Below are positions 1 through 64,000 of a stretch of DNA of 64,000 bases, one piece after another (within the stretch, counting starts at the first letter, position 1; each line of letters begins with the position of its first letter). The translations under genes were made by a program, and so were the position numbers. The DNA comes from Mesorhizobium sp. 131-2-1 (GTDB lineage Bacteria > Pseudomonadota > Alphaproteobacteria > Rhizobiales > Rhizobiaceae), in assembly GCF_016756535.1 (NCBI RefSeq), contig NZ_AP023247.1, positions 3,596,501 through 3,660,500 on the forward strand, given 5' to 3'. The notes beneath the pieces are model-generated. The model saw only the letters and a program-made list of their open reading frames with translations. It was not told where the DNA came from and did not search any database.

Positions 1-45
1 GCGCCAAAACTCGAGGCCGCGCCCAAGCTGGAGGAGGCACGCTGA
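1..45 (+). CDS. C-terminal end of the preceding gene (window-truncated), probably an ABC transporter permease
   Basis: Frame 1 is open from the window edge and ends at TGA 43-45, encoding 14 residues ending KLEEAR. The stop overlaps the ATG of the following permease (TGATG), the usual arrangement in BMP-type nucleoside transporter operons, where two permease genes are adjacent and translationally coupled. The identity as the first permease is inferred from context only; the tail itself carries no diagnostic motif. Confidence 0.5.
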   Translation, partial: APKLEAAPKLEEAR

Positions 46-965
46 TGGACATCACCGTCAACATCCTTTTGACCATCGCCACGGCGGCGACGCCGCTGCT
101 CATCGCGGCAATAGGCGAACTGGTGGTCGAGCGCTCGGGCGTGCTCAATCTCGGCGTCGAGGGCATGATGATCATGGGCGCCGTCGGCGGCTTCGGCGCC
201 GGCTATCTCACCGGCTCGCCCTGGATCGGCCTGCTCGCCGCGGTTGCGGTGGGAGCGCTGTTCTCGCTGTTGTTTGCCGTCATGACGCTGTCGCTCGCCA
301 CCAACCAGGTGGCGACCGGCCTGTCATTGACGCTGCTTGGCCTCGGTCTCTCCGGCATGATGGGAACGAGCTTCGTCGGCCAGCCCGGCCAGCGCCTGCC
401 CAATCTCGACATCCCCGGCCTGAGCTCGATCCCGGTCGTCGGCAAACTTATCTTCGGCCAGGACCCGGTCTTCTACATCTCGATCGCGCTGACCGCCGCA
501 GTCATGTGGTTCCTGTTCAAGACCCGCACGGGACTGACGCTGCGCTCGATCGGCGACAGCCACTCTTCGGCGCATGCGCTGGGCATCCACGTCATCCGCT
601 ACCGCTACCTGGCGGTGATCTTCGGCGGCGCCTGCGCCGGTCTCGCCGGCGGACACCTGTCGCTGGTCTACACGCCGCAATGGGTGGAGAACATGAGCGC
701 CGGGCGCGGCTGGATCGCGCTGGCGCTGGTGGTGTTCGCCTCATGGCGGCCGTGGCGGGTGCTGGCTGGCGCCTATATCTTCGGCGCGGTGTGGATCGGC
801 CAGCTTCATGCACAGGCTTTTGGCATTCCGATACCTTCGCAGATGCTTTCTTCACTGCCCTATCTGGCAACCATCGTGGTTCTCGTTCTAATCTCGCGCA
901 ACAAGCGTCTGACGATGATGAACACGCCGGCTTCGTTGGGGCAGCCATTCGTTCCGGATCGTTGA
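45..965 (+). CDS. ABC transporter permease, BMP/nucleoside type (branched-chain permease fold)
   Basis: This 306-residue, very hydrophobic protein has about 8-9 membrane segments and the motif [14 protein letters not shown] at residues 29-42, typical of the second permease of BmpA-dependent nucleoside or purine importers (BPD_transp_2 family). It would form the inner-membrane channel together with the permease ending at position 45 and an ATPase outside the window. The start overlaps the upstream stop (TGATG). A BMP-family binding protein follows after 51 bp. In other bacteria these systems import nucleosides; the substrate here cannot be read from the sequence. Confidence 0.9.
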
Positions 966-1016
966 CAACAACAAAAAGACGGGAAGCTCCAAGGCTTAAC
1001 TCAGAGAGGTAACACG

Positions 1017-2084
1017 ATGAAAAAACTGCTTATTGCCCTGATGACCACGACTGCGGCCATTTCGCTCGCGGCAACGGCCGAAGCCGCCGACAAGCTGAAG
1101 GCGTGCTGGGTCTATACGGGTCCGATCGGCGACTTCGGCTATTCCTACCAGCACGACCAAGGCCGCCTCGAGGTGGAGAAGGCGCTCGGCGACAAGGTCG
1201 AGACCGCCTATCTCGAAAACGTCTCGGAAGGCCCCGACGCCGACCGCGCTTTCGAGCGTCTGGCGCGTGAAGGCTGCAAGCTGATCTTCGGCACCTCCTT
1301 CGGCTTCATGGACGCCGAAGTGAAAGTGGCCAAGAAATTCCCGAAGGTGATGTTCGAGCACGCGACCGGCTACAAGACCGGCGACAATCTCGGCATCTAC
1401 AACGCGCGCTTCTATGAAGGCCGCTATGTGCTCGGCCAGATCGCCGCCAAGGAATCGAAGGCCGGCGTCGCCGGCTACATCGTCTCCTTCCCGATCCCCG
1501 AAGTGGTGATGGGCATCAATTCCTTCATGCTCGGCGCGCAGTCGATCAACCCGAACTTCAAGGCCAAGATCGTCTGGGTGAACTCGTGGTTCGACCCGGG
1601 CAAGGAAGCCGACGCCGCCAAGGCGCTGTTCGACCAGGGCGCCGACATCGTCGTCCAGCACACCGATTCCACCGCCGCGCTGCAGGTGGCGGAGGAGCGC
1701 AAGCTGCACGGCTTCGGCCAGTCCTCCGACATGATCAAGTTCGCGCCGAATGCGGCCTTGACCTCCCTCACCGACGAATGGGGCCCATACTACATCAGCC
1801 GCGTCCAGGCCGCTATCGACGGCACCTGGAAGCCAGACAATGTCTGGCTCGGCATCAAGGACGGAGCGGTCAAGCTCGCGCCGTTCACCAACATGCCCGA
1901 CGACGTCAAGGCGATGGCAGAGGCGACCGCCAAGAAGATCGCCGATGGCTGGAACCCCTTCACCGGGCCGATCGCCAAGCAGGACGGCTCGCCGTGGCTG
2001 AAGGACGGTGAAGTCGCCGACGACGGCACGCTGCTCGGCATGAATTTCTACGTCAAGGGCGTCGACGACAAGCTGCCGCAGTAA
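1017..2084 (+). CDS. BMP family ABC transporter substrate-binding protein
   Basis: 355 residues. Residues 1-23 form a Sec signal peptide with an AEA-type cleavage site and no lipobox, so the mature protein should be soluble in the periplasm. The rest matches the BMP (Med/PnrA-like) basic membrane protein fold, including GPIGDFGYSYQHDQG near the N-terminus. It is the likely solute receptor for the permeases just upstream. A good Shine-Dalgarno (AGAGAGG) lies 6 nt before the ATG. The gene ends 18 bp before a strong hairpin terminator. Being the last gene after the permeases is a common order in rhizobial members. Purine nucleosides or related bases are the likeliest ligands by family. Confidence 0.9.
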   Translation: MKKLLIALMTTTAAISLAATAEAADKLKACWVYTGPIGDFGYSYQHDQGRLEVEKALGDKVETAYLENVSEGPDADRAFERLAREGCKLIFGTSFGFMDAEVKVAKKFPKVMFEHATGYKTGDNLGIYNARFYEGRYVLGQIAAKESKAGVAGYIVSFPIPEVVMGINSFMLGAQSINPNFKAKIVWVNSWFDPGKEADAAKALFDQGADIVVQHTDSTAALQVAEERKLHGFGQSSDMIKFAPNAALTSLTDEWGPYYISRVQAAIDGTWKPDNVWLGIKDGAVKLAPFTNMPDDVKAMAEATAKKIADGWNPFTGPIAKQDGSPWLKDGEVADDGTLLGMNFYVKGVDDKLPQ

Positions 2085-2102
2085 ACGGCTGGAAAACAAG
2101 AC

Positions 2103-2130
2103 AAAAAGGGCGCCGCTTGGCGCCCTTTTT
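2103..2130. terminator. Bidirectional rho-independent terminator
   Basis: A perfect 12-bp inverted repeat (AAAAAGGGCGCC / GGCGCCCTTTTT) with a GCTT loop gives T tracts on both strands. It lies between the BMP gene (+) and the convergent acyltransferase (-), whose stop codon touches it, so it probably ends both transcripts. Confidence 0.9.
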
Positions 2131-3230
2131 CATTCGGCCGGCTGCGCGATGGTGCGACGCAACCTCAATCGCCCAACCTCAACCGCCCGCCCAAGTCGGA
2201 TCCTGAGCATGCGCTGCGCCGGCCGTTCGAAATAGCGCCAGATCGCCCAGGAGACAAAGAGCATCAACCCGACACAGCCAAAGGCGGCCACCCATTTGCC
2301 GGCCAGCGGTGTGGCGGCATTGATGACGAGATAGCCGATGTTCTGGTGCAGGAGGTAGAGCGGGTAAGTCAGTCCCCCGAACGCCAGGGTTATCACTGAT
2401 GGGCGGACACGATCGCGCAACAGCACCGCGCCGATCAACGCCGCATGCATGACGGCATTGGCGGCCACCAGATTGGCCGTCGGGACGGTAGCGCTATAGG
2501 CCTCCTGCATCCACTGCTGGGTCACGGAAAGGGTGCAACTGGACATCAGGAACGCGGCCACCAGAAGCAGCAAAGCCGGCCTTGAGCGGCCATGCGCATG
2601 AAGATGGTGGACCAGCAGGCCGGTGGCGAAGAAAGGGCCGAACTCGGTGATGAACAGAAGCCTGACCGCGCGGCTGCCGATGAAGAATTCGTTCAGCGCC
2701 GAGATCGCCAGCCAGATGAAGATCAGCTCCTGCTTCCTGCCGCGGAAGATGCCGGTCGCCATGGCGAGCGTCACCCAGCCGTAGAAGATCAGCTCCAGGA
2801 CGATCGACCAATAGACGCCGTCCATGAAAGGCTGGCCGAAGACCGGCGCCACCATGGAGAGGTTCGCGGCATACTGGGCAAAGGAGGTCGAAAACAGCCG
2901 CGCGCCGAAAGCGGTGACGACCGCGAAGCTGATGGTCGTGCAAAGCGCGAAGCCGGGATAGAGGCGGGCGAGACGCGCGATCGCGAACTGCTCCCAGTCG
3001 CGGTTTTCCGCCGACCAGGCAACGACGAAGCCGCTGATAAGAAAGAACAGGTTGACCCCGAGATAGCCATATATGGCGATCGGCGCGACACCCGGGTAGC
3101 CGCCAGCAACAAGGTCGCCGGCAGTGGCGCCGCGGAAGAAGTAGTGGAAGAAGACGACAGCAAGCGCCGCCGCCAGCCTCAGCAGGTCCAGCGTCGCGAT
3201 GTGATCCTGCCGCGTGGGCGTGCCGTCCAT
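2130..3230 (-). CDS. Acyltransferase family 3 integral membrane protein
   Basis: 366 residues with roughly ten membrane segments. The first segment carries the family histidine (VVFFHYFFRG, about residues 20-29), and PLYLLHQNIGYLVI near residue 290 is the conserved Acyl_transf_3 motif. Relatives (ExoZ, OatA, NodX) transfer acetyl or succinyl groups from a cytoplasmic donor to sugars of surface polysaccharides, Nod factors or peptidoglycan. The gene stands alone, convergent with the BMP transporter, and the substrate is unknown. Confidence 0.88.
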   Translation of the reverse strand: MDGTPTRQDHIATLDLLRLAAALAVVFFHYFFRGATAGDLVAGGYPGVAPIAIYGYLGVNLFFLISGFVVAWSAENRDWEQFAIARLARLYPGFALCTTISFAVVTAFGARLFSTSFAQYAANLSMVAPVFGQPFMDGVYWSIVLELIFYGWVTLAMATGIFRGRKQELIFIWLAISALNEFFIGSRAVRLLFITEFGPFFATGLLVHHLHAHGRSRPALLLLVAAFLMSSCTLSVTQQWMQEAYSATVPTANLVAANAVMHAALIGAVLLRDRVRPSVITLAFGGLTYPLYLLHQNIGYLVINAATPLAGKWVAAFGCVGLMLFVSWAIWRYFERPAQRMLRIRLGRAVEVGRLRLRRTIAQPAE

Positions 3231-3337
3231 CCGAACTCCGGCGTTTACGATCCGGAAACCATAAAGCCGATCGCGGCCGAGCGGGTTAAGAGGCCGGAAC
3301 TATCGCGAAGCGTAGTAAATGTGGCGAGCCGGCGACG

Positions 3338-4651
3338 TCAGACCGCCGAGCCGTAGAGATCATAGGCGTCGGCGCGGTCGACCTTGACGGTGACGATATC
3401 GCCTTGGCGCAGCGGGCGGCGTGACTGGATGTGGACCGAGCCGTCGATCTCCGGCGCGTCATATTTGGTGCGGCCCTTGGCCGACGTGCCGTGCGCCTCG
3501 TCGATCAGCACCGGCAGGCGCTTGCCGACCTTCCTGGCGAGCTGCGCGGCCGAGATCTTCTGCTGGCGCTGCATGAAACGGTGCCAGCGCGCCTCCTTGA
3601 TCTCCTGCGGCACCTGCTCGAGGCCGAGATCGTTGGATCGCGCACCCTTGACCGGCTCGTATTTGAAGCAGCCGGCGCGATCGATTTTTGCTTCGTCCAG
3701 CCAATCGAGCAGCATCTCGAAATCCTGGTCGGTCTCACCCGGGAAGCCGACGATGAAGGTGGACCGGATGGCGAGGTCGGGGCACGTCTCGCGCCAGCCG
3801 CGGATGCGCTCCAGCGTCTTTTCGCCATGCGCCGGCCGGCGCATGTTCTTCAGCACCTGCGGCGAGGCATGCTGGAACGGGATGTCGAGATAGGGAAGGA
3901 TCTTGCCCTCAGCCATCAGCGGGATCACGTCGGCGACATGCGGGTAGGGGTAGACATAGTGCATGCGCACCCAGATGCCAAGCTTGCCGAGCTCTTCGGC
4001 GAGGTCGAGGAATTTTGCCTTGACCTCGCGGTCGCCGAACATGGACGTCTGGTACTTGATGTCGATGCCGTAGGCGCTGGTGTCCTGCGAGATGACGAGC
4101 AATTCCTTGACGCCGGCCTTGGCCAGCTTTTCGGCCTCGCGCAAAACGTCGGCCGCCGGGCGTGAGACGAGGTCGCCGCGCAGCGCCGGGATGATGCAGA
4201 AGGTGCAACGGTTGTTGCAGCCTTCGGATATCTTCAGATAGGCGTAGTGGCGCGGCGTGAGCTTCACGCCTTGCGGCGGCAGAAGGTCGATATAGGGATC
4301 GTGGCTGGGCGGGGCCGCCTCATGCACCGCCGCCATGACGCTCTCATAGGCTTGCGGCCCGGTGATCGCCAGCACGTTGGGATGCTTCTCGCGGATTACC
4401 TCGGGTTCGGCGCCAAGGCAGCCGGTGACGATGACCCGGCCATTCTCGGACAGCGCCGAACCGATCGCGTTGAGCGACTCGTCGCGCGCGGAATCGAGGA
4501 AGCCGCAGGTGTTGACCACGACAAGATCGGCGCCGTCATGCTTGCGCGCGATCTCGTAGCCTTCCGCGCGCAGCCGCGTGATGATGCGCTCGGAATCGAC
4601 GAGCGCCTTCGGGCATCCAAGACTGACGAAACTGACGCGAGGGGCAGACAT
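3338..4651 (-). CDS. rimO: Ribosomal protein S12 methylthiotransferase RimO
   Basis: 437 residues, full length. The N-terminal UPF0004 domain has the cluster cysteines C13 ([12 protein letters not shown]), C49 (VVNTCGF) and C78 (VTGCLG). The radical-SAM core has CxxxCxxC at C145, C149 and C152 ([11 protein letters not shown]). The last ~65 residues form a TRAM domain. The enzyme adds a methylthio group to the conserved aspartate of ribosomal protein S12 using two [4Fe-4S] clusters and S-adenosylmethionine. The SLGCPK(A/N)xVDSE signature separates RimO from the tRNA enzyme MiaB. It appears to be monocistronic. Confidence 0.96.
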
Positions 4652-4779
4652 AAGCTTTTCCGGGCTTTTCGGGATCGGCGGCGCAATACCACACTAATTG
4701 CGGCATTGGTATGGGCAACGGCTGCGGCGAAACGCAACCGTCGTTGTTCTGCCTGCCGCCGGCGCCAATCGCCTGCGCG

Positions 4780-5439
4780 TCAGCTCACCGCGGCATTGAC
4801 ATGCGGCCACACTTCAGCGGCGCCGCGATAGACCATGTCGACTGCCACATAGAGGATGATCGCCAGGCCGACATAGGCAATCCAGCGATAGCGGTGCAGG
4901 AGCCTGGCGATGAAGCTCGCGGCAAGGCCCATCAGGCCGATCGACAGCACGAGGCCGATGACCAGCACCCAGAAATGATCGCGTGCCGCACCGGCAACCG
5001 CCAGAACGTTGTCCAGCGACATCGACACGTCGGCGACGACGATCTGCAATGCCGCCTGGCCGAGCGTCTTGCGCGGCTTGCCGACCGCTATCGTCTTGTC
5101 GCCGTCGAGGTCGGCATTGGCCAGCGCTTCGGTCGCCTCCTGTTCGTCGGCGTGCGAGGTGCGCAACTCGCGATACATCTTCCAGCACACCCAGAGCAGC
5201 AGGATACCGCCGGCGAGCAGCAGGCCGACGATCGCAAGCAGCTTGACGGTGATCGCGGCAAACAGGATGCGCAGCACGGTCGCCGCCAGCACGCCGATGA
5301 GGATCGCCCTCTTGCGCTGTTCGGCGGGCAGGCCGGCGGCCGCCAGGCCGATGACGATGGCATTGTCGCCGGCCAGCACGAGATCGATGGCAATGACCTG
5401 GAGAAGGGCGGTCAGGCTTGCGGCGCTGAAAATGTCCAT
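4780..5439 (-). CDS. TerC family integral membrane protein (YjbE-like)
   Basis: 219 residues, seven predicted membrane segments, with the TerC hallmarks of acidic residues inside membrane helices: DLVLAGDNAIVIG at about 18-30 and DVSMSLDNVLAVAG at about 135-148. A short hydrophilic loop (about 90-115) separates the two halves. TerC/YjbE proteins are linked to metal efflux, in several cases Mn(II) at the cytoplasmic membrane, and to tellurite resistance. I saw no recognisable yybP-ykoY manganese riboswitch in the 180 bp upstream. The metal is unproven. Confidence 0.88.
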   Translation of the reverse strand: MDIFSAASLTALLQVIAIDLVLAGDNAIVIGLAAAGLPAEQRKRAILIGVLAATVLRILFAAITVKLLAIVGLLLAGGILLLWVCWKMYRELRTSHADEQEATEALANADLDGDKTIAVGKPRKTLGQAALQIVVADVSMSLDNVLAVAGAARDHFWVLVIGLVLSIGLMGLAASFIARLLHRYRWIAYVGLAIILYVAVDMVYRGAAEVWPHVNAAVS

Positions 5440-5622
5440 CGGCTGGAAGCCCTTTGCTGTTCGCCGAGTGTCGGTCGTCGAATATCCAGACGCCCTAACG
5501 TGTATGGTTCATGCACGTCAAGTGACCGGCCGGAACAAGCTCGGCAAGCCGACTTCTTTCGACAGGCGTTTGATCAGGTCGCGGTCAGGTCGCCGAGAGG
5601 CCGGCGCAAGTGCCTTGTGGCC

Positions 5623-6012
5623 CTAGTCGTAGAGATTGTACTTCGCCCAATCGGTTTCCGGGATCTCGTCGCCGATCCGGTAACGCAGCTGCAGGATCTG
5701 CATGTGGTCCGGCGCGGTCTGGCACTTGAACTTCAGCCGATACCATTGCCCCTTGCTGCGAAAGGCGGCGCCCGGGCTTCTGATGGCGTCGGCGCTCATC
5801 TCCGGCGTGGCAAAGGCGTAAGCGACCACCCGGTCGGCCTTGTATTTGTGGTCGTCGTGGGTGATCCGATCGAGCACTTCGGCATCGCAGCGCTGTTCGA
5901 GCCGGGTCTGGGGATCGAGTTTCAGGAGGCCGGCGCGCAGCGCATTGTCCATCGCCTTGGCCGGCCAGACCAGCGTCAGGGACGCCAGAACCATCAGGCA
6001 GAGCTTTTTCAT
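5623..6012 (-). CDS. DUF930 domain-containing secreted protein
   Basis: From ATG 6012 the protein has 129 residues: a signal peptide (MKKLCLMVLASLTLVWPAKA) followed by a compact domain with DPQTRLEQRCDAEVLDRI, which resembles the DUF930 family common in Rhizobiales. An upstream in-frame ATG at 6030 would add MLLVAP before the lysine-rich start, which is less natural for a signal peptide. Two conserved-looking cysteines could form a disulfide in the periplasm. The function is unknown. The gene is transcribed away from the OmpA-like gene; the 235-bp gap between them should hold both promoters. Confidence 0.75.
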   Translation of the reverse strand: MKKLCLMVLASLTLVWPAKAMDNALRAGLLKLDPQTRLEQRCDAEVLDRITHDDHKYKADRVVAYAFATPEMSADAIRSPGAAFRSKGQWYRLKFKCQTAPDHMQILQLRYRIGDEIPETDWAKYNLYD

Positions 6013-6247
6013 GGGCGCGACAAGCAACATATTTTGTCTGAGAAATCAACCAGACCTCAGGCCAGGCATGTGGTTCCGGGTCCACCTTGCCGTCGTCGGG
6101 CGTCAGCGATCAAAGGCCGACCACGGAACGATATTCCGCCACCGCGGCGCACATATTTCTCCCTGGATGTGAGATGCGTCACATCGTCCGGACCACCAGC
6201 GGGAGACAAGTCTTCTGCGATCCGTAGCGGCGATACTGGAGGCAGTC

Positions 6248-6772
6248 ATGCGCGCAACCATCTCGATCTTCGTCCTGGCGGCGGCCCTGATGCCTTCGGT
6301 CTCGCTTGCCGGCCCGGTCCAATCCTCGGAAGACATCATCAAGTTCTTCGCCAGGACAGCCGACCTCGGCCAGTCGCGCGGAATATGCGTCGGCGCCGAG
6401 GACGAATGTGGCGGCAAGGCGGACGCGCCGGCGCCGACCGGCCTGGATATGCTGGTCAATTTCAATCTCGATTCCGCCGAACTCATGCCGGACGCGCAAG
6501 CCAAGCTCGGCGAATTTGCCAAGGCGCTGAAGGACAACCGCCTGAAGGGCCAGAACTTCGTCGTCGAAGGCTATACCGATGCCTCAGGCTCGCCGACCTA
6601 CAACAAGGGACTTTCGGAACGCCGCGCCGAGTCGGTGACCGCATTCCTGTTGTCGAACGGCATCGAGCCATCGCGCGTCACGCCGGTTGGCCTTGGCGCA
6701 ACCCATCCGCGGGTGGCCAATCCCTACGATCCGGTCAACCGCCGCGTCGAGATGCGCATCAACACCCAGTAG
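6248..6772 (+). CDS. OmpA-family peptidoglycan-binding protein
   Basis: 174 residues: signal peptide at 1-21 (MRATISIFVLAAALMPSVSLA), a short linker with two cysteines, then a complete OmpA_C/MotB domain from about residue 70. Diagnostic features are VNFNLDSAELMPDA, the GYTDASGS turn, LSERRAESV and NRRVEMRI at the end. Such domains bind meso-diaminopimelate in peptidoglycan and tether envelope structures. There is no beta-barrel, so it is a soluble periplasmic form. It converges with the caspase-fold gene, leaving 13 bp between their stops. Confidence 0.9.
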   Translation: MRATISIFVLAAALMPSVSLAGPVQSSEDIIKFFARTADLGQSRGICVGAEDECGGKADAPAPTGLDMLVNFNLDSAELMPDAQAKLGEFAKALKDNRLKGQNFVVEGYTDASGSPTYNKGLSERRAESVTAFLLSNGIEPSRVTPVGLGATHPRVANPYDPVNRRVEMRINTQ

Positions 6773-6785
6773 ATTCGTGGCCCTG

Positions 6786-8225
6786 CTAGAACACGCCGCC
6801 GATCCCGATCCCGCCGCTGATGTCGGGGGGCGGAGCGGCCGGACGCGACGGCTTCGAGGACCTCGCGGCTTTTCGGCCGGTAGCCGCCTTGCCGCCCGCC
6901 GGCGCGGCATCCGACGATATCCTGGCCGGCTTGGTCCTCTGCACGACGACCGGATCCTTGCACACCCGGCCCGACTGCAGGAACAGGTCGCCCAGGAGCT
7001 CGACGGTCGGCTCAGTTATCGATGCCGTGCGCCGGGTGTTCTTGTAGTAGTTGGTGACGGCGCGGACGGAGCCCTTGCCCCAGTTTCCGTCGACGGTCGC
7101 GCGGTAACAGCCCAGGCGACGCAGCTCCGTCTGGATGCTGCGCGCGAGATCGGTGGCCTTTTCCGGGTCCGGCTCGCCGGCCGACTTGCCGACGATCAGT
7201 GTTTCGAGGCCGGAGACAACGCTTTGCTTGGCGCCCTCGAGGCTGGCGACCTGCGTGCCGGCAGGCTTGGCCGCGGGACCCGCCGGCGGCGTGATCTCGA
7301 CCGACCGCAATGTCTGCCCGACTATGATCACCGCGGTCTGCAGATCGTTGGAAGCAAGCTCGACCTGCAGTTTTTCCTTGGCGACCGGATCCGACAGGAT
7401 GCGCGAAAGGCTGGCGCTCAACTGGGCCGGATCGAGCACCTGCTGCTCGGTGAAATAGAACTGCTCTCGCAGATTCGACTGATCCCACGGCACCTGACGG
7501 CCGAGCGTGAGCGCCTCGGTCTCGTTGCGCACGCGTATCATCATGTCGGAAATGCTGAGCCCCGGGATTTCGACGTTCTGCAGCAGGGCCGTGGTGAAGG
7601 GGCTGTTGTCGCCGGCTCCGTCGACCGTGGTGTTGCCGGGCTGGGTCGCAAAGGCGACAAAAGTGTTCTCGCCCACTTCGACCTGCGCCAGACCGTCGGC
7701 GACGCTGGCGCCTTTGCCCACCGGGTTGTTGCGGCAGGCGTCGAGGAAGATGAAGGTTTGTCGCTCACGGCTGGCAAATCTCGCGATCACATCGTTGAGC
7801 CTGATCGCATGCGCGGTCAGTTGCTCCAGGTTTTGCGCGTCGGGCGTGTCGACCGGCAGCAGAAAGTTCTCGCCCTGAAGCTGCACGCCGTGGCCGGCGT
7901 AGAAGATGAGCACCGCGTTGGCGCCGGCAAGCTTGCCGCTGGCTTCCTGAAACAGCCTGGTAAATCCTTCCGCCGAAAGATCGGTTCCGGTCAGCACATC
8001 GAAGTTAAGCCTTTTCAGGCTCTCGGAAAGTCTCCTGGCGTCGTTGTCGGCGTTGGCGAGATGGGGCAGGCGGGCGCTTTGGTAGTTGGAATTGCCCATG
8101 ACGATTGCCAGCCGCTTGGCGGGCTCGGGTGCGGGCTCCTGCACGGCGGCGGCCTGAGCGCCTATCGGGCCGAGACATGAAAACAGCAGAACCGCCACGA
8201 TGCGCAGGAAGGGGCCACAGGTCAT
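6786..8225 (-). CDS. Caspase-fold (peptidase C14, metacaspase-like) secreted protein
   Basis: From ATG 8225 the protein has 479 residues. A signal peptide (about 1-26) precedes a caspase domain starting at RLAIVMGNSNYQS. The catalytic dyad is intact: H112 in FYAGHGVQL and C164 in FLDACRNNP. Beyond about residue 260 there is a long linker, a short domain near 360-415 with the conserved ELRRLGCYRATVDGNWG (peptidoglycan-binding-like repeat) and a low-complexity basic, proline-rich tail. An in-frame upstream start at 8273 would bury the signal peptide. Rhizobial homologues are common; cleavage after Arg or Lys is expected for metacaspases, but the target is unknown. Confidence 0.85.
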   Translation of the reverse strand: MTCGPFLRIVAVLLFSCLGPIGAQAAAVQEPAPEPAKRLAIVMGNSNYQSARLPHLANADNDARRLSESLKRLNFDVLTGTDLSAEGFTRLFQEASGKLAGANAVLIFYAGHGVQLQGENFLLPVDTPDAQNLEQLTAHAIRLNDVIARFASRERQTFIFLDACRNNPVGKGASVADGLAQVEVGENTFVAFATQPGNTTVDGAGDNSPFTTALLQNVEIPGLSISDMMIRVRNETEALTLGRQVPWDQSNLREQFYFTEQQVLDPAQLSASLSRILSDPVAKEKLQVELASNDLQTAVIIVGQTLRSVEITPPAGPAAKPAGTQVASLEGAKQSVVSGLETLIVGKSAGEPDPEKATDLARSIQTELRRLGCYRATVDGNWGKGSVRAVTNYYKNTRRTASITEPTVELLGDLFLQSGRVCKDPVVVQRTKPARISSDAAPAGGKAATGRKAARSSKPSRPAAPPPDISGGIGIGGVF

Positions 8226-8520
8226 GACGCGAGCTCGTCTCAGTTGGCGACAGTCTTCGAGCCACCGAAGCACTCACCCCCATGACGCCCCTTACGCGCC
8301 GAACCCGTATCTTCGAAGACCCGAAAATCTTACACCGGAACCTATCTCGAAGGAAGGGCGGCGCCGTAGCCGGTCAAAGTGAGTTACTATGATCTTCGAT
8401 CGATTTTCTGCTAGTATGTCGAAATCGTATCTGTCGCGGCCGGATCATTGTTCTTGGGGAATTCGATCGCATAGCTTGCACCGACTGTTTGAGTAAAACT
8501 TTAAGTACGGGGACACGACA

Positions 8521-9624
8521 ATGAAGGCAGAGAAGCGGCTTCTGCGTGCCATTGGGGCAGTTTCGATCGGCGCGGCGGTGATGTTCATGTTCATGACGCC
8601 ACAGGCGAGCGCCTGTATCCGCGACAGCGACGGACCCATTCTGGACCCGAACTGCGCTATTGGCGGGGCGACAAACGGCGCCATTGTCGACACCGCCCTG
8701 GACGCCCTTCACGATATCGTCGACGACATTGTCGAGGCGGATGTCAGCCCGGCAAAGACCGCGCCGCCGGCGCCGCCGGCGCAGGAGGCGCCTTTTGGGG
8801 TTTTCGCTTCCGGCCAGCTTGCTCACACCGAACATGACGGCTTCAGGATCTCGGACGGCGTCGACACGTTCGACGGACCGCATTTCGACGTCGATGAGTT
8901 CTCGGCCGCCATCAGTGTCGATTTCAATGCCGCCAAGCATTTCGGCTTCGACAATGAGCATGGGCTCAACATCGGTCTGTTTGGCGGCTACGCCTCGGCC
9001 GACGTAAATGTCGATGACTCCGATTTCACCGACGGCGACGCCACCAACAGAAGCGGCATGTTCGGCGGCTATGGGCTTTATCGCCATGACACGAGCTATG
9101 CGCTCGTTGCCGTATCCGCGTTCCTCGGCAACACCGATGTCGAGAGCGCCGCTGGCCGCTTCGGCAGTTATGACACGCAGGGCTATGCGATAACCGGGTC
9201 TGTTGGACGAATCTTCAGCCTCACCGACCGCGTTCGTTTCGATCTGCGCGGCGGATTGCTTGGCGTCACATTCACCGGCGATGGATATGAGGACAATTTC
9301 GGCCGTGAGTACGGCAAGAGCCACCTGTCCTTCGGCGCAATCAAGTTCGAACCGGGTATCTATGCCGATTATCAGCTTGGCAACGGCATGGTGATCAGCC
9401 CCTACGCGCGCGCTGATTTCCAGCAGCGCTTCGGCTACTCCAACACGGCCAGTGTCGACGATGTGAAAAGCGAGTTCGACGACGCGGACTTTTCCGTCGC
9501 GCTGTACTCCGGGTTCAACCTGAAGATGACGAGCTCGACCACGCTCAGCACCGAAATTCGCGGCAAGTGGTCCGCGGACAGCTCGACCGTCAGCGGCAAG
9601 CTGGGTCTGAAAATCGCCTTCTGA
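8521..9624 (+). CDS. Outer-membrane beta-barrel protein (autotransporter-barrel-like)
   Basis: 367 residues with a signal peptide (about 1-31, ending QASA), a short acidic segment, a proline-alanine stretch (about 80-90) and a ~270-residue C-terminal domain of alternating aromatic and polar strands ending in phenylalanine (KLGLKIAF), as required for BamA recognition. The layout is that of an autotransporter-type barrel with almost no passenger domain, or of a small outer-membrane porin-like protein. It has its own upstream region (8226-8520), shared with the divergent caspase-fold gene. Function unknown. Confidence 0.78.
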   Translation: MKAEKRLLRAIGAVSIGAAVMFMFMTPQASACIRDSDGPILDPNCAIGGATNGAIVDTALDALHDIVDDIVEADVSPAKTAPPAPPAQEAPFGVFASGQLAHTEHDGFRISDGVDTFDGPHFDVDEFSAAISVDFNAAKHFGFDNEHGLNIGLFGGYASADVNVDDSDFTDGDATNRSGMFGGYGLYRHDTSYALVAVSAFLGNTDVESAAGRFGSYDTQGYAITGSVGRIFSLTDRVRFDLRGGLLGVTFTGDGYEDNFGREYGKSHLSFGAIKFEPGIYADYQLGNGMVISPYARADFQQRFGYSNTASVDDVKSEFDDADFSVALYSGFNLKMTSSTTLSTEIRGKWSADSSTVSGKLGLKIAF

Positions 9625-9699
9625 GCTGAAGTCAAACGGAGCCCTGCCGGTCGATCGGCAAGGAGCCGACGCCCCGTGGGGGCCGCCGCTCTATCTTGG

Positions 9700-10671
9700 C
9701 TATGTGTCCGTCAAGTTGAGGCTCGCTCGATAGAGGCCGAGACGCTCGCGGTCTTCCCGCAACCATTCGATCGTTCGCCGCAAACCGGTTCGCAATGTCG
9801 TTTGCGCGGTCCAGCCCAGCTCCGTCGCTGCGCGTCGGGTCTCGGCCTGCCAGATATCCGTGTCCCAGTCTCGATCGGGCATGCTCTGCCAATGCGGTTC
9901 GGCCTCGCAGCCGGTGATGTCGCGGACGATATCGACGATTTCCCGCAGCGTGGTTTGCCAACCGGTGCCGATGCTGAATATTGCCCCGGGATCCGCCAGC
10001 GGGCGACTGGCCGCGATGATCAAGGCATCGATCACGTCCTCGACCCAGACGAAGTCACGCGCCGTCTTGGCGTTCGCAAGCGGTGGCCATCTCCCGACCA
10101 TCGCGTGGAGGAGCAGTGACGGCACGAGGCGTCGCGGCTCCTCCCACGGCCCATAGACCGAATAGAGGCGAAGTGTCGGAATGCGGATGCCGGATCGTCT
10201 GGCGAGATCGCGGCAGAACGCGGTCGCCGCCGCCTTCGAGATTGCGTAGGCCCCTTCGGGTTCGGCCGCCTCGTCCTCGGAAGGGGCGTGTCTCTTGCGA
10301 CCGTACTCCAGCGAAGTGCCGGTATGCACGATAGCCTCGACATTCGCCTCAAGCGAAGCAAGCGCCAGCGTGCGGGTGGTCTCCAGGTTCGTCTTCGCGA
10401 TCATGGCCGCATCGGTCTGCCACGAATAGGCGCCATGGGCGGCCAGATGGAACACGTAGCGTGGCTGCAATCGATGCAGCAGTGCCCGCACGGACGAAGC
10501 ATCGGTAAGATCGATGGCATGCATCGAGAGCTGAGGCTGTTGTGCGGGAACGCGCCAGGTCGCGAAGCCCGGCCGCAGCAGGAGATCGACCTGCCAGCCC
10601 AGCGACAGCAGCCTTCTGACCAGGCTCGCGCCGACGAAGCCGCTGCCGCCGGTCACAACGGCGCGCTGCAT
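9700..10671 (-). CDS. NAD-dependent epimerase/dehydratase (extended SDR)
   Basis: 323 residues. The N-terminal Rossmann motif TGGSGFVG is at residues 7-14 and the catalytic YxxxK is YAISK near residue 150, with an upstream serine (TGTSLEYG). These are typical of nucleotide-sugar epimerases, dehydratases or reductases. It is the last gene of a six-gene minus-strand operon; its ATG lies one base after the sulfotransferase stop, so it is probably translationally coupled. It likely provides or modifies the nucleotide sugar used by the neighbouring glycosyltransferase; the exact sugar cannot be inferred. Confidence 0.85.
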   Translation of the reverse strand: MQRAVVTGGSGFVGASLVRRLLSLGWQVDLLLRPGFATWRVPAQQPQLSMHAIDLTDASSVRALLHRLQPRYVFHLAAHGAYSWQTDAAMIAKTNLETTRTLALASLEANVEAIVHTGTSLEYGRKRHAPSEDEAAEPEGAYAISKAAATAFCRDLARRSGIRIPTLRLYSVYGPWEEPRRLVPSLLLHAMVGRWPPLANAKTARDFVWVEDVIDALIIAASRPLADPGAIFSIGTGWQTTLREIVDIVRDITGCEAEPHWQSMPDRDWDTDIWQAETRRAATELGWTAQTTLRTGLRRTIEWLREDRERLGLYRASLNLTDT

Positions 10672-10672
10672 C

Positions 10673-11611
10673 TCAGCGGGTCCGCATCATGGCGAAGTCG
10701 CCATAGTCGAACACATCGAGATATTGCCAGGCGGCCTCAGCCACCTGCGCATGCTCTTCGACCGAGAGTTCCGCGGCCGTCGCGCGATTGGCTTCCGGCG
10801 TGGCGCGGCGGATCGTTCCCCAGGGGTGGATTTCACGCAACGCCAGACCATTCCACGTCGGCGTCGACAGTGCCGCATGATCCTCGATGCCCAACGCGGA
10901 CAGAACCGGCGCCAGGGCTTTTCTCGGGTCGGACACGATTTCTTCCAGTCTCACGATGTGCATCCGATCCGGATGGCGGTTGCGCGCGAGCAGGGCATGG
11001 TATTGGTTCAGGCACCAGGCCCGCATGTAGTCCGACAGGCGCATGGGAACCGGCCGCTTCTTCGTATCGGCATAGGCGGAGAACGGATTGCGCACGACAT
11101 GCAGCATATGGGCGCCGGGCATCGCGGCGAGGATCGTTTCAGAGTCCACCGTGATGATCGGACTGTACCCAACATGGACCTTTTCGCGGCCGCTGCGGTT
11201 GTAGTCTTTCCAGGTGTCGAATGTGGACCTGAAGAACGCCGCGACATTGTTCGCGGCGCCGCGGCCGCTGGCCTGCACACATTCGACGTATCGGGCGCAA
11301 CGCCGATCGTCGTTGAAGTCGAAGGCCATGTCACGAAACTTGCTGACGTGGGGTGTCCGCGCACGCACCTTGCATTCTTCGTCGATGATCAGCTTGTAGT
11401 CGTCCATCGGAGCCGCATCGAGCGGGAAGACCGGCCAGCGGTACTTGACCGGGAACAGCGACGTCATCGCGTCGTTGACGAGGCGCGTTCCGATCTGGGA
11501 CTCGAACGGATAGACGAACAGCTCCGGATGGCCGTCTAGGAAGCGGTGCGTGGTGTTTCCGCCATTTTCGTACATGGCGCCAAGCATCAGCAGGCGAAAC
11601 CCGTCAGTCAT
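10673..11611 (-). CDS. Sulfotransferase family protein
   Basis: With the start at ATG 11611 the protein has 312 residues. That start is preferred over the in-frame ATGs at 11626, 11629 and 11698 because GGGGGA lies 6 nt upstream and it overlaps the preceding gene by only 8 bp. The N-terminal MLGAMYENGGNTTHRFLDGHP resembles a PAPS 5'-phosphosulfate loop, and VVRNPFSAYADTKKRP (about 175-190) resembles the 3'-phosphate-binding segment of sulfotransferases. It would transfer sulfate from PAPS to a carbohydrate or lipid acceptor. Operon partners suggest a surface glycan. Confidence 0.75.
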   Translation of the reverse strand: MTDGFRLLMLGAMYENGGNTTHRFLDGHPELFVYPFESQIGTRLVNDAMTSLFPVKYRWPVFPLDAAPMDDYKLIIDEECKVRARTPHVSKFRDMAFDFNDDRRCARYVECVQASGRGAANNVAAFFRSTFDTWKDYNRSGREKVHVGYSPIITVDSETILAAMPGAHMLHVVRNPFSAYADTKKRPVPMRLSDYMRAWCLNQYHALLARNRHPDRMHIVRLEEIVSDPRKALAPVLSALGIEDHAALSTPTWNGLALREIHPWGTIRRATPEANRATAAELSVEEHAQVAEAAWQYLDVFDYGDFAMMRTR

Positions 11612-12815
11612 CAATTCCCCCAACATCATTACTGGAAGCGGATCGCCAAGCGTAGAACAGCGTCTGTTCCATGTCCGGCATCCGGCGCGAGCCGTCAAAT
11701 GGAAGGCGATCGATCATCCGCGACGGGACGGCCTCGATCGCGAAGATCTGGTTGCCGGCCGGCCAGACCAGGCTGGCCACGACGCGCCCGCTTTTGATAT
11801 CGACCGCGTGCAGCCCGCAAACGCATTTGTCCGGCTCGAGCCCCGGCGCATAGGCGCGAAAGCGCGGGATGATCCGCGAGGTGCCGACGATCGCAAGATC
11901 GCCGATCGCGCACAGGCCCCTGGTCCAGCCCCGCAAGCGCGCGACGACCTCGACGCTGCCGTCCGGCGCGCAGCTCACGATGCTGCCGAATCCGCTGTTG
12001 GCCACCCACAAGGCATCGCCGACGAAGCGGGGGGAGTGCGGACGGGTCAATCCACGCGTCATCGGCAATCGCGTCGCGCCGCTGAAAACGACGCCGCGCC
12101 CCTCCACGGCAAATTCGATCTCGCCTGGTCGCGCGCCGACGAGATCATCCTTGGACGCCGTGAAGCAGCTTTCGGCCAGGTTCTTTCCTGCCGCGATGCC
12201 GTTGAGTTGCAAATGATTGAGGCCAAAATCCGCTCCGGTGTCTCCCTCGATGCACGACGGCCACCATACGCGCCGGCTATCGCCGCCCGCCGGGAATGCC
12301 ACAATGGCGTTTTCACCAACCGCGCTTCCATGAAGCTCAGGGCCGATCATCGCCAGATCGTGCAGGTAGGTGCTACCGGGCAGGAAGCGCGCACTCGCGG
12401 GCATGAGCAAGTGCCCGGCAACGCCTTTCGACCCAAGATCCCTGCGCTGCAGAAGCCCGTCCGTCGGCCGCAGGGTGTACAACACATTCGGATTGCGTGT
12501 GCTTGCGACATGGACTTCCCCGCGAGCCGCGTCGAAAGCAATGCCCGACGGATGCGGCAGCCGCAGATAGCTCACCTGGGGTGATCCCGTTGCCATCGAG
12601 AGCGCCATCAGGAGGTGCTCGTATTCGCGGCTGACCAGCAAGGTGACGCCGGCCTCGGCGAGACACTGCCACCACGGTCCGGTCACCTCGGCTTCAAGCA
12701 GGCTGCTGTCGATGGCTCCCGCGTCCTGCCACTGCGCCACGACGCTGGCCGGGTCACGCCAGGCTTGATGGTCGGCCAGGAAGGAGGCGTCGTTCTCGTC
12801 GCTCAACTTTGCCAT
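11604..12815 (-). CDS. TIGR03032/DUF4915-like protein of unknown function
   Basis: 403 residues from ATG 12815 (418 from ATG 12860; neither has a clear Shine-Dalgarno, and the shorter form overlaps the glycosyltransferase by 13 bp rather than 58). It begins with a GPWWQCLAEAGVTLLVSREYEHL segment and continues as beta-propeller-like repeats (RLPHPSGIAFDAARGEVHVAST, HSPRFVGDALWVANSGFG). This resembles the TIGR03032 family, which often sits beside sulfotransferases and glycosyltransferases. No catalytic residues are known to me; a substrate-binding or assembly role is a guess. Confidence 0.68.
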   Translation of the reverse strand: MAKLSDENDASFLADHQAWRDPASVVAQWQDAGAIDSSLLEAEVTGPWWQCLAEAGVTLLVSREYEHLLMALSMATGSPQVSYLRLPHPSGIAFDAARGEVHVASTRNPNVLYTLRPTDGLLQRRDLGSKGVAGHLLMPASARFLPGSTYLHDLAMIGPELHGSAVGENAIVAFPAGGDSRRVWWPSCIEGDTGADFGLNHLQLNGIAAGKNLAESCFTASKDDLVGARPGEIEFAVEGRGVVFSGATRLPMTRGLTRPHSPRFVGDALWVANSGFGSIVSCAPDGSVEVVARLRGWTRGLCAIGDLAIVGTSRIIPRFRAYAPGLEPDKCVCGLHAVDIKSGRVVASLVWPAGNQIFAIEAVPSRMIDRLPFDGSRRMPDMEQTLFYAWRSASSNDVGGIDD

Positions 12816-13483
12816 CTCATTTGCAGCGCTCCGCGATAGAGCCGCATGGCCGTCCGCCATCCGGTTGTCGAGCGGCCGCCGTGTCGAGGGCCGGATGCCA
12901 CGCCGAGCGGGATCATCGAATATCCATGGCGGTGACAGGCTATGCAGAATTCCAGATCGATCAGATCGTCATCGCGCTGCAGATCCAGGAGCGCCTCGAA
13001 GCGGCGATGAAACAGTTTCGGCGTGCCGTTGATATCACGCAGCCGAAGCCCGAACAGCAGACGCGCCTCGAGATTGTACAGCCGCGATCCGAGCGCTCGA
13101 AGCCATGCCCGGCCATGCTTCCGTTCGGCTTTGAGGACACGGTCCGGCCGGCTCATTCCGGCATCCAGCGCCCGCCGCAAATCATCTCCGGCTGTACGTG
13201 CCGAATTGGTGTAACACAGAAATTCTCCGCGAGCGGCTGCTAGGCCTGTCCTGACCGCGTGGCCCCAACCCGCAACGTCGGCGCTTAGCGTGCGCACATT
13301 GGCGTGGCGGATTGCCAGCTCCGCGCAGAGCGCGGCGCTTTCGTCACGCGACCCATTCTCGACGAGGATGATTTCCCACGGCAGGGAAAGACCGCGCAGG
13401 GCGGCATGATATTCGCCAATCACGGTGACGACATGGTCGGCCTGGTTATGGATGGGTAGAATGATCGACACTGTCGGGTTCAT
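12803..13483 (-). CDS. Glycosyltransferase family 2 protein
   Basis: 226 residues, a compact GT-A domain: SIILPIHNQADHV at 5-17, EIILVENGSRDES around 37-49 and a membrane-proximal basic tail. The usual DxD-like position reads TNSARTAGDD rather than a plain DAD, so the metal site may be atypical. No membrane segments are obvious. The 5' end overlaps the transketolase C-subunit gene by 38 bp and the 3' end overlaps the next gene, indicating one transcript. It probably adds one sugar to the glycan made by this operon. Confidence 0.82.
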   Translation of the reverse strand: MNPTVSIILPIHNQADHVVTVIGEYHAALRGLSLPWEIILVENGSRDESAALCAELAIRHANVRTLSADVAGWGHAVRTGLAAARGEFLCYTNSARTAGDDLRRALDAGMSRPDRVLKAERKHGRAWLRALGSRLYNLEARLLFGLRLRDINGTPKLFHRRFEALLDLQRDDDLIDLEFCIACHRHGYSMIPLGVASGPRHGGRSTTGWRTAMRLYRGALQMRWQS

Positions 13484-14405
13484 GGCGACTCAACAAAAGC
13501 AGTTCCCGGGCGGCAGACGCAATCCGGCCGGCGGTCAATCCACTGCGTTCCATCAGCCAGGCTGCACTACCTCCGCGGCCTGCACCGGGCTGGGTTGCCG
13601 CGAGGCGGCGGAAAGGTCTCGCCAATCCGGCTTCCGCGAGAACCTCCGCGACCAATGAACCCAGTCCGCCTGCCTGCTGATGCGCCTCGATCGTCAGCAC
13701 GGCGTTGGCATCGGCCAATGCGGTTCGCAAATCGGCCAGCGGCGCGGGCGCAAGGCATGGCACGGACAACACCGTCGCCTGCACGCCGCCGCTTGCAAGA
13801 GCCTCCGCGGCCGTCATGGTCTCCGCGACAAGAGCACCCGTTGAAATGAGCAGCACGCCAGCGCCTCGACGCATGGTCTGCGCCCGACCGAGTTCAAACT
13901 GACCGCCCGAGATCGCGACCCGCGGGCTGTCCTTGCCTAGCCTGAAATAGACCGGCGAGGGTGCCGACCACACGCGCTCCAGCGCTGCGGCCGCCTGGGG
14001 TCCATCGATCGGCGCAAGCACCATCATTCCAGCCAGCGCACGCATGACGGCAATGTCCTCGAGGCTGTGATGGGTCGAACCGCCCGTGCCGTAGTCGAAG
14101 CCACCGCCGACGCCGATGATACGGACGGGCAGTTCGTGCGCAATCGGGCCGTTGCGAATGAATTCGTAAGGCCGCAGCGTTGCAAAGGTCGCAATCGAAT
14201 AGCAGAACGGAAGAAGTCCGGCCTCCGCGAGGCCCGTTGCGAGGCCGATCATGTTCTGCTCGGCGACGCCGACATTGACGAACCTGTCCGGATAGGCCTG
14301 CGCGAAGGGCTCCACGACAGAGAAGCCGAGGTCGGCGGTCAGCAACATGATGCGTGGATCACGCGCGGCCAGTTCGCAGAGCTTGGCAATGAACTCGTGC
14401 CTCAC
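13446..14405 (-). CDS. Transketolase-like C-terminal subunit (pyrimidine-binding half)
   Basis: The GTG at 14405 forms a GTGA overlap with the stop of the N-terminal subunit gene, giving 319 residues beginning RHEFIAKLCELA. The open frame extends further upstream, but that extension lies inside the partner gene and has no family character. VNVGVAEQNMIGLATGLAEAG carries the catalytic glutamate of transketolase/DXS-type enzymes, followed by Transket_pyr and Transketolase_C domains. With the partner it should form a split, TPP-dependent transketolase that moves C2 or C3 ketol units. Split transketolases in sugar clusters often make unusual sugars. Confidence 0.85.
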   Translation of the reverse strand: MRHEFIAKLCELAARDPRIMLLTADLGFSVVEPFAQAYPDRFVNVGVAEQNMIGLATGLAEAGLLPFCYSIATFATLRPYEFIRNGPIAHELPVRIIGVGGGFDYGTGGSTHHSLEDIAVMRALAGMMVLAPIDGPQAAAALERVWSAPSPVYFRLGKDSPRVAISGGQFELGRAQTMRRGAGVLLISTGALVAETMTAAEALASGGVQATVLSVPCLAPAPLADLRTALADANAVLTIEAHQQAGGLGSLVAEVLAEAGLARPFRRLAATQPGAGRGGSAAWLMERSGLTAGRIASAARELLLLSRHEPDSVDHSTHP

Positions 14406-15217
14406 AGCAGCGCCTCGCTCTCCGCCAGAGCCATCGCATATTGTTCGTCCGACATCGGCAGATAGTGCCAGCGCACCTGGCGCTCCATGAAACTCACGCC
14501 ACGACCCGATATGGTCCGCGCCAGCACCACCAGCGGCTGCTGGTGATGCGGGCGTATCGCCTCGCGTACCGCCGCGGGCGCATGCCCATCCACTTCCCGA
14601 ACCGCCCATCCACAACTCGACCAGAGTTCCGGCATCCGCGTTTGGTTCATGATCTCGGCGGTCGGGCCCAGCGCCTGCTGTCCATTGACATCGACGACGA
14701 CGATCAGATTCGCGAGTCGATGATGCCCGGCAAACATCGCCGCCTCCCAGGTCGATCCTTCATTGCACTCCGCGTCGGACAGCAGGACATAGGTGCGGCG
14801 GTCCTTGCCGAGCAGGCGCGCGGCGAGCGCCGATCCCGTGCCGATCGACAGGCCAAGGCCGAGCGAGCCGGTCGAGAAGTCGACGCCGGGGAGGTGGTGG
14901 GTCGGGTGCACGCCCAGGCGGGAATCATCGGCGCAATAGCTTGCCAACTCGGCGCGGCCGAGCCATCCGCGCAAAAACAGGGCGGCGTAGAGCGCAAGCG
15001 CTGCGTGCCCCTTTCCGAGGACGAAGCGATCGCGATCCGGATCGTCCGGCGAGTTCAATCGCATCGCTCCGCCATAGAGGGCTGCGAGAATATCCACCAC
15101 AGACAGCGCCGAGCCTATGTGCCCGACATGAGCGCGATATGATTCTTCAAGGATCAGCTTGCGCAGGGCCCGCGAACTCAGGATTTGCTGATCAGCGAGC
15201 GCCTGGTCAGGCTCCAT
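14402..15217 (-). CDS. Transketolase-like N-terminal subunit (TPP-binding half)
   Basis: 271 residues. YRAHVGHIGSALSVVDILAALYGG and DRFVLGKGHAALALYA are transketolase N-terminal signatures, and SDAECNEGSTWEAAMFAGHH followed by VVVDVN forms the Mg-TPP-binding motif (here SDAE in place of the common GDGE). It is coupled to the C-subunit by a 4-bp overlap and heads the six-gene glycan operon. Its start lies only 17 bp from the divergent start of the large membrane protein, so the operon promoters must overlap each other or the coding ends. Confidence 0.87.
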   Translation of the reverse strand: MEPDQALADQQILSSRALRKLILEESYRAHVGHIGSALSVVDILAALYGGAMRLNSPDDPDRDRFVLGKGHAALALYAALFLRGWLGRAELASYCADDSRLGVHPTHHLPGVDFSTGSLGLGLSIGTGSALAARLLGKDRRTYVLLSDAECNEGSTWEAAMFAGHHRLANLIVVVDVNGQQALGPTAEIMNQTRMPELWSSCGWAVREVDGHAPAAVREAIRPHHQQPLVVLARTISGRGVSFMERQVRWHYLPMSDEQYAMALAESEALL

Positions 15218-15234
15218 GACAGCCCACGGCGTTC

Positions 15235-17502
15235 ATGCTAGTGGTCGACATCATGCGATTGCCCTCTCGTATGATCCGATACACTAGCGCATTCTTCGCC
15301 GATCTTGGAAGTCGGCCTGTACTTCTCCTCTGTTTGGGAATTCTGCTTGCCTGGCTGATGGCGGGCGTCCCTTTCATGAGCTTTGGCACCCCGACCGGTC
15401 TGTGGGGCGATCGTACCTTCCTGTTGCTTCACGGCAGGCTGTTTCTCGATTGGCCACATGTCTTTCGCACAGATGCCCTCGGTTTTCCGGATCGGCTGGA
15501 TCTGCTCAGCTTTCCGTTCACTGATCTCACCGAACGCGTCGTGCAATTTCTGACCACGCGCCTGACCGGTGACGTCGTCGTCGGCGCCAATGTGTATTTC
15601 GTCGTCATCGTCGCGGCGAACTTCGCAGCAGCCTTCTGCGCGTTGCGCAGCTTTCGGATTAGGCCCTGGTGGTCTCTCGCCGGCGCCTTCGCCTTTGCGT
15701 TCATTCCCTATTTCGCCGAGCGTTCGACCGGACACGATTATCTGGCCGCCTATTATGCGGCGCCGCTTGCGTTCCTGATCCTGCCCCGCATCGTCACGGC
15801 AGTTCGCCAGCAGTCGCTGGCCGGCATAATGAAGGATCCGGTCACGCTCGTATGCTGCATGGTGATCGCCACTTCGGGTATCTACTACAGCTTCTTTTCC
15901 CTGCTTACCTGGGGGTTTGCCGGGCTGGCCCTGGCCGCGCAGGAGCGGGACTGGCGCTATCTGCCGGCCATGGCGCTCCCGGCTTGCCTGACGCTGGCCG
16001 TACTGGTGCCGATCCTTGCGTTCTTCGTCGCCGTCGCCCCAGGCGATGCCGGCGGCTTCCCGGCAAGAACAGCGGCCGACCAGCCGCTCTATGGTTTTCG
16101 TATCTCCGACGTGATCGTCGGGCTGGAGCCATTCGGCGTCGCGCGCAATACATTGCGTGACTACATGGCCATTCGCGGCAAGACCGAGGGAACGGACGCC
16201 TGGCCCGGCCCCGTCCTGTCGGCTTTCGCTTTGCTGGCCGCCCTGTTCGGCACGTTGCTGCTGCGAAGGCGCGGTCCTGGCGCTAGGCCGGGCCACGAAG
16301 GCCTGACGCCGACATTGAACGCGTATCTCGCCTTCTGCATGATCTTTTGCGCACCCTTCGGCCTGGGGTTGATCTTCAACCTGTTGATCAGGCCGGAAAT
16401 CCGCGCACAGAATCGGATCGCTCCGTTCTTTGCATTCGCGGCGCTGCTGGTGCTTCTCGGGCTATGGCGGCGCGTAGCGCTTCGGCTGAAATCACGATTC
16501 GGCCGTTCGATCGGCGGCGCGACAGCCGCGGTCGCCCTGGTTGCTCTTTTGCTTGTAAACAGCATGGGCAGCGCAGCATTGTTTGCGCGACAACAGCGCG
16601 CCTTGCTGCGCCAGCCGGCGTTTGCCACGGAGATGACAAGCATCCGCGCGACTTTGGCCGCGGCGGATACTGAAGGATTGCAGCGGATTCTCCAACTGCC
16701 GACAGCGGCCTGGCCCGAAGCGCCCGCGATCCGTGACTTCGAGCCTTACAACCATCTATTGCCCTTTATCTTCAGCGCCCCGGGCATTTCCCGGCACTGG
16801 AGCTACGGCAGTACATCGGGGGCAAGCGAAAGCCTGTCGCGCTCGCAAATCCTGCTGAAGATCGCAAACTGGCCCTGCGCGCTGGCGGAGCTGTCAGCCA
16901 GCTTCAATTTCGATGCGGTGCTAATCGATCGCCGTGGCTATGATGCCGCCGAGCTCGCGGCATGGGACAGCCGGCTGACCGCGGTCGGCGCGCGGCTGGT
17001 CAGCGACGATCCGCTTCGCCGCCTGTATCGCTTGTCAACCTCGGACTGTTCGCAGCCCCTGTTGCCATCCGATCGATGGCTCAGCGCAGCCGCCGGCGGT
17101 GAGCTCGATCCGCTGCTCGATCGGGGATGGCATTCGCCGGAGGCATGGGGACGTTGGGGCAAGGACGCGGTGCAGCGCATACTTCTGCCCAATCGCGGCC
17201 TGGGCAGCCGTGGCGTTGTCGTCGATCTGCGGATCATGCAGCTCGCCGACAAGGACGGTCGAATTCCGCGCGTCGAGGTGCGCGTCAATCAGACCCTCAT
17301 CACCACGATCAGCGTTGCACGATCGATGCAGCCGGAAGAGCACCGCATCGTCATTCCCCGCCTGCTCCTGCCGCAGACCGGCTTCACGACGATCGAGCTG
17401 AGGCCGGAGGGCTTCGTGGCTGCTTCGAGGGCGACGCCTGAAGATAAAAGGTTGCTTGGGGTCGGTTTGATTGCAATGCGCGTGGCGCCATCGATCCAGT
17501 AA
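15235..17502 (+). CDS. Large polytopic membrane protein, possible GT-C-type glycosyltransferase
   Basis: 755 residues. The first ~450 hold about 11 membrane segments; the rest (about 470-755) is a soluble, probably periplasmic domain ending in a beta-rich region. FMSFGTPTGLWGDRTFLLLHGRLFLDWPH, a long extracytoplasmic loop after the first membrane segment, and the overall plan recall GT-C polyprenyl-sugar-dependent glycosyltransferases, but I see no decisive motif. In-frame later starts exist at ATG 15253 and 15268. Its divergent position relative to the sulfotransferase/transketolase operon suggests a role in assembling or exporting the same glycan. Confidence 0.65.
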   Translation: MLVVDIMRLPSRMIRYTSAFFADLGSRPVLLLCLGILLAWLMAGVPFMSFGTPTGLWGDRTFLLLHGRLFLDWPHVFRTDALGFPDRLDLLSFPFTDLTERVVQFLTTRLTGDVVVGANVYFVVIVAANFAAAFCALRSFRIRPWWSLAGAFAFAFIPYFAERSTGHDYLAAYYAAPLAFLILPRIVTAVRQQSLAGIMKDPVTLVCCMVIATSGIYYSFFSLLTWGFAGLALAAQERDWRYLPAMALPACLTLAVLVPILAFFVAVAPGDAGGFPARTAADQPLYGFRISDVIVGLEPFGVARNTLRDYMAIRGKTEGTDAWPGPVLSAFALLAALFGTLLLRRRGPGARPGHEGLTPTLNAYLAFCMIFCAPFGLGLIFNLLIRPEIRAQNRIAPFFAFAALLVLLGLWRRVALRLKSRFGRSIGGATAAVALVALLLVNSMGSAALFARQQRALLRQPAFATEMTSIRATLAAADTEGLQRILQLPTAAWPEAPAIRDFEPYNHLLPFIFSAPGISRHWSYGSTSGASESLSRSQILLKIANWPCALAELSASFNFDAVLIDRRGYDAAELAAWDSRLTAVGARLVSDDPLRRLYRLSTSDCSQPLLPSDRWLSAAAGGELDPLLDRGWHSPEAWGRWGKDAVQRILLPNRGLGSRGVVVDLRIMQLADKDGRIPRVEVRVNQTLITTISVARSMQPEEHRIVIPRLLLPQTGFTTIELRPEGFVAASRATPEDKRLLGVGLIAMRVAPSIQ

Positions 17503-17619
17503 GGCACGATCGGCCATGTGGCGCCGGCCATTGGCGTGGTCCGTCGGGGTAGGCTGTGGACGACCGACCGAGCCTGGCTTCCCTCGGAATGCAAATTCGA
17601 ACCATGTCCAAGTGAGCGG

Positions 17620-17754
17620 CTACTTTTTCTGCCGGGCCCACCTGGTCGCCTGCTCCGCCTTGTCAAGTGCAAGGAATGGCAACAAGACCAACAACATCGC
17701 GGCGACGGCAATGAGATTTGCCGCGTCTTCGATCGCGCGAATAACGACTTTCAC
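17620..17754 (-). CDS. Small single-pass membrane protein (44 aa), hypothetical
   Basis: A GTG at 17754 preceded by GGGGGG at an 8-nt spacing opens a 44-residue ORF with one hydrophobic segment (NLIAVAAMLLVLLPFLALD, about 13-31) and a basic C-terminus (ATRWARQKK). The same frame stays open up to 17835, overlapping the end of the AraC gene. The N-terminal helix plus positive-inside tail is convincing for a small membrane protein, but there is no homologue I can name. It may be co-transcribed after the AraC gene. Confidence 0.45.
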   Translation of the reverse strand: MKVVIRAIEDAANLIAVAAMLLVLLPFLALDKAEQATRWARQKK

Positions 17755-17821
17755 AGCTACTACCCCCCACCCGACATAGTAATAGCTGAAGTTGACTTCA
17801 ACCTCAAGATGTAGGGCTGGG

Positions 17822-18826
17822 TCAAGCACTTGCATCGAGGCTCATTGCAACCGCTTCAACCGTGGTGCGTTCGAGCCGATCGACCCGGGCGGCTTCCGCC
17901 TCATCGTCCACGGGGTTGGTGGTCAGGTCGCGGCTGTATTGCCGTGGCGAGCGGCCCATGACCCGCTTGAAGGCGGTGCTGAAGGCGCTTTCGGATTCAT
18001 AGCCGAGCGACGGCGCTATGACGGAGATGGGATCATCGCTGTTCTCCAGCCTGTCGCTGGCCAGCAGCATGCGCCAGCGTGTCAGATAGTCCATCGCCGG
18101 CACGCCGACCGTTTCCCTGAACTTCAACGCGAAGCTCGATCGCGACATGCCGGCGCGCGCGGCCAGTTCCTGCAATGTCCAGCGATGCGCCGGATCCTCG
18201 TGGATGGCGCTGATCGCCGCTCCCATCTGCCTGTCGGCCAGCGCGAACAGCCAGCCAACGCCGCCGCGCAGGCCTTCCGCCATATGCAGGCGCAAGGCCT
18301 GGACCAGCATCATATGGGCGAGGTGCTCGGCGACCAGAATGCCGCCCGGCCGCCTTTCGCGCAATTCCTGCATCATCCGCTCGACAGCCCAGCGCAGCGC
18401 CGCCTTGTCCTGCTCCGTGCGGATATGGATGATGGGCGGCAGCATCGCCGTCAGCGTCTCGGCGTGGCTGCCGCCGAGAACGAAGCGGCTGCCGACCAGA
18501 AAGAAATCGCCACCGCCATTGTAGGAGACGACGCCGCCGTGGCGGGCCGGCGCGAAGACCACCTGCGCTTCGACCGGTTCCAGCGCGAGGTCGCTGGCAA
18601 GCCCGAAAGGCCGCCCCGCCGGAAGCAGGAAGCAATCGCCGGCGCGCAGGCGAACGGCATCCGCCACGCCCTCGACGGACAGCCAGCATTCACCGGAGAC
18701 CACGGCGTAGCATTTGATGCCGCTATTCCGGGGAAAGTGAATCGACCAGTCGCCACCGGCGTCGAAGCCGGCCGAAAGGTAGCTGCGCGGCTTCAGCAGC
18801 GACAGCACGTCTGAGAGAGGGTCCAT
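17822..18826 (-). CDS. AraC family transcriptional regulator (cupin_6 N-terminal domain)
   Basis: 334 residues. The N-terminal cupin-like sensor (about 1-190) includes a GDCFLLPAGRPFGL strand, and two helix-turn-helix repeats lie at the C-terminus (WTLQELAARAGMSRSSFALKF, then ISVIAPSLGYESESAFSTAFKR and GRSPRQYSRD). The AraC_binding_2/cupin_6 type often controls a neighbouring oxidoreductase gene. Here an SDR gene starts divergently (18955), leaving a 128-bp shared promoter region, so it is the likely target. The effector is unknown. Confidence 0.9.
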   Translation of the reverse strand: MDPLSDVLSLLKPRSYLSAGFDAGGDWSIHFPRNSGIKCYAVVSGECWLSVEGVADAVRLRAGDCFLLPAGRPFGLASDLALEPVEAQVVFAPARHGGVVSYNGGGDFFLVGSRFVLGGSHAETLTAMLPPIIHIRTEQDKAALRWAVERMMQELRERRPGGILVAEHLAHMMLVQALRLHMAEGLRGGVGWLFALADRQMGAAISAIHEDPAHRWTLQELAARAGMSRSSFALKFRETVGVPAMDYLTRWRMLLASDRLENSDDPISVIAPSLGYESESAFSTAFKRVMGRSPRQYSRDLTTNPVDDEAEAARVDRLERTTVEAVAMSLDASA

Positions 18827-18954
18827 GGCAAATCTCGGACGATCACGAAGATAATGCGGACCCTACAGCATAGATCGTACGTCGTTCAACCACTAACTTG
18901 GTCATGACGGGGCGGCGAGGCCCTCCAATACTCTTTCAACGAAAGGAAGTCATG

Positions 18955-19848
18955 ATGCGTGTTTTCGTCACCGGAGCCACGGGCTTTGTCGGCTCTGCCG
19001 TCGTCCAGGAACTTCTCGATTCAGGACACCAGGTGCTTGGCCTGGCGCGCTCGGAGGCGGGCGCCCGGTCGCTCGCCGCTAGCGGCGCCGAGGTGCATCG
19101 CGGCGACATCGAGGATCTAGACAGTCTGCGCAGCGGAGCAGGCAGAACGGATGGCGTGATCCATACCGCCTTCAACCACGATTTCTCAAAATTCGCCGAA
19201 AACTGCGCGGCGGACCGGCGCGCCATCGAGACGCTCGGCGCGGTGCTCGAAGGCTCCGACCGTCCGCTGCTCGTCACCTCCGGACTGGTGCTGCATGTGT
19301 CGGGCAGCATGGCGACGGAGGGTGATATGCCCGTTGCCGCCACCGCCCAATATCCGCGCGCTTCGGAAGCGACGGCAGCCGCGCTGGCGGAGCGTGGCGT
19401 CCATGCTTCCGTGGTGCGTCTTCCGCCGTCCGTCCATGGCGACGGCGATCACGGCTTCGTTCCGCTGCTGATCGGCGTCGCCCGCGAGAAGGGTGTCTCG
19501 GCCTATGTCGGCGATGGGCTCAATCGCTGGCCGGCGGTGCATCGGCTCGATGCCGCGAGCCTCTTCCGGCTGGCGCTCGAGCAAGGGGCGAGGGGAGCCC
19601 GCTACCACGCAGTCGCCGACCAGGGCGTGCCGACGCAGGAGATCGCCGAAGTCATCGGCCGGCGCCTCGGCGTTCCTGTCGTCGCCAAGACCCGCGCAGA
19701 GGCGGCCGGCCATTTCGGCTTTATCGGCGACTTCTTCGGCTTGGACTGCCCGGCCTCGAGCGAGCAGACCAGGGATTTGCTGGGATGGCAGCCAAAGCAG
19801 CCCGGGCTCATCCCGGATCTCGATCGGCCGCGCTATTTCGAAAGCTGA
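18955..19848 (+). CDS. SDR family NAD(P)-dependent oxidoreductase/epimerase
   Basis: 297 residues from ATG 18955, chosen because the Rossmann motif TGATGFVG then lies at residues 6-13 and AAGGAAG is correctly spaced; an adjacent ATG is at 18952 and a longer frame opens at 18898. It is an atypical/extended SDR close to nucleoside-diphosphate-sugar epimerases, but the usual YxxxK is replaced by [16 protein letters not shown], so catalysis may be NmrA-like or altered. It is divergent from the AraC regulator, which probably controls it. Confidence 0.85.
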
Positions 19849-19903
19849 ACCGGCGGGCGCCGGCAGAGCTCAAGGGGAGAGGGCAGGCCGGCGCAATATT
19901 TCT

Positions 19904-19957
19904 CAAGGAACGATCCAGGCGGCTGACCGGACATGTCCGGCAGCCGCCAATTCCTTG
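19904..19957. repeat. Long interrupted palindrome (REP/RIME-like hairpin)
   Basis: Outer arms CAAGGAA (19904-19910) and TTCCTTG (19951-19957) enclose a nearly perfect inner inverted repeat of about 15 bp (19918-19948, centred on GGACATGTCC, one bulged A). There is no following T tract, so it is not a classical terminator. It lies 56 bp after the SDR stop and could be an mRNA-stabilising element or a dispersed rhizobial repeat. Confidence 0.6.
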
Positions 19958-20113
19958 CACGGAGGGTCCGCCGGCGGCCCGAGGTGACCGGTAGCCGAGC
20001 GGGTTGTCTTTGGGATATCATTCGACTTCGCGTAGCTGGCAGGCCAATAAAGCGCCGGCTAATATGAGGGGCGCCCGCCGCGAGGGTGATTCCAGATCGA
20101 GCAAAGCACGCGC

Positions 20114-20410
20114 ATGGAACCCGACGAACCCAGACGAGAGCGCCGCCTTCACCCGCGTGAGATTGTCCTGAAAGAGGCCACGATCGTCGCGGGTCCGGAC
20201 TACCCGGCGATTGGCTGTTCCATCCGCAACCAGCATGAAAGAGGGGCCGAACTGCGCGTTCCTGCCGACGCCTTCGTGCCGGAGCGTTTTCTCCTGCATG
20301 TGCCCGACGATGCGGCCACCTATCAAACAGTGGTGCGCTGGCGACGGAAGGAGCGGCTTGGCGTCCAGTTCTACGGCGTGCCCCAGTCTGCCAAGACGGC
20401 TGCGGACTAG
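20114..20410 (+). CDS. PilZ-like domain protein
   Basis: 98 residues forming a single small domain. RRERRLHPR at residues 7-15 resembles the RxxxR c-di-GMP-binding motif of PilZ proteins, and SIRNQHERGAELRV occupies the place of the D/NxSxxG motif but is degenerate. VVRWRRKERLGVQFYG is a typical last PilZ strand pair. If functional it would be a c-di-GMP effector; the altered second motif makes binding uncertain. Monocistronic. Confidence 0.68.
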   Translation: MEPDEPRRERRLHPREIVLKEATIVAGPDYPAIGCSIRNQHERGAELRVPADAFVPERFLLHVPDDAATYQTVVRWRRKERLGVQFYGVPQSAKTAAD

Positions 20411-20573
20411 CCTGTCCGGCTGTTTCGAGTTCCACATGACAGGCGGGGAGCGCCTGACGCTGTCGGCGAATGGGAAATCGTGCCGGAAGGGTATTTCAAA
20501 TGCATTGGCGCAGGTGACGACCGCCAATGTCGAGGCCTTTGTGGCACACCTTTGCGGCGCATACCTATAGCTG

Positions 20574-20608
20574 AAAAAGGGCCGACGTTCCCATAGTAGC
20601 GCCGACCC
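20574..20608 (-). terminator. Rho-independent terminator of the small-ORF cluster
   Basis: Reading the minus strand, GGGTCGGCG and CGTCGGCCC form a 9-bp stem with two G-U pairs and a 12-nt loop, followed by TTTTT. It lies about 40 bp after the last small ORF (ends 20647), the expected position for a terminator of that transcript. Confidence 0.75.
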
Positions 20609-20646
20609 TTAAGAACAATCGCGATGTTCTTAGCCAACTGGCTGCA

Positions 20647-20760
20647 TCAGGTGCCGACGCCCGTTGTGCCGTTGCAGGAACCGATCGGCGAGTTATCCAG
20701 CGTGGTGCAGAGACCAGTAAAACGACCCGTAACCCAGCCGCCGATCGCAAGGATCGCCAT
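20647..20760 (-). CDS. Small hypothetical membrane peptide (37 aa)
   Basis: The ATG at 20760 opens 37 codons: a hydrophobic start (MAILAIGGWVTG), then a Cys-, Gly- and Thr-rich tail with two cysteines (GLCTTLDNSPIGSCNG). The frame continues upstream without a better start codon, and no Shine-Dalgarno is visible, so the true start is uncertain. It is the last member of the small-ORF run and is followed by a terminator. No homologue recognised. Confidence 0.42.
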   Translation of the reverse strand: MAILAIGGWVTGRFTGLCTTLDNSPIGSCNGTTGVGT

Positions 20761-20875
20761 GATCGCAAGCGCAGGGTGCCTAACATAAGAGGCTGATAAT
20801 AAATCTATTCTTGGCGCACTTAACTATTTGTGGCGATCACCCAGCTGGATCTGGCTAATATATATCCGGCTATAA

Positions 20876-21076
20876 CTACCGATTGACGATGATGAATCGC
20901 GGGCAGCCCGTCACCGCATAAGACGGCGTCGTGAACGTCCCTGTTCCCGTGAAGTAGCGGCAGGCATACCCGTCCGCGACCTTCTCTTGATAAAGCAGAA
21001 CGCCGCTCGACGTCGCGAGCAGCGCGGCAATGGAAAGAAGGGCCAGTAGGCACAGGCCGGCGAGCACTAGCCGCAT
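20876..21076 (-). CDS. Small membrane-anchored protein (66 aa), hypothetical
   Basis: Starts at ATG 21076, 13 bp after the previous small gene, with GGTGG a few bases upstream. Residues 1-28 form one membrane anchor or uncleaved signal (MRLVLAGLCLLALLSIAALL); the remainder is an exported domain with two cysteines (DGYACRYFTGTGTFTTPSY and GCPRFI) that may form a disulfide. An in-frame ATG at 21106 would overlap the upstream gene. Unknown function. Confidence 0.6.
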   Translation of the reverse strand: MRLVLAGLCLLALLSIAALLATSSGVLLYQEKVADGYACRYFTGTGTFTTPSYAVTGCPRFIIVNR

Positions 21077-21089
21077 TTTCCACCGCTGC

Positions 21090-21233
21090 TCAGTTGAGCG
21101 AGACAAGCCCGTGGAAATTCTCTGCCTGCTCGAAAGTGCGAGTCAGCTGAGATGTATAGGCGCCCTTGTTTGCCAGACCGTCCCAGACGAAGAACGCAGC
21201 AATAGCGGCGACGATCAGGAGAATGGGTCGCAT
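21090..21233 (-). CDS. Small membrane protein (47 aa), hypothetical
   Basis: The ATG at 21233 opens 47 codons: one hydrophobic segment (PILLIVAAIAAFFVWDGL, residues 3-20), then a polar tail (TRTFEQAENFHGLVSLN). GAGAGGTGG just upstream provides a Shine-Dalgarno. It starts 16 bp after the preceding small gene and ends 13 bp before the next, so the three are probably one transcript. No homologue recognised. Confidence 0.6.
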   Translation of the reverse strand: MRPILLIVAAIAAFFVWDGLANKGAYTSQLTRTFEQAENFHGLVSLN

Positions 21234-21248
21234 CGACCACCTCTCGAT

Positions 21249-21404
21249 CTATGCCGGCTGAAGCTGTCCGACCGAGTGCGCGCGCATCCTCAACACAAGA
21301 AGGCGTATCGCGGCATATAGCCCGATCACGTTAAGGACGATCGCGGTGTTGATGAAGACTGATAAGACGCAGAATGCGCTGGGGACGTAACACACGGTTT
21401 CCAT
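21249..21404 (-). CDS. Small membrane protein (51 aa), hypothetical
   Basis: The ATG at 21404 is preceded by AAAGGGG at an ~8-nt spacing. The 51-residue product has a long hydrophobic stretch (about residues 6-38, with FCVLSVFINTAIVLNVIGLY) and an arginine-rich C-terminus, consistent with one or two membrane helices and the tail in the cytoplasm. It heads the tightly spaced trio 21404-20876. Function unknown. Confidence 0.6.
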   Translation of the reverse strand: METVCYVPSAFCVLSVFINTAIVLNVIGLYAAIRLLVLRMRAHSVGQLQPA

Positions 21405-21577
21405 GACCTAACCCCTTTACCACCGTTGGTCTAGTGGCCTCCTCCGCCCGCTCTCTAAGCATGCTCCTGCTTCAGTTGAAATACAAGAGATCGCTAATAT
21501 AGGCTTGTCATCGCTTGCCTCCGCCAGCCGGCCGCCCGCGCCTCAGCCTCAGAGCCACCGCTCGGGAGTCCAGAACC

Positions 21578-21736
21578 CTAGCCAGCTAGTGCCATACCGA
21601 TAGCTATGCCAAGGCCGATAGCGAGGCCCATCACGAGCTTGCCGGCAAATTCTATGGCGAAGTCGCGGATAGGGCTCCAGGCGTCCCTACGGGACTCCCT
21701 GATGGCGCTGGCGAGGTCGTCAAAAGCCGTGTCCAT
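21578..21736 (-). CDS. Small amphipathic/membrane protein (52 aa), hypothetical
   Basis: The ATG at 21736 opens a 52-codon ORF: a charged amphipathic N-terminal helix (TAFDDLASAIRESRRDAW) followed by a glycine- and alanine-rich membrane helix (KLVMGLAIGLGIAIGMALAG) at the very C-terminus. The layout resembles tail-anchored proteins or small inner-membrane peptides. It is 173 bp upstream of the next small ORF and may start the same transcript. No homologue recognised. Confidence 0.55.
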   Translation of the reverse strand: MDTAFDDLASAIRESRRDAWSPIRDFAIEFAGKLVMGLAIGLGIAIGMALAG

Positions 21737-21961
21737 AGAGCGATTCTAGATCGAAACCGGGCGGATGTGAATCCCAGCTTCATGGCGTTATCGCACCAGT
21801 GCCTAGCGACCACGATTTAGGCGCCAGCTCGCGCCAGACGCATCGGCGGTGGCCAGCCGAAACGTACGCTGGCGGGGCTCCTTGGCTCGACAATCGAAAA
21901 CGGAACGCAACTCAGAGCTAAAGCGTTGAAGAGGCGACGTTAAATCGAACTGGGGGCTTGG

Positions 21962-22168
21962 ATGAGCTCTCTTCGTGAAAGGCCTACCACCCTAGCGCTC
22001 CACATTACAGAAGCGGAACGCCATGCTCGCTTTGAAAAGAACGCCCGTCTGAGGGAGCTGCGGTCTCAAGCCTCTTTACTCGTGTTCGATCCTCATGCTG
22101 CGTTTCATGATGAGATCGATTGCACAGCCATCTTCGAGAAACTCCAAGGCCATCTTAGCAAATCCTGA
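21962..22168 (+). CDS. Hypothetical protein (68 aa)
   Basis: The ORF encodes a soluble, charged protein: a helical arginine- and glutamate-rich N-terminal half (TEAERHARFEKNARLRELRS) and a C-terminal segment FDPHAAFHDEIDCTAIFEKL. GGGGG lies about 6 nt before the ATG. It is transcribed opposite to the small membrane ORFs. I do not recognise a family; coding status rests on the start context and on the absence of a better ORF. Confidence 0.42.
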   Translation: MSSLRERPTTLALHITEAERHARFEKNARLRELRSQASLLVFDPHAAFHDEIDCTAIFEKLQGHLSKS

Positions 22169-22306
22169 AACAAAAGCCGGGGTAGACCGTTGGCGACACA
22201 GTGAGTGGAGCCGGGGCTCATCGGCCCCGTGAAGCACCTGCGGGGCGAGGATGACCTACGCCACGCTCCGCTGCAGGATTTCCGCGAAGAGAGCTCGGCT
22301 AAGCGC

Positions 22307-22759
22307 TCAGCACGTGACGAGATCGGTGTGGCCAAAACCCTTCGAATAGTCGAGCACCGAGATGACCGTAGGCATCACGCGAAATATGCGGACCTGGTCA
22401 GGAGTCGGCATCGGGCCCGGCAGCGAAACCTGCTCCGGATACTTCAGCGGCAGCATCCGCAGGACCTTTTCCGCTTCGGCCCGGTCTGCTACCGCCTGCG
22501 CGTGCGCCGCCATGGAAAGTCCGGTGATTTCCATCACCTGTGGCGTGTCGTGATCGATCGTCAAGGACACGCGGTCGTCTCGCGCCAGATTCACAGCCTT
22601 CTGGCTTTCCAGACCGCAGAGGAAGTAAAGGTTAAGGCCCTCGTTGACGTAGCCGACGGTCGTCGCCTGCGGCCAGCCGTCCGGCCTTAGCGTTGCGATC
22701 GTCATGACCCGATGCTTGTCCAACAACGTCACGATCTTGTTTCTGATCTCTTCGTTCAT
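22307..22759 (-). CDS. Pyridoxamine 5'-phosphate oxidase family protein (FMN-binding split barrel)
   Basis: From ATG 22759 (GGAG at a 7-nt spacing) the protein has 150 residues. MTIATLRPDGWPQATTVGYV at about 19-38 is the first strand pair of PNPOx-like flavin or F420-binding barrels, followed by FLCGLESQKAVNLARDDRVSLTID. Such proteins reduce or sequester cofactors and are frequent in anaerobiosis and dormancy regulons. An FNR/FixK box lies 61 bp upstream of the start. The longer in-frame start at 22828 would overlap that box. Confidence 0.85.
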   Translation of the reverse strand: MNEEIRNKIVTLLDKHRVMTIATLRPDGWPQATTVGYVNEGLNLYFLCGLESQKAVNLARDDRVSLTIDHDTPQVMEITGLSMAAHAQAVADRAEAEKVLRMLPLKYPEQVSLPGPMPTPDQVRIFRVMPTVISVLDYSKGFGHTDLVTC

Positions 22760-22819
22760 CCGTTGTCTCCAAAGTCCTTGCTGACCGTGACCATGGTAGG
22801 GGTCGTAGACCGCCTCGCA

Positions 22820-22833
22820 TTGACGCACATCAA
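22820..22833 (-). promoter_or_regulatory. FNR/FixK box upstream of the PNPOx-family gene
   Basis: TTGACGCACATCAA fits TTGAY-N4-RTCAA exactly. It ends 61 bp before the start codon at 22759, a distance consistent with a -40 activator site plus a short leader. Confidence 0.8.
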
Positions 22834-22992
22834 CGCAAAACCGGGCAAACGCGCATCGTCAGCATTGCTGGCGGAATGAAACGCAAATTATCTAGCCCCC
22901 CCTCTGCGATACGAGAGGTCGAGTGCCAGCGTTCGCGGCGTCCGGTGGGCTTCCCGAGCGAGCCTATTCCTCGGCCCCACCGACGGTTGCAT

Positions 22993-23006
22993 TTGCGGTG
23001 AATCAA
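22993..23006 (+). promoter_or_regulatory. FNR/FixK-type box upstream of the usp-xfp-ackA gene run
   Basis: TTGCGGTGAATCAA is the reverse orientation of TTGAT-N4-CGCAA, a variant seen four more times in this region. It lies 81 bp before the USP start. The whole interval 22760-23086 (327 bp) contains this box, the divergent box at 22820 and no convincing gene. Confidence 0.7.
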
Positions 23007-23086
23007 AGCGCACGCCGTCCACTGCCTCCATAGATGTCGCAAAGCGCCGGCATCCAGTGGCCCGACCCCGCGCAAAGGAGGCGAAT

Positions 23087-23926
23087 ATGATGAAGCCGAT
23101 AGTATCCCTGTCTCTGGCGACATATCCGGAGGCGAACACGCCAAAGATCGCGTCCAATGCAGTCGCGGTCGCCAGGCACATCGGAGCGACGCTGCACGCG
23201 GTCGCCATCAACGTCGACATTCCCGACGTTTCAAACGCTCTGTCGAGCTTCCTGCTCGATCTTCCCAACAAGATCCGGGAGGCCGAAGCGACCAGTCGCA
23301 AGTTCGGCAAGAACTTGCTGGAAACAGTTGCAAAAGAAGCATTGCAGGGCGGGGTGAGCTTGACGACGCAGGAGCTGACCGCGCCACCGGCCCTTATTGG
23401 GGATACAGCGGCGGCGCAGTGCCGCTATTTCGATATCTGCCTGGTCGGATGGGCGTCTGACAACCATACGGCGCGAATGACGGCCGAGGCAATCGTATTC
23501 GGTTCTGGTCGACCGACCCTGCTGCTTCCTGACACCACGGAAATCGGTGCCCTTGACCATGTCGTCATCGCTTGGGATGGCAGTCGCGTGGCGGCGCGAG
23601 CCGTTGCCGATGCACAACCGTTTGTGGACCGCGCTTCGATGATCACGGTTGTGACCGTGACGGACGAAAAGCCGCTTCCGGGGCAAGACATCAGTGAACG
23701 CCTTGCGCAAGGCCTGAGGACGCGCGGTCTGGCGGCCGAAGCCGCATCAATTCAGCTGGGGCGTCGCCCGATCGCCACTGCTCTCCAGGAGCATGCCCTC
23801 GAAATCGGCGGCAAACTATTGGTGATGGGTGGATACGGTCATTCGCGCGTCAGAGACTTCGTGCTCGGTGGGGCGACCGAAGGCATTCTCTCGGATTTGC
23901 GCCTGCCCGTTCTCCTGTCGCACTAG
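23087..23926 (+). CDS. Universal stress protein (two tandem USP domains)
   Basis: 279 residues from ATG 23087 (AAGGAGG five nt upstream); ATG 23090 is an alternative. There are two UspA domains: about 1-145 (degenerate) and about 150-279. The second has VIAWDGSRVAARAVADAQ and the C-terminal ATP-binding loop GGYGHSRVRDFVLGGATEGIL, so it probably binds ATP. Tandem USPs under FNR-type control are typical of hypoxia survival regulons. It heads a plus-strand run through ackA, with only 3 bp to the next gene. Confidence 0.9.
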   Translation: MMKPIVSLSLATYPEANTPKIASNAVAVARHIGATLHAVAINVDIPDVSNALSSFLLDLPNKIREAEATSRKFGKNLLETVAKEALQGGVSLTTQELTAPPALIGDTAAAQCRYFDICLVGWASDNHTARMTAEAIVFGSGRPTLLLPDTTEIGALDHVVIAWDGSRVAARAVADAQPFVDRASMITVVTVTDEKPLPGQDISERLAQGLRTRGLAAEAASIQLGRRPIATALQEHALEIGGKLLVMGGYGHSRVRDFVLGGATEGILSDLRLPVLLSH

Positions 23927-23929
23927 GGC

Positions 23930-25576
23930 ATGAGTGCCATGAACGCCAATCGAGGCACTGATCCTGTTTTGCGCTTCCACGGGGCGGCCCACGGCGTTAC
24001 CGGTTCTTGCTACGAGATCGAAACGCCACGCGCGAGGATCCTCGTCGACTGCGGCCTGTTCCAGGGATCGAAGTCGGAGCGGGCCTTGAACTACGGCGCG
24101 TTCCCGTTCCCGCCGGAGGCGATTGACGCCGTCGTCCTGACGCATGCGCATATCGACCACAGCGGCCTTCTGCCAAAACTGGTCAAGCAGGGTTTTGCCG
24201 GGCCAATCCACACGACCCGAGCTACGATCGATCTTTGTTCGGTCATGTTGCCGGATGCGGCGCATATCCAGGAAATGGAGGTTGAGCAGCTGAACCGCCG
24301 CAATGCGCAGCGCGGGCGGCCGCCGGTCGAGCCGATCTACAGGCAGCAGGATGCAGTAGCGTGCATGACCCTGTTCCGGGCTCTGGAATACGGGGAATGG
24401 ACCTCCGTCGCCGAGGGCCTTCGGGCCCGCTTCTGGAACGCTGGCCATCTGCTCGGCTCCGCCTCGGTCGAACTCGAGATCGACGTGGAACATCAGAACA
24501 CACCGATGCGCATATTGTTTTCAGGCGATATCGGACCCGGCCACAAGCTGCTGCATGCCGATCCCGAAGGCCCGGCCGGTGTCGACTATCTCATCTGCGA
24601 ATCGACTTATGGCGACCGGGACCGTCCGGACGTTTCGCCTGAACAGCGGCGATCCATGCTCGGCGACGTGGTGCGTAGCGCTGCAGAGGCGAGCGGCCCG
24701 CTTATCGTTCCCTCCTTCGCCGTCGAGCGAACACAGGAATTGCTGGTAGACCTCTACCTGCTCATGAAAGCGGGAGAGGTGCCGACAGCTCCGATCTTCG
24801 TCGACTCGCCACTGGCGACACGCGCCAGCACGATCTTCGAAAGACATGCCGACGACATCGAACATGGCGACGTTCTGCGTCAGGCTCTCAGTTCAGCCCA
24901 ACTGCGCTTCACCGAAACCATCGAGCAAAGCAAGGCGATCAACCGCCTGACCGGCTTCTTCGTCGTGATCGCCGCCAGCGGCATGTGCGACGCTGGGCGT
25001 ATCCGCCATCATCTCAAGGCCAACCTCTGGCGCCGGAACGCCACCGTGATGATGGCGGGGTACCAGGCTCAGGGGTCGCTCGGCAGGATACTGCTCGACG
25101 GCGCGCAGCGTGTGCGCATCCAGGGCGAAGAGGTCGAGGTCAAGGCCCGTATCAGCCTGTTCGATCTCTACTCCGGCCATGCCGACGCAAGCGAACTCGT
25201 CGCCTGGGCCTTGGCTCGAACTCCGGTCAAGCAGACGGTGTTCCTGACGCATGGCGAAGAAGAAGGCTTGGTCGGCCTCAGCGGCCGGCTGGCAGGATCA
25301 ATGCCTTCGGACAGGATCATCATGCCGGAGCTGGATAACGCTTTCCAATTGACGTCCCACGGCTGTTTGCCGGTCGACGCCAACGAGCCGCGCCGCCTAA
25401 AGCCGGAAAAGATTGCCCGCCTCGATTGGCACAACGATCTTTCAAGGCTTCTCCTCGACGTCACCGAGGCCGTCAACACCGCGGCCGACGAACGGGGTCG
25501 CGCTGCAATCATAAGACGGATGCGCCGAGCGCTGGACGCGCCAGCAAATGGTGCTTTCGCACGTGACGAAAGCTGA
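23930..25576 (+). CDS. MBL-fold beta-CASP ribonuclease-like protein
   Basis: 548 residues. The metallo-beta-lactamase Zn motif is THAHIDH at 71-77, and later histidines and aspartates are present (AGHLLGSASVELE, FSGDIG), followed by a beta-CASP domain (VPSFAVERTQELL, FVDSPLA) and the RMMBL segment (SLFDLYSGHADASEL). This is the architecture of the archaeal CPSF/YSH1-like RNA nuclease family. Bacterial members are often found next to USPs and phosphoketolase. Probable role: RNA processing or decay during stress. It starts 3 bp after the USP stop and is clearly co-transcribed. Confidence 0.88.
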   Translation: MSAMNANRGTDPVLRFHGAAHGVTGSCYEIETPRARILVDCGLFQGSKSERALNYGAFPFPPEAIDAVVLTHAHIDHSGLLPKLVKQGFAGPIHTTRATIDLCSVMLPDAAHIQEMEVEQLNRRNAQRGRPPVEPIYRQQDAVACMTLFRALEYGEWTSVAEGLRARFWNAGHLLGSASVELEIDVEHQNTPMRILFSGDIGPGHKLLHADPEGPAGVDYLICESTYGDRDRPDVSPEQRRSMLGDVVRSAAEASGPLIVPSFAVERTQELLVDLYLLMKAGEVPTAPIFVDSPLATRASTIFERHADDIEHGDVLRQALSSAQLRFTETIEQSKAINRLTGFFVVIAASGMCDAGRIRHHLKANLWRRNATVMMAGYQAQGSLGRILLDGAQRVRIQGEEVEVKARISLFDLYSGHADASELVAWALARTPVKQTVFLTHGEEEGLVGLSGRLAGSMPSDRIIMPELDNAFQLTSHGCLPVDANEPRRLKPEKIARLDWHNDLSRLLLDVTEAVNTAADERGRAAIIRRMRRALDAPANGAFARDES

Positions 25577-25650
25577 TCGCGCATCTTTGAATTTCAATTC
25601 TCGCCATACAGGAAGTGCAAGACGGCACGCAGGGACTCCAAGAAGGCCAA

Positions 25651-28209
25651 ATGTCTCGATCCGCTTCATCCACCATTGCAATGCCCGGCCTCAGCGAGGC
25701 CGAAGCGCAGGCAAGGCTTGCCAACGAAGGGTTCAACGAATTGCCCAGGTCCAGGCGCCGGACGCCGTTGCGGATTGCCATCGAGGTCTTGCGCGAGCCG
25801 ATGCTCGCCCTGCTGTTGGGTGGAGGTAGCGTTTATCTGCTTCTTGGCCATCTCCAGGAGGCCTTGATCCTGCTTGCATTTGCCACGTTGTCGGTGGGGA
25901 TTACGATCGTTCAGGAGGCGCGGACGGAGCGTGTCCTCGAGGCGTTGCGCGACCTGACAAGTCCGCGCGCCCTGGTGATACGCGATGGCGAACGCAAGCG
26001 GATTGCGGGTCGCGAGGTGGTGCGCGGCGATACGGTGGTGCTGGGCGAGGGGGATCGGGTTCCGGCCGATATCCTGCTCATCCAGAGCCGGGATATCCAG
26101 ACCGATGAGTCCTTGCTGACCGGCGAGTCTGTTCCGGTGCGCAAGGTTGCTGCCAGGGATGGCGATCTGCCGGCTGAATGCAGGCCGGGGGGCGACGACC
26201 TGCCTTTCGCATTTTCCGGATCACTCGTCGTTCGCGGTTCAGGCATTGGCGAAGTTCTGGCAACCGGGCCGCTCAGCCAGATCGGTGCGATCGGGCAATC
26301 GCTGAGCACCATGGAAACCGAAGCACCTCGCTTGCAGCGACAGACAAAGCGCCTCGTCGGCATCTTCGCACTTGTCGGCGGCGCGGTCAGTGTTCTCGCG
26401 GTCGTGCTTTATGGCTTGTTGCGGGGCGGATGGCTTGATGCGGTGTTGGCGGGCATTGCGCTCGGCATGTCGATGCTGCCCGAGGAGTTTCCCATGGTGC
26501 TGACTATCTTCATGGCCATGGGCGCCTGGCGCATCTCGCAGGCGCGCGTGCTCACCCGTCGCGCAGCAGCGATCGAGACGCTTGGCTCGGCAACGGTGCT
26601 TTGCACCGACAAGACCGGAACGCTGACCGAAAATCGCATGACAATTGCAGAAATGAGAACGCCCGATGGCAAACTGCTTCGCCTGAACAACTCAAACAAG
26701 GAGATGCCAGCGGCATTTGGGGAGTTGGTCGAGATCGGCGTGCTTGCCAGTGCCGAAATTCCCTTTGATCCGATGGAAAGGGCATTCCACAAGCTTGCCC
26801 AGGAGCGCCTGGCGAAGCGCGCTGACAGTGCCGATTGGAAATTGGCCCGCGCCTACGGGTTGGGTCCTGAACTGCTGGCAATGTCGAATGCCTGGCGGCT
26901 ATCGGCTGATGACAGCGACTGCCTGATTGCCGCCAAGGGTTCGCCGGAGGCGATCGCGGCACTCTGTCGTCTGCCTCCAGGTCGTGTCGCTTCGCTCAAG
27001 GATGTTGTGGACGCCATGGCCACGGAAGGACTGCGCGTCTTGGGCGTGGCGCGTTCCAGCCATGCCGGCGATCAACTGCCGGACAAGCAGACCGGCTTCG
27101 AATTTGAATTCATGGGTCTCGTCGGGCTTGCTGATCCTCTGCGAGCGGAGGTTCCGAACGCGGTGAGCAATTGTCGCTCCGCCGGCATCAGAGTGATCAT
27201 GATCACCGGGGACTATCCCGCGACAGCCAGAGCTATCGCCCGCGAGGCCGGGCTCGACTTCAACGATGTCGTCACTGGCGAAGAGCTCAAGGCACAGGAT
27301 GACGCAGCCCTATCGGCGCGCGTGAAGACCGCAACGGTGTTCGCGCGGATTCTGCCCGAGCAGAAACTGGCAATCGTCAGAGCATTGAAGGCCAATGGCG
27401 AGATCGTTGCCATGACGGGAGACGGCGTCAACGATGCGCCTTCGCTGAAAGCGGCCAACATCGGCATTGCCATGGGTGGACGCGGCACGGATGTCGCGCG
27501 GGAGGCGTCTTCCATCGTCCTTCTCGATGATGACTTCGGGTCGATCGTCAAAGCCATCCGGCTGGGCCGCCGCATCTACGACAATTTGCGCAAGGCAATG
27601 GGCTTCATTCTTGCCGTGCACGTACCGATCGCCGGGCTGGCCCTCCTTCCATTGCTGTTTGGGCTGCCTATCCTGTTCGGACCTATTCACATTGCCTTTC
27701 TGGAGATGGTGATCGATCCAGTCTGCTCCCTGGTCTTTGAAGCGGAGACCGAGGAAGACGACACGATGAGGCGTGCGCCGCGGCATCCGGAAGCTGCGCT
27801 CTTCTCGCGCTCGTTGATCGCGTGGAGCGTTGTGCAGGGCCTGCTGGCATTCGCGCTTGTTGCTGGCATCTTCCTCGTCGCCTTGCACTGGGGAATGCCG
27901 GAAAATGAGATTCGCGCCCTGACATTCTTCTCGCTGGTGCTGACGATCGTTGGGCTGATTTTCGTCAACCGTACGTTCAGCGAGTCGCTGCTTGTTGCGT
28001 TGGTCCGGCCAAACCGATCGCTTGCTTTCGTCGTCGTGGTGGTTGCTGCGGCGCTGGGCGGGACACTTGCATGGCCACTCGCAAGTGGCCTCTTCCAGTT
28101 CGGACCGCTGCACCTGGACGACCTCGCCGTGACGTTGGCGGCCGGGTTGGCAGTGCTGGTCTGCCTTGAGGTCCTGAAACACTTCTGGCGGGATGGGCTG
28201 AAAGCCTGA
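25651..28209 (+). CDS. Cation-translocating P-type ATPase (P2-like)
   Basis: 852 residues from ATG 25651 (AAGAAGG upstream; a GTG at 25615 is possible). Order: N-terminal cation-ATPase domain (about 10-60), actuator domain with TGES at 157-160, the M4 motif LPEEFP at 276-281 where Ca2+ pumps have PEGLP, the phosphorylation site DKTGT at 320-324, TGDGVND in the hinge, and a C-terminal cation-ATPase domain with four or more membrane segments. It belongs to the SERCA-like group, but the PEEFP variant leaves the ion (Ca2+, Mg2+ or Mn2+) open. It lies in the USP/phosphoketolase run, 74 bp after the preceding gene. Confidence 0.88.
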   Translation: MSRSASSTIAMPGLSEAEAQARLANEGFNELPRSRRRTPLRIAIEVLREPMLALLLGGGSVYLLLGHLQEALILLAFATLSVGITIVQEARTERVLEALRDLTSPRALVIRDGERKRIAGREVVRGDTVVLGEGDRVPADILLIQSRDIQTDESLLTGESVPVRKVAARDGDLPAECRPGGDDLPFAFSGSLVVRGSGIGEVLATGPLSQIGAIGQSLSTMETEAPRLQRQTKRLVGIFALVGGAVSVLAVVLYGLLRGGWLDAVLAGIALGMSMLPEEFPMVLTIFMAMGAWRISQARVLTRRAAAIETLGSATVLCTDKTGTLTENRMTIAEMRTPDGKLLRLNNSNKEMPAAFGELVEIGVLASAEIPFDPMERAFHKLAQERLAKRADSADWKLARAYGLGPELLAMSNAWRLSADDSDCLIAAKGSPEAIAALCRLPPGRVASLKDVVDAMATEGLRVLGVARSSHAGDQLPDKQTGFEFEFMGLVGLADPLRAEVPNAVSNCRSAGIRVIMITGDYPATARAIAREAGLDFNDVVTGEELKAQDDAALSARVKTATVFARILPEQKLAIVRALKANGEIVAMTGDGVNDAPSLKAANIGIAMGGRGTDVAREASSIVLLDDDFGSIVKAIRLGRRIYDNLRKAMGFILAVHVPIAGLALLPLLFGLPILFGPIHIAFLEMVIDPVCSLVFEAETEEDDTMRRAPRHPEAALFSRSLIAWSVVQGLLAFALVAGIFLVALHWGMPENEIRALTFFSLVLTIVGLIFVNRTFSESLLVALVRPNRSLAFVVVVVAAALGGTLAWPLASGLFQFGPLHLDDLAVTLAAGLAVLVCLEVLKHFWRDGLKA

Positions 28210-28395
28210 TTGTTGGTGGCAGTATGACCGCGGTTTCGACCAGCGCGAACGCCCAGCTTGCACAATGCGAGCGATGCAGCAGCGGGCGGCCGCGCCGAGC
28301 AGGTGATGAACCGAAAGTCGCGCGATGCGTTGGTGGCCCATGGCTAAGGCGGAATCCACGGGCTTTCGCAAAATGAGACAACGGAGCCAAATCAG

Positions 28396-30792
28396 ATGAC
28401 CGGACAATCGGCAAAAACAGTCAACAGCAACAAACGGATGTCCGACCAGGAGTTGCACGACGTTGACGCCTATTGGCGCGCCGCCAACTATCTTACGATC
28501 GGGCAAATCTACCTGCTCGACAATCCGCTGCTTCGGGAGCCCTTGAAGCTGGAACATGTCAAGCCGCGGCTGCTAGGGCACTGGGGGACTTCGCCGGGCC
28601 TGAGCTTCATCTACGCCCATCTCAACCGCGCGATCCGGCTCAGGGATGCAAACATGATCTACGTCTGCGGCCCAGGCCATGGCGGTCCGGCCATGGTCGC
28701 CAACACCTATCTCGAGGGCATCTACAGCGAACTCAATCCCGACATATCTCTGGACGAAGCAGGCATGCGCAAGCTGTTCCGGCAGTTCTCTTTTCCGGGC
28801 GGGATTCCGAGCCATGCTGCACCGGATGTCCCGGGCTCGATCCATGAGGGTGGCGAATTGGGCTACGCGCTTTCGCATGCTTTTGGCGCAGCCTTCGACA
28901 ATCCGGATCTCGTCGTCGCCTGCGTGGTCGGCGACGGCGAGGCGGAAACCGGGCCACTTGCCACCGCCTGGCATTCCAACAAGTTCCTCAACCCGGCGCG
29001 CGACGGCGCGGTGCTGCCGATCCTGCATCTCAACGGCTACAAGATTGCCAACCCGACCATCCTTGCCCGCATCCCGGAAGACGAATTGCGCGCCCTGTTC
29101 GTCGGCTACGGCTACGAGCCGCTGTTCGTCGAAGGCCATGAACCGGGGTCAATGCATGAGAGGATGGCGGTTGTGATCGATGATGCGCTGGACCGCATCA
29201 GGGCAATCCAGGACGAGGCTCGCGGCGGTGGCGTAGTTGCACAACGCCGGCCGAAGTGGCCAATGATCGTGCTGCGAAGCCCGAAAGGCTGGACCGGCCC
29301 GAAGGAAGTCGACGGGCTGAAAACCGAAGGCTTCTGGCGCGCCCACCAGGTTCCCTTGTCCGGCCTTGCGGAAAACCCCGAGCATTTGAAGATGCTCGAA
29401 GAGTGGATGAGGAGCTATCGGCCTGAAGAACTGTTCGATGCGATGGGTTCGCCTGTGGCAACGGTCCGTGCCACCGCTCCGCTAGGCACGAGGCGAATGG
29501 GCGCCAACCCGCACGCCAATGGCGGTCTGCTGCGCCGGTCCCTTGAATTGCCCAGACTGCGAGACCACGGCGTTTCCGTTGAACGGCCCGGCGCGGTCAA
29601 GGCCGAGTCAACGCGGGTGATGGGCAAATTCCTGCGCGCCGTGATGGAACTGAACGATGCCGCGAAGAACTTCCGCATCGTCGGCCCGGACGAGACGGCT
29701 TCGAACCGGCTTCAGGACGTGTTTGAGGTTACCGAGCGCGCCTGGATGGAAATGATCCTGCCCGAGGATGTTCATCTCGGGCGCGACGGAAGGGTTCTGG
29801 AAATTCTCTCGGAGCACACCTGCCAGGGCTGGCTTGAAGGCTACCTGCTGACCGGTCGGCACGGCTTCTTCTCCTGCTACGAGGCGTTCATCCACATCGT
29901 CGATTCGATGTTCAACCAGCATGCGAAATGGCTGGATGCATGCCGCGAGATTCCCTGGCGACGGTCGGTGGCATCGCTGAACTACCTGTTGTCGAGCCAT
30001 GTCTGGCACCAGGAACACAATGGCTTCAGCCATCAGGATCCCGGCTTCATCGATGTCGCCCTCAACAAGAAGGCCGATATCGTGCGCGTCTACCTGCCGC
30101 CGGACGCCAACAGTCTGCTCTGCGTGACCGACCATGTGCTGCAGACATGGGACCGCATCAACGTCATCGTGGCCGGCAAGCCGCCGTCATGGCAGTGGCT
30201 TTCGATGGACAAGGCGATCGTTCACTGCAAAGCGGGCATCGGCATATGGGACTGGGCTTCAACTGACGGCGGAGCAGAGCCGGACGTGGTCTTGGCCTGC
30301 GCCGGCGACGTTCCGACCCTGGAAACGCTGGCGGCCGTCCAGATACTCAGGCACCATGTTCCGCAGCTTCGGATCAGGGTGGTCAACGTGGTCGACCTGA
30401 TGACGCTGCAACCCAGGGAGCATCACCCGCACGGGCTGTCGGATCGCGACTTCGACGCGTTGTTCACCACCGAAAAACCGGTCATCTTTGCCTACCATGG
30501 CTACCCTTGGACGATCCATCGGCTGACCTATCGGCGCACCAACCACGACAATATCCACGTGCGCGGTTACAACGAGGAAGGCACGACGACGACGCCTTTC
30601 GACATGACGGTCCTGAACGGCCTGGACAGATATCATCTGGTGCTGAGTGTCCTTGACCGTATCCCTGAGCCGACCGGGGCGCATGTCGGACTGAAACAGA
30701 TCATGGAAGGCAAACTGATCGAGCACGGAGCCTATATCCGCGCCCATGGGCAGGATATGCCGGAGATCCTCGGCTGGAAGTGGGAGCAGTAG
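28396..30792 (+). CDS. xfp: Phosphoketolase (xylulose 5-phosphate/fructose 6-phosphate)
   Basis: 798 residues, full length. Diagnostic stretches are [51 protein letters not shown] and the TPP motif [20 protein letters not shown]. The enzyme cleaves xylulose-5-P or fructose-6-P with phosphate to acetyl phosphate plus glyceraldehyde-3-P or erythrose-4-P. Acetate kinase follows after 67 bp, so acetyl phosphate can be converted to ATP and acetate without oxygen. Start: ATG with ACGGAG about 9 nt upstream. The 186 bp before it hold no gene and no box that I could see. Confidence 0.96.
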
Positions 30793-30859
30793 CCGATGGA
30801 AATCAGTGCGGCGAACGGATCGGCAGTCGGGGTCCGTTGGCGGGCGCGGCGGACAGACC

Positions 30860-32026
30860 ATGAATGACGCGATTCTTGTCCTTAACGGTGGCTCGTCGAG
30901 CCTGAAATTCGCGGTGTTTCAGCAGCGTGACGACCTCCACCTGCTGATGCGCGGCAGCATATCGTCAATCCGGCAACGTCCACGGCTGCACGTCGCTCCG
31001 ACGGCGCTGTCGTCCGGGATCGATCGGAGCTTGGGCGCAGGGTCGATCGATATCGCCAGCGCATTCGAAGTCGTGGGCTCGTTGCTTGCGGACCGCGGAC
31101 TCCTGCGCCAGATCGGCAAGGTCGGTCACAGGATCGTCCATGGCGGACAGAGTTTTTCCAAAGCAGCCATCCTTGATGCGGAGACGACGAAGGCCTTGCA
31201 TCGGCTCGAGCCGCTCGCCCCGATCCACCAGGCCATCAATCTCGAAATCGTCAGCTTGGCAGCTCGGCTTTTGCCTGACGCCCTCCAGGTCGGATGCTTC
31301 GACACGGCCTTCCACGCGCAGCGGCCGGAACTTGCCAAGCTCTATGGCTTGCCGCGCGAGTTCTCGGAACGAGGCGTGGTTTCCTACGGCTTTCACGGAC
31401 TTTCCTACAGCCACATCGCAACGAAACTTCGCGGCCACTACGGCGCGAGCGCCGGCGGCCGGGTGATCGCTGCCCATCTGGGCAGCGGAGCGAGCCTATG
31501 TGCTATGAGGACAGGGGCAAGTGTCGCCACCACTATGGGGTTCTCAACGCTTGATGGCCTCATCATGAGCACACGTTGCGGCACGGTCGACCCCGGCGTG
31601 ATCCTGTACCTGTTACATGATCAAAAGCTGTCATTGGATGAGCTGTCCAACCTTCTCTACGAGGAATCCGGTCTGCTGGGTGTCTCCGGCATCTCGGGCG
31701 ATATGCAGACACTGCTAGGCTCGAGCGACCCTGCAGCCGCGCGAGCCGTCGATCTCTTCATCTATCGTGTCGGGCGCGAGATCGGGTCGCTTGCCGCGGC
31801 CCTTGGAGGTCTCGATACCCTCGTCTTCACCGCGGGCATTGGCGAGCACGCACCTGTGATCCGGCAAAAGATCTGCGAAGCCGCCGAATGGCTTGGCGTT
31901 GCGGTCGACAATGATTTGAACCAGAACGACGAAGGATTGGTCAGCAGCCCGCAGTCCCGCGTCGACGTCCTTGTCATTCCCGCAGACGAGGAAGCCGCCG
32001 TCGCCAGGGAAATCCTCGACGTCTGA
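30860..32026 (+). CDS. ackA: Acetate kinase
   Basis: 388 residues from ATG 30860, where the ASKHA phosphate-1 motif LVLNGGSSSLKFAVF begins at residue 5; the frame is open further upstream but runs into the phosphoketolase end. GKVGHRIVHGG, FDTAFHA, YGFHGLSYSH and AHLGSGAS are all present, so the active site looks complete. It makes ATP from acetyl phosphate supplied by phosphoketolase, or activates acetate in reverse. It is the last plus-strand gene of this block and ends 43 bp before a convergent GNAT gene. Confidence 0.95.
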   Translation: MNDAILVLNGGSSSLKFAVFQQRDDLHLLMRGSISSIRQRPRLHVAPTALSSGIDRSLGAGSIDIASAFEVVGSLLADRGLLRQIGKVGHRIVHGGQSFSKAAILDAETTKALHRLEPLAPIHQAINLEIVSLAARLLPDALQVGCFDTAFHAQRPELAKLYGLPREFSERGVVSYGFHGLSYSHIATKLRGHYGASAGGRVIAAHLGSGASLCAMRTGASVATTMGFSTLDGLIMSTRCGTVDPGVILYLLHDQKLSLDELSNLLYEESGLLGVSGISGDMQTLLGSSDPAAARAVDLFIYRVGREIGSLAAALGGLDTLVFTAGIGEHAPVIRQKICEAAEWLGVAVDNDLNQNDEGLVSSPQSRVDVLVIPADEEAAVAREILDV

Positions 32027-32069
32027 ACGAGAGCTTCGCTGCGGTCCTGCATCTGCGCGAGACCGGTCG

Positions 32070-32585
32070 CTACCGGGGCAGGGGGGTGCCGAGCTTTCGC
32101 CGAACCAGGAGAAGTGTCGGGTCGTCGGGGTCAGTGGCAACAGTGAATCCCATGTCGCGCTCAAGCTCGATTGCAGCACGATTCTCACGGCTTTCGATCG
32201 ACTCGATTGTCTCGAGGCCGATCCCGTCGGCATACCTTGCGATATAGGCAAGCAGTTCCCAGCCGACGCCGAGATTCTTGCGGTCCTGGCGAATGCAGAT
32301 AGCGACTTCGCCGCGCCGGTCGGCAGCGTCGCTGGCGAGTGTCGCCACTGCGATCAACGCTCCGTCGGTCGAGAACGCCAGAAAGTTATTGATATGCGGA
32401 TCGTCGGAGCGAGTCATCGCTACCAGCCGTTCATGCGAGACCTCTTTCACTCCGCCGAGAAAGCGGAAGCGCAGATCTTGCGGCGTCACATGGGTGAAGA
32501 ACTCCGCCAGGGCGGGCTCATCTTCGGGGCGTGCGCGGCGTACATCGAAGCGAAACCCGGTATGCGTGGTAAGCGTGCTAACCAT
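32070..32585 (-). CDS. GNAT family N-acetyltransferase
   Basis: 171 residues, one acetyltransferase domain with RFRFLGGVKEVSHERL at 39-54 and an acetyl-CoA-binding loop RKNLGVGWELLAYIARYA. It is visibly related to the C-terminal GNAT domain of the Pat-like protein at 57449-60130 (shared patterns DLRxRFL and GxGWELLxxIxxYA), so the two are probably paralogues acting on protein lysines. It lies 72 bp after the FixK-like gene on the same strand and may be co-transcribed with it. Confidence 0.82.
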   Translation of the reverse strand: MVSTLTTHTGFRFDVRRARPEDEPALAEFFTHVTPQDLRFRFLGGVKEVSHERLVAMTRSDDPHINNFLAFSTDGALIAVATLASDAADRRGEVAICIRQDRKNLGVGWELLAYIARYADGIGLETIESIESRENRAAIELERDMGFTVATDPDDPTLLLVRRKLGTPLPR

Positions 32586-32657
32586 CGTTATATATGGTCT
32601 CCGATCCGAGGTTGTGCTGGGGCGCTGTTGTCGTGTCTCTTTCCAACGCGCGCGCCC

Positions 32658-33305
32658 TCACTCGCTCATGTATTGAAGCGCGTCCTGCTTGACGATTTCT
32701 ATGCTGCGCAGGTTCAGCAGGCGGATAACGCCCTTGTCCTTCAGCCGGGTGAAGACTCGCGACACGGTCTCGATTGTGAGCCCGAGATAGTCGCCGATAT
32801 CCACTCGAGACATCGGCAGATCGACCTGCTGCAATCCGCCTTGCCGCTCTGCCATGTCGACCAGGAACGCGGCCACCCGTTCGATGGCATTCTGGCGACC
32901 GAGGACCAGGAGGTGTTCCTGCGCCCTGGTCAAACCTTTGAGGGCCAGGGGCAGCAACTGGCGGGAGACATCCGCCCCGGCAGCGAACCGATAGACCCGG
33001 ATGCCGGTCGCGTTGATTGCTTCGGCGAAGAAATGATGTGTCGTGTCGGCTTCGAAACCGAATGTCTCGCTAGCCAAGTGGAAGGCACTGATCTGCCGGC
33101 GGCCGTCGGCAAGGAGGCGATAGATGCGGACGGCGCCGAACTCGACCTGGTAGAGAGCTCCGGCCTTTTCCCCCTGCGCATAGATTTCCGAACCGGCCTG
33201 GAAGAAGTTGATGGGCTGCAACGGCACGCTGTCCAGAACTGCCGGCAGGCTCGACTGTGGCACGTGTGGCGGCAGTGAAATTGTGGAGGTCGTGTGAGCG
33301 TACAT
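32658..33305 (-). CDS. Crp/Fnr family transcriptional regulator, FixK-like
   Basis: 215 residues from ATG 33305 (GGAGAAG at 8 nt). A cyclic-nucleotide-binding-like domain (about 30-130) and long dimerisation helix lead to a winged helix with recognition helix TIETVSRVFTRL; E179 and R183 match the FNR/FixK residues that read TTGAT half-sites. The protein has no cysteine at all, so it cannot carry FNR's [4Fe-4S] cluster and should respond through its own expression, as FixK does. A possible FixJ-type operator lies 66-87 bp upstream. It is the obvious candidate to act at the TTGAT-type boxes in this window. Confidence 0.9.
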   Translation of the reverse strand: MYAHTTSTISLPPHVPQSSLPAVLDSVPLQPINFFQAGSEIYAQGEKAGALYQVEFGAVRIYRLLADGRRQISAFHLASETFGFEADTTHHFFAEAINATGIRVYRFAAGADVSRQLLPLALKGLTRAQEHLLVLGRQNAIERVAAFLVDMAERQGGLQQVDLPMSRVDIGDYLGLTIETVSRVFTRLKDKGVIRLLNLRSIEIVKQDALQYMSE

Positions 33306-33370
33306 GGCTGCTTCTCCGTGATCCGGCAACAGCAATCGCGCGAATCGGCGGGCAGCGAAATTCGGTTATG

Positions 33371-33392
33371 TCCCTACGGGAAACTACTTAGT
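33371..33392 (-). promoter_or_regulatory. Possible FixJ-type operator of the FixK-like gene
   Basis: On the minus strand the element contains TAAGTAGTTTCCCGTAGG, which resembles (from memory) the TTTCCC-centred FixJ sites of rhizobial fixK promoters. Its distance of 66-87 bp from ATG 33305 suits an activator site. No FixLJ genes are in the window, so this is a hypothesis. Confidence 0.4.
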
Positions 33393-33715
33393 GGGGGCAC
33401 CCAGACGACATTGCATCCGCCGAGGATGGCATGGGCGCCACCGTTTGCCTCAACGCCAAAAAGACGGACTTTGCGATGCTGGCATGAGGAGAGCTGGCTG
33501 CATCGCAATTGCATCATCAAGGTGGTCGGCGCAGGCCGCGGGGGCAGCATTGTTGGGTGTGCTCGAAGCCCGCACCGACCGAGGCGGCAGGGGCCGCCCT
33601 GGTTGGCGCTACAGCATATGAGAGAAGCCGGAACCTGCCCGAACGCCGAACTTGGCCTTATGCACATACTTAGGTTCTGCACGCCTAAATGGATTGGAAA
33701 TATCCACGGTAAGAT

Positions 33716-33729
33716 TTGATTCAACTCAA
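33716..33729 (+). promoter_or_regulatory. FNR/FixK-like box upstream of the ExoX/SyrA-like gene
   Basis: TTGATTCAACTCAA has a perfect left half and one mismatch in the right half (CTCAA for RTCAA). It ends 60 bp before ATG 33790, the same spacing as the strict boxes. Confidence 0.5.
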
Positions 33730-33789
33730 AGCGCGGGCGCCCCGGAGGTTGTTGAAAGCCCTGTCGCTAAATGATCGGGGCAGGCCGCC

Positions 33790-34038
33790 ATGTATTTTCC
33801 GCAATTTCTGGTGGGCATGCTCGTGACGTCGTTTGTCGTGGCGATCTGGACCGGTGAGGAAACAGGTTCGGGTTGGGTTGCACTCGGTTGGGCTGTGCTC
33901 ACACTGGTCGTCCTGCAAGTTGGATATGTCTTCCTGATCATTCGCTTGATGCTCAACCAGATACCGAAAACGGGAGCGGCGGCCTCGACTTCGGCGAAGC
34001 CGACGCCACCGCTCCACGGAGACGGGGTCTTGCTTTAG
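33790..34038 (+). CDS. Small membrane protein of the exopolysaccharide repressor (ExoX/SyrA) type
   Basis: 82 residues. MYFPQFLVGMLVTSFVVAIWTG at the N-terminus and a second membrane helix (about 31-55) match the small rhizobial inner-membrane proteins ExoX/Psi/SyrA, which modulate exopolysaccharide synthesis after translation. The C-terminal ~25 residues are polar and proline-rich. With an FNR-like box 60 bp upstream, it would link low oxygen to surface polysaccharide output. It is followed by a phosphoesterase and a kinase gene on the same strand. Confidence 0.7.
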   Translation: MYFPQFLVGMLVTSFVVAIWTGEETGSGWVALGWAVLTLVVLQVGYVFLIIRLMLNQIPKTGAAASTSAKPTPPLHGDGVLL

Positions 34039-34142
34039 GCGCGCGAAGCACGAGGGTTCTTGGACCGCATGCGGTCGCATTGACTTTGTTAGCGCCGTCG
34101 TTTGACTGGCAGGGCGAGCTTGCAAGGTCCAGATGGAAACGA

Positions 34143-34883
34143 ATGCGCATCGCGATCCTGTCTGACATCCATTCCAACCGCGAGGCGCTCGATGCGGTTC
34201 TCGAGGTGGTTGGCGAGCGCGGATGGGACGAGTTGGTATTGCTTGGCGATCTGGTTGGCTACGGGCCCGACCCAGCCTATGCGGTCGAAACGGCTGCGGA
34301 CCTGGTCGATCGAGGCGCGCTCTGCGTCATGGGAAACCATGACGAAGCGATAGCCTTCAACAAGGGCGGCATGACGGAGAATGCTCGGATCGCGGCCAGT
34401 TGGACGCGTGAACGTTTGACCTCGGCGCATGTCGATTTCCTAGCGCGTTTGCCGCTGTCGTTAACGTCGGAAGACCGGCAATATGTTCACGCCAGCGCGG
34501 AACGGCCGGGAAAATGGCTATACATCCGCGACGTGGATTCAGCAGAGCGCTGCCTGTCTTCAAGCGTGGCCCGTTTCGTCTTCTGCGGCCACACCCATAC
34601 CCCGGCCATCTACTACGCGCTGCCAGGTCGCCGGCCGATCTGTTTTCAACCGCTGGCCAATGTGGCTGCGCCGTTATCCGCGGTCGGACGGCTCGTCGTG
34701 AACGTCGGAGCGGTCGGCCAGCCTCGCGACGGCAATCCGGCGGCCTGCTTCACTCTCGTCGATACGCAGCGGCACGAGGTCTCCATGATCCGTGTGCCTT
34801 ACGCCTACGAGGAGACCGCTCGAAAGATTGCTGACTTTGGGTTGCCGGCATGGCTGGGGATGCGATTGAAGATCGGACGATAG
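34143..34883 (+). CDS. Metallophosphoesterase (calcineurin-like, YfcE/MJ0936 type)
   Basis: 246 residues from ATG 34143, with the metal-binding motifs DIHSN at 8-12, LGDLVGYGPDP, GNHDEA, and CGHTHTP near the C-terminal third. The frame remains open far upstream, but only this start gives a normal N-terminus. Family members hydrolyse phosphomonoesters or phosphodiesters with Mn2+/Ni2+. The next gene, a Ser/Thr kinase, starts 1 bp after its stop; the two could act as a phosphatase/kinase pair, which is an inference. Confidence 0.88.
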   Translation: MRIAILSDIHSNREALDAVLEVVGERGWDELVLLGDLVGYGPDPAYAVETAADLVDRGALCVMGNHDEAIAFNKGGMTENARIAASWTRERLTSAHVDFLARLPLSLTSEDRQYVHASAERPGKWLYIRDVDSAERCLSSSVARFVFCGHTHTPAIYYALPGRRPICFQPLANVAAPLSAVGRLVVNVGAVGQPRDGNPAACFTLVDTQRHEVSMIRVPYAYEETARKIADFGLPAWLGMRLKIGR

Positions 34884-34884
34884 G

Positions 34885-36306
34885 GTGGTTGGAGACGATC
34901 TGGTGCAGCGATTTGGGGCAGGGGCAATCATCGATGGTTTCGAACTGGTCGAACGACTGGCGTCCGGCGGCATGGCCTCGCTCTGGCGCGCAAACAGCCC
35001 GCAGTTCGATTTCCCGCTGGCGTTGAAAGTCCCTTTCCTGGATCCGGGAGGCGATGTCTCCGTCATACTGGGCTTCGAGGCGGAAGAGTTGATCCTCAGG
35101 CGCTTGTCGGGTCCGCATGTACCCCGCTTCGTGGCCTCAGGAAGCCTTTCAGAAATTCCTTTCATAGCCATGGAGTTCGTGACCGGCACAAGCCTGGCGC
35201 AGTTGATCAGCAATGCGCCAATGCCAGCTGACGAGGTCGCGAGGGTCGGCTCCGAAATTGCCAAGGCGCTCGCCGCCCTGCATCGCCAGAAAGTGGTGCA
35301 TCTCGATCTCAAGCCCGAAAATGTCATTCTTGCCGAGCGCGGCGCGGTGCTCCTCGATTTCGGGCTCGCGCGGCATGCAGAGCTTCCCGATCTTCTCGGC
35401 GCGGAAAGCTCCGTGCCGATGGGCTCCGCCGCCTACATGGCACCCGAACAAGTACTCGGCGAAAGAGGCGACCCTGCAAGCGATCTTTTTGCGCTTGGCT
35501 GCATTCTTTACCAGCTGGCAACAGGCGAAGAACCGTTCGGGCGACCAGCGACTTTCGCCGGAATGAAGCGAAGGCTCTACCACGCCCCCAGGCCACCGCG
35601 GGACCTGAACGGAGCCATTCCGCGGTGGTTGGAGGCAATCATACTGCGGTGCATGGAGGTGGACAGGTCCAAGCGATATGTCGACGCCGCTCACGTCCTG
35701 TCCGATCTAAGGAACCCCGATCAGGTGGTGGTGGTGAGGCACCTGCCTCGGAGCAAGGGAATTTGGGCCACGATCCTCGGTCTGTTTCGCAAGACGGACG
35801 ATCGGTCGCTTGTTGGCAAGCCGACGGATTCCAGGCTTCAATCCGGACCGTCGATTGTGTTGGTTGCGGTTGATCTGGCCAATGGGAACGATCCGCTGGC
35901 TAAAGAGGTCTTGAACGAAACCGCGCGCGTCCTTGGCTCGCGACAAGATTCCTGGCTGGCCTGTGTGACGGTTCTGAAGACCGAGATTATCGGCGACACC
36001 CCCACGGTGGACGAGTCGGGCCGTTCGGAATATTTGAAGCGGCTGGTTGCGCTGAAGGATTGGTCCCGTCCGCTACATCTGCCGGAGGATCGCATCAGCT
36101 ATCATGTTCTGGAGGCGGTCAGCCCCGCCGATGCGATCCTCAACTACGCTGAGCACAACGACGTCGGGCATATCGTTGTCGGGGCACGGGCGTCTTCCGC
36201 CATTCGCCGGCATCTCGGCAGTGTTTCTACCAAGGTGGTAGCACAGGCGCTTTGCTCGGTTTCAGTCGTGCGGCTGAAGGCGATAGAGGAACAAGGGCGT
36301 CGGTGA
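34885..36306 (+). CDS. Serine/threonine protein kinase fused to a universal stress protein domain
   Basis: 473 residues from GTG 34885. Kinase domain at 18-285: glycine loop LASGGMASLW, K48 (ALKVP), HLDLKPEN at 139-146 (catalytic D141 and N146; the usual arginine of HRD is leucine), DFG at 158-160, APE at 186-188. A ~35-residue linker with a basic/hydrophobic patch (GIWATILGLFRK) precedes a USP domain (about 323-466) whose end GHIVVGARASSAIRRHLGSVSTKV keeps the G-x-R-x(8)-G-S-V-S ATP loop. The HLD change suggests no activation-loop phosphorylation is required. Soluble and possibly membrane-associated. Confidence 0.88.
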   Translation: MVGDDLVQRFGAGAIIDGFELVERLASGGMASLWRANSPQFDFPLALKVPFLDPGGDVSVILGFEAEELILRRLSGPHVPRFVASGSLSEIPFIAMEFVTGTSLAQLISNAPMPADEVARVGSEIAKALAALHRQKVVHLDLKPENVILAERGAVLLDFGLARHAELPDLLGAESSVPMGSAAYMAPEQVLGERGDPASDLFALGCILYQLATGEEPFGRPATFAGMKRRLYHAPRPPRDLNGAIPRWLEAIILRCMEVDRSKRYVDAAHVLSDLRNPDQVVVVRHLPRSKGIWATILGLFRKTDDRSLVGKPTDSRLQSGPSIVLVAVDLANGNDPLAKEVLNETARVLGSRQDSWLACVTVLKTEIIGDTPTVDESGRSEYLKRLVALKDWSRPLHLPEDRISYHVLEAVSPADAILNYAEHNDVGHIVVGARASSAIRRHLGSVSTKVVAQALCSVSVVRLKAIEEQGRR

Positions 36307-36587
36307 GCCGCTGCGCGCAAGGACCCGCCGGGACGCCGCCTCAGTTTGATAGCAGTCGATTGATTGCCCTTCCCTCTCGACCCGCTCGATGCCCTTGATC
36401 ATGTAAGCGACAACCGTAGCTAGTAGTAATTCTGCCTGTTTGAATGCGTCCTACGGTGAGACTGCGTCGGGCACGATTTCGACGGCCTTTGTCGTCTCGA
36501 CGCCGCCCTGTCGAGCGCAACTACAAGGCCGAGGCCAAAGAAGTACGCAGGTCCACGGCGTAGGCATGGAGCCTTGCATAGATACGC
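36307..36587. other. Non-coding gap between convergent genes
   Basis: 281 bp between the kinase-USP gene and the copper-type ATPase. No gene, terminator-like hairpin with T tract or strict FNR box was seen. A 22-bp stretch around 36470 resembles codons of the ATPase (the VVEIVP segment) at about 20 of 22 positions and may be a tiny relic or chance. Confidence 0.4.
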
Positions 36588-39029
36588 TCATGCGCGGGCA
36601 CCGCTTGGGTGTGCGTGCGCGGGACTTCCGGTCGCCGGCCCGGCGGCGGGCCGGATACCCTCGAGCCTGGTTCGCTTCAGCAGCAGGGCGTTGACGGCCA
36701 CGAGAGCCGAGCTGCCCGACATTGCCAGCGCCGCAAGCTCGGGGCTCAGCAGGAACGGGTAGAACACGCCGGCCGCAATCGGGAAGGCAATGAGATTGTA
36801 TCCGACCGCCCACCACAGGTTCTGATGCATCTTGCGTAGCGTGGCGCGCGAGAGCGTCATGGCACCAACCACATCGTAGGGTTCGCTCTTCATCAGCACG
36901 ATATCGGCGCTTTCGATGGCGACATCAGTGCCTGCACCGATGGCGAACCCGACATCGGCTTGTGTCAGGGCTGGCGCGTCGTTGACGCCATCGCCGACCA
37001 TGCCGACCTTCAGGCCTTGCCCTTGCAACTCCTTGATCTTCTCAGCTTTCTGCCCAGGCAGCACATCGGCCAGAACGATGTCGATGCCGAGCACATTCGC
37101 GATGCGCTTGGCGGTGCCGGCATTGTCGCCGGTGAGCATGGCCACGCGCACACCCTGCTCATGCAGAGTGGCAATCGTTGCAATTGCGGTTGGACGTGGC
37201 GTATCGGCGATCGCGATGAGCCCGAGCAGCTTGTCGGAGCGTGCCACATGGATGACAGTGCGGCCTTCGCCCTTGAGCGTCTCTGCCCTTTCGCCAAGTG
37301 CCAGAAGATTGATCTCATGCTCGTCCATGAGGCGCCGGTTGCCGAGGAAGACCTGGCCTCCATCAATGGTGGCACCGGCGCCCTTGCCCTCGATGTTCAG
37401 AAAGCCAGAAACCTTGGGAAGCTTCAGGTCTCCGGCTCGTTCGACGATGGCGAGGGCCAGCGGATGGTCCGATCCCTGGTCCACTGCGGCTGCGACTTGC
37501 AGAACCTCGTCGGAAGAAACGCCGGCGGCGGGGACGATTTCGACGACCTTGGGCTGACCCATAGTGAGCGTGCCGGTCTTGTCGAACACGATCACGTTGA
37601 GCTTGGTTGCCTCCTCGAGAGCGGCGGCATTCTTGAACAGGATCCCGTTTGTAGCAGCAAGACCGGTGCCGACCATGACAGCCATAGGCGTTGCGAGGCC
37701 GAGCGCATCGGGACAAGCGATGACGAAGACAGTGATAGTCAACGTCATCGCGAAAAGCAGGGGCTGGCCGAGCCACCAGAACCAGACACCGAAGGTCGTA
37801 AGCCCGATGACGATCGCAGCGAGCACCAGCCACTGCGAGGCACGATCGGCGAGCAACTGCGCCGGCGCCTTCGAATTCTGGGCTTCTTGGACCAGCTTGA
37901 CGATCTGGGCAAGGGCAGTGTCGGCACCCACCTTGGTGGAGCGATAGCGCAGCGTCCCGCTCTTGTTGATCGTTGCGCCGATGACCTTGTCCCCGACTTT
38001 CTTGCTCACCGGCATCGACTCACCGGTCAGCATCGATTCATCGATCGTCGACGTGCCTTCGATCACCTCGCCGTCGACAGGTAGCTTGTTGCCGGGCCGC
38101 AGGACCACGATGTCGCCGAGCACGACGTCCGCGGTCGCAACCTCGACCTCCTTGCCATCGCGGAAAACGGAGGCCATGGGCGGGGCAAGATCAAGCAGGG
38201 CTCTGATTGCGGCCGACGCCCCGGCGCGTGCGCGCATCTCGAGCCAGTGGCCGAGCAGGATGAACACGAGAAGGACGCTCGCGGCCTCGTAGAACTGCTG
38301 CCCCTCGAAGAAGAAGGTCGTCCCGACGCTGAACAGGTAGCCGGTGCCGACGCTCAGCACCACAAGCACGGCCATGTTGAGGACGCCGTTGCGCAGCGCC
38401 CGCCAGGCGGCGACCAGAAAGGGCCAGACAGGATAGAGGATCGCGGCGCTGGCGAGGAAAAACATCGCCAGGGCCTCGCTCATCCCGAAAGGTGGATGCA
38501 GCCAGGGCTCACCCAGGCCCATCGGCTCCATGGCGAAGATCGGCAGCGCGAACACCAGGCTGATCAAGAACCGGTTGCGCATGTCCTTGACCATGCCCTG
38601 CATGTCCATGCCGGCGCCGTGTCCCATCTCATGGGCCATGGCATCGTGCGGCGCGTTGGCTGCGACCGTCCCCTGGCCAGTTGTGCCCGACCGGATCATG
38701 GCGGCGCGCCCCCCACGATCGTGCTCGGCGTCATCGTGCCCGGGGTGTCCGGAGGTGGCCCGCGGATGTCCCAGCGGAATCGTTGTGCCGTCGGGAAAGC
38801 AGAGATGCCGGGGCACGGTCTCCCCGCGGCAATGGAAACCGCAAACCTCGATTTCTTTGGCAAGAGTCTCCGGGTTCGTCAGCATTTCATCGAATTCGAC
38901 GGTTGCGGTGGTCGATCCCGCGTTCATCGCGACGCCGGCGACTCCCGGCAGAGGCACCAGACGTTTTTCGACCGCTGCGAAATCCATCATGCCGACAAGG
39001 TCGCGCACTTCTAGATTGACCTTTTTCAT
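36588..39029 (-). CDS. Heavy-metal (copper-type) P1B ATPase
   Basis: 813 residues from ATG 39029 (AGGAG 7 nt upstream). The N-terminus is an HMA-like fold lacking the CxxC metal site (residues 1-65), followed by a His-rich linker (about 88-140: [21 protein letters not shown]). It has eight membrane segments, TGES (335-338), the translocation motif CPD at 439-441 where copper pumps have CPC or CPH, DKTGT at 483-487, an HP motif ([10 protein letters not shown]), and GDGVND. The architecture is CopB-like, with the His-rich region replacing a Cys-based domain. Neighbouring Met-, Cys- and His-rich envelope proteins support copper export, but the CPD site makes the exact ion uncertain. Confidence 0.87.
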
Positions 39030-39115
39030 CAACAGTCTCCTGTGCTTCCTACCGCACTGCCATCGTTGCCATGCAAGCCCTGGTTCGTCGCGGCCCTCGG
39101 AATGTCACAAGCCCG

Positions 39116-39193
39116 ATAGGCAAGGGTCGACATCATGCCGCTCGCCATGCGGTAGAGGCAGTGACAATGGAACGCCCATTTGCCTGTTCTGCC
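39116..39193 (-). pseudogene. Relic of a multicopper oxidase C-terminus (CopA/CumA type)
   Basis: A short open frame encodes TGKWAFHCHCLYRMASGMMS, the hallmark last motif of multicopper oxidases (W-x-F-H-C-H-x(3)-H/Y-x-x-x-G-M) with its type-1 copper Cys, His and Met ligands in place. Nothing upstream of it continues the oxidase: the ICMT-like gene begins immediately. It is therefore the remnant of a deleted multicopper oxidase gene that once stood next to the copper ATPase. Confidence 0.72.
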
Positions 39194-39219
39194 ACCGCCG
39201 GTGATGCGGCCAGCTGCCC

Positions 39220-39894
39220 TCAAGGCGCACGGTGCTCGCCGGAGGAACCGAACAGTCTGTCCACATGTGGAAAGAAGGCGGGCACGCGAGCGGCATAACG
39301 GTCGTATGCGTCGCCGAACTCCTTTCTTGTTTCACGCTCCTCGATGAAGGAAAGCCGCACATACATGGCGACCAGAATGGGAAACATCGCTAGCGTCAGC
39401 AGCGTCGGCCACTGCACGAGGAAGCCCGCCATGACGAGGGCGAAGCCGACATATTGCGGGTGCCGGATGGAGGCATATGGCCCACCCGTTGCGAGCCGAT
39501 TGTGACGCTGCGCTTCGTAAAGCACCCGCCAGGCAGTCGAGATCAGCATGAATCCGCCGCTGATCAGGAAGAAGCTGAGAACGTGAAAGGGGCCGAAATG
39601 CGGATTGAGACGCCAACCGAACATCATCTCCGGCAGGTGACCGGCATCATGCGAGAACCAGTCGATGCCTGGGTATCGTGACTGCAGCCATTCAGAGAGC
39701 AGATAGATCGTCAGGGGGAAGCCATACATTTCGGCGAACAGCGCTGCCAGGAAGGCGCTGAATGCACCAAAGGAGCGCCAGTCACGGCCGGTCCGCGGCT
39801 TGAAGAAGCTGAATGCGAACAGGATGAAAACCGCCGAGTTGATTATCGCCAGGCCCCAGAGGCCGTAGGCGGGAGATTGCTCGACCATGGTCAT
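39220..39894 (-). CDS. Isoprenylcysteine methyltransferase/PEMT-like integral membrane methyltransferase
   Basis: 224 residues with about five membrane segments. The C-terminal half has the ICMT/PEMT signature: LATGGPYASIRHPQYVGF, then EERETRKEFGDAYDRYAARVPAFFP. Such bacterial proteins probably methylate lipid or protein thiol/carboxyl groups with SAM; they recur beside copper ATPases and DUF2933 proteins. It lies just after the multicopper oxidase relic and 39 bp after the DUF2933-like gene in a minus-strand run. Confidence 0.85.
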   Translation of the reverse strand: MTMVEQSPAYGLWGLAIINSAVFILFAFSFFKPRTGRDWRSFGAFSAFLAALFAEMYGFPLTIYLLSEWLQSRYPGIDWFSHDAGHLPEMMFGWRLNPHFGPFHVLSFFLISGGFMLISTAWRVLYEAQRHNRLATGGPYASIRHPQYVGFALVMAGFLVQWPTLLTLAMFPILVAMYVRLSFIEERETRKEFGDAYDRYAARVPAFFPHVDRLFGSSGEHRAP

Positions 39895-39933
39895 GCTCCT
39901 TTGTTGCGAGCGGTGCCATCTTGCGTGCCCGGT

Positions 39934-40200
39934 TCAGTTTTCCTTCTGCCCGCCATGCCCGCGGTGGCCGCCATGCATGAAGACGTGAAGCAGAGGACAG
40001 GCGAGCAGCAGCAGAAACGGGAGGACACCGAAGGTGTGGGCCCGGTGTTCGGTGAGAAGGAAAAACGCGGCGATCAGCAGAAAGGCGATCGTAACAAGGC
40101 CGGTCTTCGACGTCCAAAATCCGCGCGTTCCTGCCTCGACCTCAGCTTCTGGTTCGGACCCGGTCGGCGGACCGGACATGCGGTGTGTGTCGGGGTTCAT
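39934..40200 (-). CDS. DUF2933-like small membrane protein
   Basis: 88 residues. A polar N-terminus is followed by two membrane helices (about 33-48 and 56-72) and a His/Gly-rich end (HVFMHGGHRGHGG), the typical form of DUF2933 proteins. The histidine tail suggests metal binding. It is 20 bp downstream of the preceding membrane protein gene in the copper-associated run, with the methyltransferase 39 bp after it. Confidence 0.75.
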   Translation of the reverse strand: MNPDTHRMSGPPTGSEPEAEVEAGTRGFWTSKTGLVTIAFLLIAAFFLLTEHRAHTFGVLPFLLLLACPLLHVFMHGGHRGHGGQKEN

Positions 40201-40220
40201 GGGTTGGGTTCCTTTGATCG

Positions 40221-40688
40221 CTAGCGGTTGTCATCGCCCGGCATGGCTGACGAAACGTAGGTTTCGAAGGCGAAAGCGACGAGGCTCAGGGTCCAGATCA
40301 GCGCGCAGGCGAGCAGGGGCCATCTGAAGTCGGAGCCAATCGTGAAATTGACCACCGACATCAAGCCGATGGACGACGCTCCTCCGACCACAGCGCCGGC
40401 CACCGCGATCGGGTGGCGCGCTCTGAAAGCGGTGATCGCCAGCGCAATCAGGAGAACGCCAGTGGCGAGAGCGTAGCCGCCGAGCACCTGAAAGACATGC
40501 GTGAGCCACACCGCGAGACGTGGACCGATGGTCTCAATTTCGGCGGCCGAGAGATGCATGTAGCGGATGTCCTCGGGCAGCAGTGGCGGCCTGAGAATGA
40601 TGAAATACAGCCCGATGCCGGCGATTGTCGTCCCCGCCAGCGCAAGGGTTGCGGACGACATCGTCCATGGATTGACTGCAGCTTGCAT
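40221..40688 (-). CDS. Hypothetical integral membrane protein (155 aa)
   Basis: Four predicted membrane helices (about 12-32, 63-85, 93-113, 122-145) with a conserved-looking periplasmic loop RPPLLPEDIRYMHLSAAEIETIGPRL. I recognise no family. It is 18 bp after the DUF5676-like gene and 20 bp before the DUF2933-like gene, so it belongs to the same transcript. Confidence 0.65.
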   Translation of the reverse strand: MQAAVNPWTMSSATLALAGTTIAGIGLYFIILRPPLLPEDIRYMHLSAAEIETIGPRLAVWLTHVFQVLGGYALATGVLLIALAITAFRARHPIAVAGAVVGGASSIGLMSVVNFTIGSDFRWPLLACALIWTLSLVAFAFETYVSSAMPGDDNR

Positions 40689-40706
40689 GAGTGGACCTCG
40701 ACTTGC

Positions 40707-40985
40707 CTAGCGGCGTCCGGTGGCGAGGACGTTGTAGATCGAGGCGTAAAGGACACCAGCCAGCAGCCCGACGATGCCAAGGCCGAGAACGCCGTAGAGA
40801 ACACGGCCGGAGCTCATCGGCACCGTCGATCTAATCGGACCAAGGTCGAGCCCGTGCATGAAGGCGCCGAGGAAATCGAGCGTTGCGTCCGGCCAGATGG
40901 CGAAGGCCAGAGCACAGAGCATGCTCATCAGGGCCAGCGTCACGCTCAGCGCAATGCCGACGGACAGAATGCTGAGTTTGTTCAT
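40707..40985 (-). CDS. DUF5676-like membrane protein
   Basis: 92 residues with two membrane helices (about 9-30 and 66-88). WPDATLDFLGAFMHGLDLGPI in the loop resembles the DUF5676 family, which is often encoded beside copper pumps and DUF305 proteins. It starts 12 bp after the DUF305 gene stop. Function unknown. Confidence 0.72.
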   Translation of the reverse strand: MNKLSILSVGIALSVTLALMSMLCALAFAIWPDATLDFLGAFMHGLDLGPIRSTVPMSSGRVLYGVLGLGIVGLLAGVLYASIYNVLATGRR

Positions 40986-40997
40986 TTGTTCCTCCTG

Positions 40998-41621
40998 TCA
41001 TTTCGCGTGCTGCTTGAGCCATTTCTGCATCGCGGCGATTTCGGCCTGTTGGGCCGCGATGATCTGATTGGCCCAGACCTTGACCCGATCATCCTTGCCG
41101 AAATGCAGGACCGTACGAGCCATATCGATGGCCCCCTGGTGGTGCGGAATCATCGCCTGGACGAAAGCGACATCGGGATCGTCGGACTGGATGCCCTGCA
41201 TCATCGGCCTGTCCATCCGCTTCATGGCCTCAATATAGGCCTTGGAGGACTCGGGCATGTTGGCAGTGTCCATCGGCATGTTCATCATGCCGCCCTGCAT
41301 CATGCCACCCTGGCCGCCCTGCATCATGTCGCCCTGGCCGCCCCGCATCATGCCGCCCTGGTCGCCTTGCATCATGCCGCCCTGCATCATCTGCTGCATC
41401 ATGGGCATCATTTTCTGCATCATGGGCATCATCTTCTGCATCGTGGACATCATCGTCGTGCATTGCTCGGGCAATCCGCCCGGCATCGCACCCGGGGCCG
41501 GTGCCACTGTCTCGGCTTGTGGTGCCTCGGGCGCCGGATGATGCGGATCGGTCTGGGCAAAAGCCGCGCCCGACAGAGTTGCGAATGCGGCAAGCGTGAT
41601 CAATCGATGGTGGGTTTTCAT
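40998..41621 (-). CDS. DUF305 family protein with Met-rich repeat region
   Basis: 207 residues: signal peptide (1-22), a proline/alanine stretch, a methionine- and glycine-rich repeat region (about 55-112; units such as MMPMMQKMMPMM and GGMMQGGQGG), then a ferritin-like DUF305 domain with MIPHHQGAIDMARTVL (about 157-172) and an AAQQAEIAAMQKWL helix. The Met/His pattern suggests periplasmic Cu(I)/Cu(II) binding. The DNA shows matching short direct repeats at 41285-41450. It heads the minus-strand run toward the copper ATPase. Confidence 0.85.
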   Translation of the reverse strand: MKTHHRLITLAAFATLSGAAFAQTDPHHPAPEAPQAETVAPAPGAMPGGLPEQCTTMMSTMQKMMPMMQKMMPMMQQMMQGGMMQGDQGGMMRGGQGDMMQGGQGGMMQGGMMNMPMDTANMPESSKAYIEAMKRMDRPMMQGIQSDDPDVAFVQAMIPHHQGAIDMARTVLHFGKDDRVKVWANQIIAAQQAEIAAMQKWLKQHAK

Positions 41622-41787
41622 GACTGGTTCCTTGTCGTTGGTGTGAACCTGCAGGCGAACTTTGAACGGGTGCTCAAGGCAGCCAGATCGCCGCTGCTGG
41701 TTATGTTCTAGCGGATCGTTCGCGCGTTATGGGGCCCCGACAGACACTGCTGGATTCAACAGTTACTAGGGTTGCGACGGCGCGATA

Positions 41788-42168
41788 TCAGGCCAAGTCC
41801 TGGGGAGGATGCAGGAGGGCCTCGGGGTCGATACCCGTTGCCAGGAACAGCCTTCCTGCCATAAAGCGGATGGCAACCGGCGCATAGTCAAGGACGCCGG
41901 GGTCACTGGCGGAAATGCCCGCAGTACAACAGCCGAAGCCGGTCGCGTGCATGCAATCCGAGCAGTCATCACATGGGGCGCGGTGATTTTCCTGGTCTGT
42001 GGAAGCGACGGGACCCATCACCCTGTGCGAGGCGCTCGCTGCGAGTGTCGCAACGCTAGCAGTGACACCGGCAACAGAGCCCGTTGCAGAAGCCTGCCCG
42101 ATGACACCGCCTGCGATCAGGAGAATCACGGACAGCAGTAACTGAAGCTGAGCCAACGCGATTTTCAT
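41788..42168 (-). CDS. Small exported Cys-rich protein, possibly metal-related
   Basis: 126 residues from ATG 42168; the open frame upstream of it is unlikely to be used. An N-terminal signal/anchor helix (IALAQLQLLLSVILLIAGG) is followed by an Ala/Ser-rich segment and a cysteine cluster, CDDCSDCMHATGFGCC (about 77-92), recalling CopL/DUF2946-like copper resistance peptides. It is separate from (167 bp upstream of) the DUF305 gene. The metal role is inferred from the cysteines and the copper-type neighbours. Confidence 0.6.
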   Translation of the reverse strand: MKIALAQLQLLLSVILLIAGGVIGQASATGSVAGVTASVATLAASASHRVMGPVASTDQENHRAPCDDCSDCMHATGFGCCTAGISASDPGVLDYAPVAIRFMAGRLFLATGIDPEALLHPPQDLA

Positions 42169-42201
42169 ACATTTAATGTAGCCCAAACCGGCATCGCCAC
42201 T

Positions 42202-42215
42202 TTGACGCAAATCAA
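42202..42215 (+). promoter_or_regulatory. FNR/FixK box between the Cys-rich gene and the SRPBCC gene
   Basis: TTGACGCAAATCAA is a strict match. It is 73 bp before ATG 42289 (+) but only 34 bp before ATG 42168 (-), so it more likely serves the SRPBCC gene. Confidence 0.7.
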
Positions 42216-42288
42216 TGCCGCGGCTCCGAGAGAGCGCTTAGTTTGAGGTCTTTCACCCGAGAAACCCGGGATGAACCGGAGGTGAGAT

Positions 42289-42810
42289 ATGCCAGCAATG
42301 TCCCGCTCCACCGAAACTATCGTCGGAATAGAATCCGCGGCCGAGACCTTGTTTGCCTATCTTGATGACCACAGGCATCTGGGTGCCCATATGAGCACCT
42401 CGTCATGGATGATGCTCGGTTCGAAAATGGACTACGAATTCGATGCAGGCGAAGCCCGCTTGATCGGCTCCAAGTTCGGATTCCATGGAAAGATACTTGG
42501 AATTGCGCTGTCCGCCGAACAGGTGGTTACAATCCGGACGCCGCCCAAACTGAAGGTTTGGGAGACCATCGGAGCGCCAAATCTTTGGGTGATCGGCCGC
42601 TATCGCATGGGTTTCGAAATAGTGCCCGAGGCGAGAGGGTCCCGGCTTCGAGTCTTCATCGAATACGACCTGCCGGAAGCGGCACCGTCCCGTTGGCTTG
42701 GCCTGATCTTTGCGAATGCATACGCGCGCTGGTGTACTGGCCGGATGGCGAAAGACGCAGCCCGTTATTTCGCGACGGCGGGGGCTCAGGCAGTCCCTTC
42801 GACAGGCTGA
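42289..42810 (+). CDS. SRPBCC (START-like) family protein
   Basis: 173 residues with the helix-grip pattern of polyketide cyclase/START proteins: [20 protein letters not shown] at the start, alternating strands in the middle and a long C-terminal helix (about 140-165). These bind small hydrophobic ligands; no substrate can be named. The gene's last 25 bp overlap the 3' end of arcC on the opposite strand. Confidence 0.75.
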
Positions 42811-43727
42811 GCGAGACGAGCGGCGGCTTCGAACCGTGTGCCGCGCTCTCCTCTGACGATTTCGCTGGCATCATCGAGCTTGCCGATCGCTGCAGGTTTG
42901 CCCGTTGCATCAGCGAACTCGACTGCGGCGCTGACCTTCGGCCCCATGGAGCCGGCCGCAAAATCCCGCCCGGATATCTCGGTCGTTGCAACCCGACGGA
43001 GCGCGCGGGCGGTGGCGGTGCCGTAGCCAGCATAGACCGCATCGACATCGGTCAGCATCAGCAGCATGTCGGCCTTCAACTGGCGCGCGAGAAGTGAACT
43101 CGCCAAATCCTTGTCGATAACGGCTTCTACACCGCACAGGCTGCCGTCGTCCCGCGCTATCACCGGGACTCCGCCGCCGCCCGTGCAAATGACGATGACG
43201 CCGCGTTCGACGAGAAACGAAATCACGGAGGCTTCAAGAATCTCCAGCGGCCTGGGCGAGGGCACGACCCGGCGCCACTTATCGACATCGGGCGCGATCT
43301 GCCAGCCGCGTTCGTTGGCAAGCCTATGTGCGGTGTCCTCGTCATAGACCGGGCCGATCGGCTTCGTCGGGTGAGCGAAAGCCGGATCGTACGGGTCGAC
43401 TTTCACCTGCGTCAGCAGGGTCGCGAACAGCCTTTCCTTTAGGAGGTTGCCGAGTTCCTGCTCAATCACATAGCCGATCATGCCGGCGCTTTCAGCGCCA
43501 AGGACGTCGAGTGGGAATGCGCCGCCGTCCGGAACGGCCGCCGCCTGCAGGGCAAGCAGGCCCACCTGCGGGCCGTTGCCATGCGTGACTACAATCGAGT
43601 GCCCTTCGCCGACGAGTGCCCCGAGTACAGATGAGGCGCGCTTGATGTTGGCGCGCTGGTTCTCGGCGGTCATCGGTTCGCCGCGGCGCAGCAGCGCGTT
43701 GCCTCCGAGTGCAACGACAATCAGCAT
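42786..43727 (-). CDS. arcC: Carbamate kinase
   Basis: 313 residues starting at ATG 43727, one base after the arcB stop (TGAGATG). [16 protein letters not shown] at the N-terminus, [14 protein letters not shown] and CTGGGGVPV are carbamate kinase signatures of the amino-acid-kinase fold. The reaction carbamoyl-P + ADP gives ATP, NH3 and CO2, the energy-yielding last step of the arginine deiminase pathway. A much longer open frame upstream lies inside arcB and is not coding. Last gene of arcDABC. Confidence 0.95.
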
Positions 43728-43728
43728 C

Positions 43729-44730
43729 TCAGTTGCCGATCGTGGCGACGAGCAGGGCCTTGATCGTATGCATGCGGTTTTCGGCCTGGTCGAAGACGAT
43801 CGATACGCCCGATTCAAACACCTCGTCAGTGACCTCCATGCAGTCGATGCCATACTCCTTCGCGATGAACGCGCCGATCTCGGTGTCGGTGTCGTGGAAT
43901 GCCGGCAGGCAGTGCATGAACTTGACATGAGGGTTGCCGGCGGCAGCCATCACTTCGCTCGTGACCCGATAGGGGGTCAAAAGGCGGATACGCTCGGCCC
44001 AGCCCGATTTGTCCTCACCCATCGACATCCACACGTCGGTGTAGACAAAGTCGGCGTCCTGGACGCAGCCCGTCACGTCTTCGTCCAGCCTGAAGCGGCC
44101 GCCGCTTTGTGCTGCAAGGTCTCTGACATGGGCGCAGAATTCCTCGTCCGGCCAAAGTTCCCTTGGCGAGGCAATGCGCATGTCGATGCCGACCTTGGCT
44201 GCGCCCAGTGCCAGCGATAGCGCGACATTGTCACGCCCTTCGCCGACGAAGGTGACGGTCATGTCCGAAAGGTGCTTGTGCGTGAACTCGCGCATGGTCA
44301 TGAAATCGGCGAGGATCTGTGTCGGATGCGCTTCGTCGGTAAGGCCGTTGTAGACAGGCACGCCGGCGTGCGCGGCAAGCAGTTCGGCCTGGTGCTGGCC
44401 AAAACCGCGATACTCGATCGCATCGTACATGCGGCCGAGTACGCGCGCTGTATCCTTCATGGATTCCTTGTGGCCGATATGGCTGCCGGTGGGGCCGAAA
44501 TAGGTGACGTGGGCGCCCTGATCATAGGCTGCCACCTCGAATCCGGTTCGGGTGCGCGTCGAATCCTTCTCGAAGATCAGCGCGATGTTCTTTCTGACAA
44601 GACGCGGTACCTCGTGTCCGGCGAGCTTGGCCGCCTTGAGATCGGCGGCCAGCTTCAGAAGAAAGCGGATCTCGTCGGCCGTGAGATCGTCTAGCGTGAG
44701 CACCGAGCGGCCGTGAAGGTTGATCGACAT
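43729..44730 (-). CDS. arcB: Ornithine carbamoyltransferase, catabolic
   Basis: 333 residues from ATG 44730 (AAGGA upstream; an in-frame ATG at 44751 is also possible). The carbamoyl-phosphate motif EKDSTRTRT and the ornithine-binding HCLPAFHD are intact, as are [15 protein letters not shown] and the closing [14 protein letters not shown]. Position between arcA and arcC indicates the catabolic direction: citrulline + Pi to ornithine + carbamoyl phosphate. ArcB is usually a larger multimer than anabolic ArgF. Confidence 0.95.
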
Positions 44731-44747
44731 CGGGAATTCCTTTCCGG

Positions 44748-45962
44748 TCACATCGGATCGCGGGCAATCGGGCAGGTCATGCAGTGGCCGCCGCCCCGAC
44801 CACGGCTGAGTTCGGCACCTTCGACCGTTATCACTTCAATCCCGGCGCGGCGCAGAAGCGTGTTGGTATAGACATTGCGGTCGTAGCCAATGACCACGCC
44901 GGGCTCGACCGCAACGACGTTGTTGCCGTCATCCCATTGTTCGCGCTCGGCCTCGTAGCGGTCGCCACCGGTGGCGATGATGCGCAGCGACTTCAGTCCA
45001 AGCGCTTCTGCAACCACCGCCGTGAACGGTTCCGTCTCATCCGTGACCTCGACGGCCGCGTCTCCATCACCCGGTCGCAGCGAGAAGGTTCGCAAGCGGT
45101 CGACCACCGGCGGGTACATGGTCACCAGGTCGCGATCGCAGAAGGTGAAGACGGTGTCGAGATGCATGAAACTGCGGTCCCGCGGCATCAGGGCGGCAAT
45201 GATGCGTGTCGCTTCACCGGCCGCGAACAGACTGCGTGCGAGGTCGCCCACTGCCTGCGGCGTCGTGCGTTCTCCCATTCCGACAAGCACCGTTCCGCCG
45301 CCGATCGGCATCACGTCCCCACCTTCCAGACTGGTGCCTGTTCCCAAACCTGGCGACACGAAAGGGAGGCCGCTGTCGCGAAAGCGGGGATGGAAGCGAT
45401 ACACTGCTTCCACGTTGGCCGCCTCCGGTCGCCTCGCCGGCCAGTACATGGCGTTGACCGAAACTGATCCGTAGATCCAGCAGGAACTGTCGCGCGTGAA
45501 AAGCTGGTTCGGCAGCGGCGGAAGCACGAAGTCCTGGGGAGCAAGTGTCCTTCCGGTCAGTCCCTTCGGCTGGAAAGGAAGCTCGGCGCGGGCGATGCCG
45601 CCGACTAGATAGGACGCCAGCTGCTCCGATGGCATGTCGTTTAGCCATCCACGCAACTCGTTGACCATATCCAGTCCGACGACACCGGGATGGACCCGGC
45701 GATCGAGAAGCCAGTCGCGCGCCTTGCTGATGTTCATGGTCTCCGCAAGGAGCTCTCCAAAGGAGTGCACCACCACGCCGCGTTCGCGCAACGCATCGAC
45801 GAAGACGTCATGTTCCTGGCGTGCCCGCTTGACCCACAATACGTCGTCGAACAGCAGCGCCTTGCAGTTCTCGGGCGTGAGCCTGCGCAGGCTGAGGTCC
45901 GGTCGATGGACCATCACCTCGCGCAGGCGGCCGACTTCGGAATGGACTCCCAAGCTTGTCAT
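44748..45962 (-). CDS. arcA: Arginine deiminase
   Basis: 404 residues from ATG 45962, 10 bp after the arcD stop. [22 protein letters not shown] and LFTRDSS are the family's N-terminal and substrate-loop motifs, and the catalytic cysteine is in [16 protein letters not shown] near the C-terminus. The enzyme converts arginine to citrulline and ammonia. The in-frame extension to 46241 lies within arcD and is not coding. The pathway provides ATP and raises pH without oxygen. Confidence 0.96.
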
Positions 45963-45972
45963 CGTGCGTCCT

Positions 45973-47439
45973 TCAGAGCGGGCTGATAGCGCCGGTCCAC
46001 ATCTCGTAGACGGCCAGGATGGCGACAGCGACGAGGGCTGCAGCGACGGCAGCTTCCACAGGATGGAAGATACGCTGGTTGGTTTCGCGGCGTGCCCAGA
46101 CGTAAAAAATGATGCCGGGCGCATAGAGGATCGCGCACATGAACAGATATGCCGGTCCTGCCGCATAGACGAGCCACAGGCCGTACACCGTCGCCAATAT
46201 GCCAGCGAAAAGGGGACCAGCGCGTTGCTCGCCATTCTCATAACTCTCTCCGGTCAATGCGAGCTTGGCCGCGTAGGCCCCGGAGAAGATGTAAGGTACG
46301 AGGATGGCTGCCGACGCGATATAGAACAGTGCCTGGTAGGTGCTCTGTGCGAACAGCGTGATAACCAGGAACACCTGCACGAGCAGGTTGGTGATCAGGA
46401 GCGAGGTCGACGGCACGCCTCGCTCGCTCTCCTGGCCGAAGAACTTCGGCATCGTGCCGTCTTTGCCGGCAACGTGCGGAATTTCCGCGGCAAGCAGCGT
46501 CCAACTCAGGAACGCGCCGACCACGGACACAACAAGCGCGATGTTGATGAGGATGGCGCCCCACGGTCCGACAACCGCCTCTAGGACACCTGCCATGGAG
46601 GGGTTCTTCAGCGCGGCGAGCTCAGGCTGGTTGAGGATGCCGAGCGACAGCAGCGAAACCAGAGCGTAGAGAGCGAGGCAGGTGAAGAATCCGAGAACAG
46701 TCGCCTTCGCGATGTCGCTGCGGCGTTCCGCACGGGCTGAAAATACGCTTGCTCCCTCGATGCCGATGAAGACCCACAGCGTCACCAGCATCGTGCTCTT
46801 CACCTGTGCGGCAATCGAGCCGAGACTGGCGTTGCCCAGCCCGCTGAAGTCGAGAGACCAGACCTGAAGCTTGAAAGCCACAGCGACGATCCCGACAAAC
46901 AGCACCACGGGAGCAATCTTCGCCACCGTGACGACCGAGTTGACGACTGCTGCCTGACGGATGCCGGCCAGAACCAGGGCGTGGATCAGCCACAACAGGA
47001 CCGACGCGCCTAGCACCGCCTGCCAGGTGTTTCCGTCGCCGAACGCTGGAAAGAAATAGGACAGCGCGCTGAACACGATCACCGCGTAGGAGACATTGCC
47101 GACCCAGGCGCTGATCCAGTAGCCCCAGGCGCTGGTGAAGCCGATGAAGGGACCGAAGCCGGCCTTGGCGTAGGCGTAGGGGCCTGCGTCGAGTTGGGGT
47201 CGCCTTACCGCGAGCGACTGATAGACGAAAACAAGCGCCAGCATCCCGACCGCGGTGATCGCCCAGCCAATCAGGATCGCAAGAGGGCCGGCGCCGGCCG
47301 CCATGTTCTGCGGCAGGCTGAACACGCCGGAGCCCACCATGGAGCCGATTACCAATGCGGTCAGGGAACCAAGTCGAAGCTTGGCAGATGTCGTTGACGT
47401 GAGTTTTCGGATCGGGATATCGATTCCAGCCGTAGCCAT
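45973..47439 (-). CDS. arcD: Arginine/ornithine antiporter (APA family)
   Basis: 488 residues from ATG 47439 (GGGGAGAG upstream). Twelve membrane segments with the APC-fold entry motif [21 protein letters not shown]. Context (first gene of arcDABC) identifies it as the arginine/ornithine exchanger that feeds ArcA and exports ornithine at no energy cost. A strict FNR box lies 62 bp upstream. The longer frame to 47514 would overlap that box. Confidence 0.92.
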
Positions 47440-47500
47440 GATGCTCTCCCCAATTTGAAACTTTGATGGGGGATATTGAACAGGAAACAGGTCGGCGGCC

Positions 47501-47514
47501 TTGACGTGGGTCAA
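47501..47514 (-). promoter_or_regulatory. FNR/FixK box of the arcDABC operon
   Basis: TTGACGTGGGTCAA fits the consensus on both halves and lies 62 bp upstream of arcD. Anr/FNR control of ADI operons is well known in Pseudomonas. Confidence 0.85.
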
Positions 47515-47646
47515 GTAGCAAATGGTGGGCTCGCGGCCGTAAAGCCCAACCGACGGGCATTATCTGACGATCCGTCACGGCACCGATCTGCACCCTCAAC
47601 TGGCTGGCAGTTGCACCGGCGCCGCTAATGAGTCGCACCGATCAGT

Positions 47647-47660
47647 TTGATTTGGCGCAA
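47647..47660 (+). promoter_or_regulatory. FNR/FixK-type box upstream of the cupredoxin gene
   Basis: TTGATTTGGCGCAA is of the TTGAT-N4-CGCAA class and lies 79 bp before ATG 47740. Confidence 0.65.
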
Positions 47661-47739
47661 GGACGGCGGGGGACTCCGCGAACAGGATGACAATCAGGAC
47701 GTAGAGCGCTTTCTGCTGCCGTCCTGAAGGAGGTTCGCC

Positions 47740-48234
47740 ATGAAAACCATATTGAAGAGAATAGCGCTCGGCCTGGCTGCTGCAATGCTGATGGTCGGCG
47801 CTCCCGGTGCCCAGGCTGCGACGCTTGTCCAGATTTCGCTGTGGGACAAGGGCGCCGACGTGCAGATGCCGACGGGGATCGCCTATGCAGCGCCAGGGCT
47901 CGATCTCACCAAGGCGACCATGGGGATCAAGGCTTCGCCGAGTGCGGTGAAGGCCGGAGAGGTCACATTCAAGGTGACCAACGACTCTAAAGACACCGTC
48001 CACGAAATGATAGTGATGTACCTCGCCGATCCCGGCAAGCCGCTTCCTTACCTCGAGGCCGAAAACAGGGTCGACGAAGACAGGGCCGGTGACAAGGGTG
48101 AGGTTTCTGAGCTCGATCCCGGCAAATCAGGCACATTGACCGTCGAACTGAAGGCAGGAAAATACCTGCTTATCTGCAACGTGCCTGGTCACTATGGTGC
48201 TGGTATGTGGGCCGAATTCACCGTCGATCAATAG
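47740..48234 (+). CDS. Periplasmic cupredoxin-domain protein
   Basis: 164 residues with a signal peptide (1-27, AQA cleavage). The C-terminal cupredoxin domain keeps a complete type-1 copper site: H88 (DTVHEM), C146, H151 and M156 (LICNVPGHYGAGM). It could be an electron carrier or a copper-binding chaperone. It has its own FNR-type box, so it may serve microaerobic respiration. The gene is divergent from arcD. Confidence 0.88.
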   Translation: MKTILKRIALGLAAAMLMVGAPGAQAATLVQISLWDKGADVQMPTGIAYAAPGLDLTKATMGIKASPSAVKAGEVTFKVTNDSKDTVHEMIVMYLADPGKPLPYLEAENRVDEDRAGDKGEVSELDPGKSGTLTVELKAGKYLLICNVPGHYGAGMWAEFTVDQ

Positions 48235-48294
48235 GCCCTGAAGAAACGGCCCCTATTAGGGTGCCTGAAATGTCCCGGTTTGCGGATCGCCATG

Positions 48295-48885
48295 CTATAG
48301 CCCTCGCTCCCCTAGCTTGCGCATCTGCCGGATCCACCTTGCTCTGGTCCTGTCGCTGGCGCCCGCGACCATCCCGAACAGGGTCTCCCGCACCGGTCTG
48401 ATGCCGACAAAATGCAGGATGCTTCGCCGCATGCCGGCGATGCCGTGGCTAAAGAACCAAAGCCGGTAGAGAACGGATGGCATGCCCATCGTTGCCACCA
48501 CGCGAGCGGAACGACCACGAAGCAACGTCCTGGCAAAGCCGCCGCCCTTGTCCGGGTAGGCAAAGGCGGTTCCCGGGCGCATGACCTGTTCCAGAAATGC
48601 CTTGAGCAAAGCCGGCATGGTCCCGAGCCAAAGTGGAAAGACAAAGACGATGTGCTCTGCCCAGACGATCGCTTCGGCGGCATGCTTGAGGCTGTCGGGG
48701 ACGGCGCCGTGTTCGAATTCCTGCATCGTCCGCAGCATTGGAAAATCAATTGCCGCGATATCGATCCGGCGGACGCTGTGCTGTGCCTGCTCCGCACCCT
48801 CGGCGTAGGCCTGCGCAAGGGAGCGACAGAGCCGGTCGGGGGATGGGTCGGGATGACCGACCACAATGAGGATGCGACGCGACAT
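48295..48885 (-). CDS. NAD(P)H-dependent FMN oxidoreductase (NQO1/KefF-like flavodoxin fold)
   Basis: 196 residues from ATG 48885 (a GTG at 48894 is an alternative). RILIVVGHPDPSPDRLCRSLAQAY at the N-terminus and HIVFVFPLWLGTMPALLKAFLEQV in the middle are typical of the flavodoxin_2 quinone reductase family. It probably reduces quinones or nitro compounds with NAD(P)H. It is 32 bp downstream of the 128-residue hypothetical gene and likely co-transcribed from the FNR box at 49352. Confidence 0.85.
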   Translation of the reverse strand: MSRRILIVVGHPDPSPDRLCRSLAQAYAEGAEQAQHSVRRIDIAAIDFPMLRTMQEFEHGAVPDSLKHAAEAIVWAEHIVFVFPLWLGTMPALLKAFLEQVMRPGTAFAYPDKGGGFARTLLRGRSARVVATMGMPSVLYRLWFFSHGIAGMRRSILHFVGIRPVRETLFGMVAGASDRTRARWIRQMRKLGERGL

Positions 48886-48917
48886 GGCCTGCACCTGGGG
48901 AGCCTGGCGTGGCGGTG

Positions 48918-49304
48918 TTACGGCCGCTCGACCCTTGCCACCTGGTAGGTGTGCATGGCTCCGTTGCGTTCGATCGAAACATATTCGCCTGTCACGAAGC
49001 GTTCGTCGCCAAGATGAAAACCGATCTCGTCATCGCGATCGCCTTCGGCATAGTCGAAATACCATTGCCCGCCCGGCTTGCGCTGGAGGCGACCGATCAA
49101 GTCGTCCTCGCCAGTGCGAAAACGGCGCACGCGGCAGGCGGCCCGGTGTGATTTCCATTCTTCCGCGTCAATCCTGCCTTCGCCGGTCAAGGGAGCAAGT
49201 ACATCATAGCCTTCCTCGCGATCCCCTTCCGGGTGACCCTTCTCGCGAGCAAGCAGCAACCGCACATGGCGGAATTTCGGGGTGAGGTCCTGCAAATTGG
49301 TCAT
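48918..49304 (-). CDS. Conserved hypothetical protein (128 aa)
   Basis: A soluble, highly charged protein, with AAAGGAG 6 nt before ATG 49304. Noticeable stretches are FRHVRLLLAREKGHPEGD, AEEWKSHRAACRVRRF and the C-terminal beta segment FVTGEYVSIERNGAMHTYQVARVE. No known domain recognised. The FNR box 48 bp upstream and the flavin reductase gene downstream place it in the low-oxygen set. Confidence 0.68.
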   Translation of the reverse strand: MTNLQDLTPKFRHVRLLLAREKGHPEGDREEGYDVLAPLTGEGRIDAEEWKSHRAACRVRRFRTGEDDLIGRLQRKPGGQWYFDYAEGDRDDEIGFHLGDERFVTGEYVSIERNGAMHTYQVARVERP

Positions 49305-49351
49305 GGCGAACTCCTTTGAGGTGATCCATATCGTAGCGACGCGGTATGGCC

Positions 49352-49365
49352 TTGATCCGTGTCAA
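49352..49365 (-). promoter_or_regulatory. FNR/FixK box of the 49304-48295 gene pair
   Basis: TTGATCCGTGTCAA is a strict match, 48 bp before ATG 49304. It lies between that gene and the end of the DUF4010-like gene on the same strand. Confidence 0.8.
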
Positions 49366-49384
49366 AGGAGAGTTGCAGCTCCCG

Positions 49385-50629
49385 TCAAAGCAGAAGCACG
49401 GTGAAATAGCCCGCCGCCGCGGCGACCAGCGTGATGCCAGCCAGAGGCAGCCAGAACCTCACTGGACCAGCAAATGCCGCCAGCGACAAGCGGCCGATCG
49501 CGTTTGCAGCGAGTGCTGCCAGCACCACCAGGCCGACTGCTTCAACGGAGACCGAACGCTTCACCAAACGCAATGCGCTCAGCACTGAAACGTCGACATC
49601 GAACATGCCCGCAAGCGCTGAGCTCGCCAGCAAGCCGTGTCCGCCGAACCGAGCTGCCAACGCGGCGCTTGCGGTCGAAACGATCGCGAAAAGCATGGCA
49701 AACAGCAGCAGCGGGCCCAGCTCAAATGGATTGCGTGCCGGGGTGCCCTTTTCTGGATCCTGGTCATGGTTGGCCAGCAAGAATATTCCGCATAGGGCGA
49801 AGGCAAGCGACGCGGCAAGGGCCGGCATGCCGACCGTGGCCAATACGCTTGGCTCGATGGCCAGAACCACAGTGCAAACGCGCAAAATCGAAACCATCGC
49901 GGCAAGCGAAGCCGCGCCCGCGAGCGGCAGAGGATTGGCGGCGGAAGCGGCACTGCGAGCAAGCGTCATGGTCACCGCGGTGGAGGAGACGACCGCACCG
50001 GCGAGCGAACTGACGAGCAGGCCGCGCGTACCACCGAGGACGCGGACGGCCACATAGCCGGCGAAGGATATCGAGGCCATCAGCACTGTTAGGAACCAGA
50101 CCTCCCAAGGGTTGAACCCACCCCATGGGTCCATCGTGCGATTTGGCAGCAGGGGCAGAACGATCGCGGTCATCACCGCAAGCATCAAGGCCGAACGAAG
50201 CTCAAGCCAGGTCAGTCGCCGCAAGAGGCCGTGCAGGATTTCGCGACTGGCAAGGACGGCCGCGAGGGCTGCACCGCCGGCAGCCGCGGCCCGGTAGTCT
50301 CCGGCGACCGAAAGCGCACCGAGCGCAAAGACGCCGAGGCCGGCGATGACGCTGGTAACGCTGAAATCCTCGTCATGGACCGCCTCGCGCGCCTTGTACC
50401 AGGCGAAGATTGCCGCAAAGGCGATGAAACCACCGACCAGAACGGATACAGCGCCAAGCGCGTTGGCCAACGCTGTCACAATGCCGCCGAGCAGGCCCGA
50501 TATGCCGAACGTCCGAATGCCGGCCGTCCGGCTGCGATCGGGTGCATCGCGCTCCCGCCAGCCGCGCTCCAATCCGACGAGCAGACCTATTGCCAAGGCG
50601 AGTCCGAGTCGGGCTATGAGCGTATCCAT
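49385..50629 (-). CDS. MgtC/SapB-domain plus DUF4010-like integral membrane protein
   Basis: 414 residues from ATG 50629, 13 bp after the thioredoxin stop. GLALAIGLLVGLERGWRER is the MgtC/SapB N-terminal motif; ten or more membrane helices follow, with a DUF4010-like C-terminal half (FGGHGLLASSALAGMFDVD). Homologues are membrane proteins of unknown transport function. Third gene of the metal ATPase / thioredoxin / membrane protein operon. In-frame codons up to 50698 overlap the previous gene and are not needed. Confidence 0.85.
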   Translation of the reverse strand: MDTLIARLGLALAIGLLVGLERGWRERDAPDRSRTAGIRTFGISGLLGGIVTALANALGAVSVLVGGFIAFAAIFAWYKAREAVHDEDFSVTSVIAGLGVFALGALSVAGDYRAAAAGGAALAAVLASREILHGLLRRLTWLELRSALMLAVMTAIVLPLLPNRTMDPWGGFNPWEVWFLTVLMASISFAGYVAVRVLGGTRGLLVSSLAGAVVSSTAVTMTLARSAASAANPLPLAGAASLAAMVSILRVCTVVLAIEPSVLATVGMPALAASLAFALCGIFLLANHDQDPEKGTPARNPFELGPLLLFAMLFAIVSTASAALAARFGGHGLLASSALAGMFDVDVSVLSALRLVKRSVSVEAVGLVVLAALAANAIGRLSLAAFAGPVRFWLPLAGITLVAAAAGYFTVLLL

Positions 50630-50642
50630 GAGGTTGCGGCTC

Positions 50643-51104
50643 TCAGGCTGTGGCCATCGGCAGGTGGTCGCGAACCCACCTGACGATTTGCCCCGCACTC
50701 ATCGCGCCGGAGACGCGCGCAGCCTCTTGCCCGCCATGGAACAGGATCATGGTCGGGATGCCACGGATACCGAGTCTGGCAGCGACGGCTTGTTCCCTGT
50801 CCGAATTCAGCTTGATCAGCCGAACATGCGGCTCTAGCTCCTGCGCTGCCGCTTCATAGGCCGGTGCCATGACCTTGCACGGACCGCACCAGGGTGCCCA
50901 GATATCGACGACAACGGGAAGGTTGCTTCGCGTGACCTGTCGGTCAAAAATCTGGGCATCGACGTCTTCCGGGTGACCAGAAAACAGCCTGTTCCCGCAC
51001 TTTCCGCATTTCGCAGCCTTGGCATTGCGGACTGCCGGCAGGCGATTGACCCCGCCGCATTTGCTGCAAACCACCAAATTCTGCTGCGTCATGGTGCTAT
51101 CCAT
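50643..51104 (-). CDS. trxC: Thioredoxin 2 (zinc-ribbon thioredoxin)
   Basis: 153 residues. The N-terminal zinc ribbon has C13xxC16 and C33xxC36; the thioredoxin fold follows with the active site WAPWCGPCKV (C73, C76) and the cis-proline IRGIPTM. TrxC is a stress-inducible disulfide reductase of the cytoplasm. It starts 21 bp after the metal ATPase gene, suggesting that thiol maintenance accompanies metal or redox stress. ATG 51092 is an alternative start. Confidence 0.93.
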   Translation of the reverse strand: MDSTMTQQNLVVCSKCGGVNRLPAVRNAKAAKCGKCGNRLFSGHPEDVDAQIFDRQVTRSNLPVVVDIWAPWCGPCKVMAPAYEAAAQELEPHVRLIKLNSDREQAVAARLGIRGIPTMILFHGGQEAARVSGAMSAGQIVRWVRDHLPMATA

Positions 51105-51125
51105 CCATCCGCTTCATATCATCGG

Positions 51126-52979
51126 TCATCGGCGTCCGAGATGTCCATTGCCAAGGGCGCGTAGCGCATTCAGGATAACCGCCACGTCGATCCCCTCTTG
51201 CAGCAGTGCTCCGGCAACCGGGGTGATCTGTCCCATGGCTGCCGCTGCCATTGCCATGCCCGAAAGCGCCAGCCCGACGATGATGCTTTGCAGGGCAATC
51301 GTCCGCGTACGCCGGGCAATCCCGACAGCTTCGGCGACTGGCTGCAGCCTGTCGGTCAAAACGACAACGTCTGCGGCTGCGGAAGAGGCGGTAGCGCCGC
51401 GGGCGCCCAAGGCGATGCCGACCGTTGCGGCGGCAAGGGCAGGGGCATCGTTGATGCCGTCGCCCACCATCATTGTCGGTGCCAGGGCTTTCTCGGCTTC
51501 GACCGTCGCAACCTTGCTCGCCGGAGTAGCATCGGCGATGACGGCATCGAGGCCGAGCAATGTGGACACCCGCTCTGCCGCCGCGCCGTCATCGCCGGTG
51601 AGCATGACCATACGCTCGATGCCAGCCGAGCGGAGGGTGCCGACCGCATCGTGAGCATCCGCACGTAGGGAATCTCCGAAGGTGAATATGCCGGCAAGGC
51701 GCCCGTCGAGCGCCACGAAGACCCTGAGCACGGGCTCGTTCCGATATCGCTCCTCACCAGACAGCGTCCAGCGGGGCAGTGGTCCGCCGGAGAGCACCAG
51801 CATTCGCGATCCTGCGAGGACCGATACATTGCCAACCTGGCCTTTCAGGCCCGCTCCGCGATATTCGTGGACGCCATGCGGATGTGAAAGCATCAGGTGT
51901 CTGCTGCGGGCCGCGCGGACAATCGAGTCGGCGAGCACATGGTGCGAGGCCTGCTCCAACGATGCCAACGACTGCAGCAGCTGGTCAGCTTCGTCGCCAG
52001 GTGCAACGTCGATCTCGACGAGCTCGGCGCCACCGATGGTCAAGGTGCCGGTCTTGTCGAAAATCCCGGTGCGCGCCTGCGCGAGGGCTTCCAAGGCCGC
52101 ACTGCCTTTCATCAGGATGCCGGCACGCGCGGCGCGCGAAACGCCGCCGATAAAGGCGACAGGGGCAGCAAGGATGAGCGGACAAGGCGTGGCGACGACG
52201 AGAACCGCAAGGGCTCTGATCGGATCGCCGGAAGCATACCATGCGGCGCCTGAGACCAGCAAAGTGGCTGGCAACAGGAACAGGGCAAAGCGGTCGGCCA
52301 TGCGGATGAACGGAGCTTTCGCAGTCTGCGCCGCGGCGACCATACGCACGATCGCCGCATAGGTACTCTGTTCAGCCAGGGCGGAAGCCCCCATGCTGAA
52401 GGGCTCGCCGGCATTGAGGGTGCCGCTGCGCAGCGCGTCGCCGGCGCTTCGCCGTACCGGCAGTGGCTCTCCTGTTACCGCCGACTCGTCAAGAGACGCC
52501 GACGCATCGAGCAGGACGCCATCGACAGGCAGCAATTCGCCGGCACGCACCAGGAGCTCGTCGCCGACCGCAACCTCGTCCACGGAAATCGCATCCGTCC
52601 CCTGCGCTGACTTTCGATGCGCGACGCGCGGCGCCCGGTCGGTCAGCGCCTTAAGGTTCCGTTCGGCCCGGCCGCGGGCAAAATCCTCGAGCACTGTGCC
52701 GCCAGCATACATTATCGCCACCACAACTGCGGCCAAGGGCTGGTCCAGGAGCAGTGCCGCGGACATTGAGACCAGCGCGATCGCATCGACACCGAATCGG
52801 CCGATCCAGAAGTCGCGCAAGATGGAAATGGCGAGAGCCACCACCACGGGCAAGGTCGCCACCGTCCAGACCGTGCCTGCCTCGATGGAACCAAAGCCGA
52901 ATTGCCTGATCCATAACCCTATGGCCAGGCCCAGGATGGCGATAACCAGCAATGCGCGTCGCAGGGCGGACTCGTACAT
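51126..52979 (-). CDS. Heavy-metal P1B-type ATPase with TPC motif
   Basis: 617 residues from ATG 52979 (GGAAAG upstream; the frame continues to 53051). It lacks N-terminal HMA domains and has six to eight membrane segments, TGEP at 169-172, the translocation motif TPCP at 264-267, DKTGT at 308-312, SHHVLA where others have the HP motif, and GDGIND. The TPC site is uncommon and does not assign a metal with confidence (Zn, Cd, Ni and Fe are possible). It is the first gene of the operon with trxC, under an FNR-type box 101 bp upstream. Confidence 0.88.
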   Translation of the reverse strand: MYESALRRALLVIAILGLAIGLWIRQFGFGSIEAGTVWTVATLPVVVALAISILRDFWIGRFGVDAIALVSMSAALLLDQPLAAVVVAIMYAGGTVLEDFARGRAERNLKALTDRAPRVAHRKSAQGTDAISVDEVAVGDELLVRAGELLPVDGVLLDASASLDESAVTGEPLPVRRSAGDALRSGTLNAGEPFSMGASALAEQSTYAAIVRMVAAAQTAKAPFIRMADRFALFLLPATLLVSGAAWYASGDPIRALAVLVVATPCPLILAAPVAFIGGVSRAARAGILMKGSAALEALAQARTGIFDKTGTLTIGGAELVEIDVAPGDEADQLLQSLASLEQASHHVLADSIVRAARSRHLMLSHPHGVHEYRGAGLKGQVGNVSVLAGSRMLVLSGGPLPRWTLSGEERYRNEPVLRVFVALDGRLAGIFTFGDSLRADAHDAVGTLRSAGIERMVMLTGDDGAAAERVSTLLGLDAVIADATPASKVATVEAEKALAPTMMVGDGINDAPALAAATVGIALGARGATASSAAADVVVLTDRLQPVAEAVGIARRTRTIALQSIIVGLALSGMAMAAAAMGQITPVAGALLQEGIDVAVILNALRALGNGHLGRR

Positions 52980-53079
52980 GCGATGCTTTCCGATTGGATC
53001 GATGCTCGCCCGATTTTCGCAAGCGCTGACGGTCGCGTCGAACTCGCGCAACAGTTATCGCGATAACCGCAGGAGGCTT

Positions 53080-53093
53080 TTGATCCAACGCAA
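53080..53093 (-). promoter_or_regulatory. FNR/FixK-type box of the metal ATPase-trxC operon
   Basis: TTGATCCAACGCAA, followed by TGAACG, is nearly the same as the box at 62245 (TTGATTCAGCGCAA, also followed by TGAACG). Confidence 0.65.
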
Positions 53094-53123
53094 TGAACGG
53101 GCAAGATCGACTGGCGACTATCG

Positions 53124-53224
53124 GCACGAACGGGAGGAACAGAGGTGACGATCCGAAATCTCGAGCATGCGCCACAGCGGTGGTCTTTACCACAGGGCTG
53201 ACCCGCGAAAACGAGGTGAACTGA
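53124..53224 (+). pseudogene. Deleted relic of a second Pat-like (ADP-forming acyl-CoA ligase) gene
   Basis: Leader, Shine-Dalgarno and the first nine codons (GTG ACG ATC CGA AAT CTC GAG CAT GC) match the start of the Pat-like gene at 57449 almost exactly. After a junction near 53169 the sequence matches codons about 96-108 of that gene (AVVLTAGLTREN reads as AVVFTTGLTREN in a shifted frame). The interior and the rest of the gene are missing. Confidence 0.8.
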
Positions 53225-53225
53225 G

Positions 53226-54509
53226 GTGGAGCATCCAACATCAACGCTGCCCGCTGAACCACTGCGAAGGCGAACGAGCTTCCTGCGAACATTGGGACCG
53301 GGACTGATCACGGGTGCTGCGGACGATGACCCCAGCGGCATTGCGACCTACAGCCAAGTAGGCGCGCAATTTGGCTATACACTCGGCTGGACAATTCCGT
53401 TCAGCTACCCGCTGTTGGTCGCGATCCAGGGGATTAGCGCAGGTATCGGCGCCGTGACCGGCCAGGGCATCGCCCAGAATCTGCGGCGACATTATCCGCC
53501 TTGGGTGATCCGTTTTGCCGTTCTCCTGCTGCTCGTCGCCAACTTTATCAACATTGGCGCCGATCTGGCGGCAATGGGGGCTGCTTTGCGGCTGCTTGCC
53601 GGCGGGTCTCAGCTCTTCCATGCGATCGTCTTCGGATTGCTTTGTGCTGGCCTCGAGATCCTCGTCAGTTACAGGCGCTATGTGATGGTCCTGAAGTGGC
53701 TGACCCTCTCGCTGTTTGCCTATGTCGCCGTGGTGCTGGCGGTGGACGTACCGTGGGCAGCCGCCCTGCGCGATGTAGCCATTCCGCAATTTGTCTTCGA
53801 CAGCGACCACGCCATGGCGCTTGTGGCCGTTCTAGGTACGACGATCAGCCCGTATCTCTTCTTCTGGCAAGCCGGCGAGGAAGTGGAGGAACTGCATCGT
53901 CGTCATCTTGCACGACTGGGCACTCATCCGCGTGCGGCAGGTACCGAGCTTGCCCGCATTCGAACAGATACGCTTTTCGGCATGGGCTTTTCCCATCTCA
54001 TCGCCCTCTTCGTCATCATAGCCACCGCAGCCACACTGCACGCCAACGGCATTACGCAAATCGAGACTTCCGCGCAGGCGGCCGAGGCGCTTCGGCCGAT
54101 CGCTGGCGAGTTCACCTTCGCGGTTTTCGCGGTTGGCATCATCGGCACCGGCATGCTGGCCGTCCCGGTGCTCGCCGGCTCGGCCGCTTACGCCGTCGCG
54201 GAGATGTTCCGCTGGCCTGAAGGACTGGATCGGCGACCCCGCGAAGCCAAGGCTTTCTATGCAACCATCGCCGCAGCGACCCTCGGCGGTGTCGCTCTCA
54301 GCTTCACCGCGCTCGATCCGATCCGCGCGCTCTACTGGAGCGCGGTCATCAATGGGATACTCGCAGTTCCGCTCATGGCAATCATGGTCATGATGGCCAG
54401 CAGCCCGCGGATCATGGGGAGGCTGACGGCCCCCCTGTGGATGGTGCTGGTGGCAGGACTAGCGGTGCTGGTCATGGCGCTCGCGACGATCGGGTTCTTC
54501 GTGCTGTAA
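53226..54509 (+). CDS. NRAMP-family metal ion transporter-like protein
   Basis: 427 residues from GTG 53226 (AGGTG 8 nt upstream). Eleven membrane segments. The first helix has DDDPSG at 33-38 in place of the metal-coordinating DPGN, and the sixth-helix MPH motif is absent (TTISPYLFFWQAGEE). This matches NRAMP-related proteins that are not typical Mn/Fe importers. It follows the Pat relic directly and may use its old leader. Substrate unknown. Confidence 0.82.
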   Translation: MEHPTSTLPAEPLRRRTSFLRTLGPGLITGAADDDPSGIATYSQVGAQFGYTLGWTIPFSYPLLVAIQGISAGIGAVTGQGIAQNLRRHYPPWVIRFAVLLLLVANFINIGADLAAMGAALRLLAGGSQLFHAIVFGLLCAGLEILVSYRRYVMVLKWLTLSLFAYVAVVLAVDVPWAAALRDVAIPQFVFDSDHAMALVAVLGTTISPYLFFWQAGEEVEELHRRHLARLGTHPRAAGTELARIRTDTLFGMGFSHLIALFVIIATAATLHANGITQIETSAQAAEALRPIAGEFTFAVFAVGIIGTGMLAVPVLAGSAAYAVAEMFRWPEGLDRRPREAKAFYATIAAATLGGVALSFTALDPIRALYWSAVINGILAVPLMAIMVMMASSPRIMGRLTAPLWMVLVAGLAVLVMALATIGFFVL

Positions 54510-54606
54510 GCACCCAAGTCGCTGGAAACGGGGGCGTCAGGCGGGAAGGAAGGTTCCATGGTGCGTCCAGCCGCTGCGCCTTTCGGCGCTTTCCAGCCGC
54601 TTGAAG

Positions 54607-55707
54607 TCACAGCGATGCCAGGACTGCTTCCACCGGACGGCGTGGCGAGAACGGTAAGGTGGGCCCGTAGCCGAAGCGCATCACGATGTCTGGCCTGCGT
54701 CCGGGCATCCCGACAAGGCCCGCGAGCTGTGGCCGCAGGGCAGCGATTTCGACGGGCTGATTGACGAAGGCGTGCTTGAGGCCGAGCGCCGTCGCTTGCA
54801 ATGCGAAGCGTTGGCAGGCGCGTCCAGCGCGAATCCAGTGATCCTTATCATCGCGCTCAGACACGAAGATCGCGAGCCCCGCCGAAGAGCGCAACTGGCG
54901 AGCGTATTTGTCGTTCTCGGTCGCAACGCGGAAGAGCAGATCGAACATGAAGCCGCCGAGCCAAGCCGGTGCCGTCGGATTGCCGCTCGCCGCGCTGAAG
55001 AGACCGTCGCCGGCTTCGAGCGCCTGGCGGGGATTGAAGCGCAGCCAGTCCTTCAGCTCGTGCACGAAGGCGGGATCGTCCAGCTGTGCGGTGTTGCCGG
55101 CGACGACCAGGTCGAGCACCCGCTCAACCTGCTGCCGGTCGGTTAACAGGATCAAATCGACGCCCGAGACGCGAGCGGCGGCTGCGAGGGCCTCAAGATC
55201 GGCAGTGGCAACCAAACGCCCGTCGTAATCCGCGCGCGTCGACTGGCGCACGGGGATCGCCTCGAATAGAGCAGTGCGTCTAGCGAGCCCCGCGCCAAGC
55301 TCCAAGACCACCGAACCATCGCCGGTCGGATCGAATCGCAGCTGGCCGCCGCGACCTCCCGCGGCGGCGGCGAGAGCGAGGTTTTCAGCGGCGCAGCCGA
55401 GGCTGGCGAAGAGATGATGGTCATCGGGGTCCACCACGGGCGTGCGCCGCGCAAAATCCGGATTGATCGCAATGCGGCCTTCTGCAACACCGAAGTGCCA
55501 GGGCTGGGTGTTGTGGCCATTCGCGGCCAACGTCGCAAAGCGGACGAAGTCTATGAGTTCCGGATGTTCGGGGAGTTTCGCGCGCGCCACGGCAACCGCA
55601 GCAGCGTAGTCCGTCATCGAGCCGGTGGTCGAGAAGCTGAACGCCGCCCCGCCGGTTCCAGCAAGCGCCAAGGAAGCGCCTCCGATCATAAGTTGCCGTC
55701 TTTTCAT
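54607..55707 (-). CDS. Acg-family nitroreductase-like protein (Tat-signal type)
   Basis: 366 residues from ATG 55707. It starts with MKRRQLMIGGASLALAG, a Tat-like or twin-basic signal, then a nitroreductase-fold domain with FVRFATLAANGHNTQPWHF, DPDDHHLFASLGCAAENLALAA and GRACQRFALQATALGLKHAF. It resembles the Acg/Rv2032 group, members of mycobacterial dormancy regulons that bind FMN without clear reductase activity. A strict FNR box lies 63 bp upstream. The frame to 55770 includes the box and is not coding. Confidence 0.85.
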   Translation of the reverse strand: MKRRQLMIGGASLALAGTGGAAFSFSTTGSMTDYAAAVAVARAKLPEHPELIDFVRFATLAANGHNTQPWHFGVAEGRIAINPDFARRTPVVDPDDHHLFASLGCAAENLALAAAAGGRGGQLRFDPTGDGSVVLELGAGLARRTALFEAIPVRQSTRADYDGRLVATADLEALAAAARVSGVDLILLTDRQQVERVLDLVVAGNTAQLDDPAFVHELKDWLRFNPRQALEAGDGLFSAASGNPTAPAWLGGFMFDLLFRVATENDKYARQLRSSAGLAIFVSERDDKDHWIRAGRACQRFALQATALGLKHAFVNQPVEIAALRPQLAGLVGMPGRRPDIVMRFGYGPTLPFSPRRPVEAVLASL

Positions 55708-55769
55708 CGTTTCGCCTGCTGCTCTCAAAACCGACCGGTCAAATGCGGAGGTTTTGCCATGCGGGGGCA

Positions 55770-55783
55770 TTGATGTGGGTCAA
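55770..55783 (-). promoter_or_regulatory. FNR/FixK box of the Acg-type nitroreductase gene
   Basis: TTGATGTGGGTCAA, strict match, 63 bp before ATG 55707. Confidence 0.8.
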
Positions 55784-55945
55784 AATGCATAAACGCGAAG
55801 CCGGGTCTTCGCCGATCCCGGTCTCGCTCGATCAACGGGCGAGCGCTATGCCATCAGGTTTAAGCGTGCCGCCCCACGTAGATGCGGCCCGTTCTGTTGC
55901 GGTCATGTGGTGAAGCTCAGGGACTGCGCCGCCTCTGGAAAACGA

Positions 55946-56122
55946 TTAGTCGTCGTCGTCCAATGGGAAGAAGTGGACCGCCTTTAGCGTGATCGGGATG
56001 TCATAGCCCTCGATCAGTACCGTGGCCCACTGGTCCCCTAGATCATCCTGCCAGGTGTCGGTGACGCGGCACCTCACGGCCAGATCCATGCCAACCTCGA
56101 CCTTGTCCGTTCTGTTCGCCAT
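55946..56122 (-). CDS. Small acidic protein (58 aa), hypothetical
   Basis: The ATG at 56122 has AAGGA at an ~8-nt spacing. The product is soluble, with a short beta-rich body (VEVGMDLAVRCRVTDTWQDD, WATVLIEGYDIPITLKAVHFF) and an acidic tail (PLDDDD). A strict FNR box is 68 bp upstream, the same spacing as for known genes, which supports real expression. No family recognised. The 162 bp after it (55784-55945) hold nothing I recognise. Confidence 0.62.
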   Translation of the reverse strand: MANRTDKVEVGMDLAVRCRVTDTWQDDLGDQWATVLIEGYDIPITLKAVHFFPLDDDD

Positions 56123-56189
56123 CACTTTATCCTTTCAGCAGCTCGTAGACGGCTCTCACTAGACCCTATGCTTCCCGATCTCGCGGGCT

Positions 56190-56203
56190 TTGATTTTGGT
56201 CAA
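56190..56203 (-). promoter_or_regulatory. FNR/FixK box upstream of the 58-aa ORF
   Basis: TTGATTTTGGTCAA, strict match, 68 bp before ATG 56122 (-) and 109 bp before GTG 56313 (+). Confidence 0.75.
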
Positions 56204-56221
56204 CCATGAAAGGTTTCCCGT

Positions 56222-56235
56222 TTGCGCTGCATCAA
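56222..56235 (+). promoter_or_regulatory. FNR/FixK-type box upstream of the alcohol dehydrogenase
   Basis: TTGCGCTGCATCAA, the reverse of TTGAT-N4-CGCAA, 77 bp before GTG 56313. Confidence 0.65.
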
Positions 56236-56312
56236 TGAAAGGAGGCGGCGGCCGGCGGATTGTTGGTGGACGCAACCAGAATTGCTGTCGCCAAAGGTAA
56301 GGAGAATGCGCT

Positions 56313-57386
56313 GTGGTGAAGATGATGAAAGCCGCCGTGGTCCGTGAATTCGGCAGGCCGCTATCGATCGAACAGGTACCGGTTCCAGTGCCTGGGCCGG
56401 GCGAAATCCTCGTCAAAGTGATCGCGTGCGGCGTCTGCCACACCGATCTGCATGCCGTAGATGGCGACTGGCCGGTGAAGCCCGTGCCGCCGTTCATTCC
56501 CGGGCATGAAGTTGCCGGCGTAGTTGCGGCCCTTGGCCCCGGCGTGACGGACTTCAAGGAAGGCGATCCGGTCGGCGTAGCCTGGCTGCACGATGCCTGC
56601 ATGCGTTGCGAATACTGCGAGACCGGTTGGGAGACGCTGTGCGAACACCAGCACGACACCGGTTATAGCTGTGACGGGGGCTTCGCTGAGTATGTCATTG
56701 CGGCGGCGCCCTTTGCCGCTCGCTTGCCAACTGGCGTCGATTTCGCGCAGATAGCACCGATCCTGTGCGCCGGCGTGACCACATACAAGGGTCTGAAGGA
56801 AACAGAGGCGCGGCCGGGCGAGTGGGTGGCTATATCCGGCGTCGGTGGTCTTGGTCACGTGGCAATCCAGTATGCCAAGGCGATGGGGCTAAAGATCGTT
56901 GCCTTGGATGTCGCACCCGAAAAGCTCTGTCTGGCCAAGGCCGCTGGGGCAGATCTTGCCTTTGACGCGCGCTCGCCGGATGTGGTGGCCAGCGTCATCA
57001 AGGGTACCGGGGGCGGCGCACACGGGATTCTCGTTACTGCGGTTTCGGCGCCTGCCTTCAGCCAGGCACTGCATATGGTTCGCCGCAAGGGTACGATCTG
57101 TCTGGTCGGTCTGCCGCCCGGCGAATTTCCGACACCGATCTTCGACGTCGTGTTGAAGCGCATTACGGTGCGGGGCTCGATCGTGGGAACCAGGCGCGAC
57201 CTTGATGAAGCCATCGCATTTGCCGCCGACGGCAAGGTAAGGGCTGAAATCACCAAGGCGCGCCTTGAAGACATCAACACAATATTCGCCGACCTCAGGG
57301 GCGGTCGAATTCAGGGACGGATGGTGCTCGATTTTTCCGAGCCCGTTCGCAAGCCGGTGTCTGAACGCGCGGCCGTTCCCGCCTGA
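56313..57386 (+). CDS. Zinc-dependent alcohol dehydrogenase (AdhP-like)
   Basis: 357 residues from GTG 56313 (AAGGAG at 8 nt; ATGs at 56322 and 56325 are alternatives). Catalytic zinc ligands C39 (ACGVCHTDLH), H65/E66 (GHEVAG) and a later Cys; structural zinc C96, C99, C102 and C110 (CMRCEYCETGWETLC); NAD site GVGGLGHVAIQYAKAMG. It interconverts alcohols and aldehydes with NAD(H), and could re-oxidise NADH when oxygen is short. It is followed after 62 bp by the Pat-like gene, probably in one transcript. Confidence 0.93.
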   Translation: MVKMMKAAVVREFGRPLSIEQVPVPVPGPGEILVKVIACGVCHTDLHAVDGDWPVKPVPPFIPGHEVAGVVAALGPGVTDFKEGDPVGVAWLHDACMRCEYCETGWETLCEHQHDTGYSCDGGFAEYVIAAAPFAARLPTGVDFAQIAPILCAGVTTYKGLKETEARPGEWVAISGVGGLGHVAIQYAKAMGLKIVALDVAPEKLCLAKAAGADLAFDARSPDVVASVIKGTGGGAHGILVTAVSAPAFSQALHMVRRKGTICLVGLPPGEFPTPIFDVVLKRITVRGSIVGTRRDLDEAIAFAADGKVRAEITKARLEDINTIFADLRGGRIQGRMVLDFSEPVRKPVSERAAVPA

Positions 57387-57448
57387 CGAGAAATGAAGGT
57401 GTGGCGTCCTTGGTCGCCACACCTTTCGCCACGAACGGAGAAACAGGC

Positions 57449-60130
57449 GTGACGATCCGAAATCTCGAACATGCTTTCGCTTCGAAGTCGGTTGCAGTGT
57501 TTGGCGCATCGGTGCGCGACGGCTCTGTCGGTCGTGTCGTCTTTGACAACATCGTCAACGGCGGCTTCGAGGGTGAGATTTGGCCGGTCAATCCGAAATA
57601 TTCGCAAGTGGCTGGGCGACGCTGCTTTGCGACAGCGGCCGAGTTGCCGGGCGTTCCGGATCTGGGGGTAGTCGTCACGCCACCAGAGACGGTCCCCGGT
57701 ATCGTGCGCGACCTCGGCGAGAAGGGGACACGAGCGGCAGTCGTCCTTACCGCGGGGCTTACGCGCGAAAACGGTTTGCGCCAGGCGATGCTTGATGCCG
57801 CCAGGCCCACACTATTGCGCATCATAGGGCCGAATACGGTTGGTCTGATGATCCCGCCCCAAAAGCTCAACGCCGGTTTCGCGCATATGGCAGCCAGACC
57901 CGGCAATATTGCCCTGCTGTCGCAATCCGGTGCCATTGCCACTTCGCTGATCGACTGGGCGGCGGACAACAATGTCGGCTTCTCGCAAATCGTCTCGCTG
58001 GGCGACATGGCTGATGTCGATGTTGGAGATTGCCTCGACATGCTGGCTGGCGATGCGCGGACGAGGGCCATCGTTATGTATCTCGAAACCATACCCAATC
58101 CGCGCAAGTTCATGTCGGCGGCACGGGCGGCCGCACGCATCAAGCCGGTCATCGCGATAAAGCCGGGTCGGCATGAGTTGGCGGCAAAGGCCGCGGCGAC
58201 GCACACCGGCGCACTTTCAGGAGCCGATCGGGTCGTGGAGGCAGCTCTCAGGCGGGCGGGCATCTTGCGCGTGAAAGGTCTCGCTGAATTGTTCGATGCC
58301 GCTGAAACGATCGCCCGCTTTTCACCTCTGGAACGAGCCCGCGTCGGTATCGTCACCAACGGCGGTGGCGCCGGCGTGCTCGCCGTCGACCAACTCGTCG
58401 ACGGCAATGGCGAGCTGGCCGAGCTTTCGCAGACAACGATCGAGCGCTTGAACGGTGTGTTGCCGCGCACATGGTCGCACGCCAATCCGGTGGACATCGT
58501 CGGCGATGCGGCGCCCGAGCGCTACAAGGCTGCGGTCGAAGCCGTCGCGGCAGATCCTGGAACGGACGTCGTCCTGGTGATGAATTGCCCGACGGGACTT
58601 GGCTCGCCACTCGCGGCGGCGGGCGCGGTGGCGGAACTTGCCGAGGAAGGCAGGATCTGCGGGAAACCAGCATTGGCCTGCTGGCTTGGAGAACGCACGG
58701 CGCGCGAGGGCCGGCGTGTCCTGCAGGATGCCGGAGTGGCGAGCTTCGAGACGCCTGCGGACGCCGCGATTGCCGTTTCCTACCTCAGCGACTGGTCGCA
58801 AGCTCAGCGGGCGCTACTGCGCACGCCATCGAGCCGCGGCCAAGATATTGTCAGGGACCGCGAAGCCGTGCTTGCCATATTCAGACAGGTGGCGAGCGAG
58901 CGGCGGCGCATGCTGACGGAGCCGGAGGCCAAGGCCGCTATTTCCGCCTACGGCATTGCGGTGCCCCAGACGATCGTCGCCAAATCTCCTGCCGAAGCAG
59001 AGGCCGCTGCCGGACAGCTGCTCAAAACGTCCGAACACGTCGTCGTCAAGCTGCTATCGAAGGCAATTTCGCACAAGTCGGACATTGGCGGGGTCGTGCT
59101 CAACATTGCCGGCGCCTCTGCCGCCAGGGATGCTGCAACCGCAATCGGAGCGCGGGTGCGCAAGCAGGCTCCGACGGCCATAATTGAAGGCTATGCCATC
59201 CAGCCCATGGTGGTGCGAAGGCACGCTCAGGAACTCATCCTCGGCATGAGCCGAGATCCGATTTTCGGTCCGGTCATCCTGTTCGGCTCCGGCGGTGTGG
59301 CGGTCGAGGTGCTCGATGACACAGCCATCGCCTTGCCGCCACTCGACGATGTGCTCGCGGGCGACCTGATCGAACAGACGCGGATCAGCCGCCTGCTTGC
59401 CGGTTATCGCGATCGCCGGCCGGCCGATCGTGGGGCGATCGTTGCCGCGCTCAATGGGCTGTCGCAGATGGTCGTCGATTTTCCATGCCTCGTCTCAATG
59501 GACATCAACCCGCTGCTGGCTGATGCCGACGGCGTGATCGCGCTCGATGCACGCATCGAGATTGAACCAGAACGCGTGGAGGAGCCGGCGCCAAACCCAG
59601 CGCTGGCAATCAGGCCCTACCCGTCAGGCTGGAGCAGGGATTTTTCCGCAGACGGCGCTCGCTATCACATCCGGCCGATAAAGCCGGCCGACATTGCGCT
59701 CTATCCGGAATTCCTGGCCAGGATTTCGCCGGACGATCTGCGCCTGCGATTCCTGTCCCCGCGCAAGAACTTCCCGGACCAGATGCTCAAGCGGCTGACC
59801 CAACTCGACTATGATCGTGACATCGCTTTCGTCGCGCTGGAGGCGGGCACCGGTGCGCTGGCCGGGGTCGGCCGGCTTTCCTGCGATCCTGACCATAGGA
59901 TCGGAGAATATGCGTTGCTGGTCCGGACGGACCTGCAGGGCCACGGCCTTGGCTGGGAACTGCTCAAGCAGATCGTCGACTATGCCAAGGCAGACAAGAT
60001 CAACCGAATCGAAGGCATGATGCTCAGCGAAAACAACAAGATGTTGGCTATGTGTCGCGAATTCGGCTTCTCCATCGCGCACCACCCCGACCAGGCTGGT
60101 CTGTCGCTGGCAACCCTGGAGGTGGGCTGA
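57449..60130 (+). CDS. ADP-forming acyl-CoA synthetase fused to a GNAT acetyltransferase (Pat-like)
   Basis: 893 residues from GTG 57449 (GGAGAAA upstream; the start is conserved in the relic at 53145). Domains in order: CoA-binding (about 10-135), ligase-CoA/flavodoxin-like (150-290) with H252 in ATHTGALSG, the position of the phosphohistidine of ADP-forming acetyl-CoA synthetases, ATP-grasp (about 475-700) and a C-terminal GNAT domain (about 725-890, GHGLGWELLKQIVDYA). PatZ-like proteins acetylate lysines of acetyl-CoA synthetase and other enzymes. The histidine in the ligase part looks retained, so some ligase activity is possible. Confidence 0.9.
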   Translation: MTIRNLEHAFASKSVAVFGASVRDGSVGRVVFDNIVNGGFEGEIWPVNPKYSQVAGRRCFATAAELPGVPDLGVVVTPPETVPGIVRDLGEKGTRAAVVLTAGLTRENGLRQAMLDAARPTLLRIIGPNTVGLMIPPQKLNAGFAHMAARPGNIALLSQSGAIATSLIDWAADNNVGFSQIVSLGDMADVDVGDCLDMLAGDARTRAIVMYLETIPNPRKFMSAARAAARIKPVIAIKPGRHELAAKAAATHTGALSGADRVVEAALRRAGILRVKGLAELFDAAETIARFSPLERARVGIVTNGGGAGVLAVDQLVDGNGELAELSQTTIERLNGVLPRTWSHANPVDIVGDAAPERYKAAVEAVAADPGTDVVLVMNCPTGLGSPLAAAGAVAELAEEGRICGKPALACWLGERTAREGRRVLQDAGVASFETPADAAIAVSYLSDWSQAQRALLRTPSSRGQDIVRDREAVLAIFRQVASERRRMLTEPEAKAAISAYGIAVPQTIVAKSPAEAEAAAGQLLKTSEHVVVKLLSKAISHKSDIGGVVLNIAGASAARDAATAIGARVRKQAPTAIIEGYAIQPMVVRRHAQELILGMSRDPIFGPVILFGSGGVAVEVLDDTAIALPPLDDVLAGDLIEQTRISRLLAGYRDRRPADRGAIVAALNGLSQMVVDFPCLVSMDINPLLADADGVIALDARIEIEPERVEEPAPNPALAIRPYPSGWSRDFSADGARYHIRPIKPADIALYPEFLARISPDDLRLRFLSPRKNFPDQMLKRLTQLDYDRDIAFVALEAGTGALAGVGRLSCDPDHRIGEYALLVRTDLQGHGLGWELLKQIVDYAKADKINRIEGMMLSENNKMLAMCREFGFSIAHHPDQAGLSLATLEVG

Positions 60131-60146
60131 ACGAACTAGCTTCGCC

Positions 60147-61709
60147 TTACGATGCTTCCTTCAAAGGGACGCTCCGAGAAGAAGTTGCAGCTGGTAAGCA
60201 ATCCAGCATTTCAGCGACGATATCGGTGAGCTTTCGATCAGCCTCGACCCTGCGCCAGGTGGGTTGAGCGATGTTTCGCTGCAATTGCCTGGAGAGTATG
60301 TCGACAGTGGCATCGGAAGGGCCACGCTTGCGCTCGCTCACCCGCTGCCAGAGGACGAGCGGGTCTGCTGCCAACCAGAATCCGGCAAACGCGATGCCCC
60401 GGTCATGCGCGACCTTCTCAATCCGGTCACGGTCTATCTCTCGGTCGAATACGGCATCGGTGACAACGCAACCGCCTTGGGAAAGGATCAATTCGCTGCG
60501 CCATACCATTTGGCGATAGACCCGTTCCGACACGCCCGGTCGATAGGCCTTGTCCGGCAACGTCGTTTCGGCGGGCACCCCATGCATGGCTTTACGGATG
60601 CGGTCGCTCTCGACCATGCGCGCGCCAGGCGGCGCGCCGACATGGGCGGCGAGCGCCTCGGTTACGGTCGTCTTGCCGGAGCCGCTCAAGCCGCCGATCG
60701 CGATCAGCCGGGGAGGCTCGCTTCTGAGCAGAGTTCGAGCGAGTTCGAAATACGATCTGGCCTCAGCAATCAGTCTTTCCGACTCGGAGCTGCCTTCCTC
60801 GACCTGCGTTGCGGTGACATGCGCGCGCACCGCGGCTCGCACCGCCATGAAAAAAGGCAGCAGGATGAACCCGTCCTCGTCGTCGGCTTCGTCCAGGTAG
60901 CGGTTCATCACCAGATTGGCGAATTCCGGAAAGCCCCGGTGCCAGAGGTCCATCAACAGGAAGGCGAGGTCATAGAGTACATCGATGCTGGCAATCTGGT
61001 CGTTGAATTCGATGCAGTCGAAGAGGCGGGGCTCGCCATCGAACAGGCAGATGTTGCGCAGATGCAGATCGCCGTGACAGCGGCGAATCTTGCCTGCGGC
61101 CTCACGCCGGTCGAGCAGGGCGGAATAGCGGGCGAGGGCGGTGCGAAAGGCCCCGGCGATCTGCTCAATCTCGTCTGTTTGGAAGACATTGCTGGTAGCA
61201 AAGCCAGCCGAGTTGATGTCGAGCACTCCCGCGAGGTTAGATGACCCCGTACCGGTGTGGATCTCCGGCGCGCCGCGATGGTATCGCGCAATCATGCCCG
61301 CAACCGTCGTCAGCAGCGCGGGCGTCAGTTGACCTGCGACTGCCATTCGATCGAGAAGCTTCGACTGGTCGAAGCGCACCATTTCGATTGCGGCATCAAC
61401 CAGCTCTCCGGCTCCGTCGAACGTGAGCTTGCCGTCGATCCCTCGCGTGATCCGCCGCGCACCCGCATAAAGGCCCGGCGCGGTCTTCGAATTGAGCTCC
61501 ACTTCCTTCTCGCAGGCGGTGAGGCGGAGGGCAGGCGTCGAGAAATCGACATAGGGCAGCTTGACCGCTCGCTTGAGCTTGAAGGCGCGTCGGCCGACCA
61601 GGAAGATGCGCGAGATATGGGTTTCAACCACCTCCACCGGTCCGGTCTCGCCATATTTGGCGGGATCGAGCAGCAGCGCGCCCACGGCTTCCTGGCTTTC
61701 AACGATCAT
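60147..61709 (-). CDS. Fusion of an aminoglycoside-phosphotransferase-like kinase and a P-loop (AAA/zeta-type) kinase
   Basis: 520 residues. The N-terminal half is an APH-fold kinase with the catalytic loop CHGDLHLRN at 211-219 and a metal aspartate near DCIEFND (231-237). The C-terminal half is a separate P-loop kinase with GLSGSGKT at 340-347 and VVTDAVFDREIDRDRI. This two-kinase protein (COG0645/COG2187-type) is frequent in proteobacteria but its substrate is unknown. AGGAG lies 8 nt before ATG. It is 47 bp after the cytochrome c gene and shares its promoter. Confidence 0.85.
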   Translation of the reverse strand: MIVESQEAVGALLLDPAKYGETGPVEVVETHISRIFLVGRRAFKLKRAVKLPYVDFSTPALRLTACEKEVELNSKTAPGLYAGARRITRGIDGKLTFDGAGELVDAAIEMVRFDQSKLLDRMAVAGQLTPALLTTVAGMIARYHRGAPEIHTGTGSSNLAGVLDINSAGFATSNVFQTDEIEQIAGAFRTALARYSALLDRREAAGKIRRCHGDLHLRNICLFDGEPRLFDCIEFNDQIASIDVLYDLAFLLMDLWHRGFPEFANLVMNRYLDEADDEDGFILLPFFMAVRAAVRAHVTATQVEEGSSESERLIAEARSYFELARTLLRSEPPRLIAIGGLSGSGKTTVTEALAAHVGAPPGARMVESDRIRKAMHGVPAETTLPDKAYRPGVSERVYRQMVWRSELILSQGGCVVTDAVFDREIDRDRIEKVAHDRGIAFAGFWLAADPLVLWQRVSERKRGPSDATVDILSRQLQRNIAQPTWRRVEADRKLTDIVAEMLDCLPAATSSRSVPLKEAS

Positions 61710-61756
61710 TGCATGGCTCCTCTGCGCGGTGCCCGCGGGAACGTTCCACCTAGCGT

Positions 61757-62155
61757 CTATCGCTGCAGTGTCTGGACGTAGCCTGCCAGGTTGTGGATCC
61801 GTTCCGTGGTGACGATTTCTCCGCCGCTTGGCCCGTATTTCCTGACGTCATCGGGCAGGAATTGGCGGCCCCAGACCGGCATATCGCGCTCGCCATGTTC
61901 GGGCACCATGGTGCGGCCGTCGATCATGGCAAAGACACGCCAATACGGAAATTCGCCACCATTGTTTTTCGAAAGACGCGTCAGGTCGGCCGGGCGCTTC
62001 ACCAATTCGTCGCCCAAGGGGCCGTCGCCTTTGCCATCGAGACCATGGCAGACCGCGCAGGAGTTCAGGTATTCCGCCTGGCCGTAGCTCATTTCCTGCG
62101 CAGTTGACGCATTGAAGGTCAGGCTTGTGAAAACTGCAGCGATCAGGAGCTTCAT
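61757..62155 (-). CDS. Periplasmic class I cytochrome c
   Basis: 132 residues from ATG 62155 (GGTGGA upstream; a GTG at 62167 is possible). Signal peptide (1-19), heme attachment site CAVCH at 33-37, and probable axial methionine M92 in RDMPVWG. A low-spin electron carrier for a periplasmic or high-affinity oxidase chain is likely. A perfect FNR box is 55 bp upstream. Operon partner is the double-kinase gene. Confidence 0.9.
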   Translation of the reverse strand: MKLLIAAVFTSLTFNASTAQEMSYGQAEYLNSCAVCHGLDGKGDGPLGDELVKRPADLTRLSKNNGGEFPYWRVFAMIDGRTMVPEHGERDMPVWGRQFLPDDVRKYGPSGGEIVTTERIHNLAGYVQTLQR

Positions 62156-62209
62156 CTTCGTGTCCACCGATTGATCGGCTGAAGCTTACTGCTTCAGCGC
62201 GCGCCGCAG

Positions 62210-62223
62210 TTGATCGGGATCAA
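62210..62223 (-). promoter_or_regulatory. Perfect palindromic FNR/FixK box
   Basis: TTGATCGGGATCAA, a perfect match to TTGAT-N4-ATCAA, 55 bp before the cytochrome c start and 109 bp before the USP start. Confidence 0.85.
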
Positions 62224-62244
62224 TTGGGGCGTCGCAGATGATCT

Positions 62245-62258
62245 TTGATTCAGCGCAA
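62245..62258 (+). promoter_or_regulatory. FNR/FixK-type box upstream of the third USP
   Basis: TTGATTCAGCGCAA, 73 bp before ATG 62332, with its centre 35 bp from the previous box. The pair splits neatly between the divergent genes. Confidence 0.7.
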
Positions 62259-62331
62259 TGAACGCAGCGACCCATCTCGTTACGGTTGCAAGCGCAATTG
62301 AAGCCAAACTCGAAAGTCAGGAGCAGCTGCG

Positions 62332-63168
62332 ATGTCATTCAAGACGATACTCACGGTCACGGAGCCAGGCATGAGTGACGTCGATCTGGAACTCGCTGCC
62401 GGCCTGTGCGAGCAGGTCAACGCGCACCTCGCTGTTCTCGTGGTAGCGCTGGCCGCGCCGCCGCCGGTTGGAGAGTTTGCCGCGATCGTCTCAGAAGACT
62501 GGCTGAAGGAGCGCCAGGCCGATGAGAAGCTGCTGAAGAAGAAGACAGCGGTCGTTTCGGCATTCCTTGCTGGCCGGACGCTTTCCGCTGATACCGTTAC
62601 CGCATATCCGGAAGCCGGCTGGGCCGACGAGACCATCGGGCGCCGCGCCCGCTATGCCGATATCACCATTGTGGGACCGGAAGCGCTTGCCGGCGAGACG
62701 TTGAAAAGCAAAGTGGTCGAGGGCGCGCTATTTTCTTCCGGAAAGCCTTTGCTGCTCATCCCCAAGGGTTCTAGGCCGACGCTGAAGCCGAAATGCGTAA
62801 TGGTTGCGTGGGATACCCGTCTGGAGTCATCGCGCGCCGTTCGCGAGTCGCTTGACATGCTGATCGGCGCCGATGAGGTGCATCTTGCCCTGGTCGATCC
62901 AGTCGAGGGCGAAGCCCATCACGGGGCGGAACCTGGTGCCGATGTCGCAGCCTATCTTGCCCGGCACGGCGTCAAAGTCACGGTCAGCCGTCTGCCGAGT
63001 GCGAACCACTCCGTCGCTGACGTTCTTCGCCAGCACGCGGTCGATTGTGGCGCCGAGCTGTTGGTGATGGGCGCATATGGTCATTCGCGGTTGCGTGAAC
63101 GTATTTTCGGCGGCGTCACCAAATCGATGCTCGAAGGCCCGTCTCTGCCAACCCTTCTGGCGCGCTGA
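62332..63168 (+). CDS. Universal stress protein (two USP domains)
   Basis: 278 residues. The first USP domain (about 1-145) includes SFKTILTVTEPGMSDVDLEL; the second (about 150-278) has VMVAWDTRLESSRAVRESLDML and the ATP-binding loop GAYGHSRLRERIFGGVTKSML. It is similar in plan to the USP at 23087. Divergent from cytochrome c, with its own box 73 bp upstream. ATP binding is likely for the second domain. Confidence 0.9.
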   Translation: MSFKTILTVTEPGMSDVDLELAAGLCEQVNAHLAVLVVALAAPPPVGEFAAIVSEDWLKERQADEKLLKKKTAVVSAFLAGRTLSADTVTAYPEAGWADETIGRRARYADITIVGPEALAGETLKSKVVEGALFSSGKPLLLIPKGSRPTLKPKCVMVAWDTRLESSRAVRESLDMLIGADEVHLALVDPVEGEAHHGAEPGADVAAYLARHGVKVTVSRLPSANHSVADVLRQHAVDCGAELLVMGAYGHSRLRERIFGGVTKSMLEGPSLPTLLAR

Positions 63169-63214
63169 TCAACGAAAACAACTTGGACCGGCCCGTTTCT
63201 GCGGTCGGCCAGGG

Positions 63215-64000
63215 CTATTGACGCCTCTCCACCGGGCCACCATCGACAAGGGTGTCGGATGGGTGGACGACAACGCTTGCACCGGGCTTCAGACCCGTCA
63301 GCACCTCGGCGACATCGTCATTCATGTGCCCGACCTGCACTTCCACTTGCCTGGCGCGACCACCGTCAGCAACAAAGACGTTCCACCGGTCGCCGTTTCT
63401 GAACAGCGCGCCGATCGGCACCTGCAGGCATTGGGCGCACTCCCAGACAGTCATTTCGACAAAGACTCGATAGCCGTGGCCGAGCCGGACGTCGGTGTCT
63501 TCCAGATCCAGAACGACCGTAACCCTCTGCTCCTCGATGCCAAGCGCGGAAACCTTGGTGAATGCCGCTGGATCGACGCGTCTCACCGTCGCACGCAACC
63601 CATGATCGCCGCCCCAATCGCTGATCTTAGCCTTTGTCCCAGGGGCAATGCGAACGGCATCACTTGAAAGCAGGTCGACAGCGATTTCCAGATCGTGGAC
63701 GTTGCCGATCTCGGCGATCTTGGCGCCAGCCGCTACGGCCTGTTCGCTCCTTGCCATGACGGCAAGAACCGTTCCGTCAATGGGTGCGAGAAGATTGACG
63801 CAGCAGCTGTCACCGGTCGGATCCGACGGATCGGGCTGCAGCAGTCGAGCCTCTGCGTTGGCAAGTTCGGCGTTTCTGAGCCGGATGACTGCTTTCGCCG
63901 CATCCACCGCGGCTTTCTGCAGGTCGACTTCGTTGGTGAGCTTCTGCAAAGCGCTCTCCGAGACAAAGCCGGATCCGAACAGTTTGAACGCGCGGACCAA
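63215..64000 (-). CDS. HlyD/RND-type efflux periplasmic adaptor subunit (5' end outside the window)
   Basis: The open frame runs to the window edge with no convincing start, so about 261 C-terminal residues are seen. An alpha-hairpin (about 15-55) is followed by a lipoyl-like segment VNLLAPIDGTVLAVMARSEQAVAAGAKIAEIG, a beta-barrel domain (VRIAPGTKAKISDWGG) and a membrane-proximal domain with VPIGALFRNGDRWNVFVADGG. This is the membrane fusion protein of a tripartite efflux or ABC export system; the partners would lie outside the window. The 3' end is convergent with the USP gene. Confidence 0.85.
   Translation of the reverse strand: MVRAFKLFGSGFVSESALQKLTNEVDLQKAAVDAAKAVIRLRNAELANAEARLLQPDPSDPTGDSCCVNLLAPIDGTVLAVMARSEQAVAAGAKIAEIGNVHDLEIAVDLLSSDAVRIAPGTKAKISDWGGDHGLRATVRRVDPAAFTKVSALGIEEQRVTVVLDLEDTDVRLGHGYRVFVEMTVWECAQCLQVPIGALFRNGDRWNVFVADGGRARQVEVQVGHMNDDVAEVLTGLKPGASVVVHPSDTLVDGGPVERRQ

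Follow-up and report, generated by a model that had tools for sequence, protein, structure and literature searches.

A region of the Mesorhizobium chromosome that probably forms a low-oxygen survival island wired through FixLJ-FixK

Judged from its sequence, the chromosomal region described here is most likely closest in its kinds of genes to the FixK2 regulon of Bradyrhizobium diazoefficiens and in how they are arranged to the lxa locus of Burkholderia cenocepacia, a betaproteobacterium. The DosR dormancy regulon of Mycobacterium tuberculosis also contains Acg-type nitroreductases, but its regulator class and its box differ from those of FixK. Table 2 of PMC9104804 lists phosphoketolase-acetate kinase, PPOX-cytochrome c, universal stress protein (USP) and nitroreductase genes as FixK2 targets with boxes of the type treated here. 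According to the relevant parts of PMC9104804 and PMC6515984, the Bradyrhizobium system also resembles our region in its FixK2-type regulator, in using the same symmetric and asymmetric boxes and in the presence of MBL hydrolase and methyltransferase genes. The two differ in arrangement: the Bradyrhizobium targets appear spread over the chromosome, since their locus numbers in PMC9104804 run from bll0330 to bll7993 and are only partly grouped, whereas 11 of 34 strict sites lie within 47 kb here.

The lxa locus is, like our region, a single USP-rich locus with cytochrome c and flavin/nitro reductase genes (passages of PMC6127331 and PMC3759415). It is tied to anoxic persistence, and PMC6127331 names a CRP/FNR protein as a potential oxygen regulator in the part concerned; this candidate, BCAM0049, is numbered away from the lxa genes BCAM0276-0319. 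The likeness, a dense cluster of USP and redox genes, is one of gene kinds, and arginine-fermentation genes, present in our region, were not found in B. cenocepacia according to the passage in PMC3759415. An ADI locus of Paraburkholderia carries seven strict boxes in 21 kb. The DosR regulon is described in PMC6127331, in the section concerned, as hypoxia-induced and as containing 10 USPs among 48 genes.

For Mesorhizobium loti, passages of PMC3538637 and PMC3989490 place fixK, fixJ, fixN, fixO, fixP, fixI and fixS outside the symbiosis island. The fixK and fixJ genes of strain R7A correspond to mll6606 and mll6578, whose tags are about 28 apart (PMC3538637), a distance that resembles the one between fixK and fixL in many of the relatives studied here; the corresponding passage of PMC3989490 labels mll6578 as fixK and thus disagrees on the tag. 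These passages treat the fix genes and do not describe the box-bearing survival genes as one island, and this Mesorhizobium island is named in none of the titles and abstract openings listed by full-text literature searches (up to 20 papers each). For Mesorhizobium huakuii, a comparison of bacteroids in PMC3973600 enters xfp with the unlabelled figure 0.2442, which may mean lower in bacteroids; the part of that paper concerned mentions neither FixK nor FixL.

The window (the whole stretch of DNA analysed, 64 kb of Mesorhizobium sp. 131-2-1) and its surroundings are, in our reading, a low-oxygen survival island on the Mesorhizobium chromosome whose wiring runs through FixLJ-FixK and whose expression would depend on oxygen. 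We give this reading a probability of roughly 0.8, and it is well supported that the island is an example of an already known kind of system. Its features are the following (boxes carry no strand):

22307..22828, minus, PPOX-family flavin oxidoreductase, likely start near 22759
22820..22833, strict FixK/FNR box on the PPOX side, with TACCAT to its left at gap 21
22993..23006, asymmetric box that precedes the run from USP through beta-CASP, Ca-ATPase and phosphoketolase to acetate kinase
23057..23926, plus, universal stress protein USPa
23930..25576, plus, beta-CASP metallo-beta-lactamase (RNase-like)
25615..28209, plus, cation P-type ATPase (Ca type)
28396..30792, plus, phosphoketolase XFP, no box within 300 bp
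30746..32026, plus, acetate kinase, left edge of the block absent from relative G027 here
32658..33335, minus, FixK-type CRP/FNR regulator with recognition helix ETVSR and without cysteine
33358..33365, minus, CCGAATTT, promoter element
33378..33390, minus, FixJ-type site TAAGTAGTTTCCC upstream of fixK
33716..33729, box with one mismatch, TTGATTCAACTCAA, 143 nt ahead of the metallophosphoesterase
33873..34883, plus, metallophosphoesterase
34885..36306, plus, Ser/Thr kinase fused to a USP domain
36588..39032, minus, Cu-type P-ATPase, no upstream box
42202..42215, strict box with TANNNT to its left at gap 21 and to its right at gap 23
42289..42810, plus, protein that matches neither Pfam nor NCBIfam, encoded behind box 42202
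42786..43928, minus, carbamate kinase ArcC, which probably starts around 43727
43729..44751, minus, ornithine carbamoyltransferase
44748..46241, minus, arginine deiminase ArcA, ORF continues into the permease gene in a different frame, with the true start further inside
45973..47514, minus, amino acid permease that leads the ADI operon, probable start 47439
47501..47514, strict box upstream of the ADI operon
47647..47660, asymmetric box ahead of the cupredoxin gene
47740..48234, plus, cupredoxin
48295..48894, minus, flavodoxin-fold (NQO-like) protein
48918..49304, minus, conserved 128-aa protein, no Pfam/NCBIfam match
49352..49365, strict box before 48918-49304
49385..50698, minus, MgtC/DUF4010 membrane protein
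51126..53051, minus, Zn/Cd-type P-ATPase
53080..53093, asymmetric box between Zn-ATPase and Nramp
53226..54509, plus, Nramp-type metal transporter, without a match in the other 18 of the 19 regions compared
54607..55770, minus, Acg-like nitroreductase, which probably starts around 55707
55770..55783, strict box ahead of the Acg-like gene
55946..56122, minus, 58-aa ORF behind box 56190
56190..56203, strict box with TAGGGT to its left at gap 21
56222..56235, asymmetric box, 77 nt ahead of the alcohol dehydrogenase
56313..57386, plus, zinc alcohol dehydrogenase
57401..60130, plus, ADP-forming acyl-CoA ligase fused to GNAT acetyltransferase
60147..61709, minus, APH/AAA kinase-like protein
61757..62167, minus, c-type cytochrome
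62210..62223, strict box ahead of cytochrome c, with TAAGCT to its left at gap 21
62245..62258, asymmetric box ahead of the USPb gene, with TACGGT to its right at gap 22
62332..63168, plus, universal stress protein USPb

All 13 boxes listed in a preliminary description of the window were found at their positions: seven of the strict form TTGAYN4RTCAA (22820, 42202, 47501, 49352, 55770, 56190, 62210), five of the asymmetric form TTGATN4CGCAA (22993, 47647, 53080, 56222, 62245) and the one-mismatch box at 33716. A looser FixK2-type pattern adds a single window site, 33208, which lies within the fixK ORF and is probably due to chance. Fixed patterns applied to the whole 7.1-Mb genome gave 34 strict sites versus 6 for the reversed pattern, and 20 asymmetric sites versus 2 for the control. 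Four further strict sites are located 3.5-6.1 kb past the right end of the window, so that 11 of the 34 fall inside 47.3 kb (window-equivalent 22.8-70.1 kb). The density there is 233 per Mb as against 3.3 per Mb elsewhere in the genome, a roughly 70-fold excess that refutes equal density and bears out the earlier claim of local enrichment. The binomial P is 2e-8 for 7 of 34 strict sites in 64 kb, 3e-16 for 11 of 34 in 47.3 kb and 8e-7 for 5 of 20 asymmetric sites in the window. When 34 sites were placed uniformly in 100,000 rounds, the densest 64-kb stretch held seven in 4 rounds and never more. It is also true that the first 22 kb of the window hold no box, nor do the 19.5 kb further left; this says little, since the genome background predicts less than 0.1 site in those 22 kb.

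Could the cluster be a chance or compositional excess of TTGA/TCAA words? The GC content of the island (0.60-0.64 in 5-kb bins) is slightly below that of the left flank (0.625-0.652), which raises chance matches a little, and since the reversed pattern occurs six times in the genome, a few of the 34 strict sites may be chance. However, the window's strict count of seven compares with a shuffle mean of 0.18 and was reached in 0 of 100 shuffles, the reversed pattern is also rarer in eight relatives (2-10 versus 15-45), and the positions are conserved. We therefore regard such an origin as practically ruled out.

The conservation was followed in 18 relatives (of 55 genomes with a phosphoketolase of at least 85% identity, picked mainly for long contigs; the 67-72% type was left out). 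Boxes in Mesorhizobium relatives keep their place before the same genes while the spacers vary, and their form TTGM-N6-KCAA and conservation upstream of targets are those of the FixK2 regulon. Counting this genome, a strict box precedes the 128-aa gene (48918-49304) in 16 of 16 regions, 47-49 nt away, the cytochrome c gene in 16/16 orthologues, USPb in 13/13, the ADI permease in 8/8 and the PPOX gene in 4/4, and a looser box precedes the cupredoxin gene in 8/8 (75-79 nt) and USPa in 11/11 (41-52 nt). USPb has a second, looser box at 62-73 nt in 13/13 orthologues, and the 42289-42810 gene has a strict box within 300 bp in 4/4. Among 158 strict sites across the 18 relatives, 23 lie within long ORFs away from known starts.

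Most window boxes are about 42-109 nt from a start, which corrects the 48-101 bp given earlier; outside the 42-109 nt range are 33716 (143 nt from its gene) and 53080 (28 nt from the Zn-ATPase ORF start, 132 nt from Nramp). The listed ORF starts 22828, 47514 and 55770 overlap a box, so the real starts should lie further in. In 40 of 337 strict-box orientations a -10 type hexamer, TANNNT, follows at exactly 21 nt (in 9 at 22 nt, in 6 at 23 nt), compared with a mean of 0.87 at other positions, and by sequence this gap is the spacing of a class II activator. For asymmetric boxes with CGCAA downstream the hexamer lies at 21-23 nt in 8/61 (2, 4 and 2; mean 0.23 elsewhere), with ATCAA downstream in 0/61. 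The reversed-motif control for this spacing comprises only six sequences and tells little, and within the window only 5 of 13 boxes have an exact TANNNT 21-23 nt off on either side.

The earlier list of genes behind the boxes holds for the most part, and its view of a coherent low-oxygen programme agrees with the gene kinds among published Bradyrhizobium FixK2 targets (Table 2 of PMC9104804). It does not hold for phosphoketolase, acetate kinase and the Cu-ATPase, for which, as for MgtC, no box lies within 300 bp in this genome. Among orthologues, no box within 300 bp was seen for AckA (0/18), NQO (0/13), beta-CASP (0/9), kinase-USP (0/5), Cu-ATPase (0/3) and PEMT (0/3), and only a loose one for MgtC (2/11), APH-AAA (3/16) and Ca-ATPase (1/8). 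Some of the boxless genes sit inside operons; others stay unexplained. Phosphoketolase-acetate kinase probably depends on box 22993, three genes upstream before the USP gene: in 19 regions, phosphoketolase has its own loose box in 9/9 without USPa close upstream and in 0/10 with it (Fisher P 1.1e-5, counts entered by hand). The relatives G027 and G003 keep phosphoketolase-acetate kinase, yet show 0 strict and 4 loose sites in 55 kb.

The product of 32658-33335 combines a cNMP-like domain with a Crp HTH, a CRP-type fold, and its helix LGLTIETVSR matches the E..SR recognition helix of the FNR/FixK class. Its best solved match is FixK2 (4i2o; E 3e-42 versus 6e-24 for the best FNR-type chain), but it lacks the FNR cysteines and has no cysteine at all, whereas FixK2 has C183. 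On the closest NCBIfam model (Caulobacter FixK), whose name points to one lineage, it scores 193 of 300 bits and misses the cut-off. The FixJ-type site ahead of the gene recurs in 16 of 18 rows, counting this genome, with at most 3/13 mismatches and always 72-76 nt from codon 11, while an equally good match anywhere occurred in 17 of 3000 random 260-nt stretches. The element CCGAATTT agrees with CSNAATWT, an element of fixK promoters cited in a passage of PMC4999443. No box lies within 300 bp upstream of the island fixK in this genome, and a strict one does in 7 of 18. Conserved boxes, the -10 spacing of strict boxes and an adjacent FixK-type gene with a FixJ-type promoter site together support, at the level of sequence, the FixK/FNR control suggested in the preliminary description.

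Four proteins of this genome have the E..SR helix, two FixK and two FnrN-like, and since they are inseparable by sequence, we infer the role of the island FixK as box reader. It is conceivable, though in our view rather unlikely, that the main readers of the boxes are the two cysteine-bearing FNR proteins of FnrN-like type (C1:5.614 and 6.128 Mb), with iron-sulphur oxygen sensing and a minor part for the island FixK. Both have the recognition helix ETVSR, and their cysteine spacing is FNR-like. FnrN and FixK sites are very similar, with no group-specific contact residues found, according to the passage in PMC4999443. However, a fixK lies within 28 kb of phosphoketolase in 16/18 relatives and no other fixK turns up at E 1e-60 in 12/18, its promoter site is conserved, and fixL lies in the same neighbourhood, within 80 kb of phosphoketolase, in 15/18. 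Far less probable is that a nitric-oxide or other CRP/FNR regulator of the DNR/NnrR type reads the boxes and that the island answers nitrosative stress instead of oxygen. DNR-type boxes share their form with FixK/FNR boxes, and a cupredoxin and a cytochrome c are encoded in the window, but of seven CRP/FNR-type matches to the FixK query (itself included) only the two FixK and two FnrN-like proteins fit E..SR, and a FixJ-type site precedes the local regulator.

In the FixLJ-FixK reading, a drop in oxygen would lead the haem sensor FixL, whose PAS domain can be aligned over its full length with the FixL haem domain of known structure, to phosphorylate FixJ. FixJ would turn on the island fixK from its FixJ-type promoter, plus a second fixK that is found with fixLJ and fixNOP 2 Mb from the island. 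FixK, perhaps with FnrN-type proteins, would bind the TTGAY-N4-RTCAA and TTGAT-N4-CGCAA boxes and activate class II promoters of genes for arginine fermentation, stress proteins, the nitroreductase, alcohol dehydrogenase/acyl-CoA ligase and redox carriers; phosphoketolase-acetate kinase would probably be reached from the box ahead of the upstream USP gene.

A wider proposal, to which we give slightly less than even odds, is that the Mesorhizobium FixK regulon forms one self-wired block by xfp-ackA and tRNA-Ser(TGA), comprising oxygen sensor, FixK, high-affinity oxidase and survival genes. Box-bearing cassettes would be exchanged while the switch sites stay; here the block would be split in two, each part with its own fixK and nearly the same FixJ-type promoter, and would serve mainly anoxic survival, not symbiosis. 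By sequence comparison the block is absent from G027 at this place, and we claim no more than that; tRNA-Ser adjoins ackA in G027 and lies about 51 kb from ackA in this genome. An integrative element at tRNA-Ser was rejected, as neither an integrase (among the scanned ORFs, part of those of the block) nor an end repeat was found; the best match to the 24-nt tRNA 3' end elsewhere in 118 kb is 16/24. A single Nramp-Acg-ADH cassette insertion between Zn-ATPase and acyl-CoA ligase was also discarded, since the segment order differs in two relatives (G103 and G108), which indicates rearrangement and not one insertion. A seemingly conserved N-terminal extension of arginine deiminase was dropped, because the ORF overlaps the permease gene in another frame.

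According to the passage in PMC3538637, fixK and fixJ mutants of M. loti R7A still form nitrogen-fixing nodules, so nitrogen fixation in this strain does not depend on the FixLJ-FixK cascade. The island suggests a concrete, testable answer to the purpose of this cascade, namely a low-oxygen survival programme. It also supplies conserved test promoters, along with a box-bearing gene without Pfam/NCBIfam match (48918-49304) whose box is kept in all 16 regions where the gene was found.

The cluster of FNR/FixK boxes in the window is real, non-random and conserved. All thirteen boxes of the preliminary description, which had read the region from the sequence alone as a low-oxygen survival programme, were found at their coordinates (seven strict, TTGAYN4RTCAA; five asymmetric, TTGATN4CGCAA; one TTGATTCAACTCAA). 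Scanning the genome (7,108,569 bases, 2 contigs) with fixed patterns gave 34 strict sites versus six for the reversed control, and 20 asymmetric sites, five of them inside the window, versus two for the control. Eleven of the 34 strict sites fall in C1:3619320-3666591, which starts at window position 22820 and reaches about 6 kb past the right end of the window (C1:3596501-3660500). This gives 233 per Mb within the interval and 3.3 per Mb in the rest of the genome, with a binomial P of 3e-16. The first 22 kb are indeed devoid of boxes, yet this is expected from the background rate. The next cluster (C1:5611949-5626243, five strict and one asymmetric site) adjoins and lies partly inside the fixNOP/fixLJK region.

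Gene kinds in the window and past its right end, assigned by Pfam and NCBIfam
Window: PPOX oxidoreductase
Window, 23057-23926 and 62332-63168: universal stress proteins (USPa and USPb)
Window, 34885-36306 (+): third USP domain, fused to a Ser/Thr protein kinase domain in a single ORF
Window, 32658-33335: FixK
Window: metallophosphoesterase
Window: beta-CASP hydrolase
Window: three P-ATPases (Ca-type, Cu-type, Zn/Cd-type)
Window: phosphoketolase and acetate kinase
Window: arginine deiminase operon including permease
Window: cupredoxin, NQO-like flavoprotein and c-type cytochrome
Window: MgtC/DUF4010 and Nramp
Window: Acg-like nitroreductase (302 bits, cut-off 199)
Window: alcohol dehydrogenase (ADH) and ADP-forming acyl-CoA ligase with GNAT domain
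Window, 48918-49304 (-): 128-aa protein, no Pfam or NCBIfam match, 85-98% identity to the relatives' orthologues
Window, 55946-56122 (-): 58-aa ORF, below the usual ORF length cut-off, 67 nt behind box 56190
Past right end: FtsX/ABC export, phosphoribosyltransferase, further cation ATPase
Past right end: two-component system, NAD-binding and FMN-binding redox proteins, VIT family

Among named organisms, the arginine deiminase gene is closest to those of Mesorhizobium (83-91% identity) and of Shinella fusca (83%), and we take the present genome to be a Mesorhizobium.

Conservation was assessed in 18 relatives, picked for long contigs among the 55 genomes (of 119 searched in the genus) that have a phosphoketolase of at least 85% identity; about 55 kb around this gene were taken from each. 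Orthologues had at least 60% identity over at least half the length, a box was counted up to 300 bp upstream of a gene, and the counts include the present genome. There are 3-17 strict boxes per region in 16 of the 18 relatives and none in two (G027 and G003). A strict box precedes the 128-aa protein (16/16, at 47-49 nt), cytochrome c (16/16, at 38-43 nt), USPb (13/13), the permease of the arginine deiminase operon (8/8), PPOX (4/4), gene 42289 (4/4) and the island fixK (7/18, the present genome not among these). The loose box (TTGM-N6-KCAA) is found before USPa (11/11, at 41-52 nt), cupredoxin (8/8, at 75-79 nt), acyl-CoA ligase (12/16), metallophosphoesterase (4/5), Zn-ATPase (5/15), APH-AAA (3/16), MgtC (2/11) and Ca-ATPase (1/8). 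No box within 300 bp upstream was found for acetate kinase (0/18), NQO (0/13), beta-CASP, ArcC and ArgF (each 0/9), ArcA (0/8), kinase-USP (0/5), Cu-ATPase and PEMT (each 0/3). The half-sites are kept across the relatives, and the four inner bases vary. The 18 regions hold 158 strict boxes, of which 59 precede an orthologue of a window gene and another 23 are situated within long ORFs. A large part of the box-bearing cargo thus varies between genomes, and some strict sites in the relatives may be chance occurrences. In the gap between Zn-ATPase and acyl-CoA ligase (52995-57420), two relatives (G103 and G108) share short box-bearing segments in a different order and retain the 58-aa ORF, which there too has this box 67-69 nt away; among the 19 regions, Nramp, Acg and ADH genes were matched at this place in the present genome only.

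The preliminary description had counted phosphoketolase among the box-bearing genes, but the present genome has no box within 300 bp of it. In 10 of the 19 regions, the present genome included, USPa with a loose box lies 2.5-5.3 kb upstream of phosphoketolase in the same direction, and phosphoketolase itself lacks a box in all ten. In the remaining nine, phosphoketolase has its own loose box. This split is complete (Fisher P 1.1e-5, which is only a guide since the regions are related), and would fit regulation of phosphoketolase either from its own box or via the upstream operon.

With both directions read, TANNNT, a hexamer of the -10 type, starts exactly 21 nt past the strict box in 40 of 337 cases, nine times at 22 nt and six times at 23 nt, whereas the remaining offsets average 0.87; the cases come from related regions and are not independent, and a second count with 336 cases has the same peak. 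A box centre near -40.5 is the class II activator position of FNR and CRP, and TANNNT at 21 nt places the centre there. Five of the 13 window boxes (22820, 42202, 56190, 62210, 62245) have TANNNT at 21-23 nt. For asymmetric boxes this holds for 8 of 61 when CGCAA is the downstream half (the remaining offsets average 0.23) and for 0 of 61 when ATCAA is; the reversed-motif control, with six sequences, is too small for this comparison.

The best match of the protein encoded at 32658-33335 among solved proteins is Bradyrhizobium FixK2; it has no cysteines and carries the helix LGLTIETVSR. A 79% paralogue is encoded at C1:5629020, behind a FixL-type and FixJ-type pair. Two further proteins (C1:5614103 and C1:6128081) have the ETVSR helix and cysteines, the spacing of which we take to be FNR-like. 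Judged by sequence, these four proteins could all read the island boxes. PMC4999443 reports that no group-specific contact residues were found, and uses a single profile for all such regulators in Rhizobiales.

A possible oxygen input lies in front of the island fixK, where a FixJ-type site, TAAGTAGTTTCCC, is located 72-76 nt from codon 11. Scored against the FixJ site that PMC4999443 gives for S. meliloti, it has at most three mismatches in 16 of 18 rows, the present genome included; the exceptions are G022 (four) and G003 (five), whose fixK match (68% identity) is not an orthologue. Random 260-nt stretches equal the score in 17 of 3000 cases. The site is followed by CCGAATTT, which fits the CSNAATWT element quoted in the same source. 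The second fixK has a near-identical promoter block with three mismatches in the 13-nt site. In 16 of the 18 relatives a fixK is located no more than 28 kb from phosphoketolase, and in 12 of 18 it is the sole fixK found at E 1e-60. Likewise, fixL lies within 80 kb in 15 of 18 (at 7.5-66 kb), and elsewhere in G108, G027 and G003. All 131 residues of the FixL PAS domain align with the solved haem domain 1dp6; its conserved His is presumably the haem ligand and its conserved Arg the distal residue. Two fixL orthologues (G103:C220:183315-184988 and G065:C1:1613608-1615182) contain one in-frame stop each; at the same threshold G103 has no other fixL match and G065 has a second one (58% identity). 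Orthologues (at least 60% identity) of the present genome's fixN and fixI occur in 5 and 9 of the 18 fetched 55-kb regions, respectively.

The relative G027 is colinear with the present genome at window 1284-6055 and, rightward, at window-equivalent 82914-98500. It keeps phosphoketolase and acetate kinase, with tRNA-Ser(TGA) 67 bp behind the latter; in the present genome this tRNA (L017:18914-19003, window-equivalent 82914-83003) is about 51 kb away. The block that stretches in the present genome from acetate kinase to the tRNA, its right edge, is thus absent from G027 at that place, by gain here or by loss in G027. At that place G027 also lacks about 22 kb left of phosphoketolase; the 128-aa marker was not matched anywhere in G027, whose one fixK adjoins its fixL. 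Neither integrase nor end repeat was found among the parts of the block scanned. The 128-aa marker was matched in 63 of the 119 genus genomes (a few being fragments or weak; the G048 copy is interrupted by an in-frame TAA) and, across the order, in 112 of 249 genomes, with at most 67% identity outside the genus. Among seven loci of the marker outside the genus, L200 has a strict box and L199 a loose box at the position that the box takes in the island; L202 has a loose box at 65 nt, and four have no box.

For B. diazoefficiens, PMC9104804 (Table 2) lists box-bearing genes that depend on FixK2, among them phosphoketolase-acetate kinase (TTGACCTCACGCAA), PPOX with cytochrome c, nitroreductase, USP, an MBL hydrolase, isoprenylcysteine methyltransferase and HlyD-type exporters. 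Genes of these kinds are present in the window and its right flank, and the asymmetric box also occurs in B. diazoefficiens. The lxa locus, as far as described in the part of PMC6127331 considered, is closest to the island in layout. The gene mll6578 carries different names in the relevant parts of PMC3538637 and PMC3989490. In Paraburkholderia sp. Tr-20389 (L045), 21 kb surrounding an arginine deiminase gene contain seven strict boxes, along with genes for PfkB, a Ca-type ATPase, DUF2252 and DUF2254.

Overall, we regard the region as a FixK regulon assembled into a low-oxygen survival island of an already known kind, and we infer its control by oxygen. Less usual are the presence of the sensor gene inside the block, too, in most relatives examined, and the division of the present genome's set into two parts with a doubled fixK.
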